Assembly (NCBI RefSeq): GCF_002259645.1
Contig: NZ_MWWV01000005.1
Coordinates: 1 to 64,000 of the forward strand
From: Bifidobacterium tissieri
GTDB lineage: Bacteria; Actinomycetota; Actinomycetes; Actinomycetales; Bifidobacteriaceae
Direction: 5' to 3'
DNA: 64,000 bases
The position numbers were made by a program, and so were the translations under genes. Below are positions 1-64,000 of the stretch, piece by piece. The first letter of the stretch is position 1. Every line of letters begins with the position of its first letter. The notes beneath the pieces were generated by a model. The model did no database searches, was not told the DNA's origin, and worked only from the letters and a program-made list of their open reading frames with translations.

Positions 1-461
1 GCCTCGAACCTCGCGTACGAGGACCTGGGCCGCTTCCTCGGCTCGGGGCGCACCAGGCCCGCCTGCTTGAGGATGCGGTGGATCGTGGAGTTCGCCGGAG
101 GCCTGACGCCCTCGCGCTCCAGCCTGGCGGCGATGGACTCCGGCCCCGAGTCCAGACCGGCGGCGTCCAGCTCGCGCCGGAGCGCGACGATCCGCTCCCT
201 GGTCTCCTTCCCGGTCCTGTTGGCGATACGGCGCGCGCGCCTGGAGCGGGGCAGGAGACCTTTCTCTCCCTCCTCGCCGTACCTGCGTCTCAGCTCGTTC
301 GCCCACTGCCTGGTGACGCCGTGGCGCCGGGCGGCCTCGGCGACCGGCATGCCCGCGAGGATCGCGTTGACGATGGCTTTGTTGCGCAGGAACTCGCTAC
401 GGGCCGCGGGGCCATCATCATTGGAATGCGCTGGTGTCTGCTGCTGTGATTGTGTGTCCAT
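1..461 (-). CDS. IS481-like transposase, N-terminal part (cut by window edge)
   Basis: Reading the minus strand from the ATG at 461 gives an uninterrupted frame of about 153 codons running off the left edge. It begins MDTQSQQQTPAHSN and holds a first helix-turn-helix (AILAGMPVAEAARRHGVTR, about residues 37-55), an Arg-rich linker, and a second HTH (STIHRILKQAGLVRPEP). It ends in RKRPRSSYARFEA, the junction typical of IS481-type transposases just before the rve/DDE catalytic domain. The catalytic domain would lie outside the window, so I cannot tell whether the element is intact. The start is the only ATG that keeps the whole HTH. Tandem repeats just upstream (491-560) look like the element's end. 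IS481 rather than IS30 or IS3 is a family-level inference from the double HTH layout. Confidence 0.75.
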   Translation of the reverse strand, partial: MDTQSQQQTPAHSNDDGPAARSEFLRNKAIVNAILAGMPVAEAARRHGVTRQWANELRRRYGEEGEKGLLPRSRRARRIANRTGKETRERIVALRRELDAAGLDSGPESIAARLEREGVRPPANSTIHRILKQAGLVRPEPRKRPRSSYARFE

Positions 462-490
462 ACACCAATCAACCAGCACCGACCTGTAAA

Positions 491-566
491 CCATGCCCCG
501 AGACATACGTCAACCATGCCCTAGGACACCCCGTCAACCATCCCCCGAGACATACGTCAACTATCC
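491..566. repeat. Three tandem 23-24 bp repeats, probable end of the IS481-like element
   Basis: Copies lie at 491-513, 514-537 and 538-560. Each starts CCAT(G/C)CCC and ends CGTCAA; a truncated fourth start (CTATCC) follows. Copies 1 and 3 differ by one base, while copy 2 is more diverged in the middle. They lie 30 bp upstream of the transposase start, where an insertion-sequence end with transposase-binding repeats is expected. The palindromic core at 581-595 follows at once. The other end is not in the window, so the terminal inverted repeat is not proven. Confidence 0.55.
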
Positions 567-580
567 GCTCGAACTAGACA

Positions 581-623
581 CGTTGCAATTCCAACACCGC
601 TCTTTTTTAGTGTGATCACACTA
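581..623. repeat. Type B intergenic element, half copy (core + right arm)
   Basis: The core CGTTGCAATTCCAAC (581-595) is followed by one right arm, the 16-bp palindrome TAGTGTGATCACACTA (608-623). The left arm seen in the other type B copies (15822-15837 and 60791-60806) is missing; the IS-end repeats occupy its place. The simplest reading is that the insertion sequence removed or displaced the left arm. Confidence 0.6.
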
Positions 624-703
624 AGGGAGAGTGGTGTTCGGTATGCGGGCATATTTTGGGATGTGGGATGTGGTGTGCTGGTCGCCGTATGACTGTATGA
701 AAT

Positions 704-866
704 TGCGTCACGTGGGCCGAGGCGCGTCACGTGGGACGGGCGGCCCGTGTGACGATCGCTCAAAAACGTTGCAATTTCAACGTTCTTCATGACGGCTTAT
801 TTTGGGTGCCCGTCCCGTGTGACGTAACCCGGCCCGTGTGACGGTAAAACCCGGCCCGCGTGACGT
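704..866. repeat. Type A intergenic element 1
   Basis: The core CGTTGCAATTTCAACG (767-782) is flanked on the left by two GCGTCACGTGGG units and on the right by CCCGTGTGACG-type units pointing the other way. In this copy the units read GTCACGTGGGCC rather than the GTTACGTGGGCC of the other type A copies. It fills the space between the insertion sequence and the YhgE genes. The 866-1131 remainder shows no gene I can support; the promoter of the YhgE pair should be there. Confidence 0.7.
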
Positions 867-1131
867 CAGCTGCGGTGGTCCGCGTCGACCGACCCCGATC
901 CCACCCACAGAATCAACACCCGATGCCTAGTTGTCAAGAGAATCGGCGAATCATGCTGAGAGTCGAAATCAGGTCCACCTCGATCCGGCCTGTGGAATTA
1001 TACTGACTTTGGATTGGCGACTACGGGGCCGGCGACTGCTGGGCCGACCGCCCGCGCCGCCACACCCAATCATCGTCATCATCCGATGCGAACGGCAGAT
1101 GGCCGAAGCGACTGATGGTCGGAGGCGGTAG

Positions 1132-4023
1132 ATGCGCATGATCGGGCGGATTTTCACACGAGACGTTCTTCGACTCCTCAGAAATCCCGTCGCCATTGTC
1201 ATCACGCTCGGCGTTGCGCTCATCCCATCCCTGTACGCGTGGTTCAACATCGTCGCCAACTGGGACCCGTATTCGAACACCGGCAACATCCAGGTGGCCG
1301 TCGCGAATACGGATGCCGGCACCCACAACGATCTGGTCGGCAAACTCAACGCCGGCGAACAGGTCGAACAGCAGCTCAAGGCCAATCATGATCTCGGCTG
1401 GCGGTTCGTCAGCGAAACCCAGGCCAAGGCCGGCGTGGAATCCGGCGAATATTACGCCGCCATCGTGATCCCCAAGGATTTCAGCGCGCAACTCGTCAAC
1501 ACGATCGAAGGTTCCGGTCAGCCGAGGATCACCTATTACGTCAACGAAAAGAAAAACGCGATCGCCCCCAAGATCACCGACACCGGTGCCAGCACGATCG
1601 ACGAACAGGTCAACCAGACCTTCATCTCCACCGTCGCCACCACCGTGGTCAACGCGGTGAAACAAGCCGCCGCGAATACCAGCGACAAGGCCGGCGACAC
1701 TCGCACCGCAATCGACAATGACCTCGACCAAGCCTCCACCGACCTCGCCGACGCGCAGAAGGCGATGACCGACACCGCAGCAACCATCGACGCCTCCACC
1801 AAGGCGCTCGACGACGCCAACACCACACTCACCGCGCTGACCAACCAACTCACCAGCACCCAGACCGCCCTCGCCAACGCCAACACCGCACTCGGCGAAA
1901 CCCGCAAGGAATCACTCGGCTTCGCCAACACCCTCGACTCCACGCTCGGCACCGCCGCCGTCAACCTCAGCGGACTCGAGGTCTCGGCCAACAACGCGGC
2001 GGGCGGCATCAGCGGCGGGTTCACCACCGTGCAGACCACCATCGACCAGACGCTGAACGGCCAGGATTCCGCGCTCTCCCAAGGTCGACAAGCCATCTCG
2101 AACGTGCGGCAGACCGTCAACAACGCCAACCTCCCGGCCGCGCAGAAACAGAACATCCTCGACCAACTCGACAAGCTCGACAACCAGCTCGTCGACCAGC
2201 AGAATCAGGCCACCAACTTCCGCAACAGCGCATCCACCATTACCGGCTCCGGCATCACCGCCACCCAGAGCATGGCCAACGGCGTGACCACTCTCACCCA
2301 GAACGGCGTCGCCACGCTCACCGATACGCGCGGCAACCTCAACACCACCGTCATGCCATCGCTCCTCGCCGCCATGGACTCGTTCTCCGCGTCCACCGGC
2401 AGCATGGGCGGCACGCTCGGCGGACTCAACTCCACCATCGGCCAGACGCAAACCATCATCAAACAACTCAAATCCACACTCACCAGCACCAAATCCACGC
2501 TCGCCGACACCGGCAAATCCCTCAACGACGTCAAAACCGGCCTCGACACCACCCGCACCGATCTGGCCGCACTCGAAAGCTCCGACATCTGGCAGCAGCT
2601 CAACACCCGGCTCAACCTCAACGCCACCGAGGCCGGCGCGTTCATGGCCTCACCCGTCAACCTCGTCACCACCACCGTGTACCCCGTGGCCAACTACGGT
2701 TCGGCCGTCACCCCGTTCTATACGAACCTGGCGCTCTGGGTGGGCGGATTCGTGCTCATCGCCATCTACAAGCTCGAAGTCGATAAGGAAGGCCTGAACC
2801 ACGGCAAGCGCGTCAACGCCATGCAGGCCTACATCGGCCGCGGACTGCTGCTCGTCAGCGTGGGCCTCATGCAGGCGCTCATCGTCACCATCGGCGATCT
2901 GATCATCGGCATCCAATGCAAGAATCCGGTGGCGTTCGTGTTCTCCGGACTCGTGATCTCATTCGTCTACGTGAACGTGATCTACGCGCTCGCCGCATCG
3001 CTCAAGCACATCGGCAAGGCCGTGGCCGTGATCCTCGTGATCATTCAGATCCCCGGATCGTCGGGCATGTATCCGATCGAAATGATGCCCGACTTCTTCC
3101 GTAATCTCTATCCGTTCCTGCCGTTCACCTACGGCATCAACGCCATGCGCGAGACGATCGGCGGCGCATACGGCTCGCACTACTGGCACGATCTCGGTTC
3201 GCTGCTCTGGTTCCTCGCCGGCGCGCTGATGCTCGGACTCGTGGCCCGCCCGTACCTGCTCAACCTCAACGCGCTGTTCGACCGTCGCCTCGGCGCCACG
3301 GATCTGATGGTGGCCGAGAAGAACAACATGCTCAACGAACGGTTCAAGCTCACGTCGGTGATCAAACTGCTCATGGGCGTGGACGAGGTCCGTCCGCAGA
3401 TCCGCCGCCGCGCGCACCGCTTCTTCAAGCTGTATCCGCATCTGATCCGTGCGGGACTCGCGCTGATCATCGTGCTGCCGGCCCTGTTCCTGGTGCTGAT
3501 GTTCAGCGTGGAGTCGAAGATCGTGATGCTTACCGCGTGGATCACGTCGATCATCCTCATCGACATCTATCTGATCGTCGTGGAATACATGTATGAAAGC
3601 TTCGCGCGTCAGTTGGGCATCAGTGCGATGGACAGCGATGCGCTGCGCAAGGCGATGTCCCGTCGATTCCATATTCCGTTGCCGTCGTTGCCGATTCCGC
3701 CGATGCCGTCACTGCCGGATTTGGGTGGTCGACATCACGGCGCGCATACGGCCGGTGGTGCTGGTTCGGCTGGTGCTGGTTCGGCTGGTGCGGGTGCGCA
3801 CGCTGCCGGTGCGGGTTCGGGTGCGGATGATCCGGAGAACGACGATGTGTTCAAGGCACTGCGTGCCGCCCGGCAGGCCACGCCCGGCGAGCCGATCGAC
3901 GATGCGCATGACAGTGGTGTGCATGACAGTACGGCCGCATCGCATGGCAGCGGTCATGGCGGTGCAAACGGCACTTGCGACGGCAATGCGAACGGCACTC
4001 ACGACGGAAAGGAGACCCGCTGA
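1132..4023 (+). CDS. YhgE/Pip-family membrane protein with extended C-terminus
   Basis: A 963-aa integral membrane protein of the YhgE/Pip (phage infection protein) family. One N-terminal membrane helix (about residues 16-40, ending in the family motif YAWFNI..NWDPY) is followed by about 480 residues rich in Ala, Thr, Asp and Gln. That part is probably extracytoplasmic and looks like helical coiled repeats. A C-terminal ABC-2-like block of helices starts near residue 528 (ALWVGGFVLIAIYKL). Two further helices lie at about 770-790 and 797-822. A low-complexity Gly/Ala/Ser/His tail ends the protein. The start has GGAGG 11 bases upstream. The stop overlaps the next start by one base (TGATG). The Lactococcus homologue Pip is a phage receptor; the cellular role is not established, and envelope transport or integrity is inference. 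Confidence 0.88.
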   Translation: MRMIGRIFTRDVLRLLRNPVAIVITLGVALIPSLYAWFNIVANWDPYSNTGNIQVAVANTDAGTHNDLVGKLNAGEQVEQQLKANHDLGWRFVSETQAKAGVESGEYYAAIVIPKDFSAQLVNTIEGSGQPRITYYVNEKKNAIAPKITDTGASTIDEQVNQTFISTVATTVVNAVKQAAANTSDKAGDTRTAIDNDLDQASTDLADAQKAMTDTAATIDASTKALDDANTTLTALTNQLTSTQTALANANTALGETRKESLGFANTLDSTLGTAAVNLSGLEVSANNAAGGISGGFTTVQTTIDQTLNGQDSALSQGRQAISNVRQTVNNANLPAAQKQNILDQLDKLDNQLVDQQNQATNFRNSASTITGSGITATQSMANGVTTLTQNGVATLTDTRGNLNTTVMPSLLAAMDSFSASTGSMGGTLGGLNSTIGQTQTIIKQLKSTLTSTKSTLADTGKSLNDVKTGLDTTRTDLAALESSDIWQQLNTRLNLNATEAGAFMASPVNLVTTTVYPVANYGSAVTPFYTNLALWVGGFVLIAIYKLEVDKEGLNHGKRVNAMQAYIGRGLLLVSVGLMQALIVTIGDLIIGIQCKNPVAFVFSGLVISFVYVNVIYALAASLKHIGKAVAVILVIIQIPGSSGMYPIEMMPDFFRNLYPFLPFTYGINAMRETIGGAYGSHYWHDLGSLLWFLAGALMLGLVARPYLLNLNALFDRRLGATDLMVAEKNNMLNERFKLTSVIKLLMGVDEVRPQIRRRAHRFFKLYPHLIRAGLALIIVLPALFLVLMFSVESKIVMLTAWITSIILIDIYLIVVEYMYESFARQLGISAMDSDALRKAMSRRFHIPLPSLPIPPMPSLPDLGGRHHGAHTAGGAGSAGAGSAGAGAHAAGAGSGADDPENDDVFKALRAARQATPGEPIDDAHDSGVHDSTAASHGSGHGGANGTCDGNANGTHDGKETR

Positions 4024-6362
4024 TGCGCAACATCCTGCAGATCTTCATCCGTGACGTGCGCAACGCCGTCAGCAACGTGATCGGTGTGATCGTGACGATG
4101 GGTCTGGTGATCGTTCCATCGCTGTACGCATGGTTCAACATCGCCGCCAGCTGGGATCCGTACAGCAACACCGCCAGTCTGAAAGTTGCCGTCGCCAGCG
4201 CCGACAAGGGATACCAATCCGACCTCATTCCCGTGAAAATCAACGTGGGTGAGACCGTGATCTCCACGCTGCGCGCCAACCATCAGCTCGACTGGGTGTT
4301 CACCGACCCCGACAAGGCCGAGGACGGCGTGCGCTCCGGCGACTATTACGCGGCCATCGTGATTCCCGAAAGCTTCAGCGCCGACATGATGACCCTGTTC
4401 TCGCCCAAGGTGAAGCACGCGAAACTCAAGTACTACACGAACGAGAAGATCAACGCCATCGCGCCGCACGTCACCGACGAAGGTGCCGACACGATCACCA
4501 ATCAGATCGACAGCACCTTCGCCAAAACCATCGGACAGGTGGGACTCGACCTGGCCACCACGCTCGCCAAATACGCGCAAAGCGACCAGATGCAGAATTA
4601 TGTGGCCAACGCGACCGGGCACATCAACGCGATGGGCGACCAGCTCGCGTCCGCGTCCGCGCAGACCGCGTCGTATTCGAAACTGCTCGGCGCGACCGAG
4701 GGCATCATCGACTCCACGTCGAACCTGATCAACTCGTCCGGGAGTGCGGTCGCCGACGCGAAAAACGGACTGAATCAGGCGCAGGACGGCGTGAAATCGC
4801 TGGATGGCGCACTGTCCGGTGCGGCGAACACGTTGAGTGCGGCGCTCAGTCGCAGTGAGCAAAGCTACGATTCGGTGAGCGGTCAGATCGACACCGCATT
4901 CGACGCGATCGGCACGCAGTCGGACGAGGCGGGGAAGCAGCTGACCGATCTGTCCGGCAAGGTGTCCAGTGCGGCGGACGGATATCAGTCGCTGATCGAC
5001 GCGCTCAACGATATGAAGAACGCGACCGGTGGTTCGGGTGGTTCGGGTGGTTCGGGTGGTGCTGGTGGTGCGAACGGCGATGTGCAGACCGCGCTTGACG
5101 ACGCCATCACCGCCGTGACCAACGCGCAGAAGGCGCAGAAGGATCTCGCCGGACAGCTCTCCAACGCCGCCGGCACGATCAACGGCACCAGCGACGACGT
5201 CACCGCCAAACGCAACGATCTCAAGAACCAGATCGCCGATGCCAAGAAATCCGTCACCGACGTACGCAACACATACGACAGCGGACTCAAGCCGAAACTC
5301 GCCGCGCTCGCCGACTCCATCGACACCGTGAACTCGCAGACCCGCGGTGTGGCCGACGGCGTGAGCGCCACGGTGAATGATCTGAAGAACGTCTCCGGCA
5401 GCGCCAACACGTCGATCGCCGGCATTCGCAAGATCCTCGACAGTGCCACCCGGCGACTCGCCTCGGCGGGGGACAGCATGCACGAACTGGGCAAGCAGAT
5501 CGCGGGGATCGCAGGGAGTGGGGACGGAACTGGAACCGGTGATGCCGGCGCGAACGGCGCGAACGGTACGCAGTCCGACTCGAACGGGGACTTGTCCTCG
5601 TCCACGGATTCGTTGACGTCCGCGCAACTCGATCAGCTCGCCAATCTCGACCCCGACGCGCTCGCCACGCTGTTGTCGTCGCCGGTGAGCGTGAACCGCG
5701 TGGCCGTCTACCACATCGCCAACTACGGTTCGGCCATGGCGCCGTTCTACACGATCCTCGCCATCTGGGTGGGGTCGATCGTGCTCGTCGCCATGATGAA
5801 GGTGGCCATGAGCGATCGCGGGCGTAAGGAGGTGCTCGCCGCCACGGGCGCGCCGCGACTGCGTCTGCACCAGCAGTATTTCGGACGCTATCTGTTCTTC
5901 ATGCTGCTCGCGCTGCTGCAGGGTGCGCTGGTGGGACTTGGCGACCTGTATTATCTCGGTATCCAGAGCGAGCATCCACTGCAGTTCCTGCTCGTGTGCG
6001 AGGTGGCGGCGATCGTGTTCTCCAACATCACGTACACGCTGGCGCTGTCGTTCGGCGATATCGGCAAGGCGATCGCGGTGGTGCTGCTCGTGATGCAGGT
6101 GGCCGGTTCGGGTGGCACGTTCCCGATCGAAACGCTGCCGCCAGTGTTCCGCGCGCTCTACCCGTTCCTGCCGTTCCCGCACGGCATCGCGGCCATGCAT
6201 GCGGCCATGGCGGGCGCGTTCGGTGCGGAGTTCTGGCGTGAGACGGCGCTGTTGGCCGCGTTCATCGTGCCGTCGCTGCTGCTGGGACTGGTGCTGCGCA
6301 AGCCCGTGATCCGCCTCAACGACTGGATCATCCGCAACCTCGAAAGCACGAAACTCATGTAG
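4023..6362 (+). CDS. YhgE/Pip-family membrane protein, second paralogue
   Basis: A 779-aa paralogue of the preceding protein, translationally coupled to it by a one-base stop/start overlap. An earlier in-frame ATG exists, but the GGAAAGGAGA ribosome site 7 bases before 4023 and alignment with the family N-terminus fix this start. It has one N-terminal helix ending YAWFNIAASWDPY, an Ala/Gln/Asp-rich extracytoplasmic stretch, and a Gly/Ser linker encoded by a perfect GGTTCGGGT repeat (5032-5058). The C-terminal multi-helix block carries the paired family motif YGSAMAPFYTILAIWVG. It lacks the two extra helices and the tail of its partner. The tandem pair probably forms a hetero-oligomer; that is inference. 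The stop codon abuts a type A repeat array, with no separate terminator visible. Confidence 0.88.
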   Translation: MRNILQIFIRDVRNAVSNVIGVIVTMGLVIVPSLYAWFNIAASWDPYSNTASLKVAVASADKGYQSDLIPVKINVGETVISTLRANHQLDWVFTDPDKAEDGVRSGDYYAAIVIPESFSADMMTLFSPKVKHAKLKYYTNEKINAIAPHVTDEGADTITNQIDSTFAKTIGQVGLDLATTLAKYAQSDQMQNYVANATGHINAMGDQLASASAQTASYSKLLGATEGIIDSTSNLINSSGSAVADAKNGLNQAQDGVKSLDGALSGAANTLSAALSRSEQSYDSVSGQIDTAFDAIGTQSDEAGKQLTDLSGKVSSAADGYQSLIDALNDMKNATGGSGGSGGSGGAGGANGDVQTALDDAITAVTNAQKAQKDLAGQLSNAAGTINGTSDDVTAKRNDLKNQIADAKKSVTDVRNTYDSGLKPKLAALADSIDTVNSQTRGVADGVSATVNDLKNVSGSANTSIAGIRKILDSATRRLASAGDSMHELGKQIAGIAGSGDGTGTGDAGANGANGTQSDSNGDLSSSTDSLTSAQLDQLANLDPDALATLLSSPVSVNRVAVYHIANYGSAMAPFYTILAIWVGSIVLVAMMKVAMSDRGRKEVLAATGAPRLRLHQQYFGRYLFFMLLALLQGALVGLGDLYYLGIQSEHPLQFLLVCEVAAIVFSNITYTLALSFGDIGKAIAVVLLVMQVAGSGGTFPIETLPPVFRALYPFLPFPHGIAAMHAAMAGAFGAEFWRETALLAAFIVPSLLLGLVLRKPVIRLNDWIIRNLESTKLM

Positions 6363-6572
6363 GCGTCACGTGGGCCGGCTTGCCGGTTGCCGGTTGCGTT
6401 ACGTGGGCCGCGGTCACGTAACGTGGGCCGTGCGCGGCCCACGTAACAGTTGGTAAAAACGTTGCAATTCCAACGATTTGTTGATACGTTACGTGGGCCG
6501 TGCGCGGCCCGGCTAACGGCCCACGTAACGCACGCGGCCCACGTAACGCAACAACCCGGCCCGTGTGACGCA
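6363..6572. repeat. Type A intergenic element 2
   Basis: The core CGTTGCAATTCCAACG (6460-6475) has four GTTACGTGGGCCG-type units to the left, the last joined to its inverse as a hairpin (TAACGTGGGCCG, TGCG, CGGCCCACGTAA). On the right are another such hairpin and three inverted units. It lies exactly between two convergent genes and starts at the base after the YhgE stop codon, so its hairpins may also terminate transcription in both directions. Confidence 0.75.
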
Positions 6573-6592
6573 CTCACGCGTGCACCACGGCC

Positions 6593-7642
6593 TCACTCCT
6601 CCGTCAGCGGCGTATGCAGGAACTCAAGGATGCGCTTCACATACTGCTGCATGATCTCGTTGCGCTCGGTGGTCATTTCGTGACGCGACCCCACCAGCCG
6701 CACCAGCTGCACCGGGCACCCGCCGGCCCGCACCTGCGCCGCGAACTTGTTCTGCGGCTTGGGCAGCACGTACGTGTCATTCTCCGCTTGGAAGATCAGC
6801 AGCGGCGTCTCCACCTGCTCGCACGCCGACTGCCGCATGATCGACTTGTACATGCGCAGTCCCTCGCGCACCCAGCCGAACGTGGCCGCACTCGTGTGAT
6901 ATTCCGGATGCTTGAGCCGCAGATCGTGCACCCAGCGAGCGCGCGGCAGACTCAGCGTGCGGTAGAAGTCCTCGTCGAAGTCCTCGCTGAACGCCTTCTG
7001 CCCGGGTGCGGCGTGCTGTCCGAGTCCGATTGCGCAGGCGAGTTCCGCCACCGTGGGCGCGATCCAGAGCGGCATGCCGGATTTCAGTGCGATCATGGGC
7101 GCGCTGAGCACCGCCTTGTCGATGATCGTGGGATAGCGTTCCAACATTGCTGCCGCGATTCCTCCGCCCATGGAATGCCCATACAGGTAGATCGGCTGTC
7201 CAAGCGCGTAGTCCTGACCGATGGTGGAGCAGAACTTCGCGAGATCGTCCACGTATCGGTGCCAGTCGTCGATCCACACCAGGCTTTCGTTGTCCACGTC
7301 GCGTGGCGAGTATCCGTGACCGCGATGTTCGAGAATGCACACGCTGAACCCGTCGAGTAGCAGATACCAGGCGAGTTCCGCGAATCGTTCCGCGAATTCG
7401 GTGAATCCATGCGAGATTACGACCGCGCCGCGGAATGTCGCCGTGGCACCATTTTCCCGTATGGCGTCGAATTTGGCGGAGTCGTAGCACACGTAGTGTA
7501 GTTTGCCGGGCGTTGGTGCCGGAATGGTGTGGGCGCGCGACGGCTCCATCCATCCTTCCCTGCGGCATGCGGCCAGTGCGGGCAGCACGGTCCGGTCCAT
7601 GGTTTCGGCGTAATGACGGTCGTCGATCAACTGCACTTCCAT
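6593..7642 (-). CDS. Alpha/beta hydrolase, lysophospholipase/monoacylglycerol lipase-like
   Basis: A 349-aa serine hydrolase of the Hydrolase_4/lysophospholipase family. Visible are the oxyanion-side motif VISHGFTEFAERF, the strand ending in LEHRGHGYSPRD, and the nucleophile elbow GHSMGGG. The acid residue lies in QAENDTYVLP and the catalytic His in GSRHEMTTE near the C-terminus. The triad is therefore complete. There is no signal peptide, so it is probably cytoplasmic and acts on lipid esters; the substrate cannot be read from sequence. I chose the ATG at 7642 (MEVQLIDDRHY) because a weak purine stretch (GAAAG) precedes it; an upstream ATG at 7702 would add 20 residues but has no ribosome site. 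It shares a strand with the upstream TetR gene. Confidence 0.82.
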   Translation of the reverse strand: MEVQLIDDRHYAETMDRTVLPALAACRREGWMEPSRAHTIPAPTPGKLHYVCYDSAKFDAIRENGATATFRGAVVISHGFTEFAERFAELAWYLLLDGFSVCILEHRGHGYSPRDVDNESLVWIDDWHRYVDDLAKFCSTIGQDYALGQPIYLYGHSMGGGIAAAMLERYPTIIDKAVLSAPMIALKSGMPLWIAPTVAELACAIGLGQHAAPGQKAFSEDFDEDFYRTLSLPRARWVHDLRLKHPEYHTSAATFGWVREGLRMYKSIMRQSACEQVETPLLIFQAENDTYVLPKPQNKFAAQVRAGGCPVQLVRLVGSRHEMTTERNEIMQQYVKRILEFLHTPLTEE

Positions 7643-7702
7643 GCTTTCGAGCCTACCGTGGGGGCTGACATGCCGTCGGACTTTATCCATGAGTTGTTTC
7701 AT

Positions 7703-8042
7703 GGACGGGCGATCGGGAACCAGGTCCTTGTTTGTGGGGTTGTGCTGGGTCTTGGGTGCCGGAACCGTTTTCCCGTTTCCCGCTGGTAGGAAGTTGACAA
7801 GAATATGCGAAAGCCGGCATTTCAGTTCAACGGGAAGCGTTGCCGTGGTGTCCTGTATGCGGCGAACCCAGCCCTCTTATTCCTCTCATTTCAGCGGGAA
7901 TGCCGGATGATAGGATCGACATTCCCGTCGCACGTATCCGACTGCCCGATTGTCCGCACACCGGATTGTTCGTCGTCCCGCACGGCATGATGAAAGAGAA
8001 TCCTTGCAATATCGCCGAGACGAGACCGCACGGGAACGTCGC
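7703..8042. other. Gene-free spacer between TetR gene and hydrolase
   Basis: About 340 bases with no convincing gene. A short inverted pair (GGGAATG near 7898 and CATTCCC near 7920) could form a hairpin downstream of the TetR stop. Short frames here have no ribosome site and no recognisable sequence. Confidence 0.4.
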
Positions 8043-8849
8043 CTATTCGTCTATTGTGTGAGTCGAGGTGTCGTTGTCATCGGGGTTGGCGTCGATGTGT
8101 TCGGTGGTACTGACGTTTTCAGCGCCGTCGTCGTGCCCGCTATAGGGGCTGTTCGTTTCATGGTCTTCGTGGTCGTCTGTTTCGCGACTGTCCGTTGTCG
8201 ACTCGTCGCGGCGCTTTCGGCGGTCGGCGTCGCCCACGTATCGCAGCTGGGGTTTGGCCTCCATGCGGGACAGGCCGTTCCATGCCAGATTCACGATGTA
8301 CGCGGCGAGCTGCTCCTTGCTCATCTTGCGATGTGTGGCCCAGTACTGGCCGGTGAACACCATGAGGCCGACGAGCATCTGCGCGTAGTAGGGCACGCCC
8401 TTGGCGGGGATCTTGTGCCGTTTGAATGCGCGCACGAGCAGGTCCTCCACGCGGATGCTCACGTCGCCGAGCAGGGAGTTGAACGAGCCGGACGGATCGG
8501 TGGTCGGCCGATCGCGCGCGAGCACCTGGAATCCTTCGGTGTGCTCCTCGATGTAGTTGAGGAACGCCATGGCCGCGTTCTCCACGATCTGCCGCGAGCC
8601 CTGGGCTGGCGCGGCGAGCGTGTCCATCATCGCGCCCGTGAGCGTCTGCATCTCGCGGTCCACCACCACGGCGTACAGCCCTTCCTTGCCGCCGAAATGC
8701 TCGTATACGATCGGTTTGCTGACCTTGGCCGTGGCGGCGATCTCCTCCACGCTCACTGCCTCGAACCCCTTGGCCGCGAACAGCGAGCGCCCTACGGTGA
8801 TGAGTTGTTCGCGCCTCTGCAATGCCGTCATTCTGCCTGTTCCGCTCAT
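8043..8849 (-). CDS. TetR/AcrR-family transcriptional regulator
   Basis: A 268-aa one-component repressor. The N-terminal TetR DNA-binding domain (residues about 10-60) reads RREQLITVGRSLFAAKGF, then VEEIAATAKVSKPIVYEHFGGKEGLY, a textbook TetR_N pattern. The ligand-binding and dimer domain follows to about residue 210. An acidic Asp/Glu/His-rich tail of about 60 residues is unusual for the family and probably disordered. It is upstream of, and parallel to, the hydrolase gene, and divergent from the small membrane protein at 9032; either could be a target. No operator palindrome was recognised in the 180-base divergent spacer. Confidence 0.88.
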   Translation of the reverse strand: MSGTGRMTALQRREQLITVGRSLFAAKGFEAVSVEEIAATAKVSKPIVYEHFGGKEGLYAVVVDREMQTLTGAMMDTLAAPAQGSRQIVENAAMAFLNYIEEHTEGFQVLARDRPTTDPSGSFNSLLGDVSIRVEDLLVRAFKRHKIPAKGVPYYAQMLVGLMVFTGQYWATHRKMSKEQLAAYIVNLAWNGLSRMEAKPQLRYVGDADRRKRRDESTTDSRETDDHEDHETNSPYSGHDDGAENVSTTEHIDANPDDNDTSTHTIDE

Positions 8850-9031
8850 GATCTTTAGTGTTTCACGCCGGTTTGACTCGGGTGGATGGGGGTGTGAATA
8901 CTGGTCTGATGTCAGAGGTTTTGGTGGGTGTCAGGGGAGGTGGTTCAACGTTTGTCTCGGGATGTAGACAATCAGCGATGATTATGGGTGTTGACGGGGG
9001 AAAAGTCGCGGCTGCTGAGAGAATTAATCCT

Positions 9032-9358
9032 ATGCCCATGCTCCTCGTGTTTCTGTTCTGGATCGTCCTTGTCGTCGTGCTCGTTGTTGCCGTGTTGCGC
9101 TACGCCCGACAGGATGCGCACCGTACTGACTTCTTCTACAGCTACGACAAGCGGAACGAGGAACACAAGCCGCGCGTGGTGAGCACCAAGGTGGCGTTTC
9201 AGCCGTCGGGTGACGCGAAGCGGGGGGCTTCCAATCATGAGTCCACGTCCGAGACGCCGGTGTATGTGAATCATTCCTCCGTGGTGGAGGTCCACGGCAT
9301 GCGTCGCGCCGATGGGCTCGATGAGCATGATGAGCCTGAGGGCGGCGACGGCAAGTAG
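9032..9358 (+). CDS. Small single-pass membrane protein, function unknown
   Basis: A 108-aa protein. A membrane helix lies at residues 3-25 (MLLVFLFWIVLVVVLVVAVL) and is followed by a positively charged anchor and a polar tail. This predicts an N-out, C-in topology. The frame is open further upstream, but the ATG at 9032 puts the hydrophobic segment at the very start as in typical short anchored proteins; GAGAG lies 13 bases upstream. I recognise no domain. It sits divergent from the TetR gene. Confidence 0.6.
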   Translation: MPMLLVFLFWIVLVVVLVVAVLRYARQDAHRTDFFYSYDKRNEEHKPRVVSTKVAFQPSGDAKRGASNHESTSETPVYVNHSSVVEVHGMRRADGLDEHDEPEGGDGK

Positions 9359-9400
9359 GGCCAGAACGATCCGATAGAGCGTTAATAGAGCGCTAGCACT

Positions 9401-9426
9401 AACGGTGCAGTGAAACGGTGCAGTGA
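9401..9426. repeat. Exact 13-bp tandem duplication
   Basis: AACGGTGCAGTGA occurs twice in a row (9401-9413, 9414-9426) in the 496-base spacer before ftsY. It is probably a slippage duplication with no evident function. Confidence 0.7.
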
Positions 9427-9537
9427 ATCAGACGTGACCATGGTGCGTGTTTCTCCGGGCATCGATATTCGGCTCAGCTGTGTGCGCGTGGGCAATATGG
9501 ACTGAACGTCGGGGCCGGATTCTAGGGGTTGGGTTCT

Positions 9538-9735
9538 ATCTTCGAGTTCTGTGCGGATTGCGGGGGCTTGCAGACATCAATCTTCAAGTTCTGTGCGTCG
9601 AGAATGGGAAAACCTGAGTAGAGGCGTTGGAATTTCAAGACACATACTTCGTTTTCTCGCCGTTGTCCGCACAGAACTTGCAGATTGGTGTCCGCACAGG
9701 GGCTGAATCCGCACAGAACTCGAAGATTGGTGCCG
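9538..9735. repeat. Type C intergenic element 1
   Basis: The core CGTTGGAATTTCAAG (9625-9639) is flanked on the left by two units reading CTTCGAGTTCTGTGCG and CTTCAAGTTCTGTGCG. On the right are two units in the opposite orientation (CCGCACAGAACTTGCAGATT and CCGCACAGAACTCGAAGATT). The arrangement mirrors types A and B but with an unrelated arm sequence. It fills most of the spacer upstream of ftsY. Confidence 0.7.
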
Positions 9736-9855
9736 AAGCCGCGGGGCACCGGGCCTCGGGTGGTGGGGGACCCTGGTTGTGCCTGACTTGGATTTGCCGT
9801 CAACTAGCCGAATCGGTCGGTCGGGCGTTTCTTCCGCCGATGTTAGGGTGAAGGC

Positions 9856-11211
9856 ATGGATCAAATGACATTGTGGATTATCCTTGGCGTTGTCGCCGTG
9901 GTGATCATTGCGGCCGTTGTTGCCGTGGTAATGAAGAAGAAGGGTACTCCCGCCGAGGCTCCGGCGCCGGCGGTTCCGGCCGTGCAGCCTGAGCCGACAC
10001 CGGCGGCCCGGACCGAGCCCGCCGCAACGGCGGAGAAGAAGGCGGCTGATGAATCCGCCGCCGAAGCTCGCGAGGAATCCGAGCCTGAGACCGAGGGGAA
10101 GCTCGCGGCCCGATCCGAGGTCCCAACCGCCGAGCTGGACGCCGCTGAGAAGGCCAAGCCGGGTGCTGCGCCGGGATCGGCTTCCGAATCCGAGCTGGAC
10201 GCCTCTGCCTCTGCCTCCGCCGCTGAGCCTGAGCCGGCCCCGGTCCCTGAGTCCGAGCCCGCTCCCATCGCCAAGCCCGAGCCGGCAGCTTCCCGCTTTG
10301 AACGCCTCAAGGCCCGTCTGGCCAAGAGCGCGAACCCGTTCGGCAAGGCCCTGTTCTCCATTCTTACGCAGGACAATCTCTCCGAGTCCGATTGGGAGGA
10401 CGTGGAGGATACGCTGCTGCTCGCCGACGTGGGTGCCGAAGCCAGCGAACAGCTGGTCGACGAGCTGCGCAAGGACGCCCGCATCACCGGCGAAAAGGAC
10501 CCGGAGGCCGTGCGCGCCATGCTGCGCGAGAAGCTGCTCGACCTCGTGGGCCGTGACATGGACCGCTCGCTGGTCGCCTCCCGCCCCCGTCCGACCGGCG
10601 CCGGCCCGTCCGTCATCATCATGGTGGGCGTGAACGGCACCGGCAAGACCACCACCGCCGGCAAGCTGGCCCGTCTGTTCGTGGCCGAGAACAAGAAGGT
10701 GGTCATGGGTGCCGCCGATACATTCCGTGCCGCCGCCGCCGATCAGCTCGAGACGTGGGGCAGCCGCGTCGGCGTGCCCGTGGTCCGCAGCGACAAGGAC
10801 GGCGCCGACCCGGCTTCCGTCGCGTTCGAAGCCGCCAAGGTCGCCAAGGAGCAGAACGCCGACGTGCTCATCATCGACACCGCCGGACGTCTGCAGAACA
10901 AGTCGAATCTGATGGACGAGCTGGGCAAGATCCGCCGCGTCACCGAGAAGACGCTGCCCGTGGAGGAGGTGCTCCTCGTCCTCGACGCCACCACCGGCCA
11001 GAACGGCATGACCCAGGCCAAGGTGTTCGCCGAGGTGATCGGCATCACCGGCATCGTGCTCACCAAGCTCGACGGTTCGGCCAAGGGCGGCATCGTGATC
11101 AGCGTGCAGAAGGCGCTGGGCGTGCCGGTCAAGCTCGTCGGCCTCGGCGAAGGCCCGGACGATCTGGCCCCGTTCGACCCCGAAGGCTTCGTCGACGGCA
11201 TCCTCGGCTGA
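9856..11211 (+). CDS. ftsY: Signal recognition particle receptor FtsY
   Basis: A 451-aa SRP GTPase receptor that docks ribosome-SRP complexes at the membrane for co-translational insertion. It has an N-terminal membrane helix (residues 5-26), as in actinobacterial FtsY, then an acidic Ala/Pro/Glu-rich A domain to about residue 145. The NG domain follows, with G1 GVNGTGKTT (about 258-266), the DTFRAAAADQL motif, DTAGR (about 341) and TKLDGSAKGG (about 403). All GTPase motifs are intact. It is followed by a strong terminator and appears monocistronic. Confidence 0.97.
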   Translation: MDQMTLWIILGVVAVVIIAAVVAVVMKKKGTPAEAPAPAVPAVQPEPTPAARTEPAATAEKKAADESAAEAREESEPETEGKLAARSEVPTAELDAAEKAKPGAAPGSASESELDASASASAAEPEPAPVPESEPAPIAKPEPAASRFERLKARLAKSANPFGKALFSILTQDNLSESDWEDVEDTLLLADVGAEASEQLVDELRKDARITGEKDPEAVRAMLREKLLDLVGRDMDRSLVASRPRPTGAGPSVIIMVGVNGTGKTTTAGKLARLFVAENKKVVMGAADTFRAAAADQLETWGSRVGVPVVRSDKDGADPASVAFEAAKVAKEQNADVLIIDTAGRLQNKSNLMDELGKIRRVTEKTLPVEEVLLVLDATTGQNGMTQAKVFAEVIGITGIVLTKLDGSAKGGIVISVQKALGVPVKLVGLGEGPDDLAPFDPEGFVDGILG

Positions 11212-11244
11212 GCCGGGGTTCCTGGCCCGGACCCTTTCAACACC

Positions 11245-11290
11245 AACGTCCCGTTCACAGCGACACCAGTCCTTCGTGAACGGGACGTTT
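11245..11290 (+). terminator. Rho-independent terminator of ftsY
   Basis: The arms AACGTCCCGTTCAC and GTGAACGGGACGTT form a perfect 14-bp stem with an 18-base loop, followed by TGCATTTC. It lies 34 bases after the ftsY stop. Confidence 0.85.
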
Positions 11291-11385
11291 GCATTTCACC
11301 GGCCAGGGACCGACGACAGCTATAACCGGTATCCAGCCTTGTGACAGTGGCTGTGTGGGCCCGATGCCGGAATGAGGTGATATCA

Positions 11386-11470
11386 GCAATCTCCAAGTTC
11401 TGCAAAGAGCCGTAATTACTTCAGAACTCGAAAATTGATGTCGGCGTAGGTGCTGGACTGCACAGAACGC
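11386..11470. repeat. Type C intergenic element 2, lacking the core
   Basis: A left unit (CAATCTCCAAGTTCTGCA) and right units in the opposite orientation (TTCAGAACTCGAAAATTGATG and CTGCACAGAACGCG) are present. The space between them (AAGAGCCGTAATTAC) has no GTTGNAATTNCAAC core. It looks like a decayed or core-deleted copy. Confidence 0.55.
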
Positions 11471-11579
11471 GAAATAACAAATAGCAATTGGGGTCACGGA
11501 CCCGAACTCGCCCCCCAACTCCTCCGAATATCGTGGTGAACGCCATGGTGCCATTGCGTTTTCCATAGTCTGAGCCTAT

Positions 11580-11636
11580 GTAACGGTCTCAGTTCCGGTT
11601 AACACCTCCGTAACACTATGTAATCGAGCGGGTAAT
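11580..11636 (+). promoter_or_regulatory. Candidate nitrogen-control (GlnR-like) boxes upstream of amt
   Basis: GTAAC at 11580-11584, GTTAAC at 11598-11603, a 6-base spacer, GTAAC at 11610-11614, then GTAAT at 11620-11624 and 11632-11636. The GTTAAC-n6-GTAAC pair resembles the actinobacterial GlnR box. A separate 10-bp inverted repeat (CTTTCATGAC at 11664, GTCATGAAAG at 11720) lies between the boxes and the gene. Whether this organism has GlnR cannot be seen here, so the site is a hypothesis. Confidence 0.4.
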
Positions 11637-11825
11637 CCAAGCGTCGTTTCATACAACCGTTGGCTTTCATGACCCGACTTGCGACATCGACCGCGCACAA
11701 CGCATACCGATCGTCACACGTCATGAAAGTCGAAATAGGTTACTTTCAGTCGGGTTCGCCCGGCTCATATGAACAGGATCGCCGGCGCGTGCAGGGCCGA
11801 GCGACCTGCAGAGAGGGAGGTAGAC

Positions 11826-13458
<1,633 letters not shown>

Positions 13459-13507
13459 TCCAGGATTTCAGGACGGTTCCCACACCGCTCTGATTGGTGA
13501 AAACAGT

Positions 13508-13540
13508 CCCCGTGACGGCTCGTCCGCCACGGGGATTTTC
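13508..13540 (+). terminator. Terminator after glnK
   Basis: CCCCGTG (13508-13514) pairs with CACGGGG (13528-13534) over a GC-rich loop, followed by ATTTTCC. It lies between glnK and glnD, so glnD probably has its own promoter or relies on readthrough. Confidence 0.7.
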
Positions 13541-13650
13541 CATACCCATTCCATATTTTCCATATCCATTCCATCCGTTTTCGTTTGTTGTGATTGTCAT
13601 CGTGATTTCCCTCACGATTTTTCTCAGTTCTTACGTTCTAAGGAGAACAA

Positions 13651-15501
13651 TTGGCTTCTGCGGTTGATGGGCTCAAAACACGACTGGTGGCCGCCAGTCA
13701 GCCCGACGACGACGGCGTCTACCGCAACGGCGCGGCAAAACGTGCCGCCCGCGTGGAGATCGTCCTCGAATCATTACGGCAACTCTGGTCGGACGCCATC
13801 GCATCCATGGGCGCCGACGCCCCGGATCACGGCGTGGGACTCGCCGCGGTCGGCTCGCTCGCCCGACGACAGATCGGCCCCTGCTCCGACCTCGATCTGG
13901 TCATCATCTACGATCCGCATGCGATCAACGACCATAATGTGACCACGCTCGCCGACAAACTCTGGTATCCGCTGTGGGATTCCGGACTCGACCTCGACCA
14001 TTCCGTACGCACACGTCAGCAATGCGAAGCCGTCACCGACAACGATCTGCCCGCCGCCATGGGCTGGCTCGACGTGATGCCCGTGGCCGGCGACACCGAA
14101 CTGATCCGAAAAACCGCCGACTCGATACTCGAACGCTGGCGCAAGGCCGCACGCAAACGCCTGCCCGAACTCACCGACTCCGCCAAGCAGCGATTCGACC
14201 GGTTCGGCCAGCTGCCGTACCTCAATCAACCAGACATCAAGGAGGCGCGCGGCGGTCTGCGCGACACCGTACTCGTCTCCGCGCTCGCCACGTCATGGCT
14301 GGCCGACCGCCCGCACGGCAGCTACGACGACGCCGTGGAACATCTGCTCGACGTGCGCGACTGCATCCACTTGGCCGCGAACAAGGATACGAATATGCTG
14401 CTGCCCGCCTATCAGGTGGACGTGGCACGCATGATGGGTCTGAGCGATCCGACCATTCCCGACGAGGACCAGCGGGCCGCCGAATCCATCGAAAACATGC
14501 AGACCATCCTGGCGCGATACGGTCGTCGCATCGCGTTCGCTCTGGACTCCACGGCGTCGCGTGCCGCGCATTCGCTCACGCATGAACAGCCGCGATTCTC
14601 GTTCTTCCAGATCTTCCAGCCGCGCGGTGGCGGACGTCGTGAAGCGCCGACATTCGACATCATCGCGCCCGGCGTGGCCCGGCATGAGGGCGAGGCCGTA
14701 CTCGCACCTGGTGCCGATCCCAGCGCGGACAGCACGCTCGCGTTGCGCGTGGCCGTGGCCGCCGCCGAACACGATCTGCCCATCGCGCCGGGTACGCTGA
14801 CCAATCTCAAACGCTGCCCGATCCACGACCGCGACTGGAACGACGACAGCCGGTCGGCATTCGTACGGCTGCTCGCCACCGGCCCGGCGCTGCTGCGCAC
14901 GTGGGAGGAGCTTGATTTCGTTGATATTCCGGGCCGTTGGATTCCCGAATGGCTGGGTATCCGCAACCGTCCGTCCGTGTCCGCAGTGCACCGGTACACG
15001 ATCGACCGGCACATGCTCGAGGTGACGTCACGACTCGACCGCACGTCGCCCACCGGCGAGCGCTACGACGACGAGCATTACACGGTGCTGCTCATGGCCG
15101 GCGTTCTGCACGACATCGGCAAGCGTCCGCGTATCGTCGATCATGCGGCGGAGGGCGCGCGTCACGTGCCGGTGATCATGAAACGTATGGGGTTCCCGCA
15201 GGATCAGATCGACATGACGACCACGCTGGTGCGTGAGCATCTGACGCTGTCCGACTTCGCGTCCGGCAGGAGTCCGGATGACGATGCGGCTGTGGATGAG
15301 CTGGCCGCGCGGCTGGGGAACGATCCGCTCATGCTTGACATGCTGTTCGACCTGACGCGTGCCGATGGGTCGTCGCTGGGTGCCACGGCGGGGGAGACCA
15401 TCACCAAGAAGTACGGCTGGTCCAAGTGGCGTGCCGCGCTGGTGGGTGCCATGTATTCCGCCGCCCGTGCCGCTGCCGCTGGTGCTCGTGCGGGTGCGTG
15501 A
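13651..15501 (+). CDS. glnD: PII nucleotidyltransferase GlnD, lacking the C-terminal ACT domains
   Basis: A 616-aa nucleotidyltransferase/HD protein that modifies and de-modifies PII. The nucleotidyltransferase motif is GSLARRQIGPCSDLDLVII (about residues 68-86) with both metal-binding Asp of DLD. A GlnE/GlnD-linker region includes PDIKEARGGLRD. The HD hydrolase domain has LMAGVLHDIGKR (about 482-493). Family members in proteobacteria are about 850-890 aa with two C-terminal ACT domains that sense glutamine; here the protein ends in an Ala-rich tail soon after the HD domain. The start is TTG at 13651, with AGGAG 6 bases upstream. The association with amt-glnK supports the role. Confidence 0.93.
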   Translation: MASAVDGLKTRLVAASQPDDDGVYRNGAAKRAARVEIVLESLRQLWSDAIASMGADAPDHGVGLAAVGSLARRQIGPCSDLDLVIIYDPHAINDHNVTTLADKLWYPLWDSGLDLDHSVRTRQQCEAVTDNDLPAAMGWLDVMPVAGDTELIRKTADSILERWRKAARKRLPELTDSAKQRFDRFGQLPYLNQPDIKEARGGLRDTVLVSALATSWLADRPHGSYDDAVEHLLDVRDCIHLAANKDTNMLLPAYQVDVARMMGLSDPTIPDEDQRAAESIENMQTILARYGRRIAFALDSTASRAAHSLTHEQPRFSFFQIFQPRGGGRREAPTFDIIAPGVARHEGEAVLAPGADPSADSTLALRVAVAAAEHDLPIAPGTLTNLKRCPIHDRDWNDDSRSAFVRLLATGPALLRTWEELDFVDIPGRWIPEWLGIRNRPSVSAVHRYTIDRHMLEVTSRLDRTSPTGERYDDEHYTVLLMAGVLHDIGKRPRIVDHAAEGARHVPVIMKRMGFPQDQIDMTTTLVREHLTLSDFASGRSPDDDAAVDELAARLGNDPLMLDMLFDLTRADGSSLGATAGETITKKYGWSKWRAALVGAMYSAARAAAAGARAGA

Positions 15502-15554
15502 GTGGCAGGGGCGTGAGTGCATGTGGTGCGCAGAGCATGCAAGCGCCGCATGGG

Positions 15555-15785
15555 TTCTCCGGTGTTTGTTTGTTGCATGCGCATGGCAGACAAGCACGGA
15601 CGCTGTTCCCCGATGCTTGTTCTACGTACATGTGCGTCGTTCGAGTACTGTGCCGCTTCCCCGATGTTTGTATGACGTACATATGCGTCCGATGAGCATC
15701 GAGGATGATCTCTGGTGTTTGATTGCCGCGTGTGTACGTCAAACAAGCACCGGAGCTGGCGTGGGGTGCTTGTTTGACGCATCGA
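15555..15785. repeat. Type D intergenic repeats (about five diverged copies)
   Basis: Units resembling CCCCGATGTTTGTATGACG start near 15556, 15606, 15656, 15711 and 15764. One more is inverted near 15735 (GTACGTCAAACAAGCACCGG). Spacing is about 50-55 bases. Copies near 15606 and 15656 share CTTCCCCGATG(C/T)TTGT and then ACGTACAT(G/A)TGCGTC. No frame here has a ribosome site. They sit immediately left of the type B element. Confidence 0.55.
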
Positions 15786-15820
15786 TACGTTGTGCGAGCC
15801 AGTTAGTGCGAGCCAATTCC

Positions 15821-15920
15821 TTAGTGTGATCACACTAAAAATGGAGGGTGTTGGAATTTCAACGTTTTGAAGCCATGCGCCGTTAGTGTGAGCTCACACT
15901 AACGGGTTGGAGGCTCACAC
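15821..15920. repeat. Type B intergenic element 2
   Basis: Left arm TAGTGTGATCACACTA (15822-15837), core GTTGGAATTTCAACG (15850-15864), right arm TTAGTGTGAGCTCACACTAA (15883-15902), then a half arm (GGCTCACACTA, 15912-15922). It lies between the convergent glnD and MATE genes. Confidence 0.7.
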
Positions 15921-15924
15921 TACC

Positions 15925-15972
15925 GTGGGTGTGGGTGTGGGTGTGGGTGTGGGTATGGGCATGGGTGTGGGT
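15925..15972. repeat. GTGGGT hexanucleotide microsatellite
   Basis: Eight consecutive 6-base units: five GTGGGT, ATGGGC, ATGGGT, GTGGGT. The run ends 15 bases short of the MATE stop codon. It is outside the coding frame, so slippage there would not change the protein unless the stop were lost. Confidence 0.85.
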
Positions 15973-15987
15973 GTTAGCCCGCGGCGG

Positions 15988-17412
15988 CTACCGCATCCAG
16001 ATGTCCGATCGGGCGCGCAGGCCGTTGGCCACGCCACGTCCGCCCATGAGCACCACGTTGAAGGCGAGCCACAGCACGGCAGTGCGCGCCACATCGCCGG
16101 GAATCAGCGGAATGCCGAACGCGACCAGCAGTCCGAGCGCCACGATGTAGGCCACGGCGGTGATGGTGCACGTGGCGGCCAGATACCGGAAGTCGCGCGC
16201 GCCGATCAGGATGCCATCGAGCGCCATCATCCATCCCTGCAGCGGGAAGAACACGCCCATGGTGACCATGCCCACGGCGGTGAGGAGCTGGATCTGCGGA
16301 TTCGGCGAGAAGAAGTGTCCCGCCGCCAGCCCCACCACGGCGAACGCGATTCCCACGCCAAGCCCCACCACGGCTCCGGCACGCCCGGTGCTGCGAGTCA
16401 GGGCCCGGGCACGCTTCCAGTCGCGGGCACCAAGTGCCGAGCCCACCAGCGTCTGCCCGGCGATGCCCACGGAATCCAGCATGTTCATGGCGAAGTTCCA
16501 CGACGAGTTCACGGCCTGGAATCCTGCCAGTACGTGCGTTCCCATGCGTGCGGCGCTCGCCACGGTCATCACCATGGCCGCGCGGATGGCGAGCGTGCGG
16601 ATGAACAACGGCAGTCCGTCCCCGCCGGCCGCCATGATTCCGGCGAGTTGTGGCCGCAGTGTGACGCCGTCGGCCTTGGCCCACAGCACCGCCGGTACGA
16701 CCAGGAACAGTCCCATGAACCATTGCGCGATCAGCGTGGCCGATCCGGATCCGGCGATGCCCCAGCCGAATACGAGCACGAACAGGACTTCGAGCAGTGT
16801 GTTCACCACGGCTCCGCTGACCGCCGCGATCAGAGTGATCCGTACTTTTTGCAGGCCGCGGAAGATGCCGTTGGCCGCGTAGACGAGCAGCATGCCGGGG
16901 GCGCCGAGCACCACGGCCCGGGTGTAGGTGACTGCTTGGTCGAGCACGTCGCCGCGCCCTCTGAGCGCATGGCAAAGAGGTTCGGCGAACGCGAACAGCG
17001 CTACTCCGAGCGCTACTCCGATCAGCAGGGCGAGCCAGAGACCGTCGATTCCGGCCTGCAGTCCCTCGCGCCTTCGGCCTGCGCCGAGCAGATGCGCCAC
17101 CTGCGCCGTGGTGGAGTAGGCGAGGAATATACACAGGCCCACGGCGGTGAGAATGATGGTTGAACCGATCGACAGTCCTGCCAGCGACGCGTCGCCGATA
17201 TGTCCCACGATGGCCGTGTCGATGAGGATGAACGTGGGTTCGGCGATCAACTGCCCGAAGGTGGGAATGGCCAGCGCCGCCAGTTTCCGCGCGGTTCCCG
17301 TTTCCGGTTCGGCTTTCGATGTAGGGTCCTGATCCGTCGTTCGCCCGGCATTGTTTCCGGTTTCTGCCTGTGTTTCCGTTTCCGGTTCGTCAGGTTTCCC
17401 TTCCCGCATCAT
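15988..17412 (-). CDS. MATE-family multidrug/cation efflux transporter (DinF-like)
   Basis: A 474-aa antiporter. A polar N-terminal extension of about 40 residues rich in Glu/Thr is followed by 12 predicted membrane helices. MATE signatures include PTFGQLIAEPTFILIDTAIVGHIG at the first helix pair, and the duplicated second half has GFQAVNSSWNFAMNMLDSVG and GQTLVGSALGARDW. It would export drugs or cationic compounds using a proton or sodium gradient; the substrate is unknown. The DinF subgroup is inferred from the LIDTAIVGHIG motif. It stands alone on the minus strand. The start is the second or first ATG of MMREGKP; a purine-rich GGAGGGGAGAG precedes it. Confidence 0.92.
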   Translation of the reverse strand: MMREGKPDEPETETQAETGNNAGRTTDQDPTSKAEPETGTARKLAALAIPTFGQLIAEPTFILIDTAIVGHIGDASLAGLSIGSTIILTAVGLCIFLAYSTTAQVAHLLGAGRRREGLQAGIDGLWLALLIGVALGVALFAFAEPLCHALRGRGDVLDQAVTYTRAVVLGAPGMLLVYAANGIFRGLQKVRITLIAAVSGAVVNTLLEVLFVLVFGWGIAGSGSATLIAQWFMGLFLVVPAVLWAKADGVTLRPQLAGIMAAGGDGLPLFIRTLAIRAAMVMTVASAARMGTHVLAGFQAVNSSWNFAMNMLDSVGIAGQTLVGSALGARDWKRARALTRSTGRAGAVVGLGVGIAFAVVGLAAGHFFSPNPQIQLLTAVGMVTMGVFFPLQGWMMALDGILIGARDFRYLAATCTITAVAYIVALGLLVAFGIPLIPGDVARTAVLWLAFNVVLMGGRGVANGLRARSDIWMR

Positions 17413-17916
17413 CTCTCCCCTCCCGTTAGGCCGTATTTCTTCGTGATCGTCGCTCCGCCTATGGTATTACCGGACTGCGTACCGGACTGGATCGTGTCCC
17501 GGACTGGACCGGTCCTCGCATCAGACTGGACCGTGTAACAATGAGTGAACAATTGCCGCTGGAACCGACCGTGAGGATCATGTCATAGCGGAGAGCATGC
17601 CGCAGAGGAGATCATGTCACGCTGATCCGTTCGTCGCACTGACCCAATGCATCGGCATATTGCCGTATGGTCGCGCGCCCTGCCGTCCTGCTACCTGCTG
17701 TCCCCCTGCCGGACGCCTTGCTGAGCGCTCCTGCAGAGCGACCCGCCGTCACGCTGCGCCATTCTCGCATACCGCGATCGTCGTCCGCATATATTCCGTC
17801 TTATATCCCGCACGCATCCACAGCGAGTCCCATATAGGCATCGGTTCAGCCGTCATCGACAACCGCAACAGCGTACAAATCAAACAGGAAAAACCGAACA
17901 TAAGAAATGTTAGATT
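17413..17916. other. Gene-free region upstream of the MATE gene
   Basis: About 500 bases without a supportable gene. One open frame on the plus strand (17597-17971) has no ribosome site and a composition unlike the neighbours. The MATE promoter should lie near 17430-17500. The stretch becomes AT-rich towards 17880-17950, just before the DnaA-box cluster. Confidence 0.5.
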
Positions 17917-18120
17917 TTATCCCGAAGCGCCCAATACCATATATTTGGATGTTGGCAACTTCGATAGGTGACGTCGGTGAATTATCCCCAGGTTTTCCAC
18001 ACAGTTATCCCCATGATGTGGAAAAGTGGGTGAATTATCCACGGGGACACGCCTAAAATGTGGATAACTTACGATTTTTATCCACAACCGGTGGATAAGT
18101 CGGTGTACGACTGGGGATAT
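17917..18120. other. DnaA-box cluster (origin-like), no dnaA nearby
   Basis: Two perfect TTATCCACA boxes are at 18059-18067 (minus orientation) and 18078-18086. Near matches are TTATCCACG (18035-18043), GGTGGATAA (18090-18098, minus), TTTTCCACA (17993-18001), TGTGGAAAA (18017-18025, minus), TTATCCCCA (17982-17990 and 18005-18013), TTATCCCGA (17917-17925) and TGGGGATAT (18112-18120, minus). That is ten boxes in about 200 bases in both orientations, next to an AT-rich stretch. This density is typical of oriC, but the flanking genes (MATE, YbjN) are not the usual dnaA/dnaN context. Confidence 0.75.
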
Positions 18121-18299
18121 CCTCCGCTCAAGGTTACGCACCGGTAAACGCAACATGCCATCCCCGTTCAGTCCCATACCAATACCTGCTGCGATACCTC
18201 GGTGCCCGCTGCCTTACTCCACACTGGATCCGTGCACGCTTACCATGTTCACAACCAAGCTCCGGTCCGGTCGTTGTCAGATCTGCGGATACGAAAACG

Positions 18300-18340
18300 C
18301 CCGCACGGCCTCTATTCGCCAAGAATCGAGGCCGTGCGGG
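18300..18340 (-). terminator. Strong hairpin, terminator-like
   Basis: CCCGCACGGCCTC (18300-18312) pairs perfectly with GAGGCCGTGCGGG (18328-18340) over a 15-base loop. On the minus strand the stem is followed by CGTTTTCG. It lies 260 bases beyond the YbjN gene stop, so it may end that transcript or shield the DnaA-box region from readthrough. The 18341-18600 stretch contains only short CCTCACAA repeats (18556-18590) and no gene I can support. Confidence 0.6.
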
Positions 18341-18600
18341 TGTCTAATACGTTGCGGATTTATGACTGTAAGTGCTGGAACGTTGTGAATATTGCTAACG
18401 CTGTGAGTGCTGTGATTGCCGCGAGTGCTGGTGACGGAGACCGTCGCAATAAACTGATGCGCAGTTTCCCCTGCAATGTGCGGGCGCGCGAAATCGCGGT
18501 CGCGCATAACCGCGGTTCGCACGCGTCTGGCTTGCGGCAACCTCACACTTGCAGCAGCCTCACAGCCTCACAACCTCACAACCTCACAAGACCGCAGACC

Positions 18601-19131
18601 TTACAGGATCTCCGGGTCGATGGTGGTGGGGGAGGGCTCCTGCGGGGCGGCCGGCTGGGGGTTCTCCGCCTCATTGACTGCGGTCTCCGGGTCCACGCCG
18701 GCCAGGCCCACCTTGAGGTAGCCGTCGCCGTAGCGCTCCCACATCATGATTCCCACGAACACCACGCGACCGATCGTGTGGATCGACGGCAGGTTGTTGT
18801 CATCGGTGAGCATGGCGCTCCAGTAACGGAGCTCTCCATCACGGAAGTCGATCTGGAAGTTGCCCTGCACCAGACCGTAGTTGGCGCGGGCGGTGTACTC
18901 GGCCAGAGCGTGCATGTTCTCCGGATCCTGCGGATCGCCGCCGAACTGCGGGAATGAGACCACGCTGAAGTTGTCCTCATCCACGAAGATACGTACAGTC
19001 ACGTTACGCACCTTGGAATGAATGTTGATGCCGAACTGGAAACGACCCTCGTCCGGGAACTCGTCGTAGTGCAGTCCGTCAGAATCGAGGTATTCCTTGA
19101 CTCGTGCGTACAGTGCGGATGAAAATGCCAT
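18601..19131 (-). CDS. YbjN-domain protein
   Basis: A 176-aa protein with a YbjN-type fold (about residues 5-140), recognisable from DGLHYDEFPDEGRFQFGINI and the central VRIFVDEDNFSVVSFPQF. YbjN proteins resemble type III secretion chaperones in fold; in actinobacteria their role is mostly unknown. The tail is Pro/Glu-rich and probably disordered. I chose the ATG at 19131 because GGAAGGAG lies 7 bases upstream; the frame extends 38 codons further without a site. It is monocistronic as far as visible. Confidence 0.8.
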   Translation of the reverse strand: MAFSSALYARVKEYLDSDGLHYDEFPDEGRFQFGINIHSKVRNVTVRIFVDEDNFSVVSFPQFGGDPQDPENMHALAEYTARANYGLVQGNFQIDFRDGELRYWSAMLTDDNNLPSIHTIGRVVFVGIMMWERYGDGYLKVGLAGVDPETAVNEAENPQPAAPQEPSPTTIDPEIL

Positions 19132-19521
19132 GTTGGCTCCTTCCCCCTGCAGTCGCGCCGGCCGTGTGCCGGCAACGGAACGACGGGCATCTTCGCCGTC
19201 GTCCGCATGACCGCTGTTGTTAATTCCCATAGTAATGGCCCGCACAAACCGCGGTACTTTTCTGCCACCGATGGGTATCGGATCCGCATCTCAAGGGGAC
19301 AGGCACAAAAAAGAGATATCTCGGCGTGCAGATCATGTCCCATAGTGGTCATCATGTTCCATGAAAACGAACGGGGGCATCTTTGATGCCTATCTGTGAT
19401 ATCGTCGAAATCATCATATCGACCTATTCCCTATTGCTCCGAAGTCAAATGATGGTGTAACGACTTTTCTGCATGAGGCTGGTATGAAACGGATGTCCGG
19501 ACGCACGGGAAGGGCGTGATC
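19132..19521. other. Divergent spacer, YbjN gene / GrpE-like gene
   Basis: About 390 bases, markedly more AT-rich than the flanks between 19370 and 19480, consistent with promoters for the two divergent genes. No gene, repeat element or clear operator was recognised. Confidence 0.4.
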
Positions 19522-20793
19522 ATGGTATGGTTCGGTATGTTACGGGGAGTCAAAGAGGACAAGGTCGCCCCGGAAGGAAGCATGCGGATCTATGAGGATG
19601 CCCGAAAGGTCTACGCCAACCAGCCATTGGACAGGTCCGCCAATGGCGATCGGATCGCTCGCCTCCGATCCGTGATCGAGGCAATGGATCGCGAGACGCA
19701 TGCATGGCATGAGGGCCGGAATGTGAATGAGTTCAGCTTCAGCATTCTCAAGAGCGCGTATCTGCTTATGCGGAATGAATCGGTGCCGACGCAATGGCAG
19801 CCGACCGCGTTTGACCTGTACTATCTGCTCAACGGCCTGTACCAGAAGTGGAACGGGGCGGACCCCTCCGCGATTCTCAACACCGGCAGCCACGCTAACG
19901 ATATCGTGTATCTGTTCACCGGGGCGGTCACCTCCGATGAATGGACGCGCTGCTTCGTCGACATGTTCCAACAGCTATCTCGGCACAACCGAGCTCAGAC
20001 CCGAGACGGTATGTCGTTGATGGCCGCATTGCGGAAACTGTGTGAAAGCCAAGGACTGACGAGCCGTGACCACCATGCCGACGGTGTGACGACTCGTGTG
20101 TCCCGCGCCGGTCATGATGACGAGTCCACTGTGCGACTGATGGACGATCGGATGGGTACATGTACGCCCGGCGATGCCCCGACGGTGAGGGTGGCTGAGG
20201 AACCGAAGTCGGTGCCTCTTCGCAAGCCGCGCCGTCGCGATGCTTCGGCGCAGCCCACCGTCGAACCGCAGAATGCGCGGACTCTCGTCGAACAGTGGAA
20301 TGTCACGCAAACCGAATGGCAGACCACCATGCGGCAGATGCAGGGCAGCGCCCGCGACCTTGTCAAGAGCATGCGTGATTTTCAGGACCATTACATCGTT
20401 GAGGAGTCCATTGCGCACGCACGGCAACTTATCGGAATCTACACCCTTCTCGACGGACAGTACGAATACCAACGCAAAGCGCTCGCAGGCAAAAACGAGA
20501 ATGGGGTCCCATCTCCAGACGGAGACTATCTCAAGGCCGTGGAAGCCCTTCGTGTGATTCGGAACACAGTGCAGCGCCAGCTGAATGTGTGCGGCGTCAC
20601 CGTGGTTCGTTCTCGGCCGGGAACGTCGTATGATCCAGAGCTGCACGAGATCAACGGTGTCGTCGGCGGGACCGTTGAGACTATGAATCCCGATACTGCG
20701 ACGGTCTCCATGAGCGTGGCGCCGGGATTTCATTCCGATCAGTTCGCACAATTGAATCGCAAGGAATTCGTCGTGCTTGCCGTAGAACGCTGA
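19522..20793 (+). CDS. GrpE-like nucleotide exchange factor with a novel N-terminal domain
   Basis: A 423-aa cytoplasmic protein. The C-terminal third resembles GrpE. A helical stretch (about residues 255-330) leads to VCGVTVVRSRPGTSYDPELHEI, matching the GrpE pattern G..FDP..HEA, and then a beta-rich end with GFHSDQFAQLNRKEFVVLAVE in place of GY....LRPA.V.V. The first 150 residues form a folded domain I do not recognise (ARKVYANQPLDR to MSLMAALRKLCES). A charged linker follows. The ATG at 19522 is 7 bases after GGAAGGG; a GTG two codons earlier is less likely. It is followed 94 bases later by an Hsp70 gene, which strongly supports a GrpE-type role. The assignment is motif-based and needs a profile search. 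Confidence 0.6.
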   Translation: MVWFGMLRGVKEDKVAPEGSMRIYEDARKVYANQPLDRSANGDRIARLRSVIEAMDRETHAWHEGRNVNEFSFSILKSAYLLMRNESVPTQWQPTAFDLYYLLNGLYQKWNGADPSAILNTGSHANDIVYLFTGAVTSDEWTRCFVDMFQQLSRHNRAQTRDGMSLMAALRKLCESQGLTSRDHHADGVTTRVSRAGHDDESTVRLMDDRMGTCTPGDAPTVRVAEEPKSVPLRKPRRRDASAQPTVEPQNARTLVEQWNVTQTEWQTTMRQMQGSARDLVKSMRDFQDHYIVEESIAHARQLIGIYTLLDGQYEYQRKALAGKNENGVPSPDGDYLKAVEALRVIRNTVQRQLNVCGVTVVRSRPGTSYDPELHEINGVVGGTVETMNPDTATVSMSVAPGFHSDQFAQLNRKEFVVLAVER

Positions 20794-20887
20794 ACGACGA
20801 CTGAGGGCCATAAGTCCGGACGAGGCAGCGACGTTGCTATGCCGCCAGAGACACGATGTGAAGTAAGAGAAGGACAGGGAACAAGAC

Positions 20888-22405
20888 ATGAAGATCGGCA
20901 TTGATTTCGGTACGAGTTTCTCCGAAGCCGCAGCCGTTGACGAGGAACTGGGCACCGGCACGACGGTATTCAAGCGGCAAAACGACTATGCCGTGCCCTC
21001 AGTGTTCTACTACGGGCGAGAGCGCGGCGTGCTCACCGGCAAGGAGGCCGAGAAACGAGCCTACGGCAAAGAGTCAGAACAGGTGGTGCGTGCGATTAAA
21101 CTCCAGCTCCTCGACGAGCAAGGCGGCATTGCCGCGCGCATGATCGATGGACGACAGTTCAGTTCGGTGCAGATCACAGCCGCGATCCTCAAGGAGGTGG
21201 CCAAGCTTGCCATCAGCGTAGGGGCGCAAAACGGTTTCGACGATAGGATCGAGGGCGTAGTGCTGTCGGTACCGGCCAAGTTCACGGATATGGAGAAAGA
21301 GATCATCCGTCAGGCGGCGCGTCTGCCACTGGAGGAAGGCGGCCCGGGACTGAACGTGATCGGACTGATCAAGGAGCCGGTGGCGGCGGCGCTCGACCAT
21401 TTCCGCCAAAGCTTGAACGACGATACTCGTGTGCTGGTCTACGATCTCGGAGGTGGTACGTGTGACGTTGCCATGGTCGCAGCCGACGGTAGTAAGGACA
21501 CCAGATTCGATGTGCTGGCTTCCGAGATGGAACGTTGCGGAGGCCGGGACTGGGACAATCGTTTGGAACGATATCTCATCAAGGAATGCGAACGCGAATA
21601 TGGGCCGTTGGAACTATCTCCGATGGACCGGAACCGCATTCGGAACGCCGCCGAACAGGTGAAATGGGAGTTGTCGGATAAAGATACGGCGACATCCGTG
21701 CTGTACCTGTCGAACGGGGAAACGTATGAGATCGATGTGACCCGCGCCAAATTCGAGGAAATCACCCGCGATCTTCTGGAGAGGACGATGGCCAAAGTGG
21801 ACGAGGTGATTGCCAAGGTGGACGGCGGTCAGGTGCAGCGCATCGTCTGCGTTGGCGGATCGTCGAACATGCCACAGGTGAAGGCAGCCATGCAACGACG
21901 GTTTCCGAATCTGCCGGTCATTGTGGAGCATCCCGAATATGCGGTGGTGTCCGGTGCCGCGTATTATGCGCAACATTGCAACCCGAACGCGCGTGACAAT
22001 TCGTTCCTGCGTGACCGGGCTCCTCTGTCGTACGGCGTTCGCGCCCATGAACACATGGGTTCCGACAGATGGATCATCTCCAATCAGATTCGCAAGGGCA
22101 TGGTGCTGCCGGCGACCGGCGTTAACACATACGTCACGCACGCCGACGGCACGGAGATGAGGATTCTCGTATTCGAAACCGATGAGAATGCCGAGACCAG
22201 CGAGGTATATAACTCGCTCAGCGATAAGGCCATACTCGAGGTGAAGTTTGACTTCGGCGTGAAAATGCCCAGAGGAACAAGGGTCAACGTGACGATGACA
22301 TTGAACACCGATGGGCTGCTGGAGCTTGAGGCCAGGGACGAACATGGTCATGTCACGCAGGGGAAGACCCGGATCTCCGGCGATGGATTCGAATTTCAGG
22401 TATAG
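20888..22405 (+). CDS. Hsp70-family protein (DnaK-like) without helical lid
   Basis: A 505-aa Hsp70 ATPase. The nucleotide-binding domain is complete: phosphate-1 GIDFGTSFSE (residues 3-12), phosphate-2 VLVYDLGGGTCDVAM (about 182-196) and the adenosine motif VCVGGSSNMPQV (about 320-331). A short beta substrate-binding region follows (about 390-505, with KGMVLPATG and LLELEARDEHGHV). The C-terminal alpha lid of the roughly 610-620 aa housekeeping DnaK is missing, so client binding must differ. RBS AGGACAGGG precedes the start. It lies between a GrpE-like gene and a Ser/Thr kinase gene on one strand; no DnaJ gene is nearby. Probably a specialised chaperone rather than the cell's main DnaK. Confidence 0.9.
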   Translation: MKIGIDFGTSFSEAAAVDEELGTGTTVFKRQNDYAVPSVFYYGRERGVLTGKEAEKRAYGKESEQVVRAIKLQLLDEQGGIAARMIDGRQFSSVQITAAILKEVAKLAISVGAQNGFDDRIEGVVLSVPAKFTDMEKEIIRQAARLPLEEGGPGLNVIGLIKEPVAAALDHFRQSLNDDTRVLVYDLGGGTCDVAMVAADGSKDTRFDVLASEMERCGGRDWDNRLERYLIKECEREYGPLELSPMDRNRIRNAAEQVKWELSDKDTATSVLYLSNGETYEIDVTRAKFEEITRDLLERTMAKVDEVIAKVDGGQVQRIVCVGGSSNMPQVKAAMQRRFPNLPVIVEHPEYAVVSGAAYYAQHCNPNARDNSFLRDRAPLSYGVRAHEHMGSDRWIISNQIRKGMVLPATGVNTYVTHADGTEMRILVFETDENAETSEVYNSLSDKAILEVKFDFGVKMPRGTRVNVTMTLNTDGLLELEARDEHGHVTQGKTRISGDGFEFQV

Positions 22406-22474
22406 GAACGGACGGACAGCCATGATGCTGCACAGGATCCTGCGGCGTCACGACAATATGAGGAAGTGGGGAAC

Positions 22475-24025
22475 ATGATGAAGAGTGTGAGTGCGGAGAC
22501 ACGTGTGCGCAGGAATCCGGATCGGTATCTTCAGGCCGTGTCGTACGTGCGGCACGGGCTGAATTGCGATACGGCGGAGGTCGAATGGAGCCTGGGCGAT
22601 TGCCTGTACGTGCAATCGAATCCGAGTCGCGCCATTTTCGCGGTCAGCGCCGGATACGGTAATAGGCTGAAGGGTGCCATCAAAATCATCGAAATGTTCT
22701 CTGAGGACCTGTCTCATCCGCTGACGGACGAACAGAAGACCAAGTGTGTGCGCAAGGCTAGCTTGGAATGGCGGCTCATGGAGAACCTGCGAGGGCAATC
22801 GCACATCGTGCAGATCTGGGCCCACGCCACCGTGCCATGGCGGGATGGCGATTGTTCCGGGCAGGATCTGGTGATCCTGATGGAATACCTGCCGCAGACG
22901 TTGACGAAGACCATCGAAGATGGTCTTGGTCCGTACGATGAAAACAGGATCATCGCAGTGGGACTTGATCTGTGTGAGGGACTGCTGCAGTGCGCCACCG
23001 CGTCGATGAGGACCGACGACGAGATGAAACATATTCTGCATCGTGACGTGAAGCCGGCCAATATCTTCTACGATAAGAACGGTAAGTGCTACAAACTTGG
23101 TGATTTCGGTATCTCGCGTCTGCTCGCCGATGGCGAGAATGCTCCTACGGCCGTGGCCACCATGCCGTATGCGGCACCGGAACGGCTACGGCATCAGCCG
23201 TATGATTCACGCGCCGATATCTACAGCGTGGGCATCATCCTGTTCCGCATGTGCAATGATGGGGCCTTGCCGTATGCCGGTCTGTCTCAGGAAAAGGCGA
23301 TGATTCGTCGGTGTACCGGCCCATTGCCCGAACCTGCCCATGGGAGCGCGGCATTATGTGAGGTGATCGCCCGAGCCACTGCGGTGCGGCCGGAGGACCG
23401 GTATCAGAACGTCGCCGATCTGCGGCAGGCGTTGCAATACGCGCAGCACAATCCGCAGGGTCATGTGGAGAAGCATCCTGTGCAGGAGCGTCCGGAGTCC
23501 AGCGAGGACGTGTTCGGCGAGAAGCGTGTTCGACTGCGTCAGGATGGCGGCGCGACTGTTCCGCGGAATGACGCGGCGGGCGAGACCGAGAAGATCGCCA
23601 CGGAAGAGAACTCGAATGTGGTCCACGACGGATCCACGCGAACCCGTTTGATGGATACGGTGCCAATGCCTGAGGAAAAGCCTACAAGGAAGATGCCGAA
23701 TCCACGATACCCTCAGGCGAAAAGCGAGCAGGACGACATCGCCACGTTGGATGTCGAGGAGTTCCTTCATCGCCAGCGGGAAGACGGCGGGCCGCGTGGC
23801 GTGCGCAGTACGAATCGTGCAGCCGATGACGGTCCCAGTCCGGTGGAGCGGTCGAAACGAGAGCGTCGCAGGCAACGCAGGAACAGGATCCTTGCCATCA
23901 TTCTGGCGGTGCTGGTGATCGGAGCCGTGTGGAAGATAGGCGGCGGGTATCCGTTCTCCGCGGCTTCTGTGCTGAACGCAGACGCGGGCGTCGACACGAT
24001 GGATGCCATTATGGCTTCCCTGTGA
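22475..24025 (+). CDS. Membrane-anchored Ser/Thr protein kinase
   Basis: A 516-aa eukaryotic-type kinase. The catalytic Lys is in KGAIKII (about residue 70), the catalytic loop HRDVKPANIFYD (about 189), the magnesium loop KLGDFGISR (about 209) and YAAPERL (about 231). The glycine loop region (YVQSNPSRAIFAVSAGYG) is degenerate, unlike GxGxxG. A charged juxtamembrane linker of about 170 residues follows, then one membrane helix (about 472-488) and a 28-residue outside tail with no PASTA repeats. It is therefore not the PknB type. The start has AGGAAG 8 bases upstream. It follows the Hsp70 gene by 69 bases in the same direction, so the kinase may regulate or be regulated by the Hsp70/GrpE-like pair; that is inference. 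Confidence 0.9.
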   Translation: MMKSVSAETRVRRNPDRYLQAVSYVRHGLNCDTAEVEWSLGDCLYVQSNPSRAIFAVSAGYGNRLKGAIKIIEMFSEDLSHPLTDEQKTKCVRKASLEWRLMENLRGQSHIVQIWAHATVPWRDGDCSGQDLVILMEYLPQTLTKTIEDGLGPYDENRIIAVGLDLCEGLLQCATASMRTDDEMKHILHRDVKPANIFYDKNGKCYKLGDFGISRLLADGENAPTAVATMPYAAPERLRHQPYDSRADIYSVGIILFRMCNDGALPYAGLSQEKAMIRRCTGPLPEPAHGSAALCEVIARATAVRPEDRYQNVADLRQALQYAQHNPQGHVEKHPVQERPESSEDVFGEKRVRLRQDGGATVPRNDAAGETEKIATEENSNVVHDGSTRTRLMDTVPMPEEKPTRKMPNPRYPQAKSEQDDIATLDVEEFLHRQREDGGPRGVRSTNRAADDGPSPVERSKRERRRQRRNRILAIILAVLVIGAVWKIGGGYPFSAASVLNADAGVDTMDAIMASL

Positions 24026-24050
24026 TCGTGATCTCCCTACAATCGTGAGT

Positions 24051-25460
24051 ATGGCAGAACAGACGTTTGAGAGGAACGAGCGCGGGGATAACGCCGCGCG
24101 CTCCGAGCGCACGGATCGTGACCCGATCTTCGACCGCGTCCCCCCGCACGACGACAACGCGGAAATGGCCGTGCTCGGCGGCATGCTCATGAGCAAGGAC
24201 GCGATCGGCGAGGTCAGCCAGATGATCGACGTCACCGACTTCTATCAGCCGAAGCATCAGACCGTATACGAGGCGATCATCACGCTGTTCTCCGCGTCGC
24301 AACCGGTGGACGCGGTGATCGTGGCGAACGAACTCCTCAAGGAGGGCAACCTTGAGAAGGTGGGCGGCGCCGACTATCTGCACAGTCTGGTCGCCTCCGT
24401 GCCCACCGCCGCGAACGCCACGTATTACGCGGACATCGTGCACCAGCGCGCGATCCTGCGCAATGTGATCGCCGCAGGTACCAAAATCGCCCAGATGGGC
24501 TATTCGGCCGAAGGATCGCAGGCCGAAGACATCGTGAACCTCGCCCAGGCCGAGGTGTACGAGATGAGCGTGGGCAAGGTCCGCCAGGACTACGAGGCCA
24601 TCGGTCCCGTGGTGGAGGAGACGCTCAACCAGCTCGACGCCCTGCAGAACGGTCTGATCCAGAAGGGCGTGCCCACGGGCTTCCGCGACATCGACGACGT
24701 GACGCAGGGCCTGCAGCCCGGCCAGATGATCGTGGTCGCCGGCCGCCCCGCCATGGGCAAGTCCACGCTCGGCATCGACTTCGCCCGCCACGCGGCCCTG
24801 CACGCGAACATGACCACCGTGGTGTTCTCCCTCGAGATGAGTAAGAACGAGCTCGCGCAGCGTATCATCGCCGCCGAAACGAACATCCCGCTGGGTGCGC
24901 TGCGCCGCGCCGACGAGATCACGCCGGAACGGTGGAACACGCTCAACAACTTCTGGGGCAAGCTCTCCAACGCGCCGCTGTTCATCGACGATTCGCCGAA
25001 CATGAGCCTGATGGAGATTCGCGCGAAATGCCGACGACTCAAGCAGACCAACGATCTCAAACTCGTGGTGATCGACTACCTGCAGCTCATGAGCTCCGGC
25101 AAGGCAGTGGAATCCCGCCAGCAGGAGGTGTCCGAGTTCTCGCGAGCGCTCAAGCTGCTCGCCAAGGAGCTCGAGGTGCCTGTGGTGGCGCTGTCGCAGC
25201 TGAACCGTGGTCCGGAAATGCGTAACGACAAGAAGCCACAGCTGTCCGATCTGCGTGAGTCCGGTTCGATCGAGCAGGACGCCGACGTGGTGTTCCTGGT
25301 GCATCGTCCCGACTTCTACGACAAGGAGGATCGTCCCGGCGAGGCGGACATCATCATGGCGAAGCATCGTAACGGTCCGACGGAGACGTTCGGGCTGGCG
25401 TTCCTTGGCGCCAACTCCCGATTCCAGGACATGCCGCAGGACTTCCAGCAGGGCGTGTGA
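24051..25460 (+). CDS. dnaB: Replicative DNA helicase DnaB
   Basis: A 469-aa hexameric 5'-3' helicase of the replisome. The N-terminal primase-interaction domain starts PPHDDNAEMAVLGGML. The RecA-like domain has Walker A GRPAMGKST (about residues 231-239), the H1a-type VVFSLEMSK, Walker B LKLVVIDYLQLM, and the arginine-finger and DNA-binding part QLSDLRESGSIEQDADVV. No intein interrupts the gene, although dnaB is a common intein site. The ATG at 24051 lacks a strong ribosome site; the family N-terminus supports it. It is close behind the kinase gene (25 bases), possibly by readthrough. Confidence 0.97.
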   Translation: MAEQTFERNERGDNAARSERTDRDPIFDRVPPHDDNAEMAVLGGMLMSKDAIGEVSQMIDVTDFYQPKHQTVYEAIITLFSASQPVDAVIVANELLKEGNLEKVGGADYLHSLVASVPTAANATYYADIVHQRAILRNVIAAGTKIAQMGYSAEGSQAEDIVNLAQAEVYEMSVGKVRQDYEAIGPVVEETLNQLDALQNGLIQKGVPTGFRDIDDVTQGLQPGQMIVVAGRPAMGKSTLGIDFARHAALHANMTTVVFSLEMSKNELAQRIIAAETNIPLGALRRADEITPERWNTLNNFWGKLSNAPLFIDDSPNMSLMEIRAKCRRLKQTNDLKLVVIDYLQLMSSGKAVESRQQEVSEFSRALKLLAKELEVPVVALSQLNRGPEMRNDKKPQLSDLRESGSIEQDADVVFLVHRPDFYDKEDRPGEADIIMAKHRNGPTETFGLAFLGANSRFQDMPQDFQQGV

Positions 25461-25643
25461 TCGGTCGGTCGTGATACGACGATCGGCGTCGCAACGTGAC
25501 GTGGAATTGGTATGGTTGTGGGCGATCGGGCACGTCGTCGGCGCAGTCGGACGGACAGTACGACTCGGCGGACGGCGTAATCGAACCCGGATCAATACAG
25601 TCGAACAGCCAGCACAGTCGAACAGAACAGAAGGCAGTGAACA

Positions 25644-27203
25644 GTGAAGAGTAATGGTCAGGCCGGTCTTTCGGCGAACGACAATGCGACCGCAACGGGC
25701 ACTCCGCGCACGCCGTGGAACGCCTTCGCCACCCCGCTGATCGGCAAGTGCGTGCGTCTGGCCGCCCGTCTGACGCATCACGGCGGCAGCGCGTTCCCCG
25801 GCAAGGTGATCGAGGGCATCGACCCCGGTTTCCTCGCCCGCACACTCAGCCGACTGCCGTACGGCGTGGTGCTCGTGTCCGGCACGAACGGCAAGACCAC
25901 CACCACGCGCATGGTCGCGTCCATGTTCGCGCAGCTCGGACTCAAGGTGTTCACCAACCCCACCGGATCGAACTTCACACGCGGCGTGGTGTCCGCGCTG
26001 CTGCAGCAGGTGTCGATCGCCGGTCATCTCAACGCCGACATCGCCGTGCTTGAGCTCGACGAGGCGTACGCCGTGCACTTCGTGAAGCAGGTCCGCCCGC
26101 GGTATGCGCTGCTGCTCAACGTGATGCGTGACCAGCTTGACCGGTTCGGTGAGATCGACAACACCGCCCGACTGCTCGGCCATGTGGCTGCGGCCACCGA
26201 CGGCACGGTGGTGCTCAATCGTGAGGATCCGCGCATCGCCAAGCTCGCCGAACTCGTGCCGGACGGCACCAAGGTGCAGTATTTCGGACTGTCCGACGAT
26301 CTGCGATCGTTCTTCCCGACCGACGACGACATGCATGCCGCCGATATGCGTGATACGGACGATGCGGATACGACTGCGGCTGAGTCCGTTGCGCCGGCCG
26401 ATTCTGCGACGGTGTCTGCTGTGTCTGCCGCCCCCTCCGCGACCGCGACTGACGGTTCCGCCGCGGCCGCCACGCCCACTCCGATCTCCACCAATCCGCT
26501 TCCCGCCGACGTCACGCTCACCGCGGTCGGCGATCACACCGCCGAATTCCTCATCGACGGCACCGTCCGGTCTACCGGCGTGAAACTCGAAGGCATCTAC
26601 AACCTCTACAATGCCGCCGCCGCACTCGCCGTGGTGCGCGCGGCCATGATCGACGCCACCGCCATGGAATCGTCGAAGCTCGCCAAACCGGCCGCCCGTC
26701 GTCGTATCGAACGGTTCGCGAACGCGGGCACCGACGATCTGATCAACGCCGTGGCGCAGGTCACCCCTGCGTTCGGCCGCGGCGAATCCATCGACGTGAA
26801 CGGCACTCGCGTGGAACTGCTGCTCGTCAAGAATCCGATGGGCTTCCGTATGTCACTCAAGTCGTTTGATCCGGCCGGTCACGACACGATGATCGTGATC
26901 AATGACCAGTACGCCGACGGCCGCGATATGAGCTGGCTGTGGGACGTGGATTTCACCGGTCTGCGCGGTACGGGCGTGCGCATGGTTTCGGGCGTGCGCG
27001 CGTGGGATATGGCGTTGCGTCTTGAATACGATCAGGTGCCGGTCGGCAAGGTCGAGCAGGATATCGACACGGCCGTGGACGCGTTCGTCAAGGCGAATCC
27101 GGGTACGCCGAAGCGCATCTACTGCACGTACACGTCGATGCTCAAGGTGCGCGCGCATCTGGGCCATCTGACCAAGGTGTCGGACGCCGGCGTGGGCCGC
27201 TGA
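25644..27203 (+). CDS. murT: Lipid II isoglutaminyl synthase subunit MurT, zinc ribbon replaced
   Basis: A 519-aa Mur-ligase-like subunit that, with GatD, amidates the D-Glu of lipid II to D-isoglutamine. The P-loop SGTNGKTTTTRM lies at about residues 79-90; the central domain has NVMRDQLDRFGEID; the C-terminal DUF1727 domain includes YNLYNAAAAL and VKNPMGFRMSL. In other MurT proteins a Cys4 zinc ribbon sits after the central strand; here residues about 223-289 are Asp-rich then Ala/Ser/Thr/Pro-rich with no Cys. The start is GTG at 25644 after AGAAGGCA. gatD follows 42 bases downstream. Confidence 0.93.
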   Translation: MKSNGQAGLSANDNATATGTPRTPWNAFATPLIGKCVRLAARLTHHGGSAFPGKVIEGIDPGFLARTLSRLPYGVVLVSGTNGKTTTTRMVASMFAQLGLKVFTNPTGSNFTRGVVSALLQQVSIAGHLNADIAVLELDEAYAVHFVKQVRPRYALLLNVMRDQLDRFGEIDNTARLLGHVAAATDGTVVLNREDPRIAKLAELVPDGTKVQYFGLSDDLRSFFPTDDDMHAADMRDTDDADTTAAESVAPADSATVSAVSAAPSATATDGSAAAATPTPISTNPLPADVTLTAVGDHTAEFLIDGTVRSTGVKLEGIYNLYNAAAALAVVRAAMIDATAMESSKLAKPAARRRIERFANAGTDDLINAVAQVTPAFGRGESIDVNGTRVELLLVKNPMGFRMSLKSFDPAGHDTMIVINDQYADGRDMSWLWDVDFTGLRGTGVRMVSGVRAWDMALRLEYDQVPVGKVEQDIDTAVDAFVKANPGTPKRIYCTYTSMLKVRAHLGHLTKVSDAGVGR

Positions 27204-27245
27204 TCCGGCGAGCACGCGACAGAACGAACGAATCGAGGACTGACG

Positions 27246-28061
27246 ATGACCAACGAAAACGCGACCTCCGCCACGAACGTTACGAACGAAAACGCGAACG
27301 ACGAACCCCGAGAGGATCGCCGTCTCGACATCATGAGCCTGTATCCGAAGGACATGAACATCTACGGCGACTCGGGCAACGTGCTCACCATACAGCGTCG
27401 CATGGCGCTGTACGGCTACGAGCCGGTCACGCACTACTACAATCAGGGCGATCAGTGGCCGATCGGCGTGGATCTGATTCTTGGCGGCGGTGGTCAGGAC
27501 ACCGGTCAGAAGAAGATCATCAAGGACTTCTTCGCCCGTGCCGACCTGATTCGCGAGCTTGCCGCCGACGGTGTGCCCATGCTCATGATCTGCGGCATGT
27601 ACCAGCTGTTCGGTGAGTATTTCGAGACCAGCGAGGGGGAGAAGCTGCCCGGCATCGGCATTCTCGACGCGCACACGGTGGGCGAGTCCGTGCGACTGAT
27701 CGGCAATCTGGTGGAGGAGTCAGACGATTTCGGCACGGTGATCGGCTACGAAAACCATTCCGGGCAGACGTTCCTCGGCGAGGGCGCGAAGCCGCTTGGG
27801 CGCGTGCGCGGCGAGGGCGCTGGCAACAACGGCAAGGACGGATTTGAAGGTGCGCGCATGAACAACGTGATCGGCACGTACATGCACGGTTCGCTGCTGC
27901 CGAAGAACCCGCGCATCGCTGACTTTCTGATCGCCAAGGCCGCCGAGCACCGGTACGGCGTATTCGATCCGCAGGTGACGGCGTCCGCGCGCGAGGAGCT
28001 GGACCGTCTCGACCAGTTCGCGTCCGAGGCCCGACGCGTGGCCGAATCCCGCCCGCGGTAA
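27246..28061 (+). CDS. gatD: Lipid II isoglutaminyl synthase glutaminase subunit GatD
   Basis: A 271-aa class I glutamine amidotransferase that hydrolyses glutamine and passes ammonia to MurT. The nucleophile is Cys116 in MICGMYQLFG and the catalytic His is His214 in GTYMHGSLLPKNP. The substrate side has GGGGQDTGQ. An Asn/Asp/Thr-rich N-terminal extension of about 25 residues is unusual. The start has GAGGACTGACG just upstream. It forms an operon with murT. Confidence 0.95.
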   Translation: MTNENATSATNVTNENANDEPREDRRLDIMSLYPKDMNIYGDSGNVLTIQRRMALYGYEPVTHYYNQGDQWPIGVDLILGGGGQDTGQKKIIKDFFARADLIRELAADGVPMLMICGMYQLFGEYFETSEGEKLPGIGILDAHTVGESVRLIGNLVEESDDFGTVIGYENHSGQTFLGEGAKPLGRVRGEGAGNNGKDGFEGARMNNVIGTYMHGSLLPKNPRIADFLIAKAAEHRYGVFDPQVTASAREELDRLDQFASEARRVAESRPR

Positions 28062-28100
28062 TCACACCGTCAGCTATTCCGTGCCGACACTGCGCACATT

Positions 28101-28266
28101 GCGTTACGTGGGCCGTCTCCATAACGTGGGCCGTTACGTGGGCCGTGCACGGCCCACGTAACACGCGTTGAAAACCGTTGATTTTTCAACGTTTTCGCGG
28201 TTTCTCCCGAAATGCTGCAACGGCCCACGTAACGGCCCACGTAACACAGCGCGGCCCACGTGACGG
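28101..28266. repeat. Type A intergenic element 3
   Basis: The left arm has three GTTACGTGGGCCG units, the third joined to its inverse as a hairpin around GCAC. The core is a variant, CGTTGATTTTTCAACG (28176-28191), preceded by a partial duplicate (GCGTTGAAAACC). The right arm has two abutting CGGCCCACGTAAC units and one CGGCCCACGTGACG. It lies between gatD and the phasin-like gene, both on the plus strand, so it is not confined to convergent gene ends. The 28267-28510 remainder probably carries the next promoter. Confidence 0.75.
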
Positions 28267-28510
28267 ACGACAGGACACCCGGTTGTGTTCAGGGGCGAAC
28301 GGGGGTGGCTGCGGTAAAGTTGAAGTCGATACGAGATGGGTTGCGATCATGACAACGCGTGTGTGTCAGGTGGTTTCGTTGCGTGACACGCGACATGCGA
28401 TGCACGACGTACGGCGCATGGCATGCGACGCACGTTATGATCGCCCCGACGGACTCGTACGTTACAGCCGATACAGCCGGATCCGCCGGCGGATATGAAG
28501 GAGTGTCATC

Positions 28511-29005
28511 ATGGCTGATTTCAACTTCAACGGTCTGGGTGAAGGCCTGCGCACCATCTTCCTCGCGGGTGTGGGCGCGGTGGCGACCAGTGCCGAAAAG
28601 AGCCAGCAGATCATCGACGAGCTTGTGAAGAAGGGCGAGCTGACCGTCGATCAGGGCAAGGTGCTGAATTCCGAGCTGACGCGCAAGGCGCAGGGTGCCG
28701 CCAAGGGCGCGTTCGCCGGTGCCACCGACGCCGCTGCCAAGGCCCGCGATGCCGTGGACGACGTGAAGGACGCCGCGCTCAAGGCCCGCCTGTCCGTGAT
28801 GAGCGACGAGGAGCGTGCCGAATACGTTGCGCGTGTGGCCAAGATCGCCGAGACCGTGAACGCCGAGAAGGCGGCCGCCGCCGAGGCCAAGGAAGCTGAG
28901 GCCGACGAGTCCGACACTGCTGATGCCGCCGACGTTCCTGCCGACGCCGATTCTCCGGCCGATCAACCCGCCGCTGATGCCGCCGCCGACCCCAAGGCCG
29001 AGTAA
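28511..29005 (+). CDS. Phasin-like / PHA granule-associated-type small protein
   Basis: A 164-aa soluble protein. The N-terminal part (LGEGLRTIFLAGVGAVATSAEKSQQIIDELVKKGELT, described in pieces) fits the polyhydroxyalkanoate granule-associated/phasin-type helical family. A long Ala/Lys/Glu helix then leads to an Asp/Ala/Pro-rich disordered tail from about residue 125. Bifidobacteria are not known to make PHA granules, so a stress, scaffold or envelope role is more likely; this is inference. The start has AAGGAG 8 bases upstream. It appears to be a single-gene unit. Confidence 0.65.
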   Translation: MADFNFNGLGEGLRTIFLAGVGAVATSAEKSQQIIDELVKKGELTVDQGKVLNSELTRKAQGAAKGAFAGATDAAAKARDAVDDVKDAALKARLSVMSDEERAEYVARVAKIAETVNAEKAAAAEAKEAEADESDTADAADVPADADSPADQPAADAAADPKAE

Positions 29006-29068
29006 CGACAAGTCCGCAGGTCACCAGTATCCGGCAATACGTCCGACTGCATGACCACCACGAATACG

Positions 29069-29109
29069 GCTGGACCTCGGCATCGTCAGTACCGTTCGAG
29101 GCCCAGCCG
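29069..29109 (+). terminator. Candidate terminator after the phasin-like gene
   Basis: GGCTGG-AC-CTCG pairs with CGAG-GC-CCAGCC around a 17-base loop, giving a mismatched 12-position stem without a clear T-run. It lies 64 bases after the stop. The rest of the spacer to 29404 contains a 14-base direct duplication (CGAATACCGAATGT, from 29267) and no gene. Confidence 0.4.
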
Positions 29110-29404
29110 ATCGTCATAACTGTGCGAGCGCAACAGTCGGGACACGTACGATCGAGACCGTACGACTGCGACCGCAGCAACGGGACATCGTGATCGGATA
29201 TGGTTGATCGTGACGTCTGCGATACGATCCCGCGAACCGTTCCTCACAATCGAATCCCCTCGTCACGAATACCGAATGTCGAATACCGAATGTCGAACCA
29301 GCACGAATGCCATCACGAATCGTGCCACGACTACGACACGAATACGATCGCGAACATACGTGAATATAACCGCAAACATAACCGCGCACTATCATTGGTG
29401 AACT

Positions 29405-31486
29405 ATGGCACAGGCACACAAGGCGCAGTCCCAGCATCGGAAGAAGCACAATCAGTACCGTCGACGTCGGTCGCGTATCTCTTCCGTCGACCAGCCTGAT
29501 ACGTCGGCAGCCGCTACCAGCACGACCGCCGGTACGACCGAGGACGCGACTGACTCCATCGTCGGTGAAGCCACCGCCACTCCGGCATCTACGGCAACCG
29601 CCGCCAAGCCCAGCTCCGCCACTTCGGCAGCCGATACCTCGTCTACTGCGTCCGCTGCGTCCGCTGCATCCGACACGCCCGTCACCCCTGCCACCCCTGT
29701 CACCGACGCACCCAACGATCCGCTGCTCACCGACGAACAGGTGCTCGACGCGATCTCCGGCACCCCGGTCACCGAGGAGGAGGACAGCCTCACCGATCAC
29801 GCCGGCACCCGCGCTCGCGCCAGCGCAACCGAACGCACGATCGGCCTGTTCGGCAGCAACGAGCCCACGTTCGCCCAGCAGTACCATCTCACGCGCAAGG
29901 GGCGCATCCGTCGAATCCGCGAGATCTTTGGCATCGCCCGTCAATTCGATATTTTCCACGGGCTCACACCGGTCAAGATGCGTCTCATGTTCGAGGCGCT
30001 CGGCCCCACATTCGTCAAGGTCGGTCAGAACCTGTCGATGCGAAGCGAGATCCTGCCGCAGGAATTCTGCGACGAACTCGCCAAACTGCGCGCCGACGCC
30101 GACCCCATGCCCTACGAGATCGTGCTCGACACGCTGTCGCACGAATACGGCCAGCCGGTCGACCAGATCTTCGAATCCATCGACCGCACGCCGCTCGGAT
30201 CGGCGTCGCTCGCCCAGGTGCATCGCGCCAGACTCGTCACCGGCGAGGATGTGGCCGTCAAGGTGCAGCGTCCGGGCGTGCGCGAGACCATGGCGCAGGA
30301 CATCGACATCATGCGTTCGGTGTCGAAATACATGACGAAATTCGTCAAATCCGCGCAGATCGTCGATCTCAACGGCGTGATCGAGGAGTTGTGGGACAGT
30401 TTCCAGTCTGAGACGAACTTCCTTATCGAGGCGCGCAATCTCGTTGATTTCCGCGAGTTCGCCAAGGACTACAAGTACATGGACTGCCCCAAGCCGTACA
30501 TTCACCTATGCACCGAGCACGTGGTGGTGATGGACTACGTGGAGGGCATTTCCGTCTCGCATCCGGACCGTCTGATCGAGGCCGGTTACTCGCTGGAGGA
30601 GATCGGCAACAAACTCGTCGACAACTACGCGGCGCAGGTGCTCGACGAAGGCTTCTTCCACGCCGACCCGCATCCGGGCAACATCATCATCCATGACGGG
30701 CAGATCGTGATGATCGACCTTGGCATGACCGGCCGTCTGTCCGCACGCACGCGGTCGATCCTGCAGGACATCATCTTCGCCGTGGGCAAGCAGGATTCGC
30801 CGGCGCTGGCCGAGGCGTTCCTGCGCTTCGCCGGCCCCACCGACACCGCGGAGGTGAACTATCCCGGACTGCTGTCCGACCTCGACGCGATCGTGCAGGA
30901 CTTCGGCACGGTCAGTCTGCAGGATCTTGACATCGGCGCGTTCGTGAATGCGCTGATCCAGCTGTCCCGCAAGCATCACGTCGAACTGCCGGGCATCGTG
31001 ACCACGGTGGCGCGCGGACTCGTCACACTGGAGGGCGTGCTCGACGAATTCCTGCCCGACACCGATATGATCGCGATCATCACCGCGCATATCGCGAATA
31101 CGAGGGGCCTGCGTTCCGCCGCCAAGGAGGAGGCGAAGACGATCGGCATCGAGGGGCAGAAGGCGCTGCATGGCGCGTTGGGTGCGCTGTCCGAGTCACG
31201 TACGGCGATGCGCATGCTCACGCGTGGGCAGATCAAGGCGAACGTGGAGATGGTCGGTTCGGAGGAGCCGATTCGCCAGATGAGCTATATGGTGGACCGC
31301 CTGACCATGGCGTTGATCGTGGTCGGCCTGTTCATCGGCTCGTCGATCGTGTACTACGCGGGTATGAAACCGGTGGTGTTCGGCATCCCCGTCATCGGGT
31401 TCATGGGATACGTGGTGGCGTTCATGCTGTCGTTGTGGATCGTGATCGACATTTTCCGCAAGAACCGGCCGAAACGACGGATGTAA
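29405..31486 (+). CDS. AarF/ABC1/UbiB-family atypical kinase
   Basis: A 693-aa protein. A basic N-terminus and an Ala/Ser/Thr-rich low-complexity stretch run to about residue 130. The UbiB-type protein-kinase-like domain has the invariant KxGQ motif in FVKVGQNLSMRSE (about 203), the Ala-rich loop PLGSASLAQVHRA, VAVKVQRPG, the catalytic HADPHPGNI (about 420) and the metal-binding DLGMTG. Two C-terminal membrane helices lie at about 635-655 and 660-685. UbiB proteins support quinone or lipid metabolism elsewhere. As bifidobacteria do not make respiratory quinones, a lipid-handling role seems likelier; this is inference. No strong RBS precedes the ATG. Confidence 0.9.
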   Translation: MAQAHKAQSQHRKKHNQYRRRRSRISSVDQPDTSAAATSTTAGTTEDATDSIVGEATATPASTATAAKPSSATSAADTSSTASAASAASDTPVTPATPVTDAPNDPLLTDEQVLDAISGTPVTEEEDSLTDHAGTRARASATERTIGLFGSNEPTFAQQYHLTRKGRIRRIREIFGIARQFDIFHGLTPVKMRLMFEALGPTFVKVGQNLSMRSEILPQEFCDELAKLRADADPMPYEIVLDTLSHEYGQPVDQIFESIDRTPLGSASLAQVHRARLVTGEDVAVKVQRPGVRETMAQDIDIMRSVSKYMTKFVKSAQIVDLNGVIEELWDSFQSETNFLIEARNLVDFREFAKDYKYMDCPKPYIHLCTEHVVVMDYVEGISVSHPDRLIEAGYSLEEIGNKLVDNYAAQVLDEGFFHADPHPGNIIIHDGQIVMIDLGMTGRLSARTRSILQDIIFAVGKQDSPALAEAFLRFAGPTDTAEVNYPGLLSDLDAIVQDFGTVSLQDLDIGAFVNALIQLSRKHHVELPGIVTTVARGLVTLEGVLDEFLPDTDMIAIITAHIANTRGLRSAAKEEAKTIGIEGQKALHGALGALSESRTAMRMLTRGQIKANVEMVGSEEPIRQMSYMVDRLTMALIVVGLFIGSSIVYYAGMKPVVFGIPVIGFMGYVVAFMLSLWIVIDIFRKNRPKRRM

Positions 31487-31568
31487 GTGGATGTAGGCGG
31501 ATGCGGCCGGATTCGACGGTGCAGGCGTGGCTGGTGTGCGGACCACAGGCCTACGTAAAGTTGGAGGC

Positions 31569-32312
31569 ATGGCGAATACGACTGCACCGAAGACGACCGC
31601 GAACGCAACCGACGCGAACACGAAGCTGCCGCGTGCCGCGTTCTGGGATATGGACGGCACCCTCATCAATTCCGAACCGATCTGGCATGAGGCCGAACTC
31701 TGGTTCGCCCGGCAGTACGGCGGCGACTGGAGTGAGGAGATGGGCTGGAAGGTCACCGGCACGCCCGTGCCCCAGGTGGCGCAGATGATGATCGATCGTG
31801 GTACGAAGCTCGGCGTGGAGGAACTCACCGCCGGTATCATCGACTTCGTGGCCAAACGCGAGATGGAGCAGATGCCGTGGATGCCGGGCGTGCTTGACGT
31901 GCTTGTGGCGACGCGCGACGCCGGCATTCCCAACGTATTGGTCACCGCCTCGCCGCGTGCGATGGCCGAGTCGGCCGTGGCGCAGGCTCCGGAAGGCGTG
32001 TTCGCGGCGTACGTGTGCCACGACGATGTGACGGAGAAGAAGCCTCACCCCGCTCCGTTCCTTGCGGCGGCGGCCAAGCTTGGCATCAAGGGCGATGAGA
32101 TCCGCGAGTGCATCGCGTTGGAAGATTCCGCAGTGGGCCTGGAGTCGGCGGCTCGTTCCGGTGCCACCACGATCGCGTTGACCGGGTACATTCGTTCCGA
32201 CAATCCGCCGTCGAAGAACGGCCCGCAGTTCGCGTGCATCGAAACGTGGGACGGCGTGACCCCGCAGATGTTCCACGATCTGGTCGAGTTGCGCCTCAAG
32301 TCCGGCAGGTAA
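31569..32312 (+). CDS. HAD-superfamily phosphatase (beta-phosphoglucomutase-like)
   Basis: A 247-aa HAD hydrolase. Motif I is FWDMDGTLIN with the nucleophile Asp27 and general acid Asp29. Motif II is the Ser/Thr in VLVTASPRAM, motif III the Lys in EKKPHPAPF, and motif IV ALEDSAVGLESA. The helical cap between motif I and II places it with phosphoglycolate phosphatase/beta-phosphoglucomutase-type enzymes. The substrate cannot be assigned. The start has GGAGG 4 bases upstream; an earlier frame opening lacks one. Convergent with the alpha-glucosidase gene. Confidence 0.9.
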   Translation: MANTTAPKTTANATDANTKLPRAAFWDMDGTLINSEPIWHEAELWFARQYGGDWSEEMGWKVTGTPVPQVAQMMIDRGTKLGVEELTAGIIDFVAKREMEQMPWMPGVLDVLVATRDAGIPNVLVTASPRAMAESAVAQAPEGVFAAYVCHDDVTEKKPHPAPFLAAAAKLGIKGDEIRECIALEDSAVGLESAARSGATTIALTGYIRSDNPPSKNGPQFACIETWDGVTPQMFHDLVELRLKSGR

Positions 32313-32334
32313 CGTCAACGCTGCCCGTGTCCCC

Positions 32335-32529
32335 GTTACGTGGGCCGTGTCTTGTTACGTGGGCCGTTATCTGGGCCGTCGGCGGCCCACGTAACGCAGT
32401 CATATATCGTTGCAATTTCAACGTTTTTTGACCTTGTTACGTGGGCCGTTGACGGCCCGCGTAACGTAGCGCCGCGGCCCGCGTAACGGCCCACGTAATG
32501 CATACGGTCACGTTTGTGTAACGTGGGGC
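32335..32529. repeat. Type A intergenic element 4
   Basis: Left arm: CGTTACGTGGGCCGT, GTTACGTGGGCCGT, a degenerate TATCTGGGCCGT and an inverted CGGCCCACGTAACG. Core CGTTGCAATTTCAACG is at 32408-32423. Right arm: GTTACGTGGGCCGT plus three inverted CGGCCC(A/G)CGTAA units. An outlying GTAACGTGGGGCG follows at 32518. It separates the convergent HAD and GH31 genes. Confidence 0.75.
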
Positions 32530-32566
32530 GAATGCGGGGCGGCTGCACAAGAAGGGGGCAAGGGCG

Positions 32567-35161
32567 TCAGTCGCGCGTGAGCACCTCGGTCAGCGCCTGG
32601 ATTACGCTCTGCGGCATGTGCGATTCGCCGAATCGACGGTCGTCGGCGCCGCGCATGTCCTCGAGCGTGGCGAGGCCGGGCAGTGCCGCTACACCGAGAT
32701 CGTCGATCAGCGTCTTGGCCTTCTCCTTGGTCAGGTAACGCATCTGGGCATCCCGCAGCACGGCGAACACGTCATCGGCCGTCGGATTGTCGGCGATCGT
32801 CAGACCGTCGGTCAGGGTGATCGTGATCGATTCCGCCGTCGACGTGGACGGGACGGACACGGTCAGGCTCAACGTCTGCGGATCGTATTCGGTACGGGCC
32901 TCAACGGCTGCCGATCCGTCGACCGACACCGCCACCGCGGAATCCTTCACGCCGCGGAACACCACGGTCCATGCGCGCTCGCCGGGCACCACGTCCGCGG
33001 CGCCGTCGACCGCGTCGATCGTGAACGTGGACGTCTGCCCGGCACCGCTGCCGTTGTGCAACGTGAACCGTGTGGTCGCCTTGCGCACCGCGCTCGCCGC
33101 AGCGCCGTCGTCCTCCACGAGAGTGAACTCGCCGTCCGTGCCGGGGAAGACGAGCACACGCAGCGCCGCGGGATTGGCGACATCGTTCAGTGGGGTCACG
33201 TCGGCGTTATCGCCGTTCTCCGGCACCTCCTGCAACGGTACGATCGCGCCGGCCTTGGCGAACACAGGCATGCCGTCGAGACCGCGCCACGCTTCGAGAC
33301 GACGTCCGTTCGCCGGACGGGACACGTAATGGCGACCGGTGAAGAAGTCGAACCACGTGCCCTGCGGCAGCCATACGTCGGCCTTGGCCATCTGCACATC
33401 GCGGTCGGCGGGGGAGACGATCGGCGCAACCAGCAGTTCGGTGCCGAACGTGAACTCGTCGACCAGCTTGTAGGCGTCGTTGATCTCCGGGTAATCCCAG
33501 TACAGCGGCTGTACGATCGGTTCGCCCTCCTCGGCCGCGCGCCAGTTCATCGTGTACAGGTACGGGATCAATGCGTGACGCAGCCGCAGCGTGGCGGTCA
33601 TGGCGTTGCGCACTTCGGTGTGGAAGTTCCACGGTTCCTTGCCGTTGAACGGCGAGTCGGTGGAGTGCAGGCGGTTGATCGGGCTGAACGTGCCGAGCTG
33701 GTACCAGCGTGCCTCAAGCTCCTCGTCACGGTAGCCGAACATGTGGCCGCCGATGTCGTGGCTCCACCAGCCGTAGCCGATGTTGCTGGCCGTGGCGGTG
33801 AACTCGGGCTGGAACTGCAGCGATTCCCAGGTCACGATCGTGTCGCCGGAGAAGCCGATCGGGTAGCGGTGCGAGCCGGGGCCGGCGTAGCGCGAAAACG
33901 TGAGCGGACGCGGGTCGGCCTTCTGTGCTGGATCGGCGTCCTCGCCCTCGCGTACGGCGTCGGTGCGTGCGGAGTCAAGATAGTGCAGGTGGTTGAGCAT
34001 CCACAGTGGGTCGAGTCCGCGCTGGCGGGTCACGCCGCCCTGCTGCCAGTCGATCCACCAGAAGTCGACGCCCTCGTCCTCCATCGGGTGGTGCAGCCTG
34101 TCGAAGTACGCATTCATGAACGTCGGGTCGGTCAGGTTGAACTGCACGGCCTCGCCGGTCTTCGGATCGATGCCCACCGCTTCGGCAACCTCGGGGTACA
34201 GCTCCTCGAACGCGCGCACGCCGTCACGTGGATGCACGTTCAGCGTGGTCTTCATGCCGTGATCGTGCAGCCAGTGCAGGAAGCGCTGAGGGTCGGGGAA
34301 GAAATCCTTGTTCCACGTGTAGCCGGTCCATCCGGAACCGTACTTCGGGTCGACGGCGTCCACGAGATGCCAGTCCATGTCGATCACGGCGGTGGTGAAC
34401 GGGATGCCTTCCTTCTCGAATCGCGTGACGAGCTCCTGATATTCGGTCTCGGTGTAGCGGTGGTAGCGGCTCCACCAGTTGCCCAGCACGTAGCGCGGCA
34501 GCAGCGGCGTGGGGCCGGTGAGCTTGTAGAAGTCGTGCACGGCTTCGCGGTAGCGGTGGCCGTAGCCGAACAGGTAGAAGTCCTCGGTGGGTTCCGGCTT
34601 GGGCGTGACCCAGGTGCCAAACGGGTTGTCGTGACCGTTGACCGTGTCGGTTTCGATGATGATGTTGGACTGCGAATCGTCGATCACCGCCCAGCCGTCG
34701 GTGTTGATCACGCCGGGACCCACTGGCGTGCGGCCGTCGACCGTGTCGAGCGTGCGGGCTGTGCCGCCGAGATTGCGCGTCTGCTCGTCGCCGTAATGCC
34801 AGGTGTTGTCGGTGGATTTCACGCCCTTGACCGTGACGTACAGGCCTTCCTTGGTGAACGGCTGCTGGTTGTAGGAGATGTGCAGGTGCGGGGTGTCGAT
34901 CTCCAGCCATCCGTCGCGCTCGATCGCCGTGAACTGCGGCAGGGCGTCGCCGTACGCGGACTGGAAGTCGCGTACGAACGCGGTCTGGGTGGGGACGTCG
35001 ATGAACTTGCCGGAATCGGACCATTCAAAACGGATCAGTGATTCGGTGATGATGCCGATGCGCCAGCGCTTGCCGTCGGCCTCGCCGCCGAGCGTGACGG
35101 ACGGGCTCATGCCGGGCACTGTGCCGAGTGTATCGAACGAGAAAAGGGATTTGTCGACCAT
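32567..35161 (-). CDS. Glycoside hydrolase family 31 alpha-glucosidase
   Basis: An 864-aa cytoplasmic enzyme that should hydrolyse alpha-glucosidic (or alpha-xylosidic) linkages from non-reducing ends. The GH31 catalytic barrel contains TAVIDMDWHLVD, NVHPRDG, the nucleophile Asp in DFWWIDWQQGG (about residue 371) and the acid/base Asp in GFSGDTIVTWESL (about 439). N- and C-terminal beta domains flank it, and a final helical segment (DDVFAVLRDAQMRYLTKEKAK) is extra. There is no signal peptide, so substrates must be imported oligosaccharides. The ATG at 35161 follows AAAGGAG; the frame opens 13 codons earlier. It is divergent from a LacI-type regulator, with LacI-type palindromes in the shared spacer. 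Confidence 0.93.
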   Translation of the reverse strand: MVDKSLFSFDTLGTVPGMSPSVTLGGEADGKRWRIGIITESLIRFEWSDSGKFIDVPTQTAFVRDFQSAYGDALPQFTAIERDGWLEIDTPHLHISYNQQPFTKEGLYVTVKGVKSTDNTWHYGDEQTRNLGGTARTLDTVDGRTPVGPGVINTDGWAVIDDSQSNIIIETDTVNGHDNPFGTWVTPKPEPTEDFYLFGYGHRYREAVHDFYKLTGPTPLLPRYVLGNWWSRYHRYTETEYQELVTRFEKEGIPFTTAVIDMDWHLVDAVDPKYGSGWTGYTWNKDFFPDPQRFLHWLHDHGMKTTLNVHPRDGVRAFEELYPEVAEAVGIDPKTGEAVQFNLTDPTFMNAYFDRLHHPMEDEGVDFWWIDWQQGGVTRQRGLDPLWMLNHLHYLDSARTDAVREGEDADPAQKADPRPLTFSRYAGPGSHRYPIGFSGDTIVTWESLQFQPEFTATASNIGYGWWSHDIGGHMFGYRDEELEARWYQLGTFSPINRLHSTDSPFNGKEPWNFHTEVRNAMTATLRLRHALIPYLYTMNWRAAEEGEPIVQPLYWDYPEINDAYKLVDEFTFGTELLVAPIVSPADRDVQMAKADVWLPQGTWFDFFTGRHYVSRPANGRRLEAWRGLDGMPVFAKAGAIVPLQEVPENGDNADVTPLNDVANPAALRVLVFPGTDGEFTLVEDDGAAASAVRKATTRFTLHNGSGAGQTSTFTIDAVDGAADVVPGERAWTVVFRGVKDSAVAVSVDGSAAVEARTEYDPQTLSLTVSVPSTSTAESITITLTDGLTIADNPTADDVFAVLRDAQMRYLTKEKAKTLIDDLGVAALPGLATLEDMRGADDRRFGESHMPQSVIQALTEVLTRD

Positions 35162-35231
35162 ATGAAACTCCTTTGTTGCATGTGTGATGCATGTCAGCAA
35201 CTGATTGACGAATGCATTGCGTTATTATGCT

Positions 35232-35243
35232 AGCGCTTGCGCA
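35232..35243. promoter_or_regulatory. LacI-type operator near the GH31 promoter
   Basis: AGCGCTTGCGCA, the same CTTGCGCA heart as the sites at 35392-35414. It lies directly upstream of CATAAT (minus strand, 35229-35224), a candidate -10 of the alpha-glucosidase gene. Repression by the adjacent LacI protein is the natural inference. Confidence 0.6.
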
Positions 35244-35391
35244 TATGATATGCAAGATATTTGACGTGTTGTCATGATTACGTGTGCAAACGTTAATATT
35301 TGTGACATCGTATATGACGTCAGACGTTGTGCGGGAACGCGGACGGTGGCTTGCGTGTCAGGTTGATATGCTGCCGTGCTTTGTCGTCAAC

Positions 35392-35414
35392 TTGCGCAAA
35401 TCGCTTGCGCAAGC
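35392..35414. promoter_or_regulatory. Double LacI-type palindrome in front of the LacI gene
   Basis: TTGCGCAA (35392-35399) and the perfect 12-bp palindrome GCTTGCGCAAGC (35403-35414) lie 11 bases apart from start to start, about 110 bases before the regulator start. They probably mediate autoregulation and, with 35232-35243, possible looping over the shared spacer. Confidence 0.65.
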
Positions 35415-35522
35415 CTATGCTTGGTGACGGTCCGCTCACATATTTCGAGCGGTACAAGCGTTTGAATTTCGGATAAGCGGTCATGTGGCACGCGATTGCA
35501 GTGGAAGCAAAGGAGTGGGGGC

Positions 35523-36551
35523 GTGGCAAGTCTCAAGGAAGTGGCGGAACAGGCCGGAGTCTCCGAATCCACGGTTTCGCGTGCGTTGCGTGGCACCGGT
35601 CGTGTGAGCGCCAAGACGCGTGCCCACGTGCAGGAGGTCGCCAACCGCTTGCATTTCACGCTGTCGCGCAGCGCGTCGTCGCTCGCCAGCGGCAAGACCA
35701 TGCGCGTGACCATGGTGTTCACCGATACGCTCAACACATGGTTCAACGCCGCTGCACTCGAAGGTGCCTACGAGGTGCTCAGCGAAGCCGGCTACGATCT
35801 GGTGCCGATGATCGTGCGTACGCAGGCCAACATGCAGCGCTTCTTCGAACGACTGCCCGGCAATCGTAATCTTGACGGCATGATCGTCGTGTCTATCATG
35901 CTCGACAACACGCAGGTGGGCATCCTCGAGGATCTCACCATTCCGTCCGTCGGTCTCGACGCACGTGCGATCGGCGGATACAGCGCCACCGTGCGTGTGG
36001 ACGACGCCGACTCCATGCATCAGGCCGTGCAACTGTTGCATTCGCTTGGCCACGAACGCATCGGATTCGTGGAGATGCCCGACAATCCCGACTTCCTGTT
36101 CAGTGCCAAACTGCGTTCCGGTGCCTTTATGGACGCGGCGCGGCAGATGGGATATGACGAGAACGATCTTGCATTGTTCGAAGGCCGTGATTCCAGTAAG
36201 TTCCGGAGTTTCCAGGACGCCGTTTCGGAGACCGCGAACCGTATCATTTCACGACCGAACCGGCCGACGGCCATCTGCGTGGAGACCGATGACTTCGCGA
36301 TCGCGCTGATCTACGCCATGCGTCGTGTGGGCATCCGCGTGCCCGAGGATCTGGCGATCATCGGCTTCGACGACAACGATCGTTCCTCCATGGCCGAACT
36401 GACCACGCTGCATCAGGATCCGGTGATGATGGGCCGTATGGCGGCGGAAAAGGTCGTCGCGCTCATGCACGGCGAGACCTTGCACGAGCCCCACAGCATG
36501 CTGCGTACCTCCCTGATCATGCGCGCCACCACTCGCCGTCTCGGCCAGTGA
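35523..36551 (+). CDS. LacI-family transcriptional regulator
   Basis: A 342-aa sugar-responsive repressor. The N-terminal LacI HTH reads SLKEVAEQAGVSESTVSRAL (residues 3-22) followed by hinge-helix RSASSLASGKTM. The periplasmic-binding-protein-like effector domain ends with VPEDLAIIGFDDNDRSSMAELTTLHQDP, typical of the family. The GTG at 35523 has AAAGGAG 8 bases upstream and starts directly at the HTH. Divergence from the GH31 gene and the shared operators suggest that it controls alpha-glucoside use. Confidence 0.93.
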   Translation: MASLKEVAEQAGVSESTVSRALRGTGRVSAKTRAHVQEVANRLHFTLSRSASSLASGKTMRVTMVFTDTLNTWFNAAALEGAYEVLSEAGYDLVPMIVRTQANMQRFFERLPGNRNLDGMIVVSIMLDNTQVGILEDLTIPSVGLDARAIGGYSATVRVDDADSMHQAVQLLHSLGHERIGFVEMPDNPDFLFSAKLRSGAFMDAARQMGYDENDLALFEGRDSSKFRSFQDAVSETANRIISRPNRPTAICVETDDFAIALIYAMRRVGIRVPEDLAIIGFDDNDRSSMAELTTLHQDPVMMGRMAAEKVVALMHGETLHEPHSMLRTSLIMRATTRRLGQ

Positions 36552-36613
36552 GCGTTCGCGCGTCCGCTCCGGGTTCTGGTCTGGCATCCATTGACTTATA
36601 GGCCGAACACGAT

Positions 36614-36726
36614 CGTTGGAATTCCAACGCGCATACTTTGCATATCCGCTTCGGGGACTTCAGAACATGGAGATTGATGTCCGCAAGGGGGCCGAATCAC
36701 TGCAGAACTTGGAGATAGGTGTTCGA
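36614..36726. repeat. Type C intergenic element 3 (core + right arm)
   Basis: The core CGTTGGAATTCCAACG (36614-36629) is the only perfect 16-bp palindrome of the family. To its right are two units, TTCAGAACATGGAGATTGATG (from 36659, 20 of 21 bases shown by pattern) and TGCAGAACTTGGAGATAGG. No left arm is visible after the LacI stop. Confidence 0.65.
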
Positions 36727-36765
36727 CATAACGTAAATGCGACGGAACGGGTGCGCGGAAAATGA

Positions 36766-36800
36766 AAAAGGCCGTCCGAGGTGGAATTCGGACGGCCTTC
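36766..36800 (-). terminator. Terminator of the tRNA-Ala transcript
   Basis: On the minus strand AAGGCCGTCCGAA and TTCGGACGGCCTT-type arms form a near-perfect stem around CCACC, followed by TTTTTCATTTT. It begins two bases after the tRNA 3' end. Confidence 0.85.
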
Positions 36801-36801
36801 G

Positions 36802-36874
36802 TGGAGCTAGGGGGAGTCGAACCCCCGACCTCTTCGATGCGAACGAAGCGCTCTACCAACTGAGCTATAGCCCC
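36802..36874 (-). tRNA. tRNA-Ala (anticodon CGC)
   Basis: A complete 73-nt cloverleaf: acceptor GGGGCTA/TAGCTCC, D-stem GCTC/GAGC, anticodon stem CTTCG/CGAAG with loop TTCGCAT (anticodon CGC, codon GCG), and T-stem GGGGG/CCCCC with TTCGACT loop. Acceptor pair 3:70 is G:U, the alanine identity element. The discriminator is A and CCA is not encoded. A terminator follows directly. Confidence 0.97.
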
Positions 36875-37032
36875 AAAGGTTGCGTCGCCATATCTGGCAA
36901 CTCGCCCTAATATAGTACGACGCGCGGAAATGCGCAATTCATTATCGTGTCACGTTCACAAACCGTTCGCATAGTGGATGCGCGCTGACGGGGCCGGCAA
37001 CGCAATGCCGTAACGCAATGCCGTAACGCAAA

Positions 37033-37070
37033 GGACCGGTCCGGGGAAACTCGATTTCCCGGACCGGTCC
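37033..37070 (-). terminator. Terminator of the DedA-family gene
   Basis: GGACCGGTCCGGGGAAA pairs with TTTCCCGGACCGGTCC (one bulge) over a 5-base loop. On the minus strand it is followed by TTTGCGTTACGG. It lies 63 bases beyond the gene stop. Confidence 0.8.
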
Positions 37071-37132
37071 CAATGATTCGATCCGCGCGCGCTACGCGAA
37101 AACTCAACGCAATCGTACGGATCAGCCGTATA

Positions 37133-37885
37133 TCACGCCGCGTGATGCGGAGTGGAATCGCTGAACTCGGCGGTTTCGATCGTTTTGGCAGCGTTGCCGG
37201 TCGTGGCGGTGCCGGCCGGTTCGGCCTTCTTCTTGCCGAACTTGGCCTTGAGCAGACCGATCACGGTCGGCAGCAGCGACACCAGCAGGATCAGCACGAT
37301 CACCAGTTCGAAGTGCTTCTGCACGGCCGGAATATTGCCGAAGAAGTAGCCGAGGAAGGTGAACAGCGACGACCAGGTCAGGCCGCCCAGCACCGAGAAC
37401 GGGGTGAAACGGCTCCAGCGCATGCCGGAGATGCCGGAGATGAACGGCATGAACGTACGGATGAAGGGGAAGAAACGACCGAGGAACACGGCAAGCGGCC
37501 CCCACTTGTCGATCATGGCCTCGGTCTTGGCGATGCGCTCGGGCGTCATGGCCTTCACCTTGCCGGACTTGATGATGCGACGGCCGAAGAAATGACCGAT
37601 GAAGTAATTGCACTGGTCGCCGATGATCGGGGCGCACCACACCACAGGCAGCAACATGCCAAGCGGCAGGGCGGACTGGCCGGTGACGGCGTCGGGGGCG
37701 GCGAACACGCCTGCGGCGAACAGCAGGGAATCACCGGGCAGGAACGGGAAGAACACCACACCGGTCTCGATGAAGACGATGAGGAAGATGAATCCGCAGG
37801 CCACTCCCGGGCCCATGGCGATCCACGCGGCGATCGCCGCACGGGGATCCTTCAGAAGTTCAAGAATGAAATTGACGAAAGCCAT
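37133..37885 (-). CDS. DedA-family membrane protein
   Basis: A 250-aa integral membrane protein of the DedA/VTT superfamily, linked in other bacteria to undecaprenyl-phosphate or phospholipid translocation and membrane energetics. Visible are the family core ETGVVFFPFLPGDSLLFAAG, the amphipathic GDQCNYFIGHFFGRR, and the motif FLGRFFPFIRTFMPFISG with the conserved Arg and Pro, then terminal membrane helices and a Lys/Ala/Thr-rich tail. The ATG at 37885 is preceded by AGGAAA; the frame extends 34 codons further with polar sequence that lacks a ribosome site. The upstream spacer carries type A element 5. Confidence 0.92.
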   Translation of the reverse strand: MAFVNFILELLKDPRAAIAAWIAMGPGVACGFIFLIVFIETGVVFFPFLPGDSLLFAAGVFAAPDAVTGQSALPLGMLLPVVWCAPIIGDQCNYFIGHFFGRRIIKSGKVKAMTPERIAKTEAMIDKWGPLAVFLGRFFPFIRTFMPFISGISGMRWSRFTPFSVLGGLTWSSLFTFLGYFFGNIPAVQKHFELVIVLILLVSLLPTVIGLLKAKFGKKKAEPAGTATTGNAAKTIETAEFSDSTPHHAA

Positions 37886-38117
37886 ACTGTTGCTGTTTCC
37901 TGCCGCTCTACTCGCTATGACGCCATGACTGCCGTCACGGCTCGTGTCTCTATTGGTGGTGTATCGGTGGTTGTGGGGTATCCCCACGATTCCCCGGGCG
38001 GAATGCCGACGGCGTATTTCCGCGGCTCCGCAAAACCACTACCACACCCTAGCAGCAGCGGTACGACGGGGGTTTGCGGCGTTTCCTATGCGCACAAGTC
38101 CCGCAAAACTGTTGTTG

Positions 38118-38320
38118 TGTTACGTGGGCCGGGCTGTTGCGTCACACAGGCCGTGACATGCGTTACGTGGGCCGGGTTCCGTTACGTGGGCCGGGTTGCT
38201 CTTGTGACGCAGTTTAAAAAACGTTGCAATTTCAAGGTTTTGGCGTGTGCGTTACATAGGCCGGGCGGCCCACGTAACGACAGACGGCCCACGTTACGTA
38301 CAATCCGGCCCGCGTAACGC
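38118..38320. repeat. Type A intergenic element 5
   Basis: Left arm: GTTACGTGGGCCGGG, a degenerate GCGTCACACAGGCCG, CGTTACGTGGGCCGGG and CGTTACGTGGGCCGGG. Core CGTTGCAATTTCAAG is at 38222-38236. Right arm: GTTACATAGGCCGGG fused to CGGCCCACGTAACG, then CGGCCCACGTTACG and CCGGCCCGCGTAACG. It lies between two genes on the minus strand, upstream of DedA and downstream of the NrtR-like gene. Confidence 0.75.
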
Positions 38321-38385
38321 ACGGCGGTTGTCTCATTTCGTTGCGACATGTGGGTGACCGCGACAATACGAAGCGATTCTCTGAG

Positions 38386-39312
38386 TTATCGCCGCGATGG
38401 GATAAGCGCGGCAAGCGGGTCCTCCGCGGCGGGCCGTTGGCTCACCGGTTGTGTGTCCGTTCCCGGATCAGTGCCGTCGGAGTGCGTGGCTCTGTTATCG
38501 GTCTCGTTGCCCATACCGGTGCCGTCGGGCCCATTGCCATGAACGCCTTCGCTCCCATTCCGGATGGGATCATGACTATTGGGATCATTCCCGCGGTCCC
38601 GTTGCCCATGCCGGTCGCCGCCATCCTCCTCCGGCACATACCGGTACGTAGCCGCCGGCCGGTGACGTCCTTCACGCCGCTTCCGACCAGTGCCCTCAAG
38701 CTGTCCGGATGCGAGCATCTTCCGCCGGAAATTCGCCAGATCGATCGTTTCCCCGGTAATCGCCTCGTACACGCCATGCAATTGCGCAAGCGTGAACTCC
38801 TCGCCCACAAGCCTCGTGGCCACCAACGGGTATTCGATCTTGGTACGTAGCCTCTGCAGCGCGTAGTCGATGATCTCCCGATGATCGAATGCCAACCCGG
38901 GCAGCCCGTCTTCCGGGAACCATTGCACATTGACATCCCCGGTTTTGAACGCGCGCGCCTCGGCCTGCCCCACCAGCGCCCAGTACACGATCGAAACCAT
39001 CGGCAATCCGCCACGTGATCGTGCCGGTCCCCCGAAGGTGTACAGCTGCTCAAGATACCGCGGATGCAGATCGGTGGTGGACTCCAATGCCGCGTACGCC
39101 GCCTGCTCAAGTGTGCGGTCGGCGCGCAGATTGCCGCCGGGCAGCGCCCACATGCCCTGAAACGGCTGACGGACACGCCTGACCAGCGGCAACCAGAGAC
39201 GGTTGCGGTTCGCATCCTCATTCGTGCCATCCGTGCCAAGCGCCAAGATCACGACGGATACGCCCACCTGCGGCGGCTGACTGCGCCGCTCCGAAACATT
39301 GCCGAGTCCCAT
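38386..39312 (-). CDS. NrtR-like Nudix/winged-helix regulator
   Basis: A 308-aa protein. An N-terminal Nudix fold (about residues 15-150) is followed by a winged-helix domain (about 160-232, FTLAQLHGVYEAITG then FRRKMLASGQLEGTG). This domain order is that of NrtR, the ADP-ribose-sensing repressor of NAD biosynthesis genes. The Nudix box is degenerate: GGNLRADRTLEQAAYAALES lacks the REVxEE acids needed for hydrolysis, as in regulatory NrtR. The tail of about 70 residues is Asp/Gly/Asn/Thr-rich and disordered. No NAD genes lie in the window, so the target is unknown. A plain Nudix hydrolase is a less likely alternative. Confidence 0.8.
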   Translation of the reverse strand: MGLGNVSERRSQPPQVGVSVVILALGTDGTNEDANRNRLWLPLVRRVRQPFQGMWALPGGNLRADRTLEQAAYAALESTTDLHPRYLEQLYTFGGPARSRGGLPMVSIVYWALVGQAEARAFKTGDVNVQWFPEDGLPGLAFDHREIIDYALQRLRTKIEYPLVATRLVGEEFTLAQLHGVYEAITGETIDLANFRRKMLASGQLEGTGRKRREGRHRPAATYRYVPEEDGGDRHGQRDRGNDPNSHDPIRNGSEGVHGNGPDGTGMGNETDNRATHSDGTDPGTDTQPVSQRPAAEDPLAALIPSRR

Positions 39313-39360
39313 GCTGCGTTACTTCCTTTGTGGGGATAGGCACCGATCATATGGCACCGA

Positions 39361-41175
39361 TCATATCCAACTGTCGAACCACATATGCGACAGCCAGAAC
39401 GAATATGGAACGGGAATGGCCGTCCAGATCGGGTAGAAGAACAGTGATACGACGGCGATGATCACCAGAACGCCGCCCATCACCCACCAGAATGTGAACG
39501 CGTCGAACAGTTCGTGCAGCCAGTCGGCCACGTAGATGAATCCAAGAATGATCCACGGCAGGATCACGATGGCGTAGAACGTGAACGTGGTGCGATTCAG
39601 ATACTGCGCCCACGGCAGCCATCCGCCAAGGAATCCGGCGAGCACGGCCCAGATCCGCCAGTCGCCGCCCTTGGCTACCACCGCCACGATCACGCCGAGT
39701 ACCACGCACACCGTGCCGAGCCACCAGATGAGCGGATTGCCGAGCGAGGTGACCGCCGCCACGCAGGTTTCCTGCGGTCGCAGCGCGCAGAGTCCGGGAT
39801 GGTCGGCGAGCTCCCGCCAGTAGAAGCTGGTGGGACGCTGCTGGATGGGCCAGGTGAGCGGGTTCGCCTTGTAGTCGTGCGGCGCGTCAAGCGTGGTGTG
39901 GAACTGCCACATCTGAACGTGGTACTGGACGAACGATCGCAGATCCTCCGGCAGCCATGTGATGCCCTTGCCGGGGTTCGTGCGAGCCCAGTCATGCATG
40001 TACGAATCAGGGTGGATGAACCAGCCGCTCCATGTGGACAGATACGCGGCGATGTACACGGGAATCATGTAGAGCGCGGCGAGGATGCCGTCCTTCCACA
40101 ATCCGGTGACGAACCATGCGCGGAAACCGTGCTGATGCCGCAGCCACGCATCCCAGAACACGCTGATCAGGCAGAAGACAGCGAAGAAGTAGGCGCCGGA
40201 CCATTTGACTCCGGTGGCGAGACCGAGCAGAATCGCGGCGGCGAGACGCCACCAGGAGAATGCGATGACCGGTCCGGTGGAGTCGAGGACGAATCGGATG
40301 GGTGCCATGGCCTGCGTGGCGTCGGGATCGAATTCGGATTCGGCGGATTCGGCGATTGTGCTGGTGTTGCCGCTAGTGTCAGTGCCGCCGCGTCTTGATC
40401 CGTTGTCGTTCTGCATCCGCGTCCGCCAGGGGACGACGGGGATCCACTTGGCATGACGTTGGCGTGATTGCCGCCGGTAGGCCGCCGCGAGACGCTGATC
40501 CGCCCAGTCTCGGTGGGCGAGCAGACAGCAGAATGCGCCGAGCGCCAGCACCATGATGAAGTTGTCGAGCAGTCCGGTGCGGCTGAGCGTAATGCCCATG
40601 CCATCGATGGCCATGAGGAATCCGGCGATGAGCGCCATGGGCAGGGACCGGAAGATCCGCAGGACCACGCGGCAGAGGATCAGGATGGCGAGCGTGCCGA
40701 CCGTCGCAGTGGCTACACGCCATGCGAACGGATTGCCCGCGCCGCCGAACAGTTGCAGTCCCAGAGCGATGCACCACTTGCCGAACGGCGGATGCACCAC
40801 GTATTCGGCGACGGGCAGCCAGTCGGTGAGATTCCGACCGCTGGCGAAGAGCTCGTCGATCTTGATGCCGCCGATGGTGACGGGCCAGTCGCGTGGCTCA
40901 CCCGTCTTGAGCATGGCCCACGCGTCCTTGACGTAGTAGGTCTCGTCGAAGACCACGGCCTGCGGTTGCCCGAGTCGGATGAATCGCAGCAGTCCGCCGA
41001 ACAATGCCATGAGGATGGGCCAGACCCAGCCGGCGATCCGCTCGGACGTGGTACGCGGGTCGATTACGCCGGCAAGCGTTCGCGCACGCTCGGACATGCG
41101 CGGCGGTACCGCGTCGCGTCGTATGTGTGCGCCATGACTTCCCCTGATGCGTCGTGTGCGAAGCTTCGAACCCAT
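39361..41175 (-). CDS. Dolichyl-phosphate-mannose-type protein O-mannosyltransferase (GT39)
   Basis: A 604-aa polytopic membrane glycosyltransferase that would move mannose from polyprenyl-phosphate-mannose to Ser/Thr of exported proteins. The catalytic acidic pair is in the first extracytoplasmic loop, FDETYYVKDAW (about residue 76). Further PMT family features are HPPFGKWCIALG, the LSRTGLLDNF loop, and the C-terminal YLNRTTFTFYAIVILPWIILG. About ten membrane helices are apparent. The frame opens earlier, but that part would overlap a structured RNA and its terminator, so I prefer the ATG at 41175 (MGSKLRTRR). Exported Ser/Thr-rich proteins in the window, such as the PBP tail, are possible substrates; that is inference. 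Confidence 0.9.
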   Translation of the reverse strand: MGSKLRTRRIRGSHGAHIRRDAVPPRMSERARTLAGVIDPRTTSERIAGWVWPILMALFGGLLRFIRLGQPQAVVFDETYYVKDAWAMLKTGEPRDWPVTIGGIKIDELFASGRNLTDWLPVAEYVVHPPFGKWCIALGLQLFGGAGNPFAWRVATATVGTLAILILCRVVLRIFRSLPMALIAGFLMAIDGMGITLSRTGLLDNFIMVLALGAFCCLLAHRDWADQRLAAAYRRQSRQRHAKWIPVVPWRTRMQNDNGSRRGGTDTSGNTSTIAESAESEFDPDATQAMAPIRFVLDSTGPVIAFSWWRLAAAILLGLATGVKWSGAYFFAVFCLISVFWDAWLRHQHGFRAWFVTGLWKDGILAALYMIPVYIAAYLSTWSGWFIHPDSYMHDWARTNPGKGITWLPEDLRSFVQYHVQMWQFHTTLDAPHDYKANPLTWPIQQRPTSFYWRELADHPGLCALRPQETCVAAVTSLGNPLIWWLGTVCVVLGVIVAVVAKGGDWRIWAVLAGFLGGWLPWAQYLNRTTFTFYAIVILPWIILGFIYVADWLHELFDAFTFWWVMGGVLVIIAVVSLFFYPIWTAIPVPYSFWLSHMWFDSWI

Positions 41176-41298
41176 GGTTCCAAGGGTAGCCCAGTGCCGT
41201 ACTGGGCGTCGAACGGCGAATAGTGTTCGATGAAGATTGCCGATGATCGGCGAATGACAGAATCGACAACGATATCCAGGGATATTCAGGCAAACAAA

Positions 41299-41324
41299 AA
41301 CCGGCCCCCATGCGGGGACCGGTT
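41299..41324 (-). terminator. Terminator of the candidate RNA
   Basis: AACCGGTCCCCG-CATG-type hairpin (arms AACCGG.CCCC and GGGG.CCGGTT), followed on the minus strand by TTTTTGTTTGCC. It lies immediately after the closing stem of the RNA at 41328-41462. Confidence 0.85.
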
Positions 41325-41327
41325 CTA

Positions 41328-41462
41328 TGTACAAGCTCCACAGTTGCGGAATCTCTACACAACATCATCGTCGTAGCGGTAAGTCTTAATAATCCGCCCA
41401 ACTTCATTGACCATACGCGGCCTTTCAATTTGTGGGCTCCGCTGTTCTGTTTTGCTTGTACA
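41328..41462 (-). ncRNA. Candidate structured small RNA (about 135 nt), possibly with a 19-codon ORF
   Basis: The two ends are complementary: TGTACAAGC at the 5' end and GCTTGTACA at the 3' end. Inside lie ACAG/CTGT and GCGGA/TCCGC pairs in register, giving a rod with internal loops, then a 5-bp hairpin GCCCA/TGGGC. A -10 CATAAT (41471-41466) places transcription start at the first paired base, and a terminator follows the last. Within it is a short frame from ATG at 41413, MVNEVGRIIKTYRYDDDVV, with GAAAGG 7 bases upstream, so a peptide gene or a leader is an alternative. It does not match SRP RNA, RNase P RNA or tmRNA as I know them; a 6S-like rod is conceivable. Confidence 0.45.
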
Positions 41463-41606
41463 TCTATTATGCCCCATGGTTCCGCGTACACAAGCCAAAA
41501 TCAGGAAAAAAGTCCGAATTTTTTGTGGTGGTCTGCGGGGGCTCCATTCGACCACAATGCCTGATGATCCTTGCGGCGGACCACGATCGGCTGGTTGGGT
41601 CGAATC

Positions 41607-43070
41607 ATGACTATGACCAATGACATGACCAGCGTAAGACCTCCCGCAAATTTCAGTCCACCCGCACGCGAACCGTCGTCCGCGGTCGCGTATCCGGCCC
41701 CTCGCGTGGCCTATGAGGAATCGGGATCGGTGCCGCTGCCCGACGACGCACGGTATATTCCCATGCCGCAGCCCGAACGGTTCTACACCATGCCACACAC
41801 TACGCCGCATACTGCGTCACAACGTGGTTCCGTTGCTTCGCCATCGTCGGCGAATCAACTCGTCGCACCCGACCAAGCCATGCAGGTACAGCAGTCGGCA
41901 CCTCGTCCATATCAACAGGCTGCGCCGGCGTATCACATGCCGCAGCTGATGCAGCCGCAGTTGCAGTCCCAGTCTTACCAGCCGCAGTCCCAGCAACAAT
42001 CACTGGCGCAGGTACAACTCCAGCCCCAGCCTTACGCGCAGTCCCAGCCACAATCTCAGCCACAATCCCAATCCCCGCCCGCATCCACGTCGCAGGAACT
42101 CGTCCGGTCCGGTTCGCGCGCCCGTTCCCGTCATCGGGATCCCACCGTCAGACCCGGGCGCGGTGCACTGTCGTCGTTCGCCGCCGCCGGTGGTGGTGCG
42201 GGCAACGGCGTCATCATGTTTCTTTCCTCCAGCGGCGGTGTGGGATCAACCGTACTCACCGCACTCTGCGCATGGCACCTCACCATGCGCAATCGCACCT
42301 GCGCACTGGTCGACGCCGACTTCACCGCCGGCGGCATGGACGTCACGCTCGGCATCGAAACGGAACCGGGCATGCGGTGGAGCTCCGTCAGCGCCCCGCT
42401 GGGGAGGATCGAACCGCGCTCGCTGATGCATGAACTGCCCGAATGGGAGGAGACCGTCGTGCTCGCCGCAGACCCCTGGAACGACGGCGCGCCGGACTGG
42501 TGGGAGGTGGATGCCGCCATGCGGGCGCTGTCGGAGGCGTGCGAACTCGTGCTGGTTGATGGCGGCCACGCGGATTCGGAGCATACGCTACGCATGCAAG
42601 CCCGCGTGCGCGTGGTGGTGGTCGAGCTCAGCGTGCTGGGGTTGGCCCGCGCTCGCGGACTGCTGATGCGGTTGAAGGAAAGTCAGGGTGGCGGTGGACG
42701 ACATGGTGGTGGCCGCCACGGCGGGGGTGGCGGGAGCGGAGGTGCGCGCGGCGGCTCGGCAGGTGCCCGACAAGGCGCTCGATCCCGGTCCGGTGGCCGT
42801 CATGGCGGTCCCGGCGGAATCGTCAGCCTTGCCAGTACCACCACGCTGCTCGTCGGGATCAAACCGGCCGCCGCACCACGGTCCGGAGTGGTGACCCTCG
42901 ATGAGGCCGAAGGATATCTCGGCTCACCGCTGGTCGCCATCTTCACGCATGACCGGTCGATCAGCCGATCGGTGCTGTCCGGCACCGGCATTCCCGCGGT
43001 CCCCCGACGGTACCGGCGGTCGCTGAATACGCTCTGCGATCGGTTGGAGATGGAGTGCCGCAATGAATGA
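41607..43070 (+). CDS. TadZ/CpaE-like pilus assembly ATPase
   Basis: A 487-aa ParA/MinD-superfamily protein that localises Tad pilus assembly. The first 190 residues are low-complexity, with a Gln/Pro/Ser-rich stretch encoded by CAGTCCCAG-type repeats (41960-42080). The ATPase domain starts near residue 200 with the deviant Walker A SSSGGVGSTVL, followed by CALVDADFTAGGMDV and CELVLVDGG. A Gly/Arg/His-rich insert interrupts it at about residues 358-410. ATG at 41607 is chosen over an upstream TTG. The stop overlaps tadA by 8 bases. It is the first gene of the pilus operon. Confidence 0.82.
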   Translation: MTMTNDMTSVRPPANFSPPAREPSSAVAYPAPRVAYEESGSVPLPDDARYIPMPQPERFYTMPHTTPHTASQRGSVASPSSANQLVAPDQAMQVQQSAPRPYQQAAPAYHMPQLMQPQLQSQSYQPQSQQQSLAQVQLQPQPYAQSQPQSQPQSQSPPASTSQELVRSGSRARSRHRDPTVRPGRGALSSFAAAGGGAGNGVIMFLSSSGGVGSTVLTALCAWHLTMRNRTCALVDADFTAGGMDVTLGIETEPGMRWSSVSAPLGRIEPRSLMHELPEWEETVVLAADPWNDGAPDWWEVDAAMRALSEACELVLVDGGHADSEHTLRMQARVRVVVVELSVLGLARARGLLMRLKESQGGGGRHGGGRHGGGGGSGGARGGSAGARQGARSRSGGRHGGPGGIVSLASTTTLLVGIKPAAAPRSGVVTLDEAEGYLGSPLVAIFTHDRSISRSVLSGTGIPAVPRRYRRSLNTLCDRLEMECRNE

Positions 43071-44265
43071 CGAATACGGGAACAGCGAATACGGGAACGA
43101 CATGTCCTCCATGTCCACCTACGCGGTCACATCCTCCGGCGAGCGCCTGTTGTTCGGCCCGTTGGGCGAGCTCGCCGAGGAGGAGGGTGTCACCGATGTG
43201 GCGGTGACCTGCGACGGCCGTGTGTGGGCGGATTGCGGTGCGGGTATGGAGGAACGTGTGCTGTCGGTGGGGTTTCGTTCCCCTCGCATCGTGCGGGAGT
43301 ATGCGGTGCAGTTGTGCGCGCAGTTGGGGCATCGGCTTGATGATTCGCATCCGATCGCGGATGCGGCCACGGTGGATGGCGTTCGTATCCATGCGGTGAT
43401 CGAGCCGTTGGTGGCGCAGGGGGCCGCGTTGTCGATCCGTTTCCCCGATCGTACGTTGGCGCGTCTGGATTCGTTGGCCCAGTCCGGTTTGTTTCCTATG
43501 CAGTGGCTGCCGTTGCTGCAGGCGTTGGTGGCCGGTCGGGCCACGGTGTTGATCTCCGGCGGCACGGGTACGGGCAAGACCACCCTGCTCAAGGCGTTGC
43601 TGGCCGAGTGCGATGAGCGTGAACGCATCGTGAGCGTGGAGGAGATTCGTGAGCTTGGCGGGCTGCGTCACGGCAACCATGTGTCGCTGGTGGCGCGTGA
43701 GGCGAATGTGGAGGGGCAGGGGGCGATCGGGCTGTCCGATCTGGTGAAGGCGACGTTGCGTATGCGTCCGGATCGTGTGGTGCTGGGGGAGTGCCGTGGC
43801 GAGGAGATCGCCGATCTGCTGCGGGCGTTGAATTCCGGACATCATGGCGGCATGGCCACGGTGCATGCGGATGGGGTGAGTCGTGTGCCGGCTCGACTGT
43901 CCACGTTGGGATTGCTGGCGGGGCTGAGTCCTGTGGCGTTGGCGATGCTTGCCGAAGGGGCGTTCGACGTGGTGATTCATCTGGAACGTGAGCATGGCGT
44001 GCGCAGGATCGCGCAGATCGGCTGTCTGCGGGCGGCGGATGACGGCAGCCTAGTCGGACGCCCGATCTGCGAGTGGGACGGCAGGGATCCGCCGATCTGT
44101 CATCGGCCGCTGTGGGACGAGTTCGTTGCACGATGGCAGGTGCCCGGTGCACGGTCGGAACCCATCCTGTCGCGTTCCGGGCGATCGAACCGTGGGCGTT
44201 CGGAACCCGTACGGTCGGGGCGTGCACGACTGGCCCCCGCATTGCCTCCCCGCAGGGAGGGGTGA
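43063..44265 (+). CDS. tadA: Tad/Flp pilus assembly ATPase TadA (CpaF)
   Basis: A 400-aa secretion ATPase that powers Flp pilus assembly. The N-terminal domain is followed by Walker A GGTGTGKTT (about residues 165-173), the Asp-box-like EEIRELGG, Walker B RPDRVVLGECRGEE, and the His-box-like SGHHGGMATVHADG. All match type IV/Tad ATPases. The tail (about 365-400) is Arg/Ser/Pro-rich. The start lies inside the tadZ end, so the two are translationally coupled. Confidence 0.93.
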   Translation: MNDEYGNSEYGNDMSSMSTYAVTSSGERLLFGPLGELAEEEGVTDVAVTCDGRVWADCGAGMEERVLSVGFRSPRIVREYAVQLCAQLGHRLDDSHPIADAATVDGVRIHAVIEPLVAQGAALSIRFPDRTLARLDSLAQSGLFPMQWLPLLQALVAGRATVLISGGTGTGKTTLLKALLAECDERERIVSVEEIRELGGLRHGNHVSLVAREANVEGQGAIGLSDLVKATLRMRPDRVVLGECRGEEIADLLRALNSGHHGGMATVHADGVSRVPARLSTLGLLAGLSPVALAMLAEGAFDVVIHLEREHGVRRIAQIGCLRAADDGSLVGRPICEWDGRDPPICHRPLWDEFVARWQVPGARSEPILSRSGRSNRGRSEPVRSGRARLAPALPPRREG

Positions 44266-44270
44266 TCATC

Positions 44271-44975
44271 ATGATGCCCGTGATCGCCGGCGTGATGATC
44301 GGCGTTGTGACATGGATGGCATGCGCTGCGGGAGCGGATCGGGCGGAACGGCTCTCCGGGCTGAGTCCGTCGCCGGCGCGTCCGTCGTCCCGCATCGGCA
44401 TCGTGGCCGTACTGTCGTCGATCACGGCGTTTGTGCGCAACGGCGGAACGGTGGTGGAGTCGTTCGAGGAACTGGCCGGACGATCGTATCCGTCGCCGAC
44501 GATCACCGTGGATCGTGCGATGGAGGTGTTCGACGCCAAACGCGGCGATGATGAGACATCGGATCGTGCGTGGCAGGTGGCGGTGGATGTGACCATGGCG
44601 TGCCGCGTAAGCGAACTGTTGGGATGCGAGACCGCGCGATGCTTGTCCGCGGTGTCGGCCGCATACCGTCGCGAATGCCTGATGGAGGCGGCGCGATCAC
44701 AGGCGTTGGCCATGCCGGAATCCACGATGAAACTGCTTGCCGTGCTGCCGGTCGTTACGGTGGTGCTGGGTGAGATCATGGGTGCGAGTCCGCTCACGTT
44801 CCTGTTCGGATCGCCCTACGGGTGGGCGTGCCTGCTCGGCGGGCTGACGTGTTACGGAATCGGATTGCTGTGGATCGACGCGTTGGCCGAACCGTTGCGC
44901 GGACATGGCGCCGCTTCCCGGAAGGACGTGCGAGGAACCGTGCGAAAACCCGCGCGGGAACGGGACCTGTCATGA
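44271..44975 (+). CDS. tadB: TadB-like pilus platform membrane protein
   Basis: A 234-aa membrane protein in the TadB position. It has an N-terminal helix (PVIAGVMIGVVTWMACAAG), a T2SSF-like helical cytoplasmic region and two closely spaced C-terminal helices (LLAVLPVVTVVLGEIMG and GWACLLGGLTCYGIGLLWI). The start ATG follows AGGGAGGGG five bases after the tadA stop. It is short compared with TadB of other phyla (about 290-320 aa), as usual for actinobacterial versions. The stop overlaps the next start (ATGA). Confidence 0.82.
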   Translation: MMPVIAGVMIGVVTWMACAAGADRAERLSGLSPSPARPSSRIGIVAVLSSITAFVRNGGTVVESFEELAGRSYPSPTITVDRAMEVFDAKRGDDETSDRAWQVAVDVTMACRVSELLGCETARCLSAVSAAYRRECLMEAARSQALAMPESTMKLLAVLPVVTVVLGEIMGASPLTFLFGSPYGWACLLGGLTCYGIGLLWIDALAEPLRGHGAASRKDVRGTVRKPARERDLS

Positions 44976-45574
44976 CGGCGGAACTCTGGGCGTTCGCCGC
45001 GTCCGTCGTCGTGACGGTGACCGCATACGTGTGTGTGGCAAGCGTACGATGGTCGCCGCTTGTCGGCGAGGGCGGGAATGAACGACGTTCACGGCCGGCG
45101 ACCGCGTTGGTGCTGGAGATGATCGCCGTGGCCGTACGCCAGGGTGCGTCGATTCCGCGGGCGTTGGATGTGATCGGCGGTGTGTGCGCGGGCGGCGGAG
45201 GCGGTGGTCGTGAATGTGATGAGGACGGGTCGGACGCGCATGATCTGGGCAGTGAGATGATTCTGGTGGCGCGGGCGCTGAATCGTGGTGCGGACTGGGA
45301 TAACGCGTGGGGCGTGGCCGATCCGGATGGTCCTGATGCTGTCGCGCTCGCGGTGATCCGTTCGGCGTTGGAGCCGTCGTGGAAGCATGGCATCTCGCCG
45401 CTGCTGCGCATCGAGACGACGATCGAGCAGATCGATCGTGATGAGCGGCGTCGGATCGAGGAGGCGGCGGCGAAGATGTCGGTCAGGGTGCTGGTGCCCA
45501 TGGGATTGTGCTTTCTGCCGGCCTTCATCCTGATCGGTGTGGTGCCGTCCATCGTCTCCCTCGCCACGGGCTAG
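44972..45574 (+). CDS. tadC: TadC-like pilus platform membrane protein
   Basis: A 200-aa membrane protein coupled to tadB by an ATGA overlap. An N-terminal helix (ELWAFAASVVVTVTAYVCVASV) is followed by the T2SSF-type region ALVLEMIAVAVRQGASIPRALDVIGG and RRIEEAAAKMSVRVLVPMGLCFLPAFILIGVVP. The T2SSF pattern supports the platform role. Gly- and Asp-rich residues (about 75-90) make a flexible loop. Confidence 0.85.
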   Translation: MTAELWAFAASVVVTVTAYVCVASVRWSPLVGEGGNERRSRPATALVLEMIAVAVRQGASIPRALDVIGGVCAGGGGGGRECDEDGSDAHDLGSEMILVARALNRGADWDNAWGVADPDGPDAVALAVIRSALEPSWKHGISPLLRIETTIEQIDRDERRRIEEAAAKMSVRVLVPMGLCFLPAFILIGVVPSIVSLATG

Positions 45575-45772
45575 GCGGTCATGGGTTGGATGTTGTGGGT
45601 CCGGATGCCGTTACGGGCTAGGCTGCCGATCCGGCAGGGGGGTGCATTCGACCACATCGGACGAAAACCGTGGACTGACCGCGACCGATCCCGCAGACTG
45701 GGAACAACTCCGGAGCTACCTCAATCAATCAGTCAATCAATCATGTCCACCTATCAACGGAAAGGAATCATT

Positions 45773-46057
45773 ATGGACACGATGTCGGATGTCTCGCCGC
45801 CGGTCGCGACGGGCATCGTCAACCGCATGAAAACCATGGCCCAACGCGTGAACGAGCAGATCTGTCTGCTTGACGCACGTGGCCGACTTCGTACCGTCAC
45901 CGAACAGCCCGAATCCGGTCTGGCCACCGCCGAATACGCGGTGGTGATGATCGCCGCCACCGGTTTCGCCGGACTGCTCGTCGTGATTCTCAAATCAGGT
46001 ACCGTGGAAGGCCTGCTGAACGGCCTGGTCGAACGGGCGTTGAGCGTCGGCGGCTGA
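45773..46057 (+). CDS. Flp/DUF4244-type pilin
   Basis: A 94-aa pilin precursor. The leader is followed by ESGLATAEYAVVMIAATGFAGLLVVIL (in pieces), where Glu precedes the cleavage-type Gly and AEYA is the actinobacterial Flp/DUF4244 signature. A hydrophobic helix and a short polar end complete it. AAAGGAAT lies 6 bases before the ATG. It is the presumed main subunit of the pilus. ATCA/GTCA-rich short repeats lie just upstream (45721-45745). Confidence 0.85.
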   Translation: MDTMSDVSPPVATGIVNRMKTMAQRVNEQICLLDARGRLRTVTEQPESGLATAEYAVVMIAATGFAGLLVVILKSGTVEGLLNGLVERALSVGG

Positions 46058-46067
46058 TCGGAGCATC

Positions 46068-46493
46068 ATGGCGAACACGAGGGGACGTCGCTGCACGTCA
46101 CGCAGACATGGACGAATACGAGACCTGATGGACGGTTTACGGCATGCGCTGATACGTGACGATCGGGGAACGGTCACCGCGGAGTTCGCCGTGGTTCTCC
46201 CAACGGTGATGGTGGTGGCATTGCTGCTGCTGTCATCGGCCCGGGCGGTGATGGTATCGATGAACTGTCAGGAGGCCGCCCGGGTGGCCGCCAGAGAGAT
46301 GGTGATCGCTTCAGACGGGGATGCGAACCCGTCCGATGTGGTCGCCCGCATAGCAGGACCCCGCGCAACGGTGCGTATTACCGAGCAGCGGGACCAGATC
46401 ACCGTGATCACACGATGTCCGGTGGGCCCCGGTCCGCTTGGCGTGCTGCCGGTGGCGGTGGAGGGCGAGGCGGTGGGGCTGCGATATGGGTGA
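46068..46493 (+). CDS. TadE-like minor pilin
   Basis: A 141-aa single-pass protein. A basic N-terminus is followed by RDDRGTVTAEFAVVLPTVMVVALLLL, the TadE-type Glu-containing prepilin helix. The outer part contains two Cys residues (CQEAA and TRCPVG) that could pair. Its start is 10 bases after the pilin stop. Confidence 0.85.
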   Translation: MANTRGRRCTSRRHGRIRDLMDGLRHALIRDDRGTVTAEFAVVLPTVMVVALLLLSSARAVMVSMNCQEAARVAAREMVIASDGDANPSDVVARIAGPRATVRITEQRDQITVITRCPVGPGPLGVLPVAVEGEAVGLRYG

Positions 46494-46989
46494 ACGCGCG
46501 AGGGGAATGGGAACGGAACGGGATGACCGTGAATGGGCGTCGCGGGGAACATGGACTTTCGTGGGAACGCGGACTTCCGAGAGAACGCGGACGATACGGA
46601 GAACGCGGACGATACGGGGAGCCGGGTGGATGTCCCGTGACGATGAAGGATCGGGAACGATGATGGGTGTCGGACTGGTGCTGATGGTCGGTGTGCTGTT
46701 GACGGCGGTGTTGGCGCTCGGCAACGTGCTGCATTGCAAGGCGGTCGCCGGTACGGCCGCCGATTCCGCCGCGTTGGCCGGTGCGACGTCGTTGTATGAA
46801 TCCGTTGGAAACCCGTGCGCGGTGGCGAAACAGCTGGCGAAGGCGAATGCGGCGGTTCTGGACCGGTGCGAGATCGTCGGCGAGGATGTGACTGTGACGG
46901 TTCGGGTGAAGCCACGTGTTCCGTTTGTCGGTGACATCCTCGCCGCATCCCGCGCCGGTCCCAGGGATTGCGTCGCTGCGGATCCCTAG
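46486..46989 (+). CDS. Rv3654c-like / TadE-TadG-type pseudopilin
   Basis: A 167-aa protein whose core DDEGSGTMMGVGLVLMVGVLL matches the Rv3654c-type small secreted or anchored protein at the end of actinobacterial tad operons, followed by AADSAALAGA. If translation starts at 46486 (overlapping the previous stop) the first 47 residues are Arg/Thr-rich and encoded by GAGAACGCGGACGATACG repeats (46562-46622). A start at 46630 (MSRDDEGSG) would remove them; I cannot decide between the two. Confidence 0.65.
   Translation: MGERARGMGTERDDREWASRGTWTFVGTRTSERTRTIRRTRTIRGAGWMSRDDEGSGTMMGVGLVLMVGVLLTAVLALGNVLHCKAVAGTAADSAALAGATSLYESVGNPCAVAKQLAKANAAVLDRCEIVGEDVTVTVRVKPRVPFVGDILAASRAGPRDCVAADP
46562..46622 (+). 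repeat. Tandem about 18-bp repeat in the last tad gene
   Basis: About three units of GAGAACGCGGACGATACG (first copy diverged: GGGAACGCGGACTTCCGA). Because 18 is a multiple of three, copy number changes keep frame, and they would add or remove RTRTIR-type residues. Confidence 0.75.
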
Positions 46990-47083
46990 TCGAGGAGCCG
47001 AGAGCCGGTTCGTTGCCTGATTGGAGTCCTTGGCTCCGTCATATGCCGGGTCATATGCCGGCTGGTCGGAGCTAGTTGTCGGC

Positions 47084-47962
47084 TCAGGCGTTCTTCTTGG
47101 CGTTGACGAACCAGTAGGCCAACGCCACAAAGATCGCGCCACCCACGATGTTGCCCAGCGTGGCCGCGGACAGGTTGTACAGAATGCCCTGCACGCTCAC
47201 CGCGTCCGCACCGGCCGCCTGCGCGCCGAATCCGAACATCTTGGATACCAGACCGATCGGAAGGAAGAACATGTTGGCCACACAGTGCTCAAAGCCCATG
47301 GCGACGAAGCCGGCGATCGGCAGCAGGATGCCGAGCACCTTGTCGCCCACGGAGCGTGCGGAGAAGCCGATGCGCACGGCCAGGCACACGAGGATGTTGA
47401 ACAGGATGCCACGGAAGAACAGCGTGAACCAGTCAGGGGTGATCTTTGATGCGGCGGTTGCCACGGCGGTGTCGCCCACCGCGCCATCGTTGAGCCCCAT
47501 CGTTCCGGCGAGCGCGATCAGCGTGACGAGCACCAGCGCGCCGGCGAGATTGCCGAACCAGACGATCACCCAGTTCTTCAGCATGGCAGGCCAGGAGATC
47601 TTGTGTGCGGCCAGATCGGATGCCATCAGCGAGTTGCCGGTGAACAGTTCGGCGCCGCAGCAGAGCACGAGCACCAGGCCCATGCAGAAGGCGAGACCGC
47701 CGACAAAGCGCTTTGGCCCCCAGGTCATGGCGGGGTCGCTGGTGACGATGAGGAAGAACAGCGCGCCGAAGCCGATGAACGCGCCGGCGAACATGGCGGA
47801 GACGAACGCCTTGCCGCCGGTGAGCTGGGTTTTGGCCACGCCTGCCTTCTCCACGGCCTCTTCGGTTTCGGCGGGGGTGAGGGCGTTCACGTTGACGATC
47901 GGTGTGAGGATGGAAGGCTGGGTGTTGTCGGCGTTCGTTGCCGGATTGCCGTTGTTCGGCAT
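47084..47962 (-). CDS. Formate/nitrite transporter family channel (FocA-like)
   Basis: A 292-aa FNT pentameric channel. A soluble N-terminal segment of about 45 residues (with LTPAETEEAVEKAG) precedes six membrane helices. Family motifs include AELFTGNSLM, KNWVIVWFGN and the pore His in GFEHCVANMFFLPIG (about residue 225). In bifidobacteria a formate-export role is plausible because formate is a main fermentation product; nitrite or hydrosulfide are alternatives. AGAAGGGA precedes the start. Confidence 0.93.
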   Translation of the reverse strand: MPNNGNPATNADNTQPSILTPIVNVNALTPAETEEAVEKAGVAKTQLTGGKAFVSAMFAGAFIGFGALFFLIVTSDPAMTWGPKRFVGGLAFCMGLVLVLCCGAELFTGNSLMASDLAAHKISWPAMLKNWVIVWFGNLAGALVLVTLIALAGTMGLNDGAVGDTAVATAASKITPDWFTLFFRGILFNILVCLAVRIGFSARSVGDKVLGILLPIAGFVAMGFEHCVANMFFLPIGLVSKMFGFGAQAAGADAVSVQGILYNLSAATLGNIVGGAIFVALAYWFVNAKKNA

Positions 47963-48259
47963 GAGGGTTCCCTTCTCTAGGAATCATGTGAATGCGTCTG
48001 CCGTGTCGTCGCCGACTCCGGCCGGGCGTCGTTTGCCGCTCACCATATTCGTCCAAAGCGTTGACGGGCCGCGACGTTGTTCCCATTATTTGCAACGAGT
48101 CGGAGAGCCGTATCGGCGGACGTGCCGACGATCGCGGGCGTGGATTCGTCTTCGAGCCGCGCGCGACGATGTCGAATCCGCCGCCATCGTGCAGTTCGCA
48201 TAGTATGGTGACGGCGTTTCCGGCTGTTGGTTTTGGCGATTTGGGATTGGATGTGGATT

Positions 48260-51142
48260 ATGGCTTTGGCATTGTATCGGCGGTATAGGCCCGACACCTT
48301 CGACGGCATTGTGGGTCAGGACCAGGTCACCATTCCTCTCTCCCGCGCCCTCGACGAAGGCAAGCTCACCCATGCGTACCTGTTCTCCGGCCCGCGCGGT
48401 TGCGGCAAGACCAGCTCCGCGCGCATCCTCGCCCGTTGTGTGAACTGCGAGCAGGGGCCGACATCGCATCCGTGTGGTGAATGCGAGTCGTGCCGTGATC
48501 TGGCGACCGGCGGCCCCGGTTCGATCGACGTGGTGGAGATCGACGCCGCCTCCCACAACGGTGTGGAGGACGCCCGAGAGCTGCGTGAACGCGCCGGCTT
48601 CGCTCCGGCCCGCGATCGGTACAAGATCTTCATCCTCGACGAGGCGCATATGGTCACGCCGCAGGGTTTCAACGCGTTGCTCAAGATCGTGGAGGAGCCC
48701 CCGGAGCACGTCCTGTTCATCTTTGCGACCACCGAGCCGGAGAAGGTGATCGGCACCATCCGCTCCCGCACCCATCATTACCCGTTCCGTCTGGTGCCGC
48801 CCGAGATCATGGGCCCGTACCTGGATGATATCTGCGGCAAGGAGCATATCAAGCCGGAGCCGGGCGTGCTCAAGCTCGCCATGCGCGCCGGCGGCGGTTC
48901 GATGCGTGACACGCTGTCCGTACTTGATCAGCTTATGGTCGGCGCGGCCGACGGCGTGATCGCTTACGATTCCGCGGTCGCATTGCTTGGTTTCACCCCG
49001 GACACGTTGATTGCCGAGGCGATCGACGCGGTGATCGATCGCAATGGCGAGCAGTTGTATTCCGTGATCCAGAAGGTGATCGTGGGTGGGTTCGATCCCC
49101 GTCGATTCGTGGAGGATCTGCTTGCCCGTGTCCGTGATCTGCTCGTGCTGACGATCGCCGGAGACCGTGCCGAATCGGTGCTGAGTGATGATGCCGAGGC
49201 CGAGGACCATGACGATATGCGTCGTCAGGCGTCCGCGTTGGGTCTTGCGCGGCTGACGCAGATCGCCGACGTGATCAACGACACGTTGGGAACGATGAGT
49301 GGCTCCACATCGCCGCGTATGCGTCTGGAACTGCTGGCCGCCAAACTGCTGGTGCCGCCGACCGTGATCATGCCGAACGCCGTTGCAGGCGGTGCGGCTC
49401 CCGCTTCCGCGGCCGCTGGAACCGCACAGTCCGCCGCAGCGCCCGCCGGCGGCAATACCGGAACCGGTGTTCGGGGCGGCGGCTTCGCGGGAGCCAAGCG
49501 CAATCAGCGTGCGGCGTCTCCCGCCGGTTCGACGTCCGCGGCCCCTACTGCGGCACCATCCGCTGCCATGCCTTCCGCATCGGCATCCGTCGAACCGCTT
49601 CCCACCGCTGCCGCACATGTTCCGTTCACGACGGCATCTGCTCCCGCATCCTCGCCGGTCGCCGATGCGGAAACGCACGCGGCCGATGCCCATACGCCCG
49701 ACACGCGTACGCCCGATGAGAAGTGGGACGCCCTGCTGGCCGAACTGCCCGACGACGTCCGCAGGTACGTAACCCGCGATCGCGTGCCACGCATCACCCT
49801 CAGGCCGAATAAGACCGGCAGGATGTGCCTGTGGATCAAATTCGACAAGGCCATCAACAAGTACGCCTTCGCGCTCGCCGTCACATCGGAGAGTGTGAAC
49901 GGGCGCAACAAGGTGGTTGACATTCTGCGTGAGGCGACGCATCGCATGTTCGGCGACGACGTTCAGCTTGCGCCCACCAAGAAGATGGCGGACGGCCAAA
50001 TGGCGCCGCCGTTCAGCCAGCTACCGCCGAACAAGCAGCAGCAGGTGAAGGCCAAGCTGCTGCAGGCCAGTCTTGGCGGTGCGATGGCGGGAGTCGGCGC
50101 TCAGACGTCGTCCCGCGCACATAATGATGCTGCGGACGGCCAGTCGGCCGTGCACGACGCCGATACCGACGTTCACCGAAGCGGCGCGCATGTCGCCGGT
50201 CCGGATGCTGACGCCGAGCCGGATGGTTGGGGTGTGCCGTCGACGTCTGTGGACGTCGGCCATACATCGGTCGATACGGTTGGTGGAGTAACGGACAGTG
50301 CCGTGAATGGTGCTGTCGTGGACGACGCAGTGTCGAACGATGTTGCGTCGAACGGTGTGGCACCGAATAGTGCCGCGGCGAACGACGGCGCATGGGGTGA
50401 TGATCCGTGGGCGTCCCCGGCTCCCACCGCATCCGATTCGTCGGTGGACGATGATCCGTGGGCCGCACCGGCCGGCGGACAGACGAATGGCGGATATCAG
50501 GATCTGTCGCAGCAGCCGCATAAACCGCTGAACGAACATCACATCAAGCATGTGGCGGTGCCGGACCTGTCCGACGGTGAGGATCCATGGGGGCCCGCGG
50601 CTCAGCCGGCCCAGACCGTACCGTCGGGCACTGCACAGTTGGGCACTGCACAGTTGGGCACTGCGCAATCGTCCCCGTCGGCCCAGTCGGTTGTATCGGC
50701 CCAGTCAACACAGTCAACGCAACCGATGCAATCGGCACAACCGGTTCAGCCAACGCAGTCAAGCCCTGCGGCCCAGCCGTCGTCGCAGACCGAACGCCAC
50801 TTCAATCCGAATGCGCGTTTCGATCAACAGACCGCGGGAGGATTCGGAGTCCAATCGCAGACCCAGTCCGTCGGCACACCGTTCGAAGGCGCACCATCTG
50901 GCGGTATGCAGCCCAATGGCATGTCCGGTCCGGTCCCGAATACGCAGCCGGTGCCGCAGGTCGATCCGGACGAGGACGAATACTCCATGTCCGACGAGTC
51001 GCTCACCGTGCACAATGCGATGAATCTCGATGATCTCAAACGGTTCTTCGACGTCAAGAGCGTGGAGACGCTTGCTCCCGACGATCCGAACAATCCGCGC
51101 AACATCGTGGCCAAGCGCAAGGCGGCATCCGACGAGGAGTGA
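48260..51142 (+). CDS. dnaX: DNA polymerase III subunit tau/gamma
   Basis: A 960-aa clamp-loader ATPase. It begins ALALYRRYRPDTFDGIVGQD, with Walker A GPRGCGKTS (about residues 44-52), the zinc-binding Cys set CVNCEQ..CGECESC (about 60-82), Walker B ILDEAHM and sensor TTEPEKV. Domain III ends near residue 375. The remaining about 585 residues are Ala/Pro/Ser/Gln-rich with DDPWA repeats and a GTAQL repeat, interrupted by a folded island (about 500-600, KWDALLAELPDDVRRYV) that fits the tau domain contacting the polymerase. The ATG at 48260 gives the family start; the frame opens 11 codons earlier. Confidence 0.95.
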   Translation: MALALYRRYRPDTFDGIVGQDQVTIPLSRALDEGKLTHAYLFSGPRGCGKTSSARILARCVNCEQGPTSHPCGECESCRDLATGGPGSIDVVEIDAASHNGVEDARELRERAGFAPARDRYKIFILDEAHMVTPQGFNALLKIVEEPPEHVLFIFATTEPEKVIGTIRSRTHHYPFRLVPPEIMGPYLDDICGKEHIKPEPGVLKLAMRAGGGSMRDTLSVLDQLMVGAADGVIAYDSAVALLGFTPDTLIAEAIDAVIDRNGEQLYSVIQKVIVGGFDPRRFVEDLLARVRDLLVLTIAGDRAESVLSDDAEAEDHDDMRRQASALGLARLTQIADVINDTLGTMSGSTSPRMRLELLAAKLLVPPTVIMPNAVAGGAAPASAAAGTAQSAAAPAGGNTGTGVRGGGFAGAKRNQRAASPAGSTSAAPTAAPSAAMPSASASVEPLPTAAAHVPFTTASAPASSPVADAETHAADAHTPDTRTPDEKWDALLAELPDDVRRYVTRDRVPRITLRPNKTGRMCLWIKFDKAINKYAFALAVTSESVNGRNKVVDILREATHRMFGDDVQLAPTKKMADGQMAPPFSQLPPNKQQQVKAKLLQASLGGAMAGVGAQTSSRAHNDAADGQSAVHDADTDVHRSGAHVAGPDADAEPDGWGVPSTSVDVGHTSVDTVGGVTDSAVNGAVVDDAVSNDVASNGVAPNSAAANDGAWGDDPWASPAPTASDSSVDDDPWAAPAGGQTNGGYQDLSQQPHKPLNEHHIKHVAVPDLSDGEDPWGPAAQPAQTVPSGTAQLGTAQLGTAQSSPSAQSVVSAQSTQSTQPMQSAQPVQPTQSSPAAQPSSQTERHFNPNARFDQQTAGGFGVQSQTQSVGTPFEGAPSGGMQPNGMSGPVPNTQPVPQVDPDEDEYSMSDESLTVHNAMNLDDLKRFFDVKSVETLAPDDPNNPRNIVAKRKAASDEE
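50629..50670 (+). repeat. Tandem 15-bp repeat in dnaX
   Basis: Two to three copies of GGCACTGCACAGTTG (the last ends GCGCAA) encode GTAQL repeats in the flexible tail. In frame, so variable copy number would be tolerated. Confidence 0.75.
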
Positions 51143-51223
51143 CAGCAAGACACAGTGACACCAGACACCGTGGCAAACCAGACACAGTGACGACAACGAC
51201 ACAGCGACAACAAGGAGCGGATG

Positions 51224-51826
51224 ATGGCATTGGCGTATGACGGGGCGATCCAGAATCTGATCGACGCGTTCTCGAGACTGCCCGGCATCGGACCGAAGGG
51301 CGCGCAGCGTATCGCCTTCTACATACTGAGCGCGGACGAGCAGGAGGCGCGCGAGCTCGCCGACGCCATCACCGAGGTGAAGGCCCAGGTGCGGTTCTGC
51401 GAGATCTGTGGCAACGTCTGTGAAACCAGTCCCTGTCCGATCTGCGAGGACCCGCGCCGCGACCGCAGCATCATCTGCGTGGTGCAGGAACCCAAGGACG
51501 TGATGAGCATCGAGCGCACCCGCGAATTCCGCGGCCTCTACCACGTGCTCGGCGGCGCGATCAACCCCATGGCCAACGTGGGGCCCGCCGACCTGAGGAT
51601 CCCCCAGCTGCTGCAGCGACTCGGCACCGGCGAGGTGCACGAGGTGATCATGGCGCTCAACCCGAACATCGAGGGCGAGGCCACCACCACGTACATCTCC
51701 CGTCTGCTCGGACCGCTCGAGGTCAAGGTGACTCGTCTGGCCAGCGGTCTGCCCGTTGGCAGCGATCTCGAATACGCCGACGAGATCACTCTGGGCCGTG
51801 CCCTCGCCGGCCGCCGTGAGGCCTGA
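51224..51826 (+). CDS. recR: Recombination mediator RecR
   Basis: A 200-aa recombination-repair protein that works with RecF/RecO to load RecA. HhH region [19 protein letters not shown], zinc finger [16 protein letters not shown] (about residues 59-74), Toprim domain beginning [14 protein letters not shown] and the C-terminal Walker-B-like [24 protein letters not shown] precedes two adjacent ATGs (51221, 51224); I use the second. It follows dnaX by 81 bases, the usual dnaX-recR pairing. Confidence 0.96.
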
Positions 51827-51865
51827 CTGCCCGCAATCCAACTGCGTCGGATACGGCTTGCAAAA

Positions 51866-51935
51866 CGTCGCCAACATCGTCCGCGATCGTTCGTAGAACG
51901 ATTGACGACTATCGGATGTCCAAATGTTGGCGACG
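51866..51935. promoter_or_regulatory. Long inverted repeat between recR and the aspartokinase gene
   Basis: CGTCGCCAACAT (51866-51877) is perfectly complementary to ATGTTGGCGACG (51924-51935). Inside, CGATCGTTC/GAACGATTG form a second stem around GTA. There is no T-run on either side. It may be a recR terminator, a leader structure of the lysine/threonine genes or a protein-binding site; a TATGAT (51937) follows immediately. Confidence 0.5.
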
Positions 51936-52081
51936 GTATGATTTCGGAACATTCAAGCCCTTATAATCTTGCCGTTTGCGTACACTGTGTGACTACTTGT
52001 GCACCAAGCGACCGAAACATGATCCCCGCGGCATGCAGCACGTCGGCGGGAACACGACGGCAATAACGAGATTGGACTGAA

Positions 52082-52846
52082 GTGGCACTTATCGTTCAGA
52101 AATACGGTGGCTCGTCGGTGGCTGACACCGATTCGATCAAGCGCGTGGCCAAGCGCATCATCGACACCAAGAAGAAGGGCAATGACGTGGCGGTCGTCGT
52201 CTCTGCAATGGGCGACACCACCGACGATCTGATCGATCAGGCACTTGACATTGACTCCCAGCCGCCGGAACGCGAGATGGACATGCTCATGACCGCCGGC
52301 GAGCGCATCTCCATGAGCCTGCTCGCCATGGCGATTCACGCACAGGGTGCCCGTGCGCACTCGTTCACCGGTCAGCAGGCCGGCTTCCTCACCGATGCTC
52401 GCTATGGTGCCGCGCATATTCGTGCCGTGAAGCCGAAGCGTGTGGCCGAAGTGCTGTCGCAGGGCGATGTGGCCATCGTAGCCGGTTTCCAGGGCATCAA
52501 CGCCAAGGGTGACGCCACCACGCTCGGCCGTGGCGGTTCCGACACCTCCGCCGTGGCGCTGGCCGTGGCGCTTGAGGCCGACGTGTGCGAGATCTACACC
52601 GACGTGGACGGCATCTTCACCGCCGACCCGCGCATCGTGCCCACCGCCCGTCGCATCCCCGCGATCTCCTACGAGGCGATCCTCGAGATGGCCGCCTGCG
52701 GTTCCAAGGTGCTGGCGCTGCGCTGCGTGGAATACGCCGAGCGCTTCAACATGCCGCTGCATGTGCGCAGCTCCTTCTCGCATCGTCCGGGCACGCTCGT
52801 GCTGCCCGACGGCGTGGACCCGCGCAGCATCCCGAACCTGCTGTAA
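52082..52846 (+). CDS. lysC: Aspartate kinase, catalytic subunit only
   Basis: A 254-aa amino acid kinase domain that phosphorylates aspartate, the first step to lysine, threonine, methionine and diaminopimelate. KYGGSSVAD carries catalytic Lys7; [32 protein letters not shown] and the nucleotide-binding [13 protein letters not shown] are intact. The usual C-terminal ACT domains are absent and lie in the next gene, 110 bases on. The start is GTG. A frameshift would leave homologous linker sequence, but the stop is followed by unrelated spacer and a fresh ribosome site, so this is a real split. Confidence 0.94.
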
Positions 52847-52956
52847 TCGCGCGCTACTCGCGACGGGAATCGCTGTAGGACGATCCCCGATCCAAGCAAT
52901 ACAACAACACGACAATCACGAACCACGACAATCACGTAAACATAAAGGTGACAACA

Positions 52957-53520
52957 ATGAGCAACGACAACCAGTCCATGGGCGATCTCTTCCCCGATCT
53001 CGGACCGGAGGATCCGATCGTCTCCGGCATCGCGCACGATCGTTCCGAAGCGCAGATCACGCTGCGTCGCATCCCCGACCGTCCGGGCATGTGCGCGTCG
53101 ATCTTCACTCAGCTGGCCGACGCCGGCGTGAACGTTGACATGATCGTACAGGCCGCCGCATCCACCGGTACCGCCGACGTGTCGTTCACCGCCTCCGAAT
53201 CGCAGATCCGCGACGTGGAGAACGTCCTTGAGTCCAAGCGCGACGAGATCGGCTACGAGTCCGTGGACTTCAACACCGCCGTCGGCAAAGTCGCGCTCGT
53301 GGGCGTGGGTATGAAGACCCACTCCGGCATCGCCGCCACCTTCTTCCGCGCGCTGAGCGAGAAGAACATCAACGTGCTGATGATCTCCACCTCCGAGATC
53401 CGTATTTCCGCCATGGTGCCGCTCGAGGATCTCGACGACGCCGTGCGCGCCATCCACACCAAGTTCAATCTCGATGCCGATCAGGTTGAGGCCGTGGTCT
53501 ACGGCGGCACCGGCCGCTGA
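52957..53520 (+). CDS. Aspartate kinase regulatory subunit (two ACT domains)
   Basis: A 187-aa protein made of two ACT domains (about residues 22-100 and 108-180): AQITLRRIPDRPGMCASIFTQLADAGVNVDMI (in parts) and VALVGVGMKTHSGIAATFFRALSEKNINVLMISTSEIRIS. It would bind lysine and threonine for feedback inhibition of the separate catalytic chain, like the beta subunit of Corynebacterium aspartokinase but encoded only as its own gene. AAAGGTGAC precedes the ATG at 52957. asd follows 54 bases later. Confidence 0.92.
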   Translation: MSNDNQSMGDLFPDLGPEDPIVSGIAHDRSEAQITLRRIPDRPGMCASIFTQLADAGVNVDMIVQAAASTGTADVSFTASESQIRDVENVLESKRDEIGYESVDFNTAVGKVALVGVGMKTHSGIAATFFRALSEKNINVLMISTSEIRISAMVPLEDLDDAVRAIHTKFNLDADQVEAVVYGGTGR

Positions 53521-53574
53521 TTCGCGTCGATTGAACGAGACGACGTTACAGCCGGAAGAAAAAGGAGCCACACA

Positions 53575-54645
53575 ATGGTACAGATCAATGACAAAGGCGT
53601 GAACGTAGCGGTGCTGGGTGCCACCGGACAGGTGGGCATGGTCATGCGTCGCATTCTCGACGAGCGCAACTTCCCGGTGAAGGATCTGCGTTTCCTCGCG
53701 TCCGCGCATTCCGCCGGAACCGTGCTCAACTGGCGCGGTCACGACATCATCGTGGAGGATGTGGCCAAGGCCGATCTTTCCGGCATCGACATCGCCATCT
53801 TCTCCGCCGGCGGTGGCACCTCCAAGGTGTGGGCGCCCAAGTTCGCCGAGGCCGGCGCCTACGTGATCGACAACTCCTCCCAGTGGCGTATGCACGACAA
53901 CGTGCCGCTGGTCGTGGCCGAGGTGAACCCCGAGGATCTGGACGACGTTCCGGACCGCATCATCGCCAACCCGAACTGCACGACCATGGCATGCATGCCG
54001 GCCATGAAGGCGCTGTCCGACGAGTTCGGTCTCAAGCGTCTGATCGTCAGCTCCTACCAGGCCGTGTCCGGTGCCGGTCGTGCCGGCGTGCTGCAGCTCA
54101 TGAACGAGGCCAAGGCCGCCGTGGAGCAGGGTGCCGACAAGCTGGTGTTCGACGGTTCCGCCATCGACTTCCCCGAGCCGACCAAGGTGGTGCGCACCAT
54201 CGCCTTTAACGCCGTGCCGTTCATCGGCGCGATCGTGGACGACGGCAGCGAGGAGACCGACGAGGAGCAGAAGCTGCGCAACGAGAGCCGCAAGATCCTG
54301 CACCTGCCGGACCTGAAGGCCAGCTGCACCTGCGTGCGCATCGGCGTGTTCACCTCGCACGGCATGAGCGTCAACGCCGAGTTCGAGAAGGACGTGACCC
54401 CGGATCAGGCCCGTGAGGTGCTGGCCAAGGCCCCGGGCGTGGAGCTCAACGACATCCCCACCCCGCAGCTCGCCGCCGGCAAGGACCCGAGCTTCGTGGG
54501 CCGCATCCGTCAGGATCAGGCCGTGGACGGCAAGAAGGGCCTGTCCATGTTCATCACGAACGACAACCTTCGTAAGGGTGCCGCACTCAACGCCATCGAA
54601 CTTGCGGAGATCGTGGCGAAGAAGCACTTCGCCGATCAGCTCTGA
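53575..54645 (+). CDS. asd: Aspartate-semialdehyde dehydrogenase
   Basis: A 356-aa NADPH enzyme that reduces aspartyl phosphate to the semialdehyde, the second step of the pathway. N-terminal NADP fold VAVLGATGQVGMVMRRIL; active-site Cys135 in IIANPNCTTMACMPA; substrate part SYQAVSGAGRAG; C-terminal SHGMSVNAEFEK. AAAGGAG lies 8 bases upstream. It ends the lysC-ACT-asd operon before a strong terminator. Confidence 0.97.
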   Translation: MVQINDKGVNVAVLGATGQVGMVMRRILDERNFPVKDLRFLASAHSAGTVLNWRGHDIIVEDVAKADLSGIDIAIFSAGGGTSKVWAPKFAEAGAYVIDNSSQWRMHDNVPLVVAEVNPEDLDDVPDRIIANPNCTTMACMPAMKALSDEFGLKRLIVSSYQAVSGAGRAGVLQLMNEAKAAVEQGADKLVFDGSAIDFPEPTKVVRTIAFNAVPFIGAIVDDGSEETDEEQKLRNESRKILHLPDLKASCTCVRIGVFTSHGMSVNAEFEKDVTPDQAREVLAKAPGVELNDIPTPQLAAGKDPSFVGRIRQDQAVDGKKGLSMFITNDNLRKGAALNAIELAEIVAKKHFADQL

Positions 54646-54680
54646 TCTCTGGCCAACGCCGGCAGCCACCGGATTGGCAT

Positions 54681-54730
54681 ATCGGCTCCCCGTTGCGCGA
54701 TTGCACAGATTGCGTAACGGGGAGCCGATC
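54681..54730 (+). terminator. Terminator of the lysC-asd operon
   Basis: CGGCTCCCCGTTGCGC pairs with GCGTAACGGGGAGCCG (one mismatch) across a 13-base loop. It is followed by GTTTGTGTTGTTTGTGTTG, a T-rich run made of tandem TTTGTGTTG units. Confidence 0.88.
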
Positions 54731-54895
54731 GTTTGTGTTGTTTGTGTTGTTTGTGTCCTCGTTGGTTCGCGTCTGTTCGGAATCGGTTTCCGCTCGTCTG
54801 GGATGACGTCGAGATCGGTCCGGGTCGCCCGCAACATCATCCCGCAACAGGCCGGCCGACGTTGCGGATGTCTGCCCGGCTGAGATACTGGGGAT

Positions 54896-55522
54896 ATGTC
54901 TGAAGCATCCGTGGAAGCGCAAAAGCAGCTCGACCGAATCGTGGCGCTGGGATACCCCGACGTGGCCGATATGACGGCCGCCGCATTCCGTGCACTCGCC
55001 ACGCCGATCATCAACGCCCTGGCCAAATCCGATCTGGGCGCCAACATTCTTCTTGTCCCCACGCGCGAACTCGTGTCTCCGGAATCGCTGATCGCGCGAA
55101 CCAGCATCAATCGCATGGCCGGATTCACCACCATGCCGCCGCGCGACATCGCCAGTTTCCTGCCGCAGGACGGCTTCGAGCCGCCGGAAGGCCCGTTCTA
55201 CATCGTCGTGGACCCGCACACCGGCACCCGATACACGAATCGTGAGCCCGACATCGCGCGCAAGCTCGTCGAATCCGACGGCCGGCTGCCGTTGACGCTG
55301 GAGGAGGGCCTCGCCATCGCCACCCAGCATCCCGATTGGCTGGTGCACAAGAACGGATTCAACCTGCTCGGATCGCGTAGCGCCGACGGCCGTGTGCCCA
55401 GCATATGGATGAGCCAGAACGCGCCGCGACTGGGTGCCGTATGGCCCACCAGCAAGCACACGTGGCTGGGCAACGCCTACTGCATGGGTCGTCGAGGCGT
55501 GTCGCTGTTCCACTACCTGTAA
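54896..55522 (+). CDS. DUF5701-like conserved protein
   Basis: A 208-aa soluble protein. Segments such as LLVPTRELVSPESLI, GPFYIVVDPHTGTRYTNREPD and the C-terminal GNAYCMGRRGVS are patterned as in a conserved actinobacterial family that I believe is DUF5701. No catalytic motif is recognised. It could bind a ligand or act as a small regulator; function unknown. It ends in front of a bidirectional hairpin. Confidence 0.7.
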   Translation: MSEASVEAQKQLDRIVALGYPDVADMTAAAFRALATPIINALAKSDLGANILLVPTRELVSPESLIARTSINRMAGFTTMPPRDIASFLPQDGFEPPEGPFYIVVDPHTGTRYTNREPDIARKLVESDGRLPLTLEEGLAIATQHPDWLVHKNGFNLLGSRSADGRVPSIWMSQNAPRLGAVWPTSKHTWLGNAYCMGRRGVSLFHYL

Positions 55523-55568
55523 GTCCACTACCTGTAAGTGATGTGCTGTCTGCCGTTTTCGACAAATG

Positions 55569-55620
55569 AAACGCCGTGTCTTCATATGGAGTCATAAGAG
55601 TCATATGAGGACACGGCGTT
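55569..55620. terminator. Bidirectional hairpin between convergent genes
   Basis: AACGCCGTGTC (55569-55580) pairs with GACACGGCGTT (55610-55620). A second smaller pair, TTCATATG/CATATGAG, lies inside. It separates the DUF5701-like gene from the minus-strand membrane gene. Confidence 0.75.
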
Positions 55621-55707
55621 CGATGTTGAGGGTGGGGAGCGGAATCGTTGGCGGGAGCCTCCGCCCGTGACGTTCGATGTTCAGACCATGATGTCTGACA
55701 CCGCCGA

Positions 55708-56667
55708 TCAGGCCTTCGGTGCTCCCGTCGCGCCCGGTGCACGCGTCTTCGGTGTGCGTCCGTTGCCGTTCCTGCGTCGCATGGCGGCGGCGACGCCGCC
55801 GATCACGAGCGTGACGCCCATGACCACCAGCGCGACGATTGCGAAGATCGTCCACATGCTCAACGACATGGAGAATCCGAACAGCCAGCTGCCGCCGAGC
55901 CCGCCGAGCGCGAACAGTGCGATCAGCGCGCCCCAGATGATCGTGGGCGTGCTTGGGCCCTTACGATATTCGATGCGCGGCGGATACTGCTGGCCGATGT
56001 TCGGCGCGTACTGGTTCCAGCCCGGATAGTTCTGATACTGCGGGCCCGCCGTGGCCTGCGCGGTGTTGCCGGAACCGGGGTAGTTGTTGCGTTGAGCCTC
56101 GTTCGCGTAGCCCTGCGCGGCGGCCTGTTGCTGGCTCCACGCGGCCTGCTGCGGATTCATCGGCTGCTCCGGCGACGCGGACCATGCCTGTTCCGGGCTC
56201 GGTGCGGGTGTGGGCGTTGGGTTCGGCATGGGTGCCGGCGTGGGGAACGGTGTTGGAGAAGCGGGGGCGGCGGGCGCGGTTGCAGGGCCTTCGGCAGCCG
56301 GCAGCGGTTCCTCGGACACCGACGACGGCGTGGTCTCCGGCGAGAACGGGCCCGGCTGCTCGTATTCCGTTCCGGCAAGCGTCACGTCGGGCTTGCCGAC
56401 GATCGGCTGCGTCGGCAGCGTGTCGGCGGTATCGCCATTGCCGTCAGTCGTGCTGGCGATCGGCGTTGCGCCCACCGGCGGCATGGTCTCCGTCGGTGCG
56501 TTCTGCGCCTTGATGCGATCAGGGTCGAGCGTCTGCGTGGGTGCCTCGCTGGCTGAATCGCCGACCGTGCCGGTGCCGTTGACCGTGGCATTGCCATCAG
56601 CCGTGCCGTTGCCGCCGACCGGCATCACCGTTGTCTTCTGATCATTCTGCGGATCGATGGTGGTCAT
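55708..56667 (-). CDS. Proline-rich membrane protein, function unknown
   Basis: A 319-aa protein. The first about 230 residues are low-complexity (Thr/Pro/Ala/Gln/Asn) without motifs. Two membrane helices follow (GALIALFALGGLGGSWLFGF and MWTIFAIVALVVMGVTLVIGG), then a basic tail (AAMRRRNGNGRTPKTRAPG). AAGGAG precedes the ATG. The next gene upstream on the same strand is the PspC-domain protein (70 bases), whose N-terminal part is similarly Asn/Pro-rich, so the two may form an operon linked to envelope stress. No signal peptide. Confidence 0.75.
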   Translation of the reverse strand: MTTIDPQNDQKTTVMPVGGNGTADGNATVNGTGTVGDSASEAPTQTLDPDRIKAQNAPTETMPPVGATPIASTTDGNGDTADTLPTQPIVGKPDVTLAGTEYEQPGPFSPETTPSSVSEEPLPAAEGPATAPAAPASPTPFPTPAPMPNPTPTPAPSPEQAWSASPEQPMNPQQAAWSQQQAAAQGYANEAQRNNYPGSGNTAQATAGPQYQNYPGWNQYAPNIGQQYPPRIEYRKGPSTPTIIWGALIALFALGGLGGSWLFGFSMSLSMWTIFAIVALVVMGVTLVIGGVAAAMRRRNGNGRTPKTRAPGATGAPKA

Positions 56668-56737
56668 GATGTCTCCTTAAAAAATCTCGTCGTCGAAACT
56701 ATTGATGACTGCGTGTGTGATGATTGTGCGCAACGGC

Positions 56738-58135
56738 TCAGTCGTCGTATCCGTTGAAACGACCATCGGACGTGCCGACGGAGATGTTGGAAAAGGCCGA
56801 GTCTCCGGTGAGCACAAGCGCGTTATCGTGATCGGCGTCTTCCCACGTCTTCAGTGCGCCGTAGTTGATGGTGGAACTGAACGTGTTGTCGACGTTCGAC
56901 ACGACCTGGCACCCGGCGGGCAGTTCGATCTCAAGGTCAGAGAAGGCCATGTCAAGGCCCAGATCGCCGGTGGGGCAGTTGGACCCGGGATGGGTGCTGC
57001 TCCAGTCGGTCAGGTCGAGCTCGACGGACGAGAACGCGATATCCAGTCCGGTGCTCTGCAACGTGTCGAGATCACCGGAATAGTAGGTGCGGTCGGAGAA
57101 CGTCACTTCGGTGCCGTAGGTCGATCCGGCCACATAGTTCGCGCCGGGCAGGGCGACGTACGCGCACATCGAGGCGATCAGTGCCACGATCGTCAGCGGA
57201 ATCAGGCCTCCGGACTTGCGGCCGGTGAAACCGACGACGATCGTGATCAGGCCGAGCAGGAACGTGACCGCCAGAATCCAGAGGGACACCATCGTGATCA
57301 CGTTCGGCAGTTCGAAGCGGCGGACGAACGCCATCAGCGCGATGAGGCCGGCCAGCGACAGCAGGATCAGGCCGGAGACGACGCCCACCACCACCGGGCC
57401 GGCGGGCTTGCGGCGGTAGATCACATTGGGCTGTGCGGGTTGCGGCGCGGTGTTGTAGTACGGGGCCGGGCCGGGCTGCGGCGTGAACGGCTGCTGCGGC
57501 ATCGGACCGTAGTTCGCGCCCGGCGTGCTGGGGTTCGGATTCGGCGTGGGCATCGCAGGGCCTCCCATCGGAGTCGGGTTCGTTGAGTTGGTCGGGTTGC
57601 CGGGGTCGGTCGCGCCGCCACCGAATCCTCCGAAATCGGGGCCGGGACCGGCGTCGGGATTCGGCTGACTGCCTCCGGGGTTCTTGTTCTGGTCGCGGTT
57701 GTACAGCAGGATCGCGGCGACGATCAGCGCCACGAACAGCGGGATCGAAATGAACGGCACGGCGAACACACTGCCGGGGCAGCCGACGAGCATGAACAGG
57801 ATCGACATCCAGAACGGCGCGGGGAACCGGCCGTTGATCAGCGCGTCCTCGGCGATGATCGTGCCGTCACGCTCGTCGGGGAGCAGAAACCATGCCAGAC
57901 CGTAGAGCAGTGCGCCGAATCCGGCCGCGCAGAAGAACGCGAACCAGATGATGCGGATGATCAGCGGATCCCAGCCGAGACGGTTGGCGATCGCGCCGGA
58001 TACACCACCCACCCAGCGGTTGGTGCTGCGACGGAGCCCGAGCGAACGGACCCAGTTGAAGAACCGGCTGCCCGCCGGAGGGTTCGGATTCGGATTGGCG
58101 TACTGGTTCGGATTGAATGGATTGCTTGACGTCAT
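56738..58135 (-). CDS. PspC-domain (LiaF-like) membrane protein
   Basis: A 465-aa protein. An Asn/Pro-rich start is followed by a PspC domain (about residues 25-95: RSLGLRRSTNRWVGGVSGAIA and FFCAAGFGALLYGLAWFLLPDE), then more helices. A Pro/Gly/Asn-rich linker leads to a second helix block. The C-terminal beta-rich part has repeated acidic turns (FSDRTYYSGDLDTLQSTGLD, VELDLTDWS, MAFSDLEIELPAG), like the LiaF/DUF4097-type sensor domain. The ATG at 58135 has AGGGAG 9 bases upstream. It is divergent from a histidine kinase/response regulator pair, the arrangement seen in LiaFSR-like envelope-stress systems. Confidence 0.88.
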   Translation of the reverse strand: MTSSNPFNPNQYANPNPNPPAGSRFFNWVRSLGLRRSTNRWVGGVSGAIANRLGWDPLIIRIIWFAFFCAAGFGALLYGLAWFLLPDERDGTIIAEDALINGRFPAPFWMSILFMLVGCPGSVFAVPFISIPLFVALIVAAILLYNRDQNKNPGGSQPNPDAGPGPDFGGFGGGATDPGNPTNSTNPTPMGGPAMPTPNPNPSTPGANYGPMPQQPFTPQPGPAPYYNTAPQPAQPNVIYRRKPAGPVVVGVVSGLILLSLAGLIALMAFVRRFELPNVITMVSLWILAVTFLLGLITIVVGFTGRKSGGLIPLTIVALIASMCAYVALPGANYVAGSTYGTEVTFSDRTYYSGDLDTLQSTGLDIAFSSVELDLTDWSSTHPGSNCPTGDLGLDMAFSDLEIELPAGCQVVSNVDNTFSSTINYGALKTWEDADHDNALVLTGDSAFSNISVGTSDGRFNGYDD

Positions 58136-58412
58136 GATGCTCATCTCCCTGAGGATCCCAGAGGATCGTTCGCTCGTGATTCCTTGTTGATTCCATTCCA
58201 CCGCAGAATCGTGTCGACCGCTATGGGGGAACACCCTGAAAGAACCCTGAACCATGGGGGACGCACCCCGAATCCCCCATATCACCCCGAACGGCATTGC
58301 TACGCTGGAGTGCAGGATAACCGCGACGACACCGATCGTCGTTCCTGAATCATGACGACTCGTGATGATCATGACGGTGATCCGCAACTGAAGATATGCA
58401 AGGGGGATGTGA

Positions 58413-59723
58413 ATGAACGGTCAGCATGGCATACCGCCGACGCAGCCGCCGACGGATCGGCAGGATCCCAGGCCATCACAGACCCCGCCAACCCCTCCGG
58501 TATTCGATTCACCGTTGCGCCGCACCACGCTGAGTTCGCTCGTCGACGCCGCCAGCCGTGCGGCCAACGCCACCCGACCGGTCCGGCCGGCCACCATCGG
58601 TGTGGTCATCGCGTTGATCGGCGTACTCGCCGTCGGACTGGGCGTCTGGGGGATCCTCTCCGGGCTGCCCATACAGATCGTGCTCGGCCTCGCCCTGGTA
58701 TTCGTCGGCGTGGCCGTCGGATGGGCACAGATGAGCTTCATCATGGACGACCGGCTCCACCCCGAAGTCCACACCGGCAGATTCGCCGTCGTCGTGACCG
58801 CGGGCAGCATCGCCGTCACCATCGCCGGTGTCCTCGTCATGTTCAGCCTGACCATGCAATTGGGAACGCTGCTCAAAGGCGCGCTCGCAGGACTCGTCAT
58901 GATCGCGGCGCTCGCCGTCATCATCGCCCCCTGGTGGATCAGCCTGATCGCCGATCTAGGTAAACAACGGGCGCAGACCGCCCGCGAGGAGCTCCGCGCC
59001 GACATCGCCGCACGACTGCATGACTCCGTGCTGCAGACGCTCGCCCTGATCCAACTGCAATCGTCGGATTCCGCCAAGGTGGCGGCGCTCGCCCGCGCAC
59101 AGGAACGTGAACTGCGCGAATGGCTGTACGGCGATCCGGAATCCACCGCGGCATCCGCGGCAGCGGCGTCTTCGGGTGCGGGACCCGCTGGTATGAGCGC
59201 TGCGGCAATGGCATCCGGGGCGGGATTTCCTAGTACCTCGCCGATCCCTCAACGGCCGGCATTCCCGTCGGCATCGTCTACGAACGCGTCCGTGACCGCG
59301 TCTATCCCGGCCGCATCCATGCGCAATGCCGCCGCTCCGGAACCGTTCTCCCGCGTACTCAAACGCGTCGTCGCCAATGTGGAGGACTCGTGCGAGCGCC
59401 CGATCGATGTGGTGACTGTCGGCGAATGCGCGACGGTGCAGGAATTATCGTCGTTGCTCGATGCCGCCGCCGAGGCCATGACCAACGCGGCCCGGCATGG
59501 CGCTCCGCCGATCTCCGTCTATATGGAGGCGAACGATGTCAAAGTACAGGTGTTCGTGCGCGATCACGGGGACGGTTTCGACGTGAACGCATTGCCGGCC
59601 GGGCACCTTGGGGTCAAGGAGTCGATCATCGGCCGCATGCGGCGGTCTGGGGGCACGGCCGAGATCGTCTCGCGGCCCGGTTGGGGTACGGAGGTCCGTC
59701 TTTCCCAGCCGTTGCAGCGGTAA
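58413..59723 (+). CDS. LiaS/NarL-type sensor histidine kinase
   Basis: A 436-aa sensor kinase. Four membrane helices lie between about residues 62 and 178 with very short outer loops, so it senses within the membrane. The HisKA_3 dimer domain has the phospho-acceptor His203 in AARLHDSVLQTLALIQ. A Ala/Ser-rich insert (about 245-300) separates it from the ATPase domain, with N-box EAMTNAARHG, G1-type VRDHGDGFD and G2-type GLxESIxGR (here GVKESIIGRMR) elements. It lies divergent from the PspC gene and 72 bases before its response regulator. Probably an envelope-stress sensor. Confidence 0.92.
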   Translation: MNGQHGIPPTQPPTDRQDPRPSQTPPTPPVFDSPLRRTTLSSLVDAASRAANATRPVRPATIGVVIALIGVLAVGLGVWGILSGLPIQIVLGLALVFVGVAVGWAQMSFIMDDRLHPEVHTGRFAVVVTAGSIAVTIAGVLVMFSLTMQLGTLLKGALAGLVMIAALAVIIAPWWISLIADLGKQRAQTAREELRADIAARLHDSVLQTLALIQLQSSDSAKVAALARAQERELREWLYGDPESTAASAAAASSGAGPAGMSAAAMASGAGFPSTSPIPQRPAFPSASSTNASVTASIPAASMRNAAAPEPFSRVLKRVVANVEDSCERPIDVVTVGECATVQELSSLLDAAAEAMTNAARHGAPPISVYMEANDVKVQVFVRDHGDGFDVNALPAGHLGVKESIIGRMRRSGGTAEIVSRPGWGTEVRLSQPLQR

Positions 59724-59795
59724 GGAAACGTGACGCGGTCCGGCGGCGCAGTAAGGTGAGGAATGATGTCGAGGAACGACAAGGAGGAACGGGGA

Positions 59796-60638
59796 ATGAC
59801 GCAGTCAATGGGGACGGATGCGGCACAGTCAAGTCGGTTGGCACAGTCGGATCAGTCGGCGCCCAAGACGACCGCAATCCAGTCGGATACGGCAGTCAAA
59901 CGATCCGTGCGCATCGGCGTGGTTGATGATCATGATCTGTTTCGTGCGGGGGTGATCGCGGCCATCACCGCCGGCTCCGACGACATTGAGATCGTCGGAC
60001 AGGCGGGGGACGTGCAGTCGTCGGTCCGTATGATCGCCGAAACCCGTCCTGACGTGGTGCTGCTCGACGTGCATGTGCCCGGCGGCGAGGGCGGCGGCGG
60101 ATCCGAGATCATTCTGCGTAGCATGCCGTACGCGCCGCATACCCTGTATCTGGCACTGTCCGTGTCCGATTCGCCGACCGACGTGGGCGCGGTGATCCGT
60201 GCCGGCGCCCGCGGCTATGTGACCAAGACGATCACCGCGCCGGACCTCATCGCGTCGATTCATCAGGTGGCGGAGGGCTATGCGGTGTTCAGTCCGAAGC
60301 TGGCCGGATTCGTGCTCAATGCGCTTGGTCCGGGCAGTCCGCAGGGCGGTGTTCAGGGTGCCACGCCCGACCCGAGCGCCGACTACAACCCTTACGCACA
60401 GCCGACGCCGACTGCGGCACCGGTGCCGGACGACGACATCGATATCGACGTGCTCAGCCCGCGCGAACAGGAGGTCATGCGGCTCATCGCCCGCGGCTAC
60501 TCCTACAAGGAGGTGGCCGCCGAACTGTTCATCTCGGTCAAGACCGTGGAAACGCACGTCTCCAAGGTCTTGCGGAAGCTGCAGCTCTCCAACCGCGGCG
60601 AACTCGCCCGCTGGGCCGCCTATCGTCGCATCGTCTGA
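59796..60638 (+). CDS. NarL/LuxR-type response regulator
   Basis: A 280-aa DNA-binding response regulator. The receiver domain starts at about residue 38 (RIGVVDDHDLFRAGV) with phospho-acceptor Asp91 in VVLLDVHVPGGEG and the switch Lys in YVTKTITAPDL. A linker rich in Pro and Gln follows. The C-terminal LuxR HTH reads LSPREQEVMRLIARGYSYKEVA and ISVKTVETHVSKVLRKL. The ATG at 59796 is preceded by GGAACGGGG; an ATG at 59763 is possible. It is the partner of the histidine kinase. Confidence 0.93.
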   Translation: MTQSMGTDAAQSSRLAQSDQSAPKTTAIQSDTAVKRSVRIGVVDDHDLFRAGVIAAITAGSDDIEIVGQAGDVQSSVRMIAETRPDVVLLDVHVPGGEGGGGSEIILRSMPYAPHTLYLALSVSDSPTDVGAVIRAGARGYVTKTITAPDLIASIHQVAEGYAVFSPKLAGFVLNALGPGSPQGGVQGATPDPSADYNPYAQPTPTAAPVPDDDIDIDVLSPREQEVMRLIARGYSYKEVAAELFISVKTVETHVSKVLRKLQLSNRGELARWAAYRRIV

Positions 60639-60790
60639 TGCGGCACCGGTGGTCAGCGGCCAGTGTCAGTGGTCAATGAGCAGTGGTCAGTGGCCACTAA
60701 GCAATGGCCAATGAGCAACTGAAACGTTCCATAAGCAACTGAACAGCCGAAAAGTGAGATAGACCACCAAAAATGAGACCGCTCCCTCTG
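60639..60790. repeat. CAGTGGTCA-type short repeats after the response regulator
   Basis: Diverged tandem copies of CAGTGGTCA(G/A)T(G/G)(G/A) and ATGAGCA(A/G) run from about 60650 to 60740. No T-run terminator is seen. The remaining spacer to 60968 carries type B element 3 and the leuA promoter region. Confidence 0.5.
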
Positions 60791-60870
60791 TAGTGTGATC
60801 ACACTAAAAAATGCGGGTGTTGGAATTTCAACGTTTGGGGGGCATTGGTCACGATAGTGTGATCACACTA
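60791..60870. repeat. Type B intergenic element 3
   Basis: A complete copy: left arm TAGTGTGATCACACTA (60791-60806), core GTTGGAATTTCAACG (60819-60833), right arm TAGTGTGATCACACTA (60855-60870). Arms are identical to each other and to those at 608-623 and 15822-15837. It lies 100 bases before the leuA start, so it could affect leuA transcription. Confidence 0.75.
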
Positions 60871-60923
60871 AGGAATGGGGAGGAGTGTAAACCCCCAGCG
60901 TTTCTGTTGTTGCCGGCTTGTAG

Positions 60924-62888
<1,965 letters not shown>

Positions 62889-62968
62889 TGTTCCGATAGG
62901 TTCCGCCGATGCCGCGCTCCGTCGTGCTTGACGGGGCGGCGGCTGAGGAGCCCACAATACGATATGAA

Positions 62969-63016
62969 AACGCCTGAGGGGCCGATCCTGTAATGGGATC
63001 GGACCCTCAGGCGTTA
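62969..63016. terminator. Terminator of leuA, also usable on the minus strand
   Basis: AACGCCTGAGGGGCCGATCC pairs with GGATCGGACCCTCAGGCGTT (one mismatch) around a 6-base loop. On the minus strand it is followed by TTTTCATATCG, on the plus strand by AGTCGTTAG. Confidence 0.85.
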
Positions 63017-63107
63017 GTCGTTAGCCGTTAGGGCTGTGTGCGTAGACGTTGTGGGCATGTCTCGGGCACTTGGCACTTGACGGCTGGCACTTGACGGCTG
63101 GCACTCA

Positions 63108-63152
63108 GTTGACTGGTTGTGAATGTTCGTTGACGTGCACAACCAGTCAACC
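63108..63152. terminator. Hairpin after the PBP gene
   Basis: GTTGACTGGTTGTG (63108-63121) pairs with CACAACCAGTCAAC (63139-63152) across a 17-base loop. It lies about 30 bases beyond the PBP stop. Two and a half direct copies of GGCACTTGACGGCT (63070-63106) lie beside it. Confidence 0.65.
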
Positions 63153-63183
63153 AATCAACGTGCACCCACAACCAGCCTCCGGA

Positions 63184-64000
63184 TCAGTTGCCGATGTTGA
63201 TATCGGGAACGCTGATATTCCCGTCTCCGATTCCGGTGTTGCCGGTTCCCGTGCCACCGCCCGTTCCCGTGCCGCCGGTGTTGCCACCAGTTCCGGTACC
63301 GTTCTCGGTGCTGCCGGTTCCGGACCCGGTGCCGGTTCCCGTGCCGCCGCCCGTGCCGGTGCCACCGGTGCTGCCGGTTCCGGTGCTCGGCGTGGTTCCG
63401 GTTCCGGTGTTGCCGGTTCCCGTGCCGTTCTCAGTGCCGGTTCCCGTACCACCACTGTTCTCGGTTCCGGTGGAGGTGCCTTCACCGGTGGTGTCGGTGC
63501 TGTCGGACTGGTTCTTGCTGGTGCTGCCGGACGACGAGCCGGACGACGAGGAGCTCTTCCTGCTGCCGGTTCCCCAGGTACCGTCGGGGCCGCCGATGGT
63601 ACCGGTGTCCTTGGCGGTGGGGAAGTCCTCATCCTTGGCATCCGCCAGCGCCTGCTTCATGTACTGGGTGAACATATGCGCCGGGTATCCCGAACCGTGG
63701 CTGTAGCCGGCGAAGGTCGGGACCTCCTGTGCGGAGCCGTCGCTGCCCGGATACCAGATGGCCATGTAGGTGAGCACGGAGGGCGTGAAGCCCACGAAGC
63801 TCGCCGCCTTGCTGTCGTTTGCCGTACCGGACTTACCGGCCATGGTGATGCCGATCGACCTGGCTTCCTTACCCGTACCGGACTGGATGGTGCCGGTCAT
63901 GGCCTTGGTCACCAGCGCCACGTCGTTGGCGTCGAACACGCGCTCGGACGACGTGGAGGACGTGTACAGGGCCTTGTTGCTGCCATCGGTCACCTTGTTC
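63184..64000 (-). CDS. Penicillin-binding protein, C-terminal part (cut by window edge)
   Basis: At least 271 residues of the C-terminal part of a peptidoglycan transpeptidase, probably a class A (bifunctional) PBP. The transpeptidase KTG motif appears as [21 protein letters not shown], preceded by [17 protein letters not shown], as in PBP1-type enzymes. The [14 protein letters not shown] segment is the usual end of the domain. It continues as a 130-residue Gly/Thr/Ser/Asn-rich tail, outside the membrane, with GTGTGG-type repeats. The SxxK nucleophile lies off the window. Ser/Thr-rich tails of this kind are plausible O-glycosylation targets of the mannosyltransferase in this window (inference). 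Confidence 0.9.

Follow-up and report, generated by a model that had tools for sequence, protein, structure and literature searches.

Ten intergenic elements in a 64-kb stretch of the Bifidobacterium tissieri genome (hereafter, the window) share a 16-bp palindromic core, CGTTGSAATTYCAACG, and most of these cores lie at the center of inverted repeats whose arms belong to one of three classes (A, B or C). The preliminary description of a constant core with exchangeable arms extends to orthologous sites, with two cases in which different species carry different arms at the same site. The explanation that we tentatively prefer is that the elements are composite DNA-binding sites, serving as operators or boundaries, with replaceable arm-binding factors.

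The core palindrome is multi-copy, intergenic and concentrated in one family

At up to 3 mismatches, CGTTGSAATTYCAACG produced 21 strand-hits in the window, whereas 100 dinucleotide shuffles averaged 1.92 (sd 1.60) and never exceeded 7. All ten places named in the preliminary description were recovered among these hits, eight at the same coordinate and two displaced by one base (15850 became 15849 and 60819 became 60818), and an additional weak match was observed at 11286 on one strand only. Three cores are variants of CGTTGSAATTYCAACG, with one change at 38222, two at 9625 and three at 28176. In the complete set of 38 contigs (2.87 Mb), 43 + 27 strand-hits were obtained at up to 1 mismatch and none for the reversed pattern. 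A gene caller of simple codon-usage type, trained on the window itself, placed all ten window cores (10/10) outside genes. The claim that the core never occurs in genes has one exception among 62 cores examined (L044, which is armless and falls within a predicted gene), with 18 of the 62 lying too close to a locus end to be placed.

The exact core CGTTGNAATTNCAACG is present in multiple copies in eight of nine genomes of the genus (8-24 places apiece) and occurs in 87 of 189 genomes of the family (5 of 16 genera). Outside the family, 5 of 395 actinomycetotal genomes carry it, once each. An alternative core, CGGCGNAATTNCGCCG, was found in 15 of the 189 genomes, several times within inverted repeats, and is possibly a drifted core; with only 1-2 copies per genome, it was rejected as a multi-copy family. 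CGGCGGAATTCCGCCG (L304-L316), observed in 15/189 genomes and at the center of inverted repeats in some, was noted as a possible drifted core.

Viral contigs contained 31 stretches with AACGTTGNAATTNCAACGTT, whereas four control palindromes gave 0, 2 (both in one contig), 7 and 4. The excess is smaller than it appears because some stretches nearly duplicate one another and the GC content of three is 0.60-0.61, like Bifidobacterium. The viral stretches are mostly of low GC, and some have their own repeats around the core when inspected by eye (e.g., L265, L266, L277 and L278). Two or three cores spaced 42-505 bp apart were observed in the viral contigs L263, L266, L268 and L284. A plasmid search with one A element gave a single 25-bp match (E 0.6), and a phage search with a core dimer gave four records (E about 0.9). 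Literature searches with 14-mers of the core, covering part of its variants, returned no paper; matches to core and arm pieces were to short pieces only, in papers unrelated by title, and searches on Bifidobacterium intergenic repeats found nothing relevant.

Elements of the window

The arm sequences in the window match the earlier description of classes A, B and C. With the exception of the right half element at 581, which is on the forward strand, the elements are given here without strand. Five are A elements, located at 707..864 (GTCAC sub-type; core 767-782, A arms at 707, 726 and 741 on the left and at 811, 830 and 852 on the right), 6365..6569 (between convergent genes; core 6460-6475, A arms spanning 6365 to 6569), 28103..28264 (core 28176-28191, variant CGTTGATTTTTCAACG), 32335..32499 (between convergent genes; core 32408-32423, with differently armed orthologues in L213 and L242) and 38119..38318 (variant core 38222-38237, A arms spanning 38119 to 38318). 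B elements were found at 15802..15924, between convergent genes (core 15849-15864, B palindromes 15821-15838 and 15883-15902), and at 60790..60871 (core 60818-60833, flanked on each side by B palindromes). A C element lies upstream of ftsY at 9538..9729, with C arms in inverted orientation on both sides of the variant core 9625-9640. That each core centers inverted repeats holds for most, the exceptions being 36605..36719 (core 36614-36629), which has C-like arms on the right side only and is 171 bp away from a tRNA-Ala(cgc) gene, and the right half of a B element at 581..624 (core 581-596, B palindrome 607-624). At gathering score, Rfam families detected nothing in the window except a tRNA.

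The element at 581 is armed only on the right because other, IS-like DNA abuts the left side of its core. The neighboring predicted gene (3-461) contains HTH domains, and the DNA to the left of 581 was read, from its sequence, as an IS. Two half B elements exist, one at 581 (start of contig 34) and one in L042 (end of contig 36); both have a core of their own, with other DNA abutting it. As L215 and L258 match both contig ends (36 end and 34 start) across one intergenic region, the two halves are probably one B element that was split by an insertion.

Arms are of one class per element and hold a fixed geometry

When the 63 cores in the examined loci of B. tissieri (at up to 2 mismatches from CGTTGNAATTNCAACG) were classified using a strict arm motif, 18 had A arms on both sides, 18 had B arms, 6 had C arms, 2 had B arms on one side and 19 had none, the last group including 36614. 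In all 42 two-sided elements the arm type was identical on both sides, with no mixed arms (0/42). The geometry is characteristic of each class: A arm pairs are centered 35.5 bp from the core center; B palindromes are located ~27 and ~36 bp out, in either order; and, relative to the core start, C units begin at about -80, -39, +42 and +84 bp. A core-spanning inverted pair of 10 bp or more was found for 88 of 205 cores, compared to 7.95 when flanks were re-paired and 3.75 when shuffled; these cores (up to 1 mismatch) came from B. tissieri, relatives and viral contigs, with loci mostly chosen for holding a core. In A elements, A and T tracts (AAAA/TTT) are conserved beside the core, and in many C-type elements GTATG..CATAC flanks the core in place of these tracts. 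A helical phasing of arms relative to the core was considered and rejected, as the pooled peak near 10.5-11 bp (R 0.35) was lost with one pair per arm family. Two closely similar A elements lie 1391 bp apart at L016 1501 and 2892 (C38 96685 and 98076) with an extra A arm between them.

The description of three unrelated arm units is adequate locally, but A-like arms drift between species and cores of the genus are surrounded by further arm classes (GTGACCGGGTGCA, AAGTCCAGCACG, GATGGACTGCGTTGCAT, CGAGTTGTGGGTGTTTG and GTTCCGTGCCA, some of which were read by eye). The unit GTNACGTGGNNCG produced 89 strand-hits in B. tissieri (reversed control 3) compared to 0-16 in eight relatives (reversed control 2-8). 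Of 59 exact A arms, 55 are part of a core-bearing element, three lie in a core-less cluster (L051) and one lies elsewhere (L054). An early notion that arms never occur without a core holds to this extent for A and fails for B: among the matches listed, 19 B loci were chosen where no core had been recorded, of which 15 indeed have B palindromes without a core and 4 have one, in one instance with an inserted base. These 15 coreless loci (of L356-L374), with many copies of TTAGTGTGATCACACTAA-type palindromes, are spread over contigs C1, C6, C12, C15, C23, C34, C36 and C37 of G000. Across ten C clusters the geometry is kept in all, and the core center has 2-4 changes in six (9625 and five others), contradicting the idea that the core is always near exact. 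With coreless B palindromes and altered C cores, the core is shared among the classes yet neither obligate nor exact for B or C.

Orthologous sites carry different arms in related species

The site at 32408 has A arms in B. tissieri, GTGACCGGG arms in L213 (presumably B. pluvialisilvae; both flanks match) and GCCTCACATGGGCCG arms in B. simiarum (L242, where one flank matches), and all of these arm forms may have drifted from one ancestor. At the site of the 581 and 767 elements (end of contig 36 and start of contig 34), B. tissieri carries a B and an A element, B. callimiconis (L123) a C element, and L215 and L258 (B. primatium) GATGGACTGCGTTGCAT arms; matches are present on both sides in L123, L215 and L258, and the arms are of different classes. 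In a third, weaker case, A arms occur in L008 and GGAATG/CCGTG-type arms in L059 (B. saimiriisciurei), both of which lie between the same gene and a tRNA-Thr gene, at differing distances. The case was downgraded because L064 (GTGACCGGG-type), although near that gene too, is located beyond the tRNA genes.

Among 26 other-species cores with a flank matching examined B. tissieri DNA, 13 have a B. tissieri core within 600 bp, compared to 11.3% expected (p 1.3e-6 if the cores are independent); the true significance is lower, given repeated loci (7 distinct near, 8 not), one match to a short tRNA piece and one core ~300 bp off. Three window elements are absent from B. callimiconis at the compared sites, where inspection by eye revealed no clean empty site, the intergenic DNA having been replaced. 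At the 6460 locus, L126 and L146 hold only a GTCACGCAGGCCG-like remnant (by eye). Another repeat (CTCCCCTC..GAGGGGAGCTGTC..GACTGAGGGGAG) was seen by eye in L123, L126 and L127 at sites where B. tissieri has core elements.

In A elements the core and arms are conserved and the spacers free

Alignment of 18 A elements at the core gave an information content of 0.6-2 bits for core positions, up to 2 bits for the adjoining A/T tracts, 0.1-2 bits for the arms (blurred by one-base shifts) and 0-0.6 bit for the arm-core spacers, a profile that is uncorrected, comes from a small sample and covers A elements rather than B or C. Copies made by transposition would share their spacers, so the lack of common spacers among A elements speaks against copied transposons. 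By a loose count, A arms differed by 2.59 changes within and 2.61 changes between elements, i.e., there was no difference. By a strict count (up to 2 changes), the values were 1.08 within and 1.23 between elements, which was matched by 1 of 500 permutations. This excess is due to four elements of the GTCAC sub-type, without which the values were 1.07 and 1.00, with 274 of 300 permutations as low. The proposition that arm copies are not homogenized within elements was accordingly narrowed. Furthermore, arm copies that could pair within an element (opposite orientation) differed by 1.09 changes compared to 1.07 for those that could not, giving no sign of selection for pairing. The free spacers and the equal likeness of pairable and unpairable arms favor protein sites over hairpins or copied transposons.

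Gene context

For the 36 armed elements with both neighboring genes called, 11 lie between convergent, 21 between tandem and 4 between divergent genes, compared to 25, 105 and 39, respectively, for all intergenic regions that measure 120 bp or more in this DNA. The enrichment between convergent genes is weak (11/36 vs 25/169, p 0.03; divergent, p 0.12). A, B and C elements lie a median of 109, 110.5 and 266 bp, respectively, from the closest gene 3' end and 336, 286 and 244 bp from the closest gene start; C elements are therefore not closer to 3' ends (266 vs 244 bp). Several cores adjoin tRNA genes, and the core in L018 forms the apex of a hairpin directly behind one.

Armless cores include some near tRNA genes and, in several genomes, some among repeats that resemble DnaA boxes. 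In seven genomes of the genus (G000, G001, G002 (one change each), G004, G005, G006 and G008), an armless pair of cores 87 bp apart lies between a sulfite reductase gene and a FAD-dependent reductase gene, as identified by Pfam (L069 5123 and 5210; also L295, L296, L300, L301, L302 and L303), with both cores between divergent genes; at this locus, three genomes from a second genus (L297, L298 and L299) have degenerate sites. Another armless core, which is kept in B. callimiconis (L231), lies upstream of an aldehyde dehydrogenase-domain gene that we read from its sequence as a putative adhE. A GntR-type regulator is encoded beside one core (L067).

A possible composite operator or boundary element

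Of the readings offered in the preliminary description, a binding site read together with arm-specific proteins fits best, with the arm proteins remaining putative. A modular mobile element is weakened by the unshared A spacers and by the failure to find an element end or target duplication, and a transcription or chromosome boundary gains a little from the proximity of A and B elements to gene 3' ends and the mild convergent enrichment. For the composite site that we prefer, we infer a core factor, arm factors and a function. The core would be bound by a conserved dimeric protein and the arms by a second DNA-binding protein, drawn from several that evolve fast or can be replaced, with both forming a mirror-symmetric complex; once a lineage has acquired a new arm protein, or its arm protein a new specificity, the arms would be rebuilt around the retained core. 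Candidates for the core protein, by resemblance, may include a redox regulator, a MarR-like protein or a Noc-like protein. With a median of about 110 bp separating A and B elements from gene 3' ends, they would most likely serve as a roadblock or insulator of transcription or in local chromosome organization. Armless cores in promoter-like places (e.g., the 87-bp pair) hint at an additional role for the core factor as a conventional regulator. The coreless B palindromes (15/19 loci among the matches listed) count against the composite reading, as arms and core are not obligate partners. The six of ten C clusters with altered cores also weigh against it, and the A/T tracts would suit a terminator as well.

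Bidirectional intrinsic terminators, in which the core and A/T tracts would form the tip of a hairpin and the arms an extra stem, are an unlikely alternative that would suit the conserved AAAA/TTT beside the core of A elements, the L018 hairpin behind a tRNA gene, the ~110 bp between A and B elements and gene 3' ends, and the strong folding of whole A elements as single strands. However, many C-type elements carry GTATG..CATAC and no A/T tracts, 32-nt core hairpins are weak (medians of -3.8 to -6.8 kcal/mol), pairable arms are not more alike than unpairable ones, and the two cores at the sulfite reductase locus lie between divergent genes; free hairpins also need not retain one 16-bp sequence across a family. 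The fixed geometry with free spacers and the sites shared between species similarly make it quite improbable that this is a functionless repeat family kept similar by gene conversion, even though the elements are intergenic, their arm copies are lineage-biased and a slight likeness exists within elements.

Non-autonomous, MITE-like repeats with arms as recognition ends, whose enzyme has been lost or is unlinked, are consistent with the abundance of GTNACGTGGNNCG solely in B. tissieri (89 vs 0-16 strand-hits), the three window elements missing from B. callimiconis at the compared sites, the cores with surrounding repeats in viral contigs and the small within-element likeness of A copies. Yet A spacers are not common to copies, outer ends are not constant, the number of arms varies, no target duplication was seen, the core is kept at orthologous sites while the arms differ, and the B. 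tissieri genome has no Y1 transposase (the sole transposase family searched), leaving this explanation also unlikely. Still more doubtful are attachment-type sites for a tyrosine recombinase, in which crossover would take place in the core and integrase would bind the arms, on the model of phage attP or the mobile integrase cassettes of B. longum. The inverted CGTTG half-sites around a 6-bp center and the cores beside tRNA genes agree with this, and B. longum cassettes also combine a palindrome with an inverted repeat (PMC2430713), but the cassette palindrome has a different sequence, dozens of sites are present per genome, the arms are symmetric, and no three of the nine PF00589 matches in the B. 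tissieri genome are adjacent.

A broader form of the composite-site reading, which we consider doubtful, is a bacterial boundary element in which one conserved core protein works with any of several arm proteins, and the arm code is swapped in place genome-wide as a lineage alters or exchanges its arm protein, leaving orthologous sites with the old core and a new arm language. Related core-and-arm arrangements in viral contigs of low-GC hosts would suggest that this logic is not confined to bifidobacteria. If the composite-site reading is right, the elements would constitute a natural experiment in the co-evolution of DNA-binding proteins and their sites, where sister species share a core and its partners are rewritten, as well as a genome-wide architectural or regulatory system of important gut bacteria for which no description was found, and the arms could be used as bait to fish out the proteins directly.

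Comparison with known repeat and operator systems

REP, BIME and REPIN sequences are likewise intergenic palindromic repeats with tens of copies and inverted pairs. REPINs have conserved ends and a variable center, which is the reverse of the present elements: in REP/REPIN the hairpin ends are conserved and the spacer varies, whereas here the center is conserved and the arms vary by element and species. A REP/RAYT system was rejected, as Y1_Tnp is present in one of nine genus genomes, which is not B. tissieri and is without the exact core. A elements do not show the whole-length likeness and fixed terminal inverted repeats of MITEs, their spacers carrying 0-0.6 bit and their arm number varying. 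Noc sites and matS are short palindromes scattered over the chromosome, like the present core; their sequence differs from it, and they are not known to be flanked by exchangeable arms.

Within bifidobacteria, the mobile integrase cassette (MIC) of B. longum combines a palindrome of 20 bp with an inverted repeat of 96 bp and carries three integrases, with 4 and 3 copies in the two genomes compared (PMC2430713); in our own reading of its printed sequence, the 96-bp inverted repeat holds repeats of a short unit. A palindrome with an inverted repeat is common to the core elements and MIC/RIT (PMC2430713, PMC3414803), but MIC/RIT was rejected as their identity because the sequences differ and the nine PF00589 matches include no adjacent integrase trio. 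AraQ/MalR1 (LacI-type) operators of Bifidobacterium are of the form TGTGAGC-GCTCACA with a central CG and are located in promoter regions (PMC6882875), unlike B palindromes (TGTGATCACA or TGTGAGCTCACA), which have no central CG and more closely spaced half-sites. Nevertheless, the pyk operator of B. breve, CAGTGTGAGC><GCTCACAACA, contains the B half-site AGTGTGAGC (PMC6882875).
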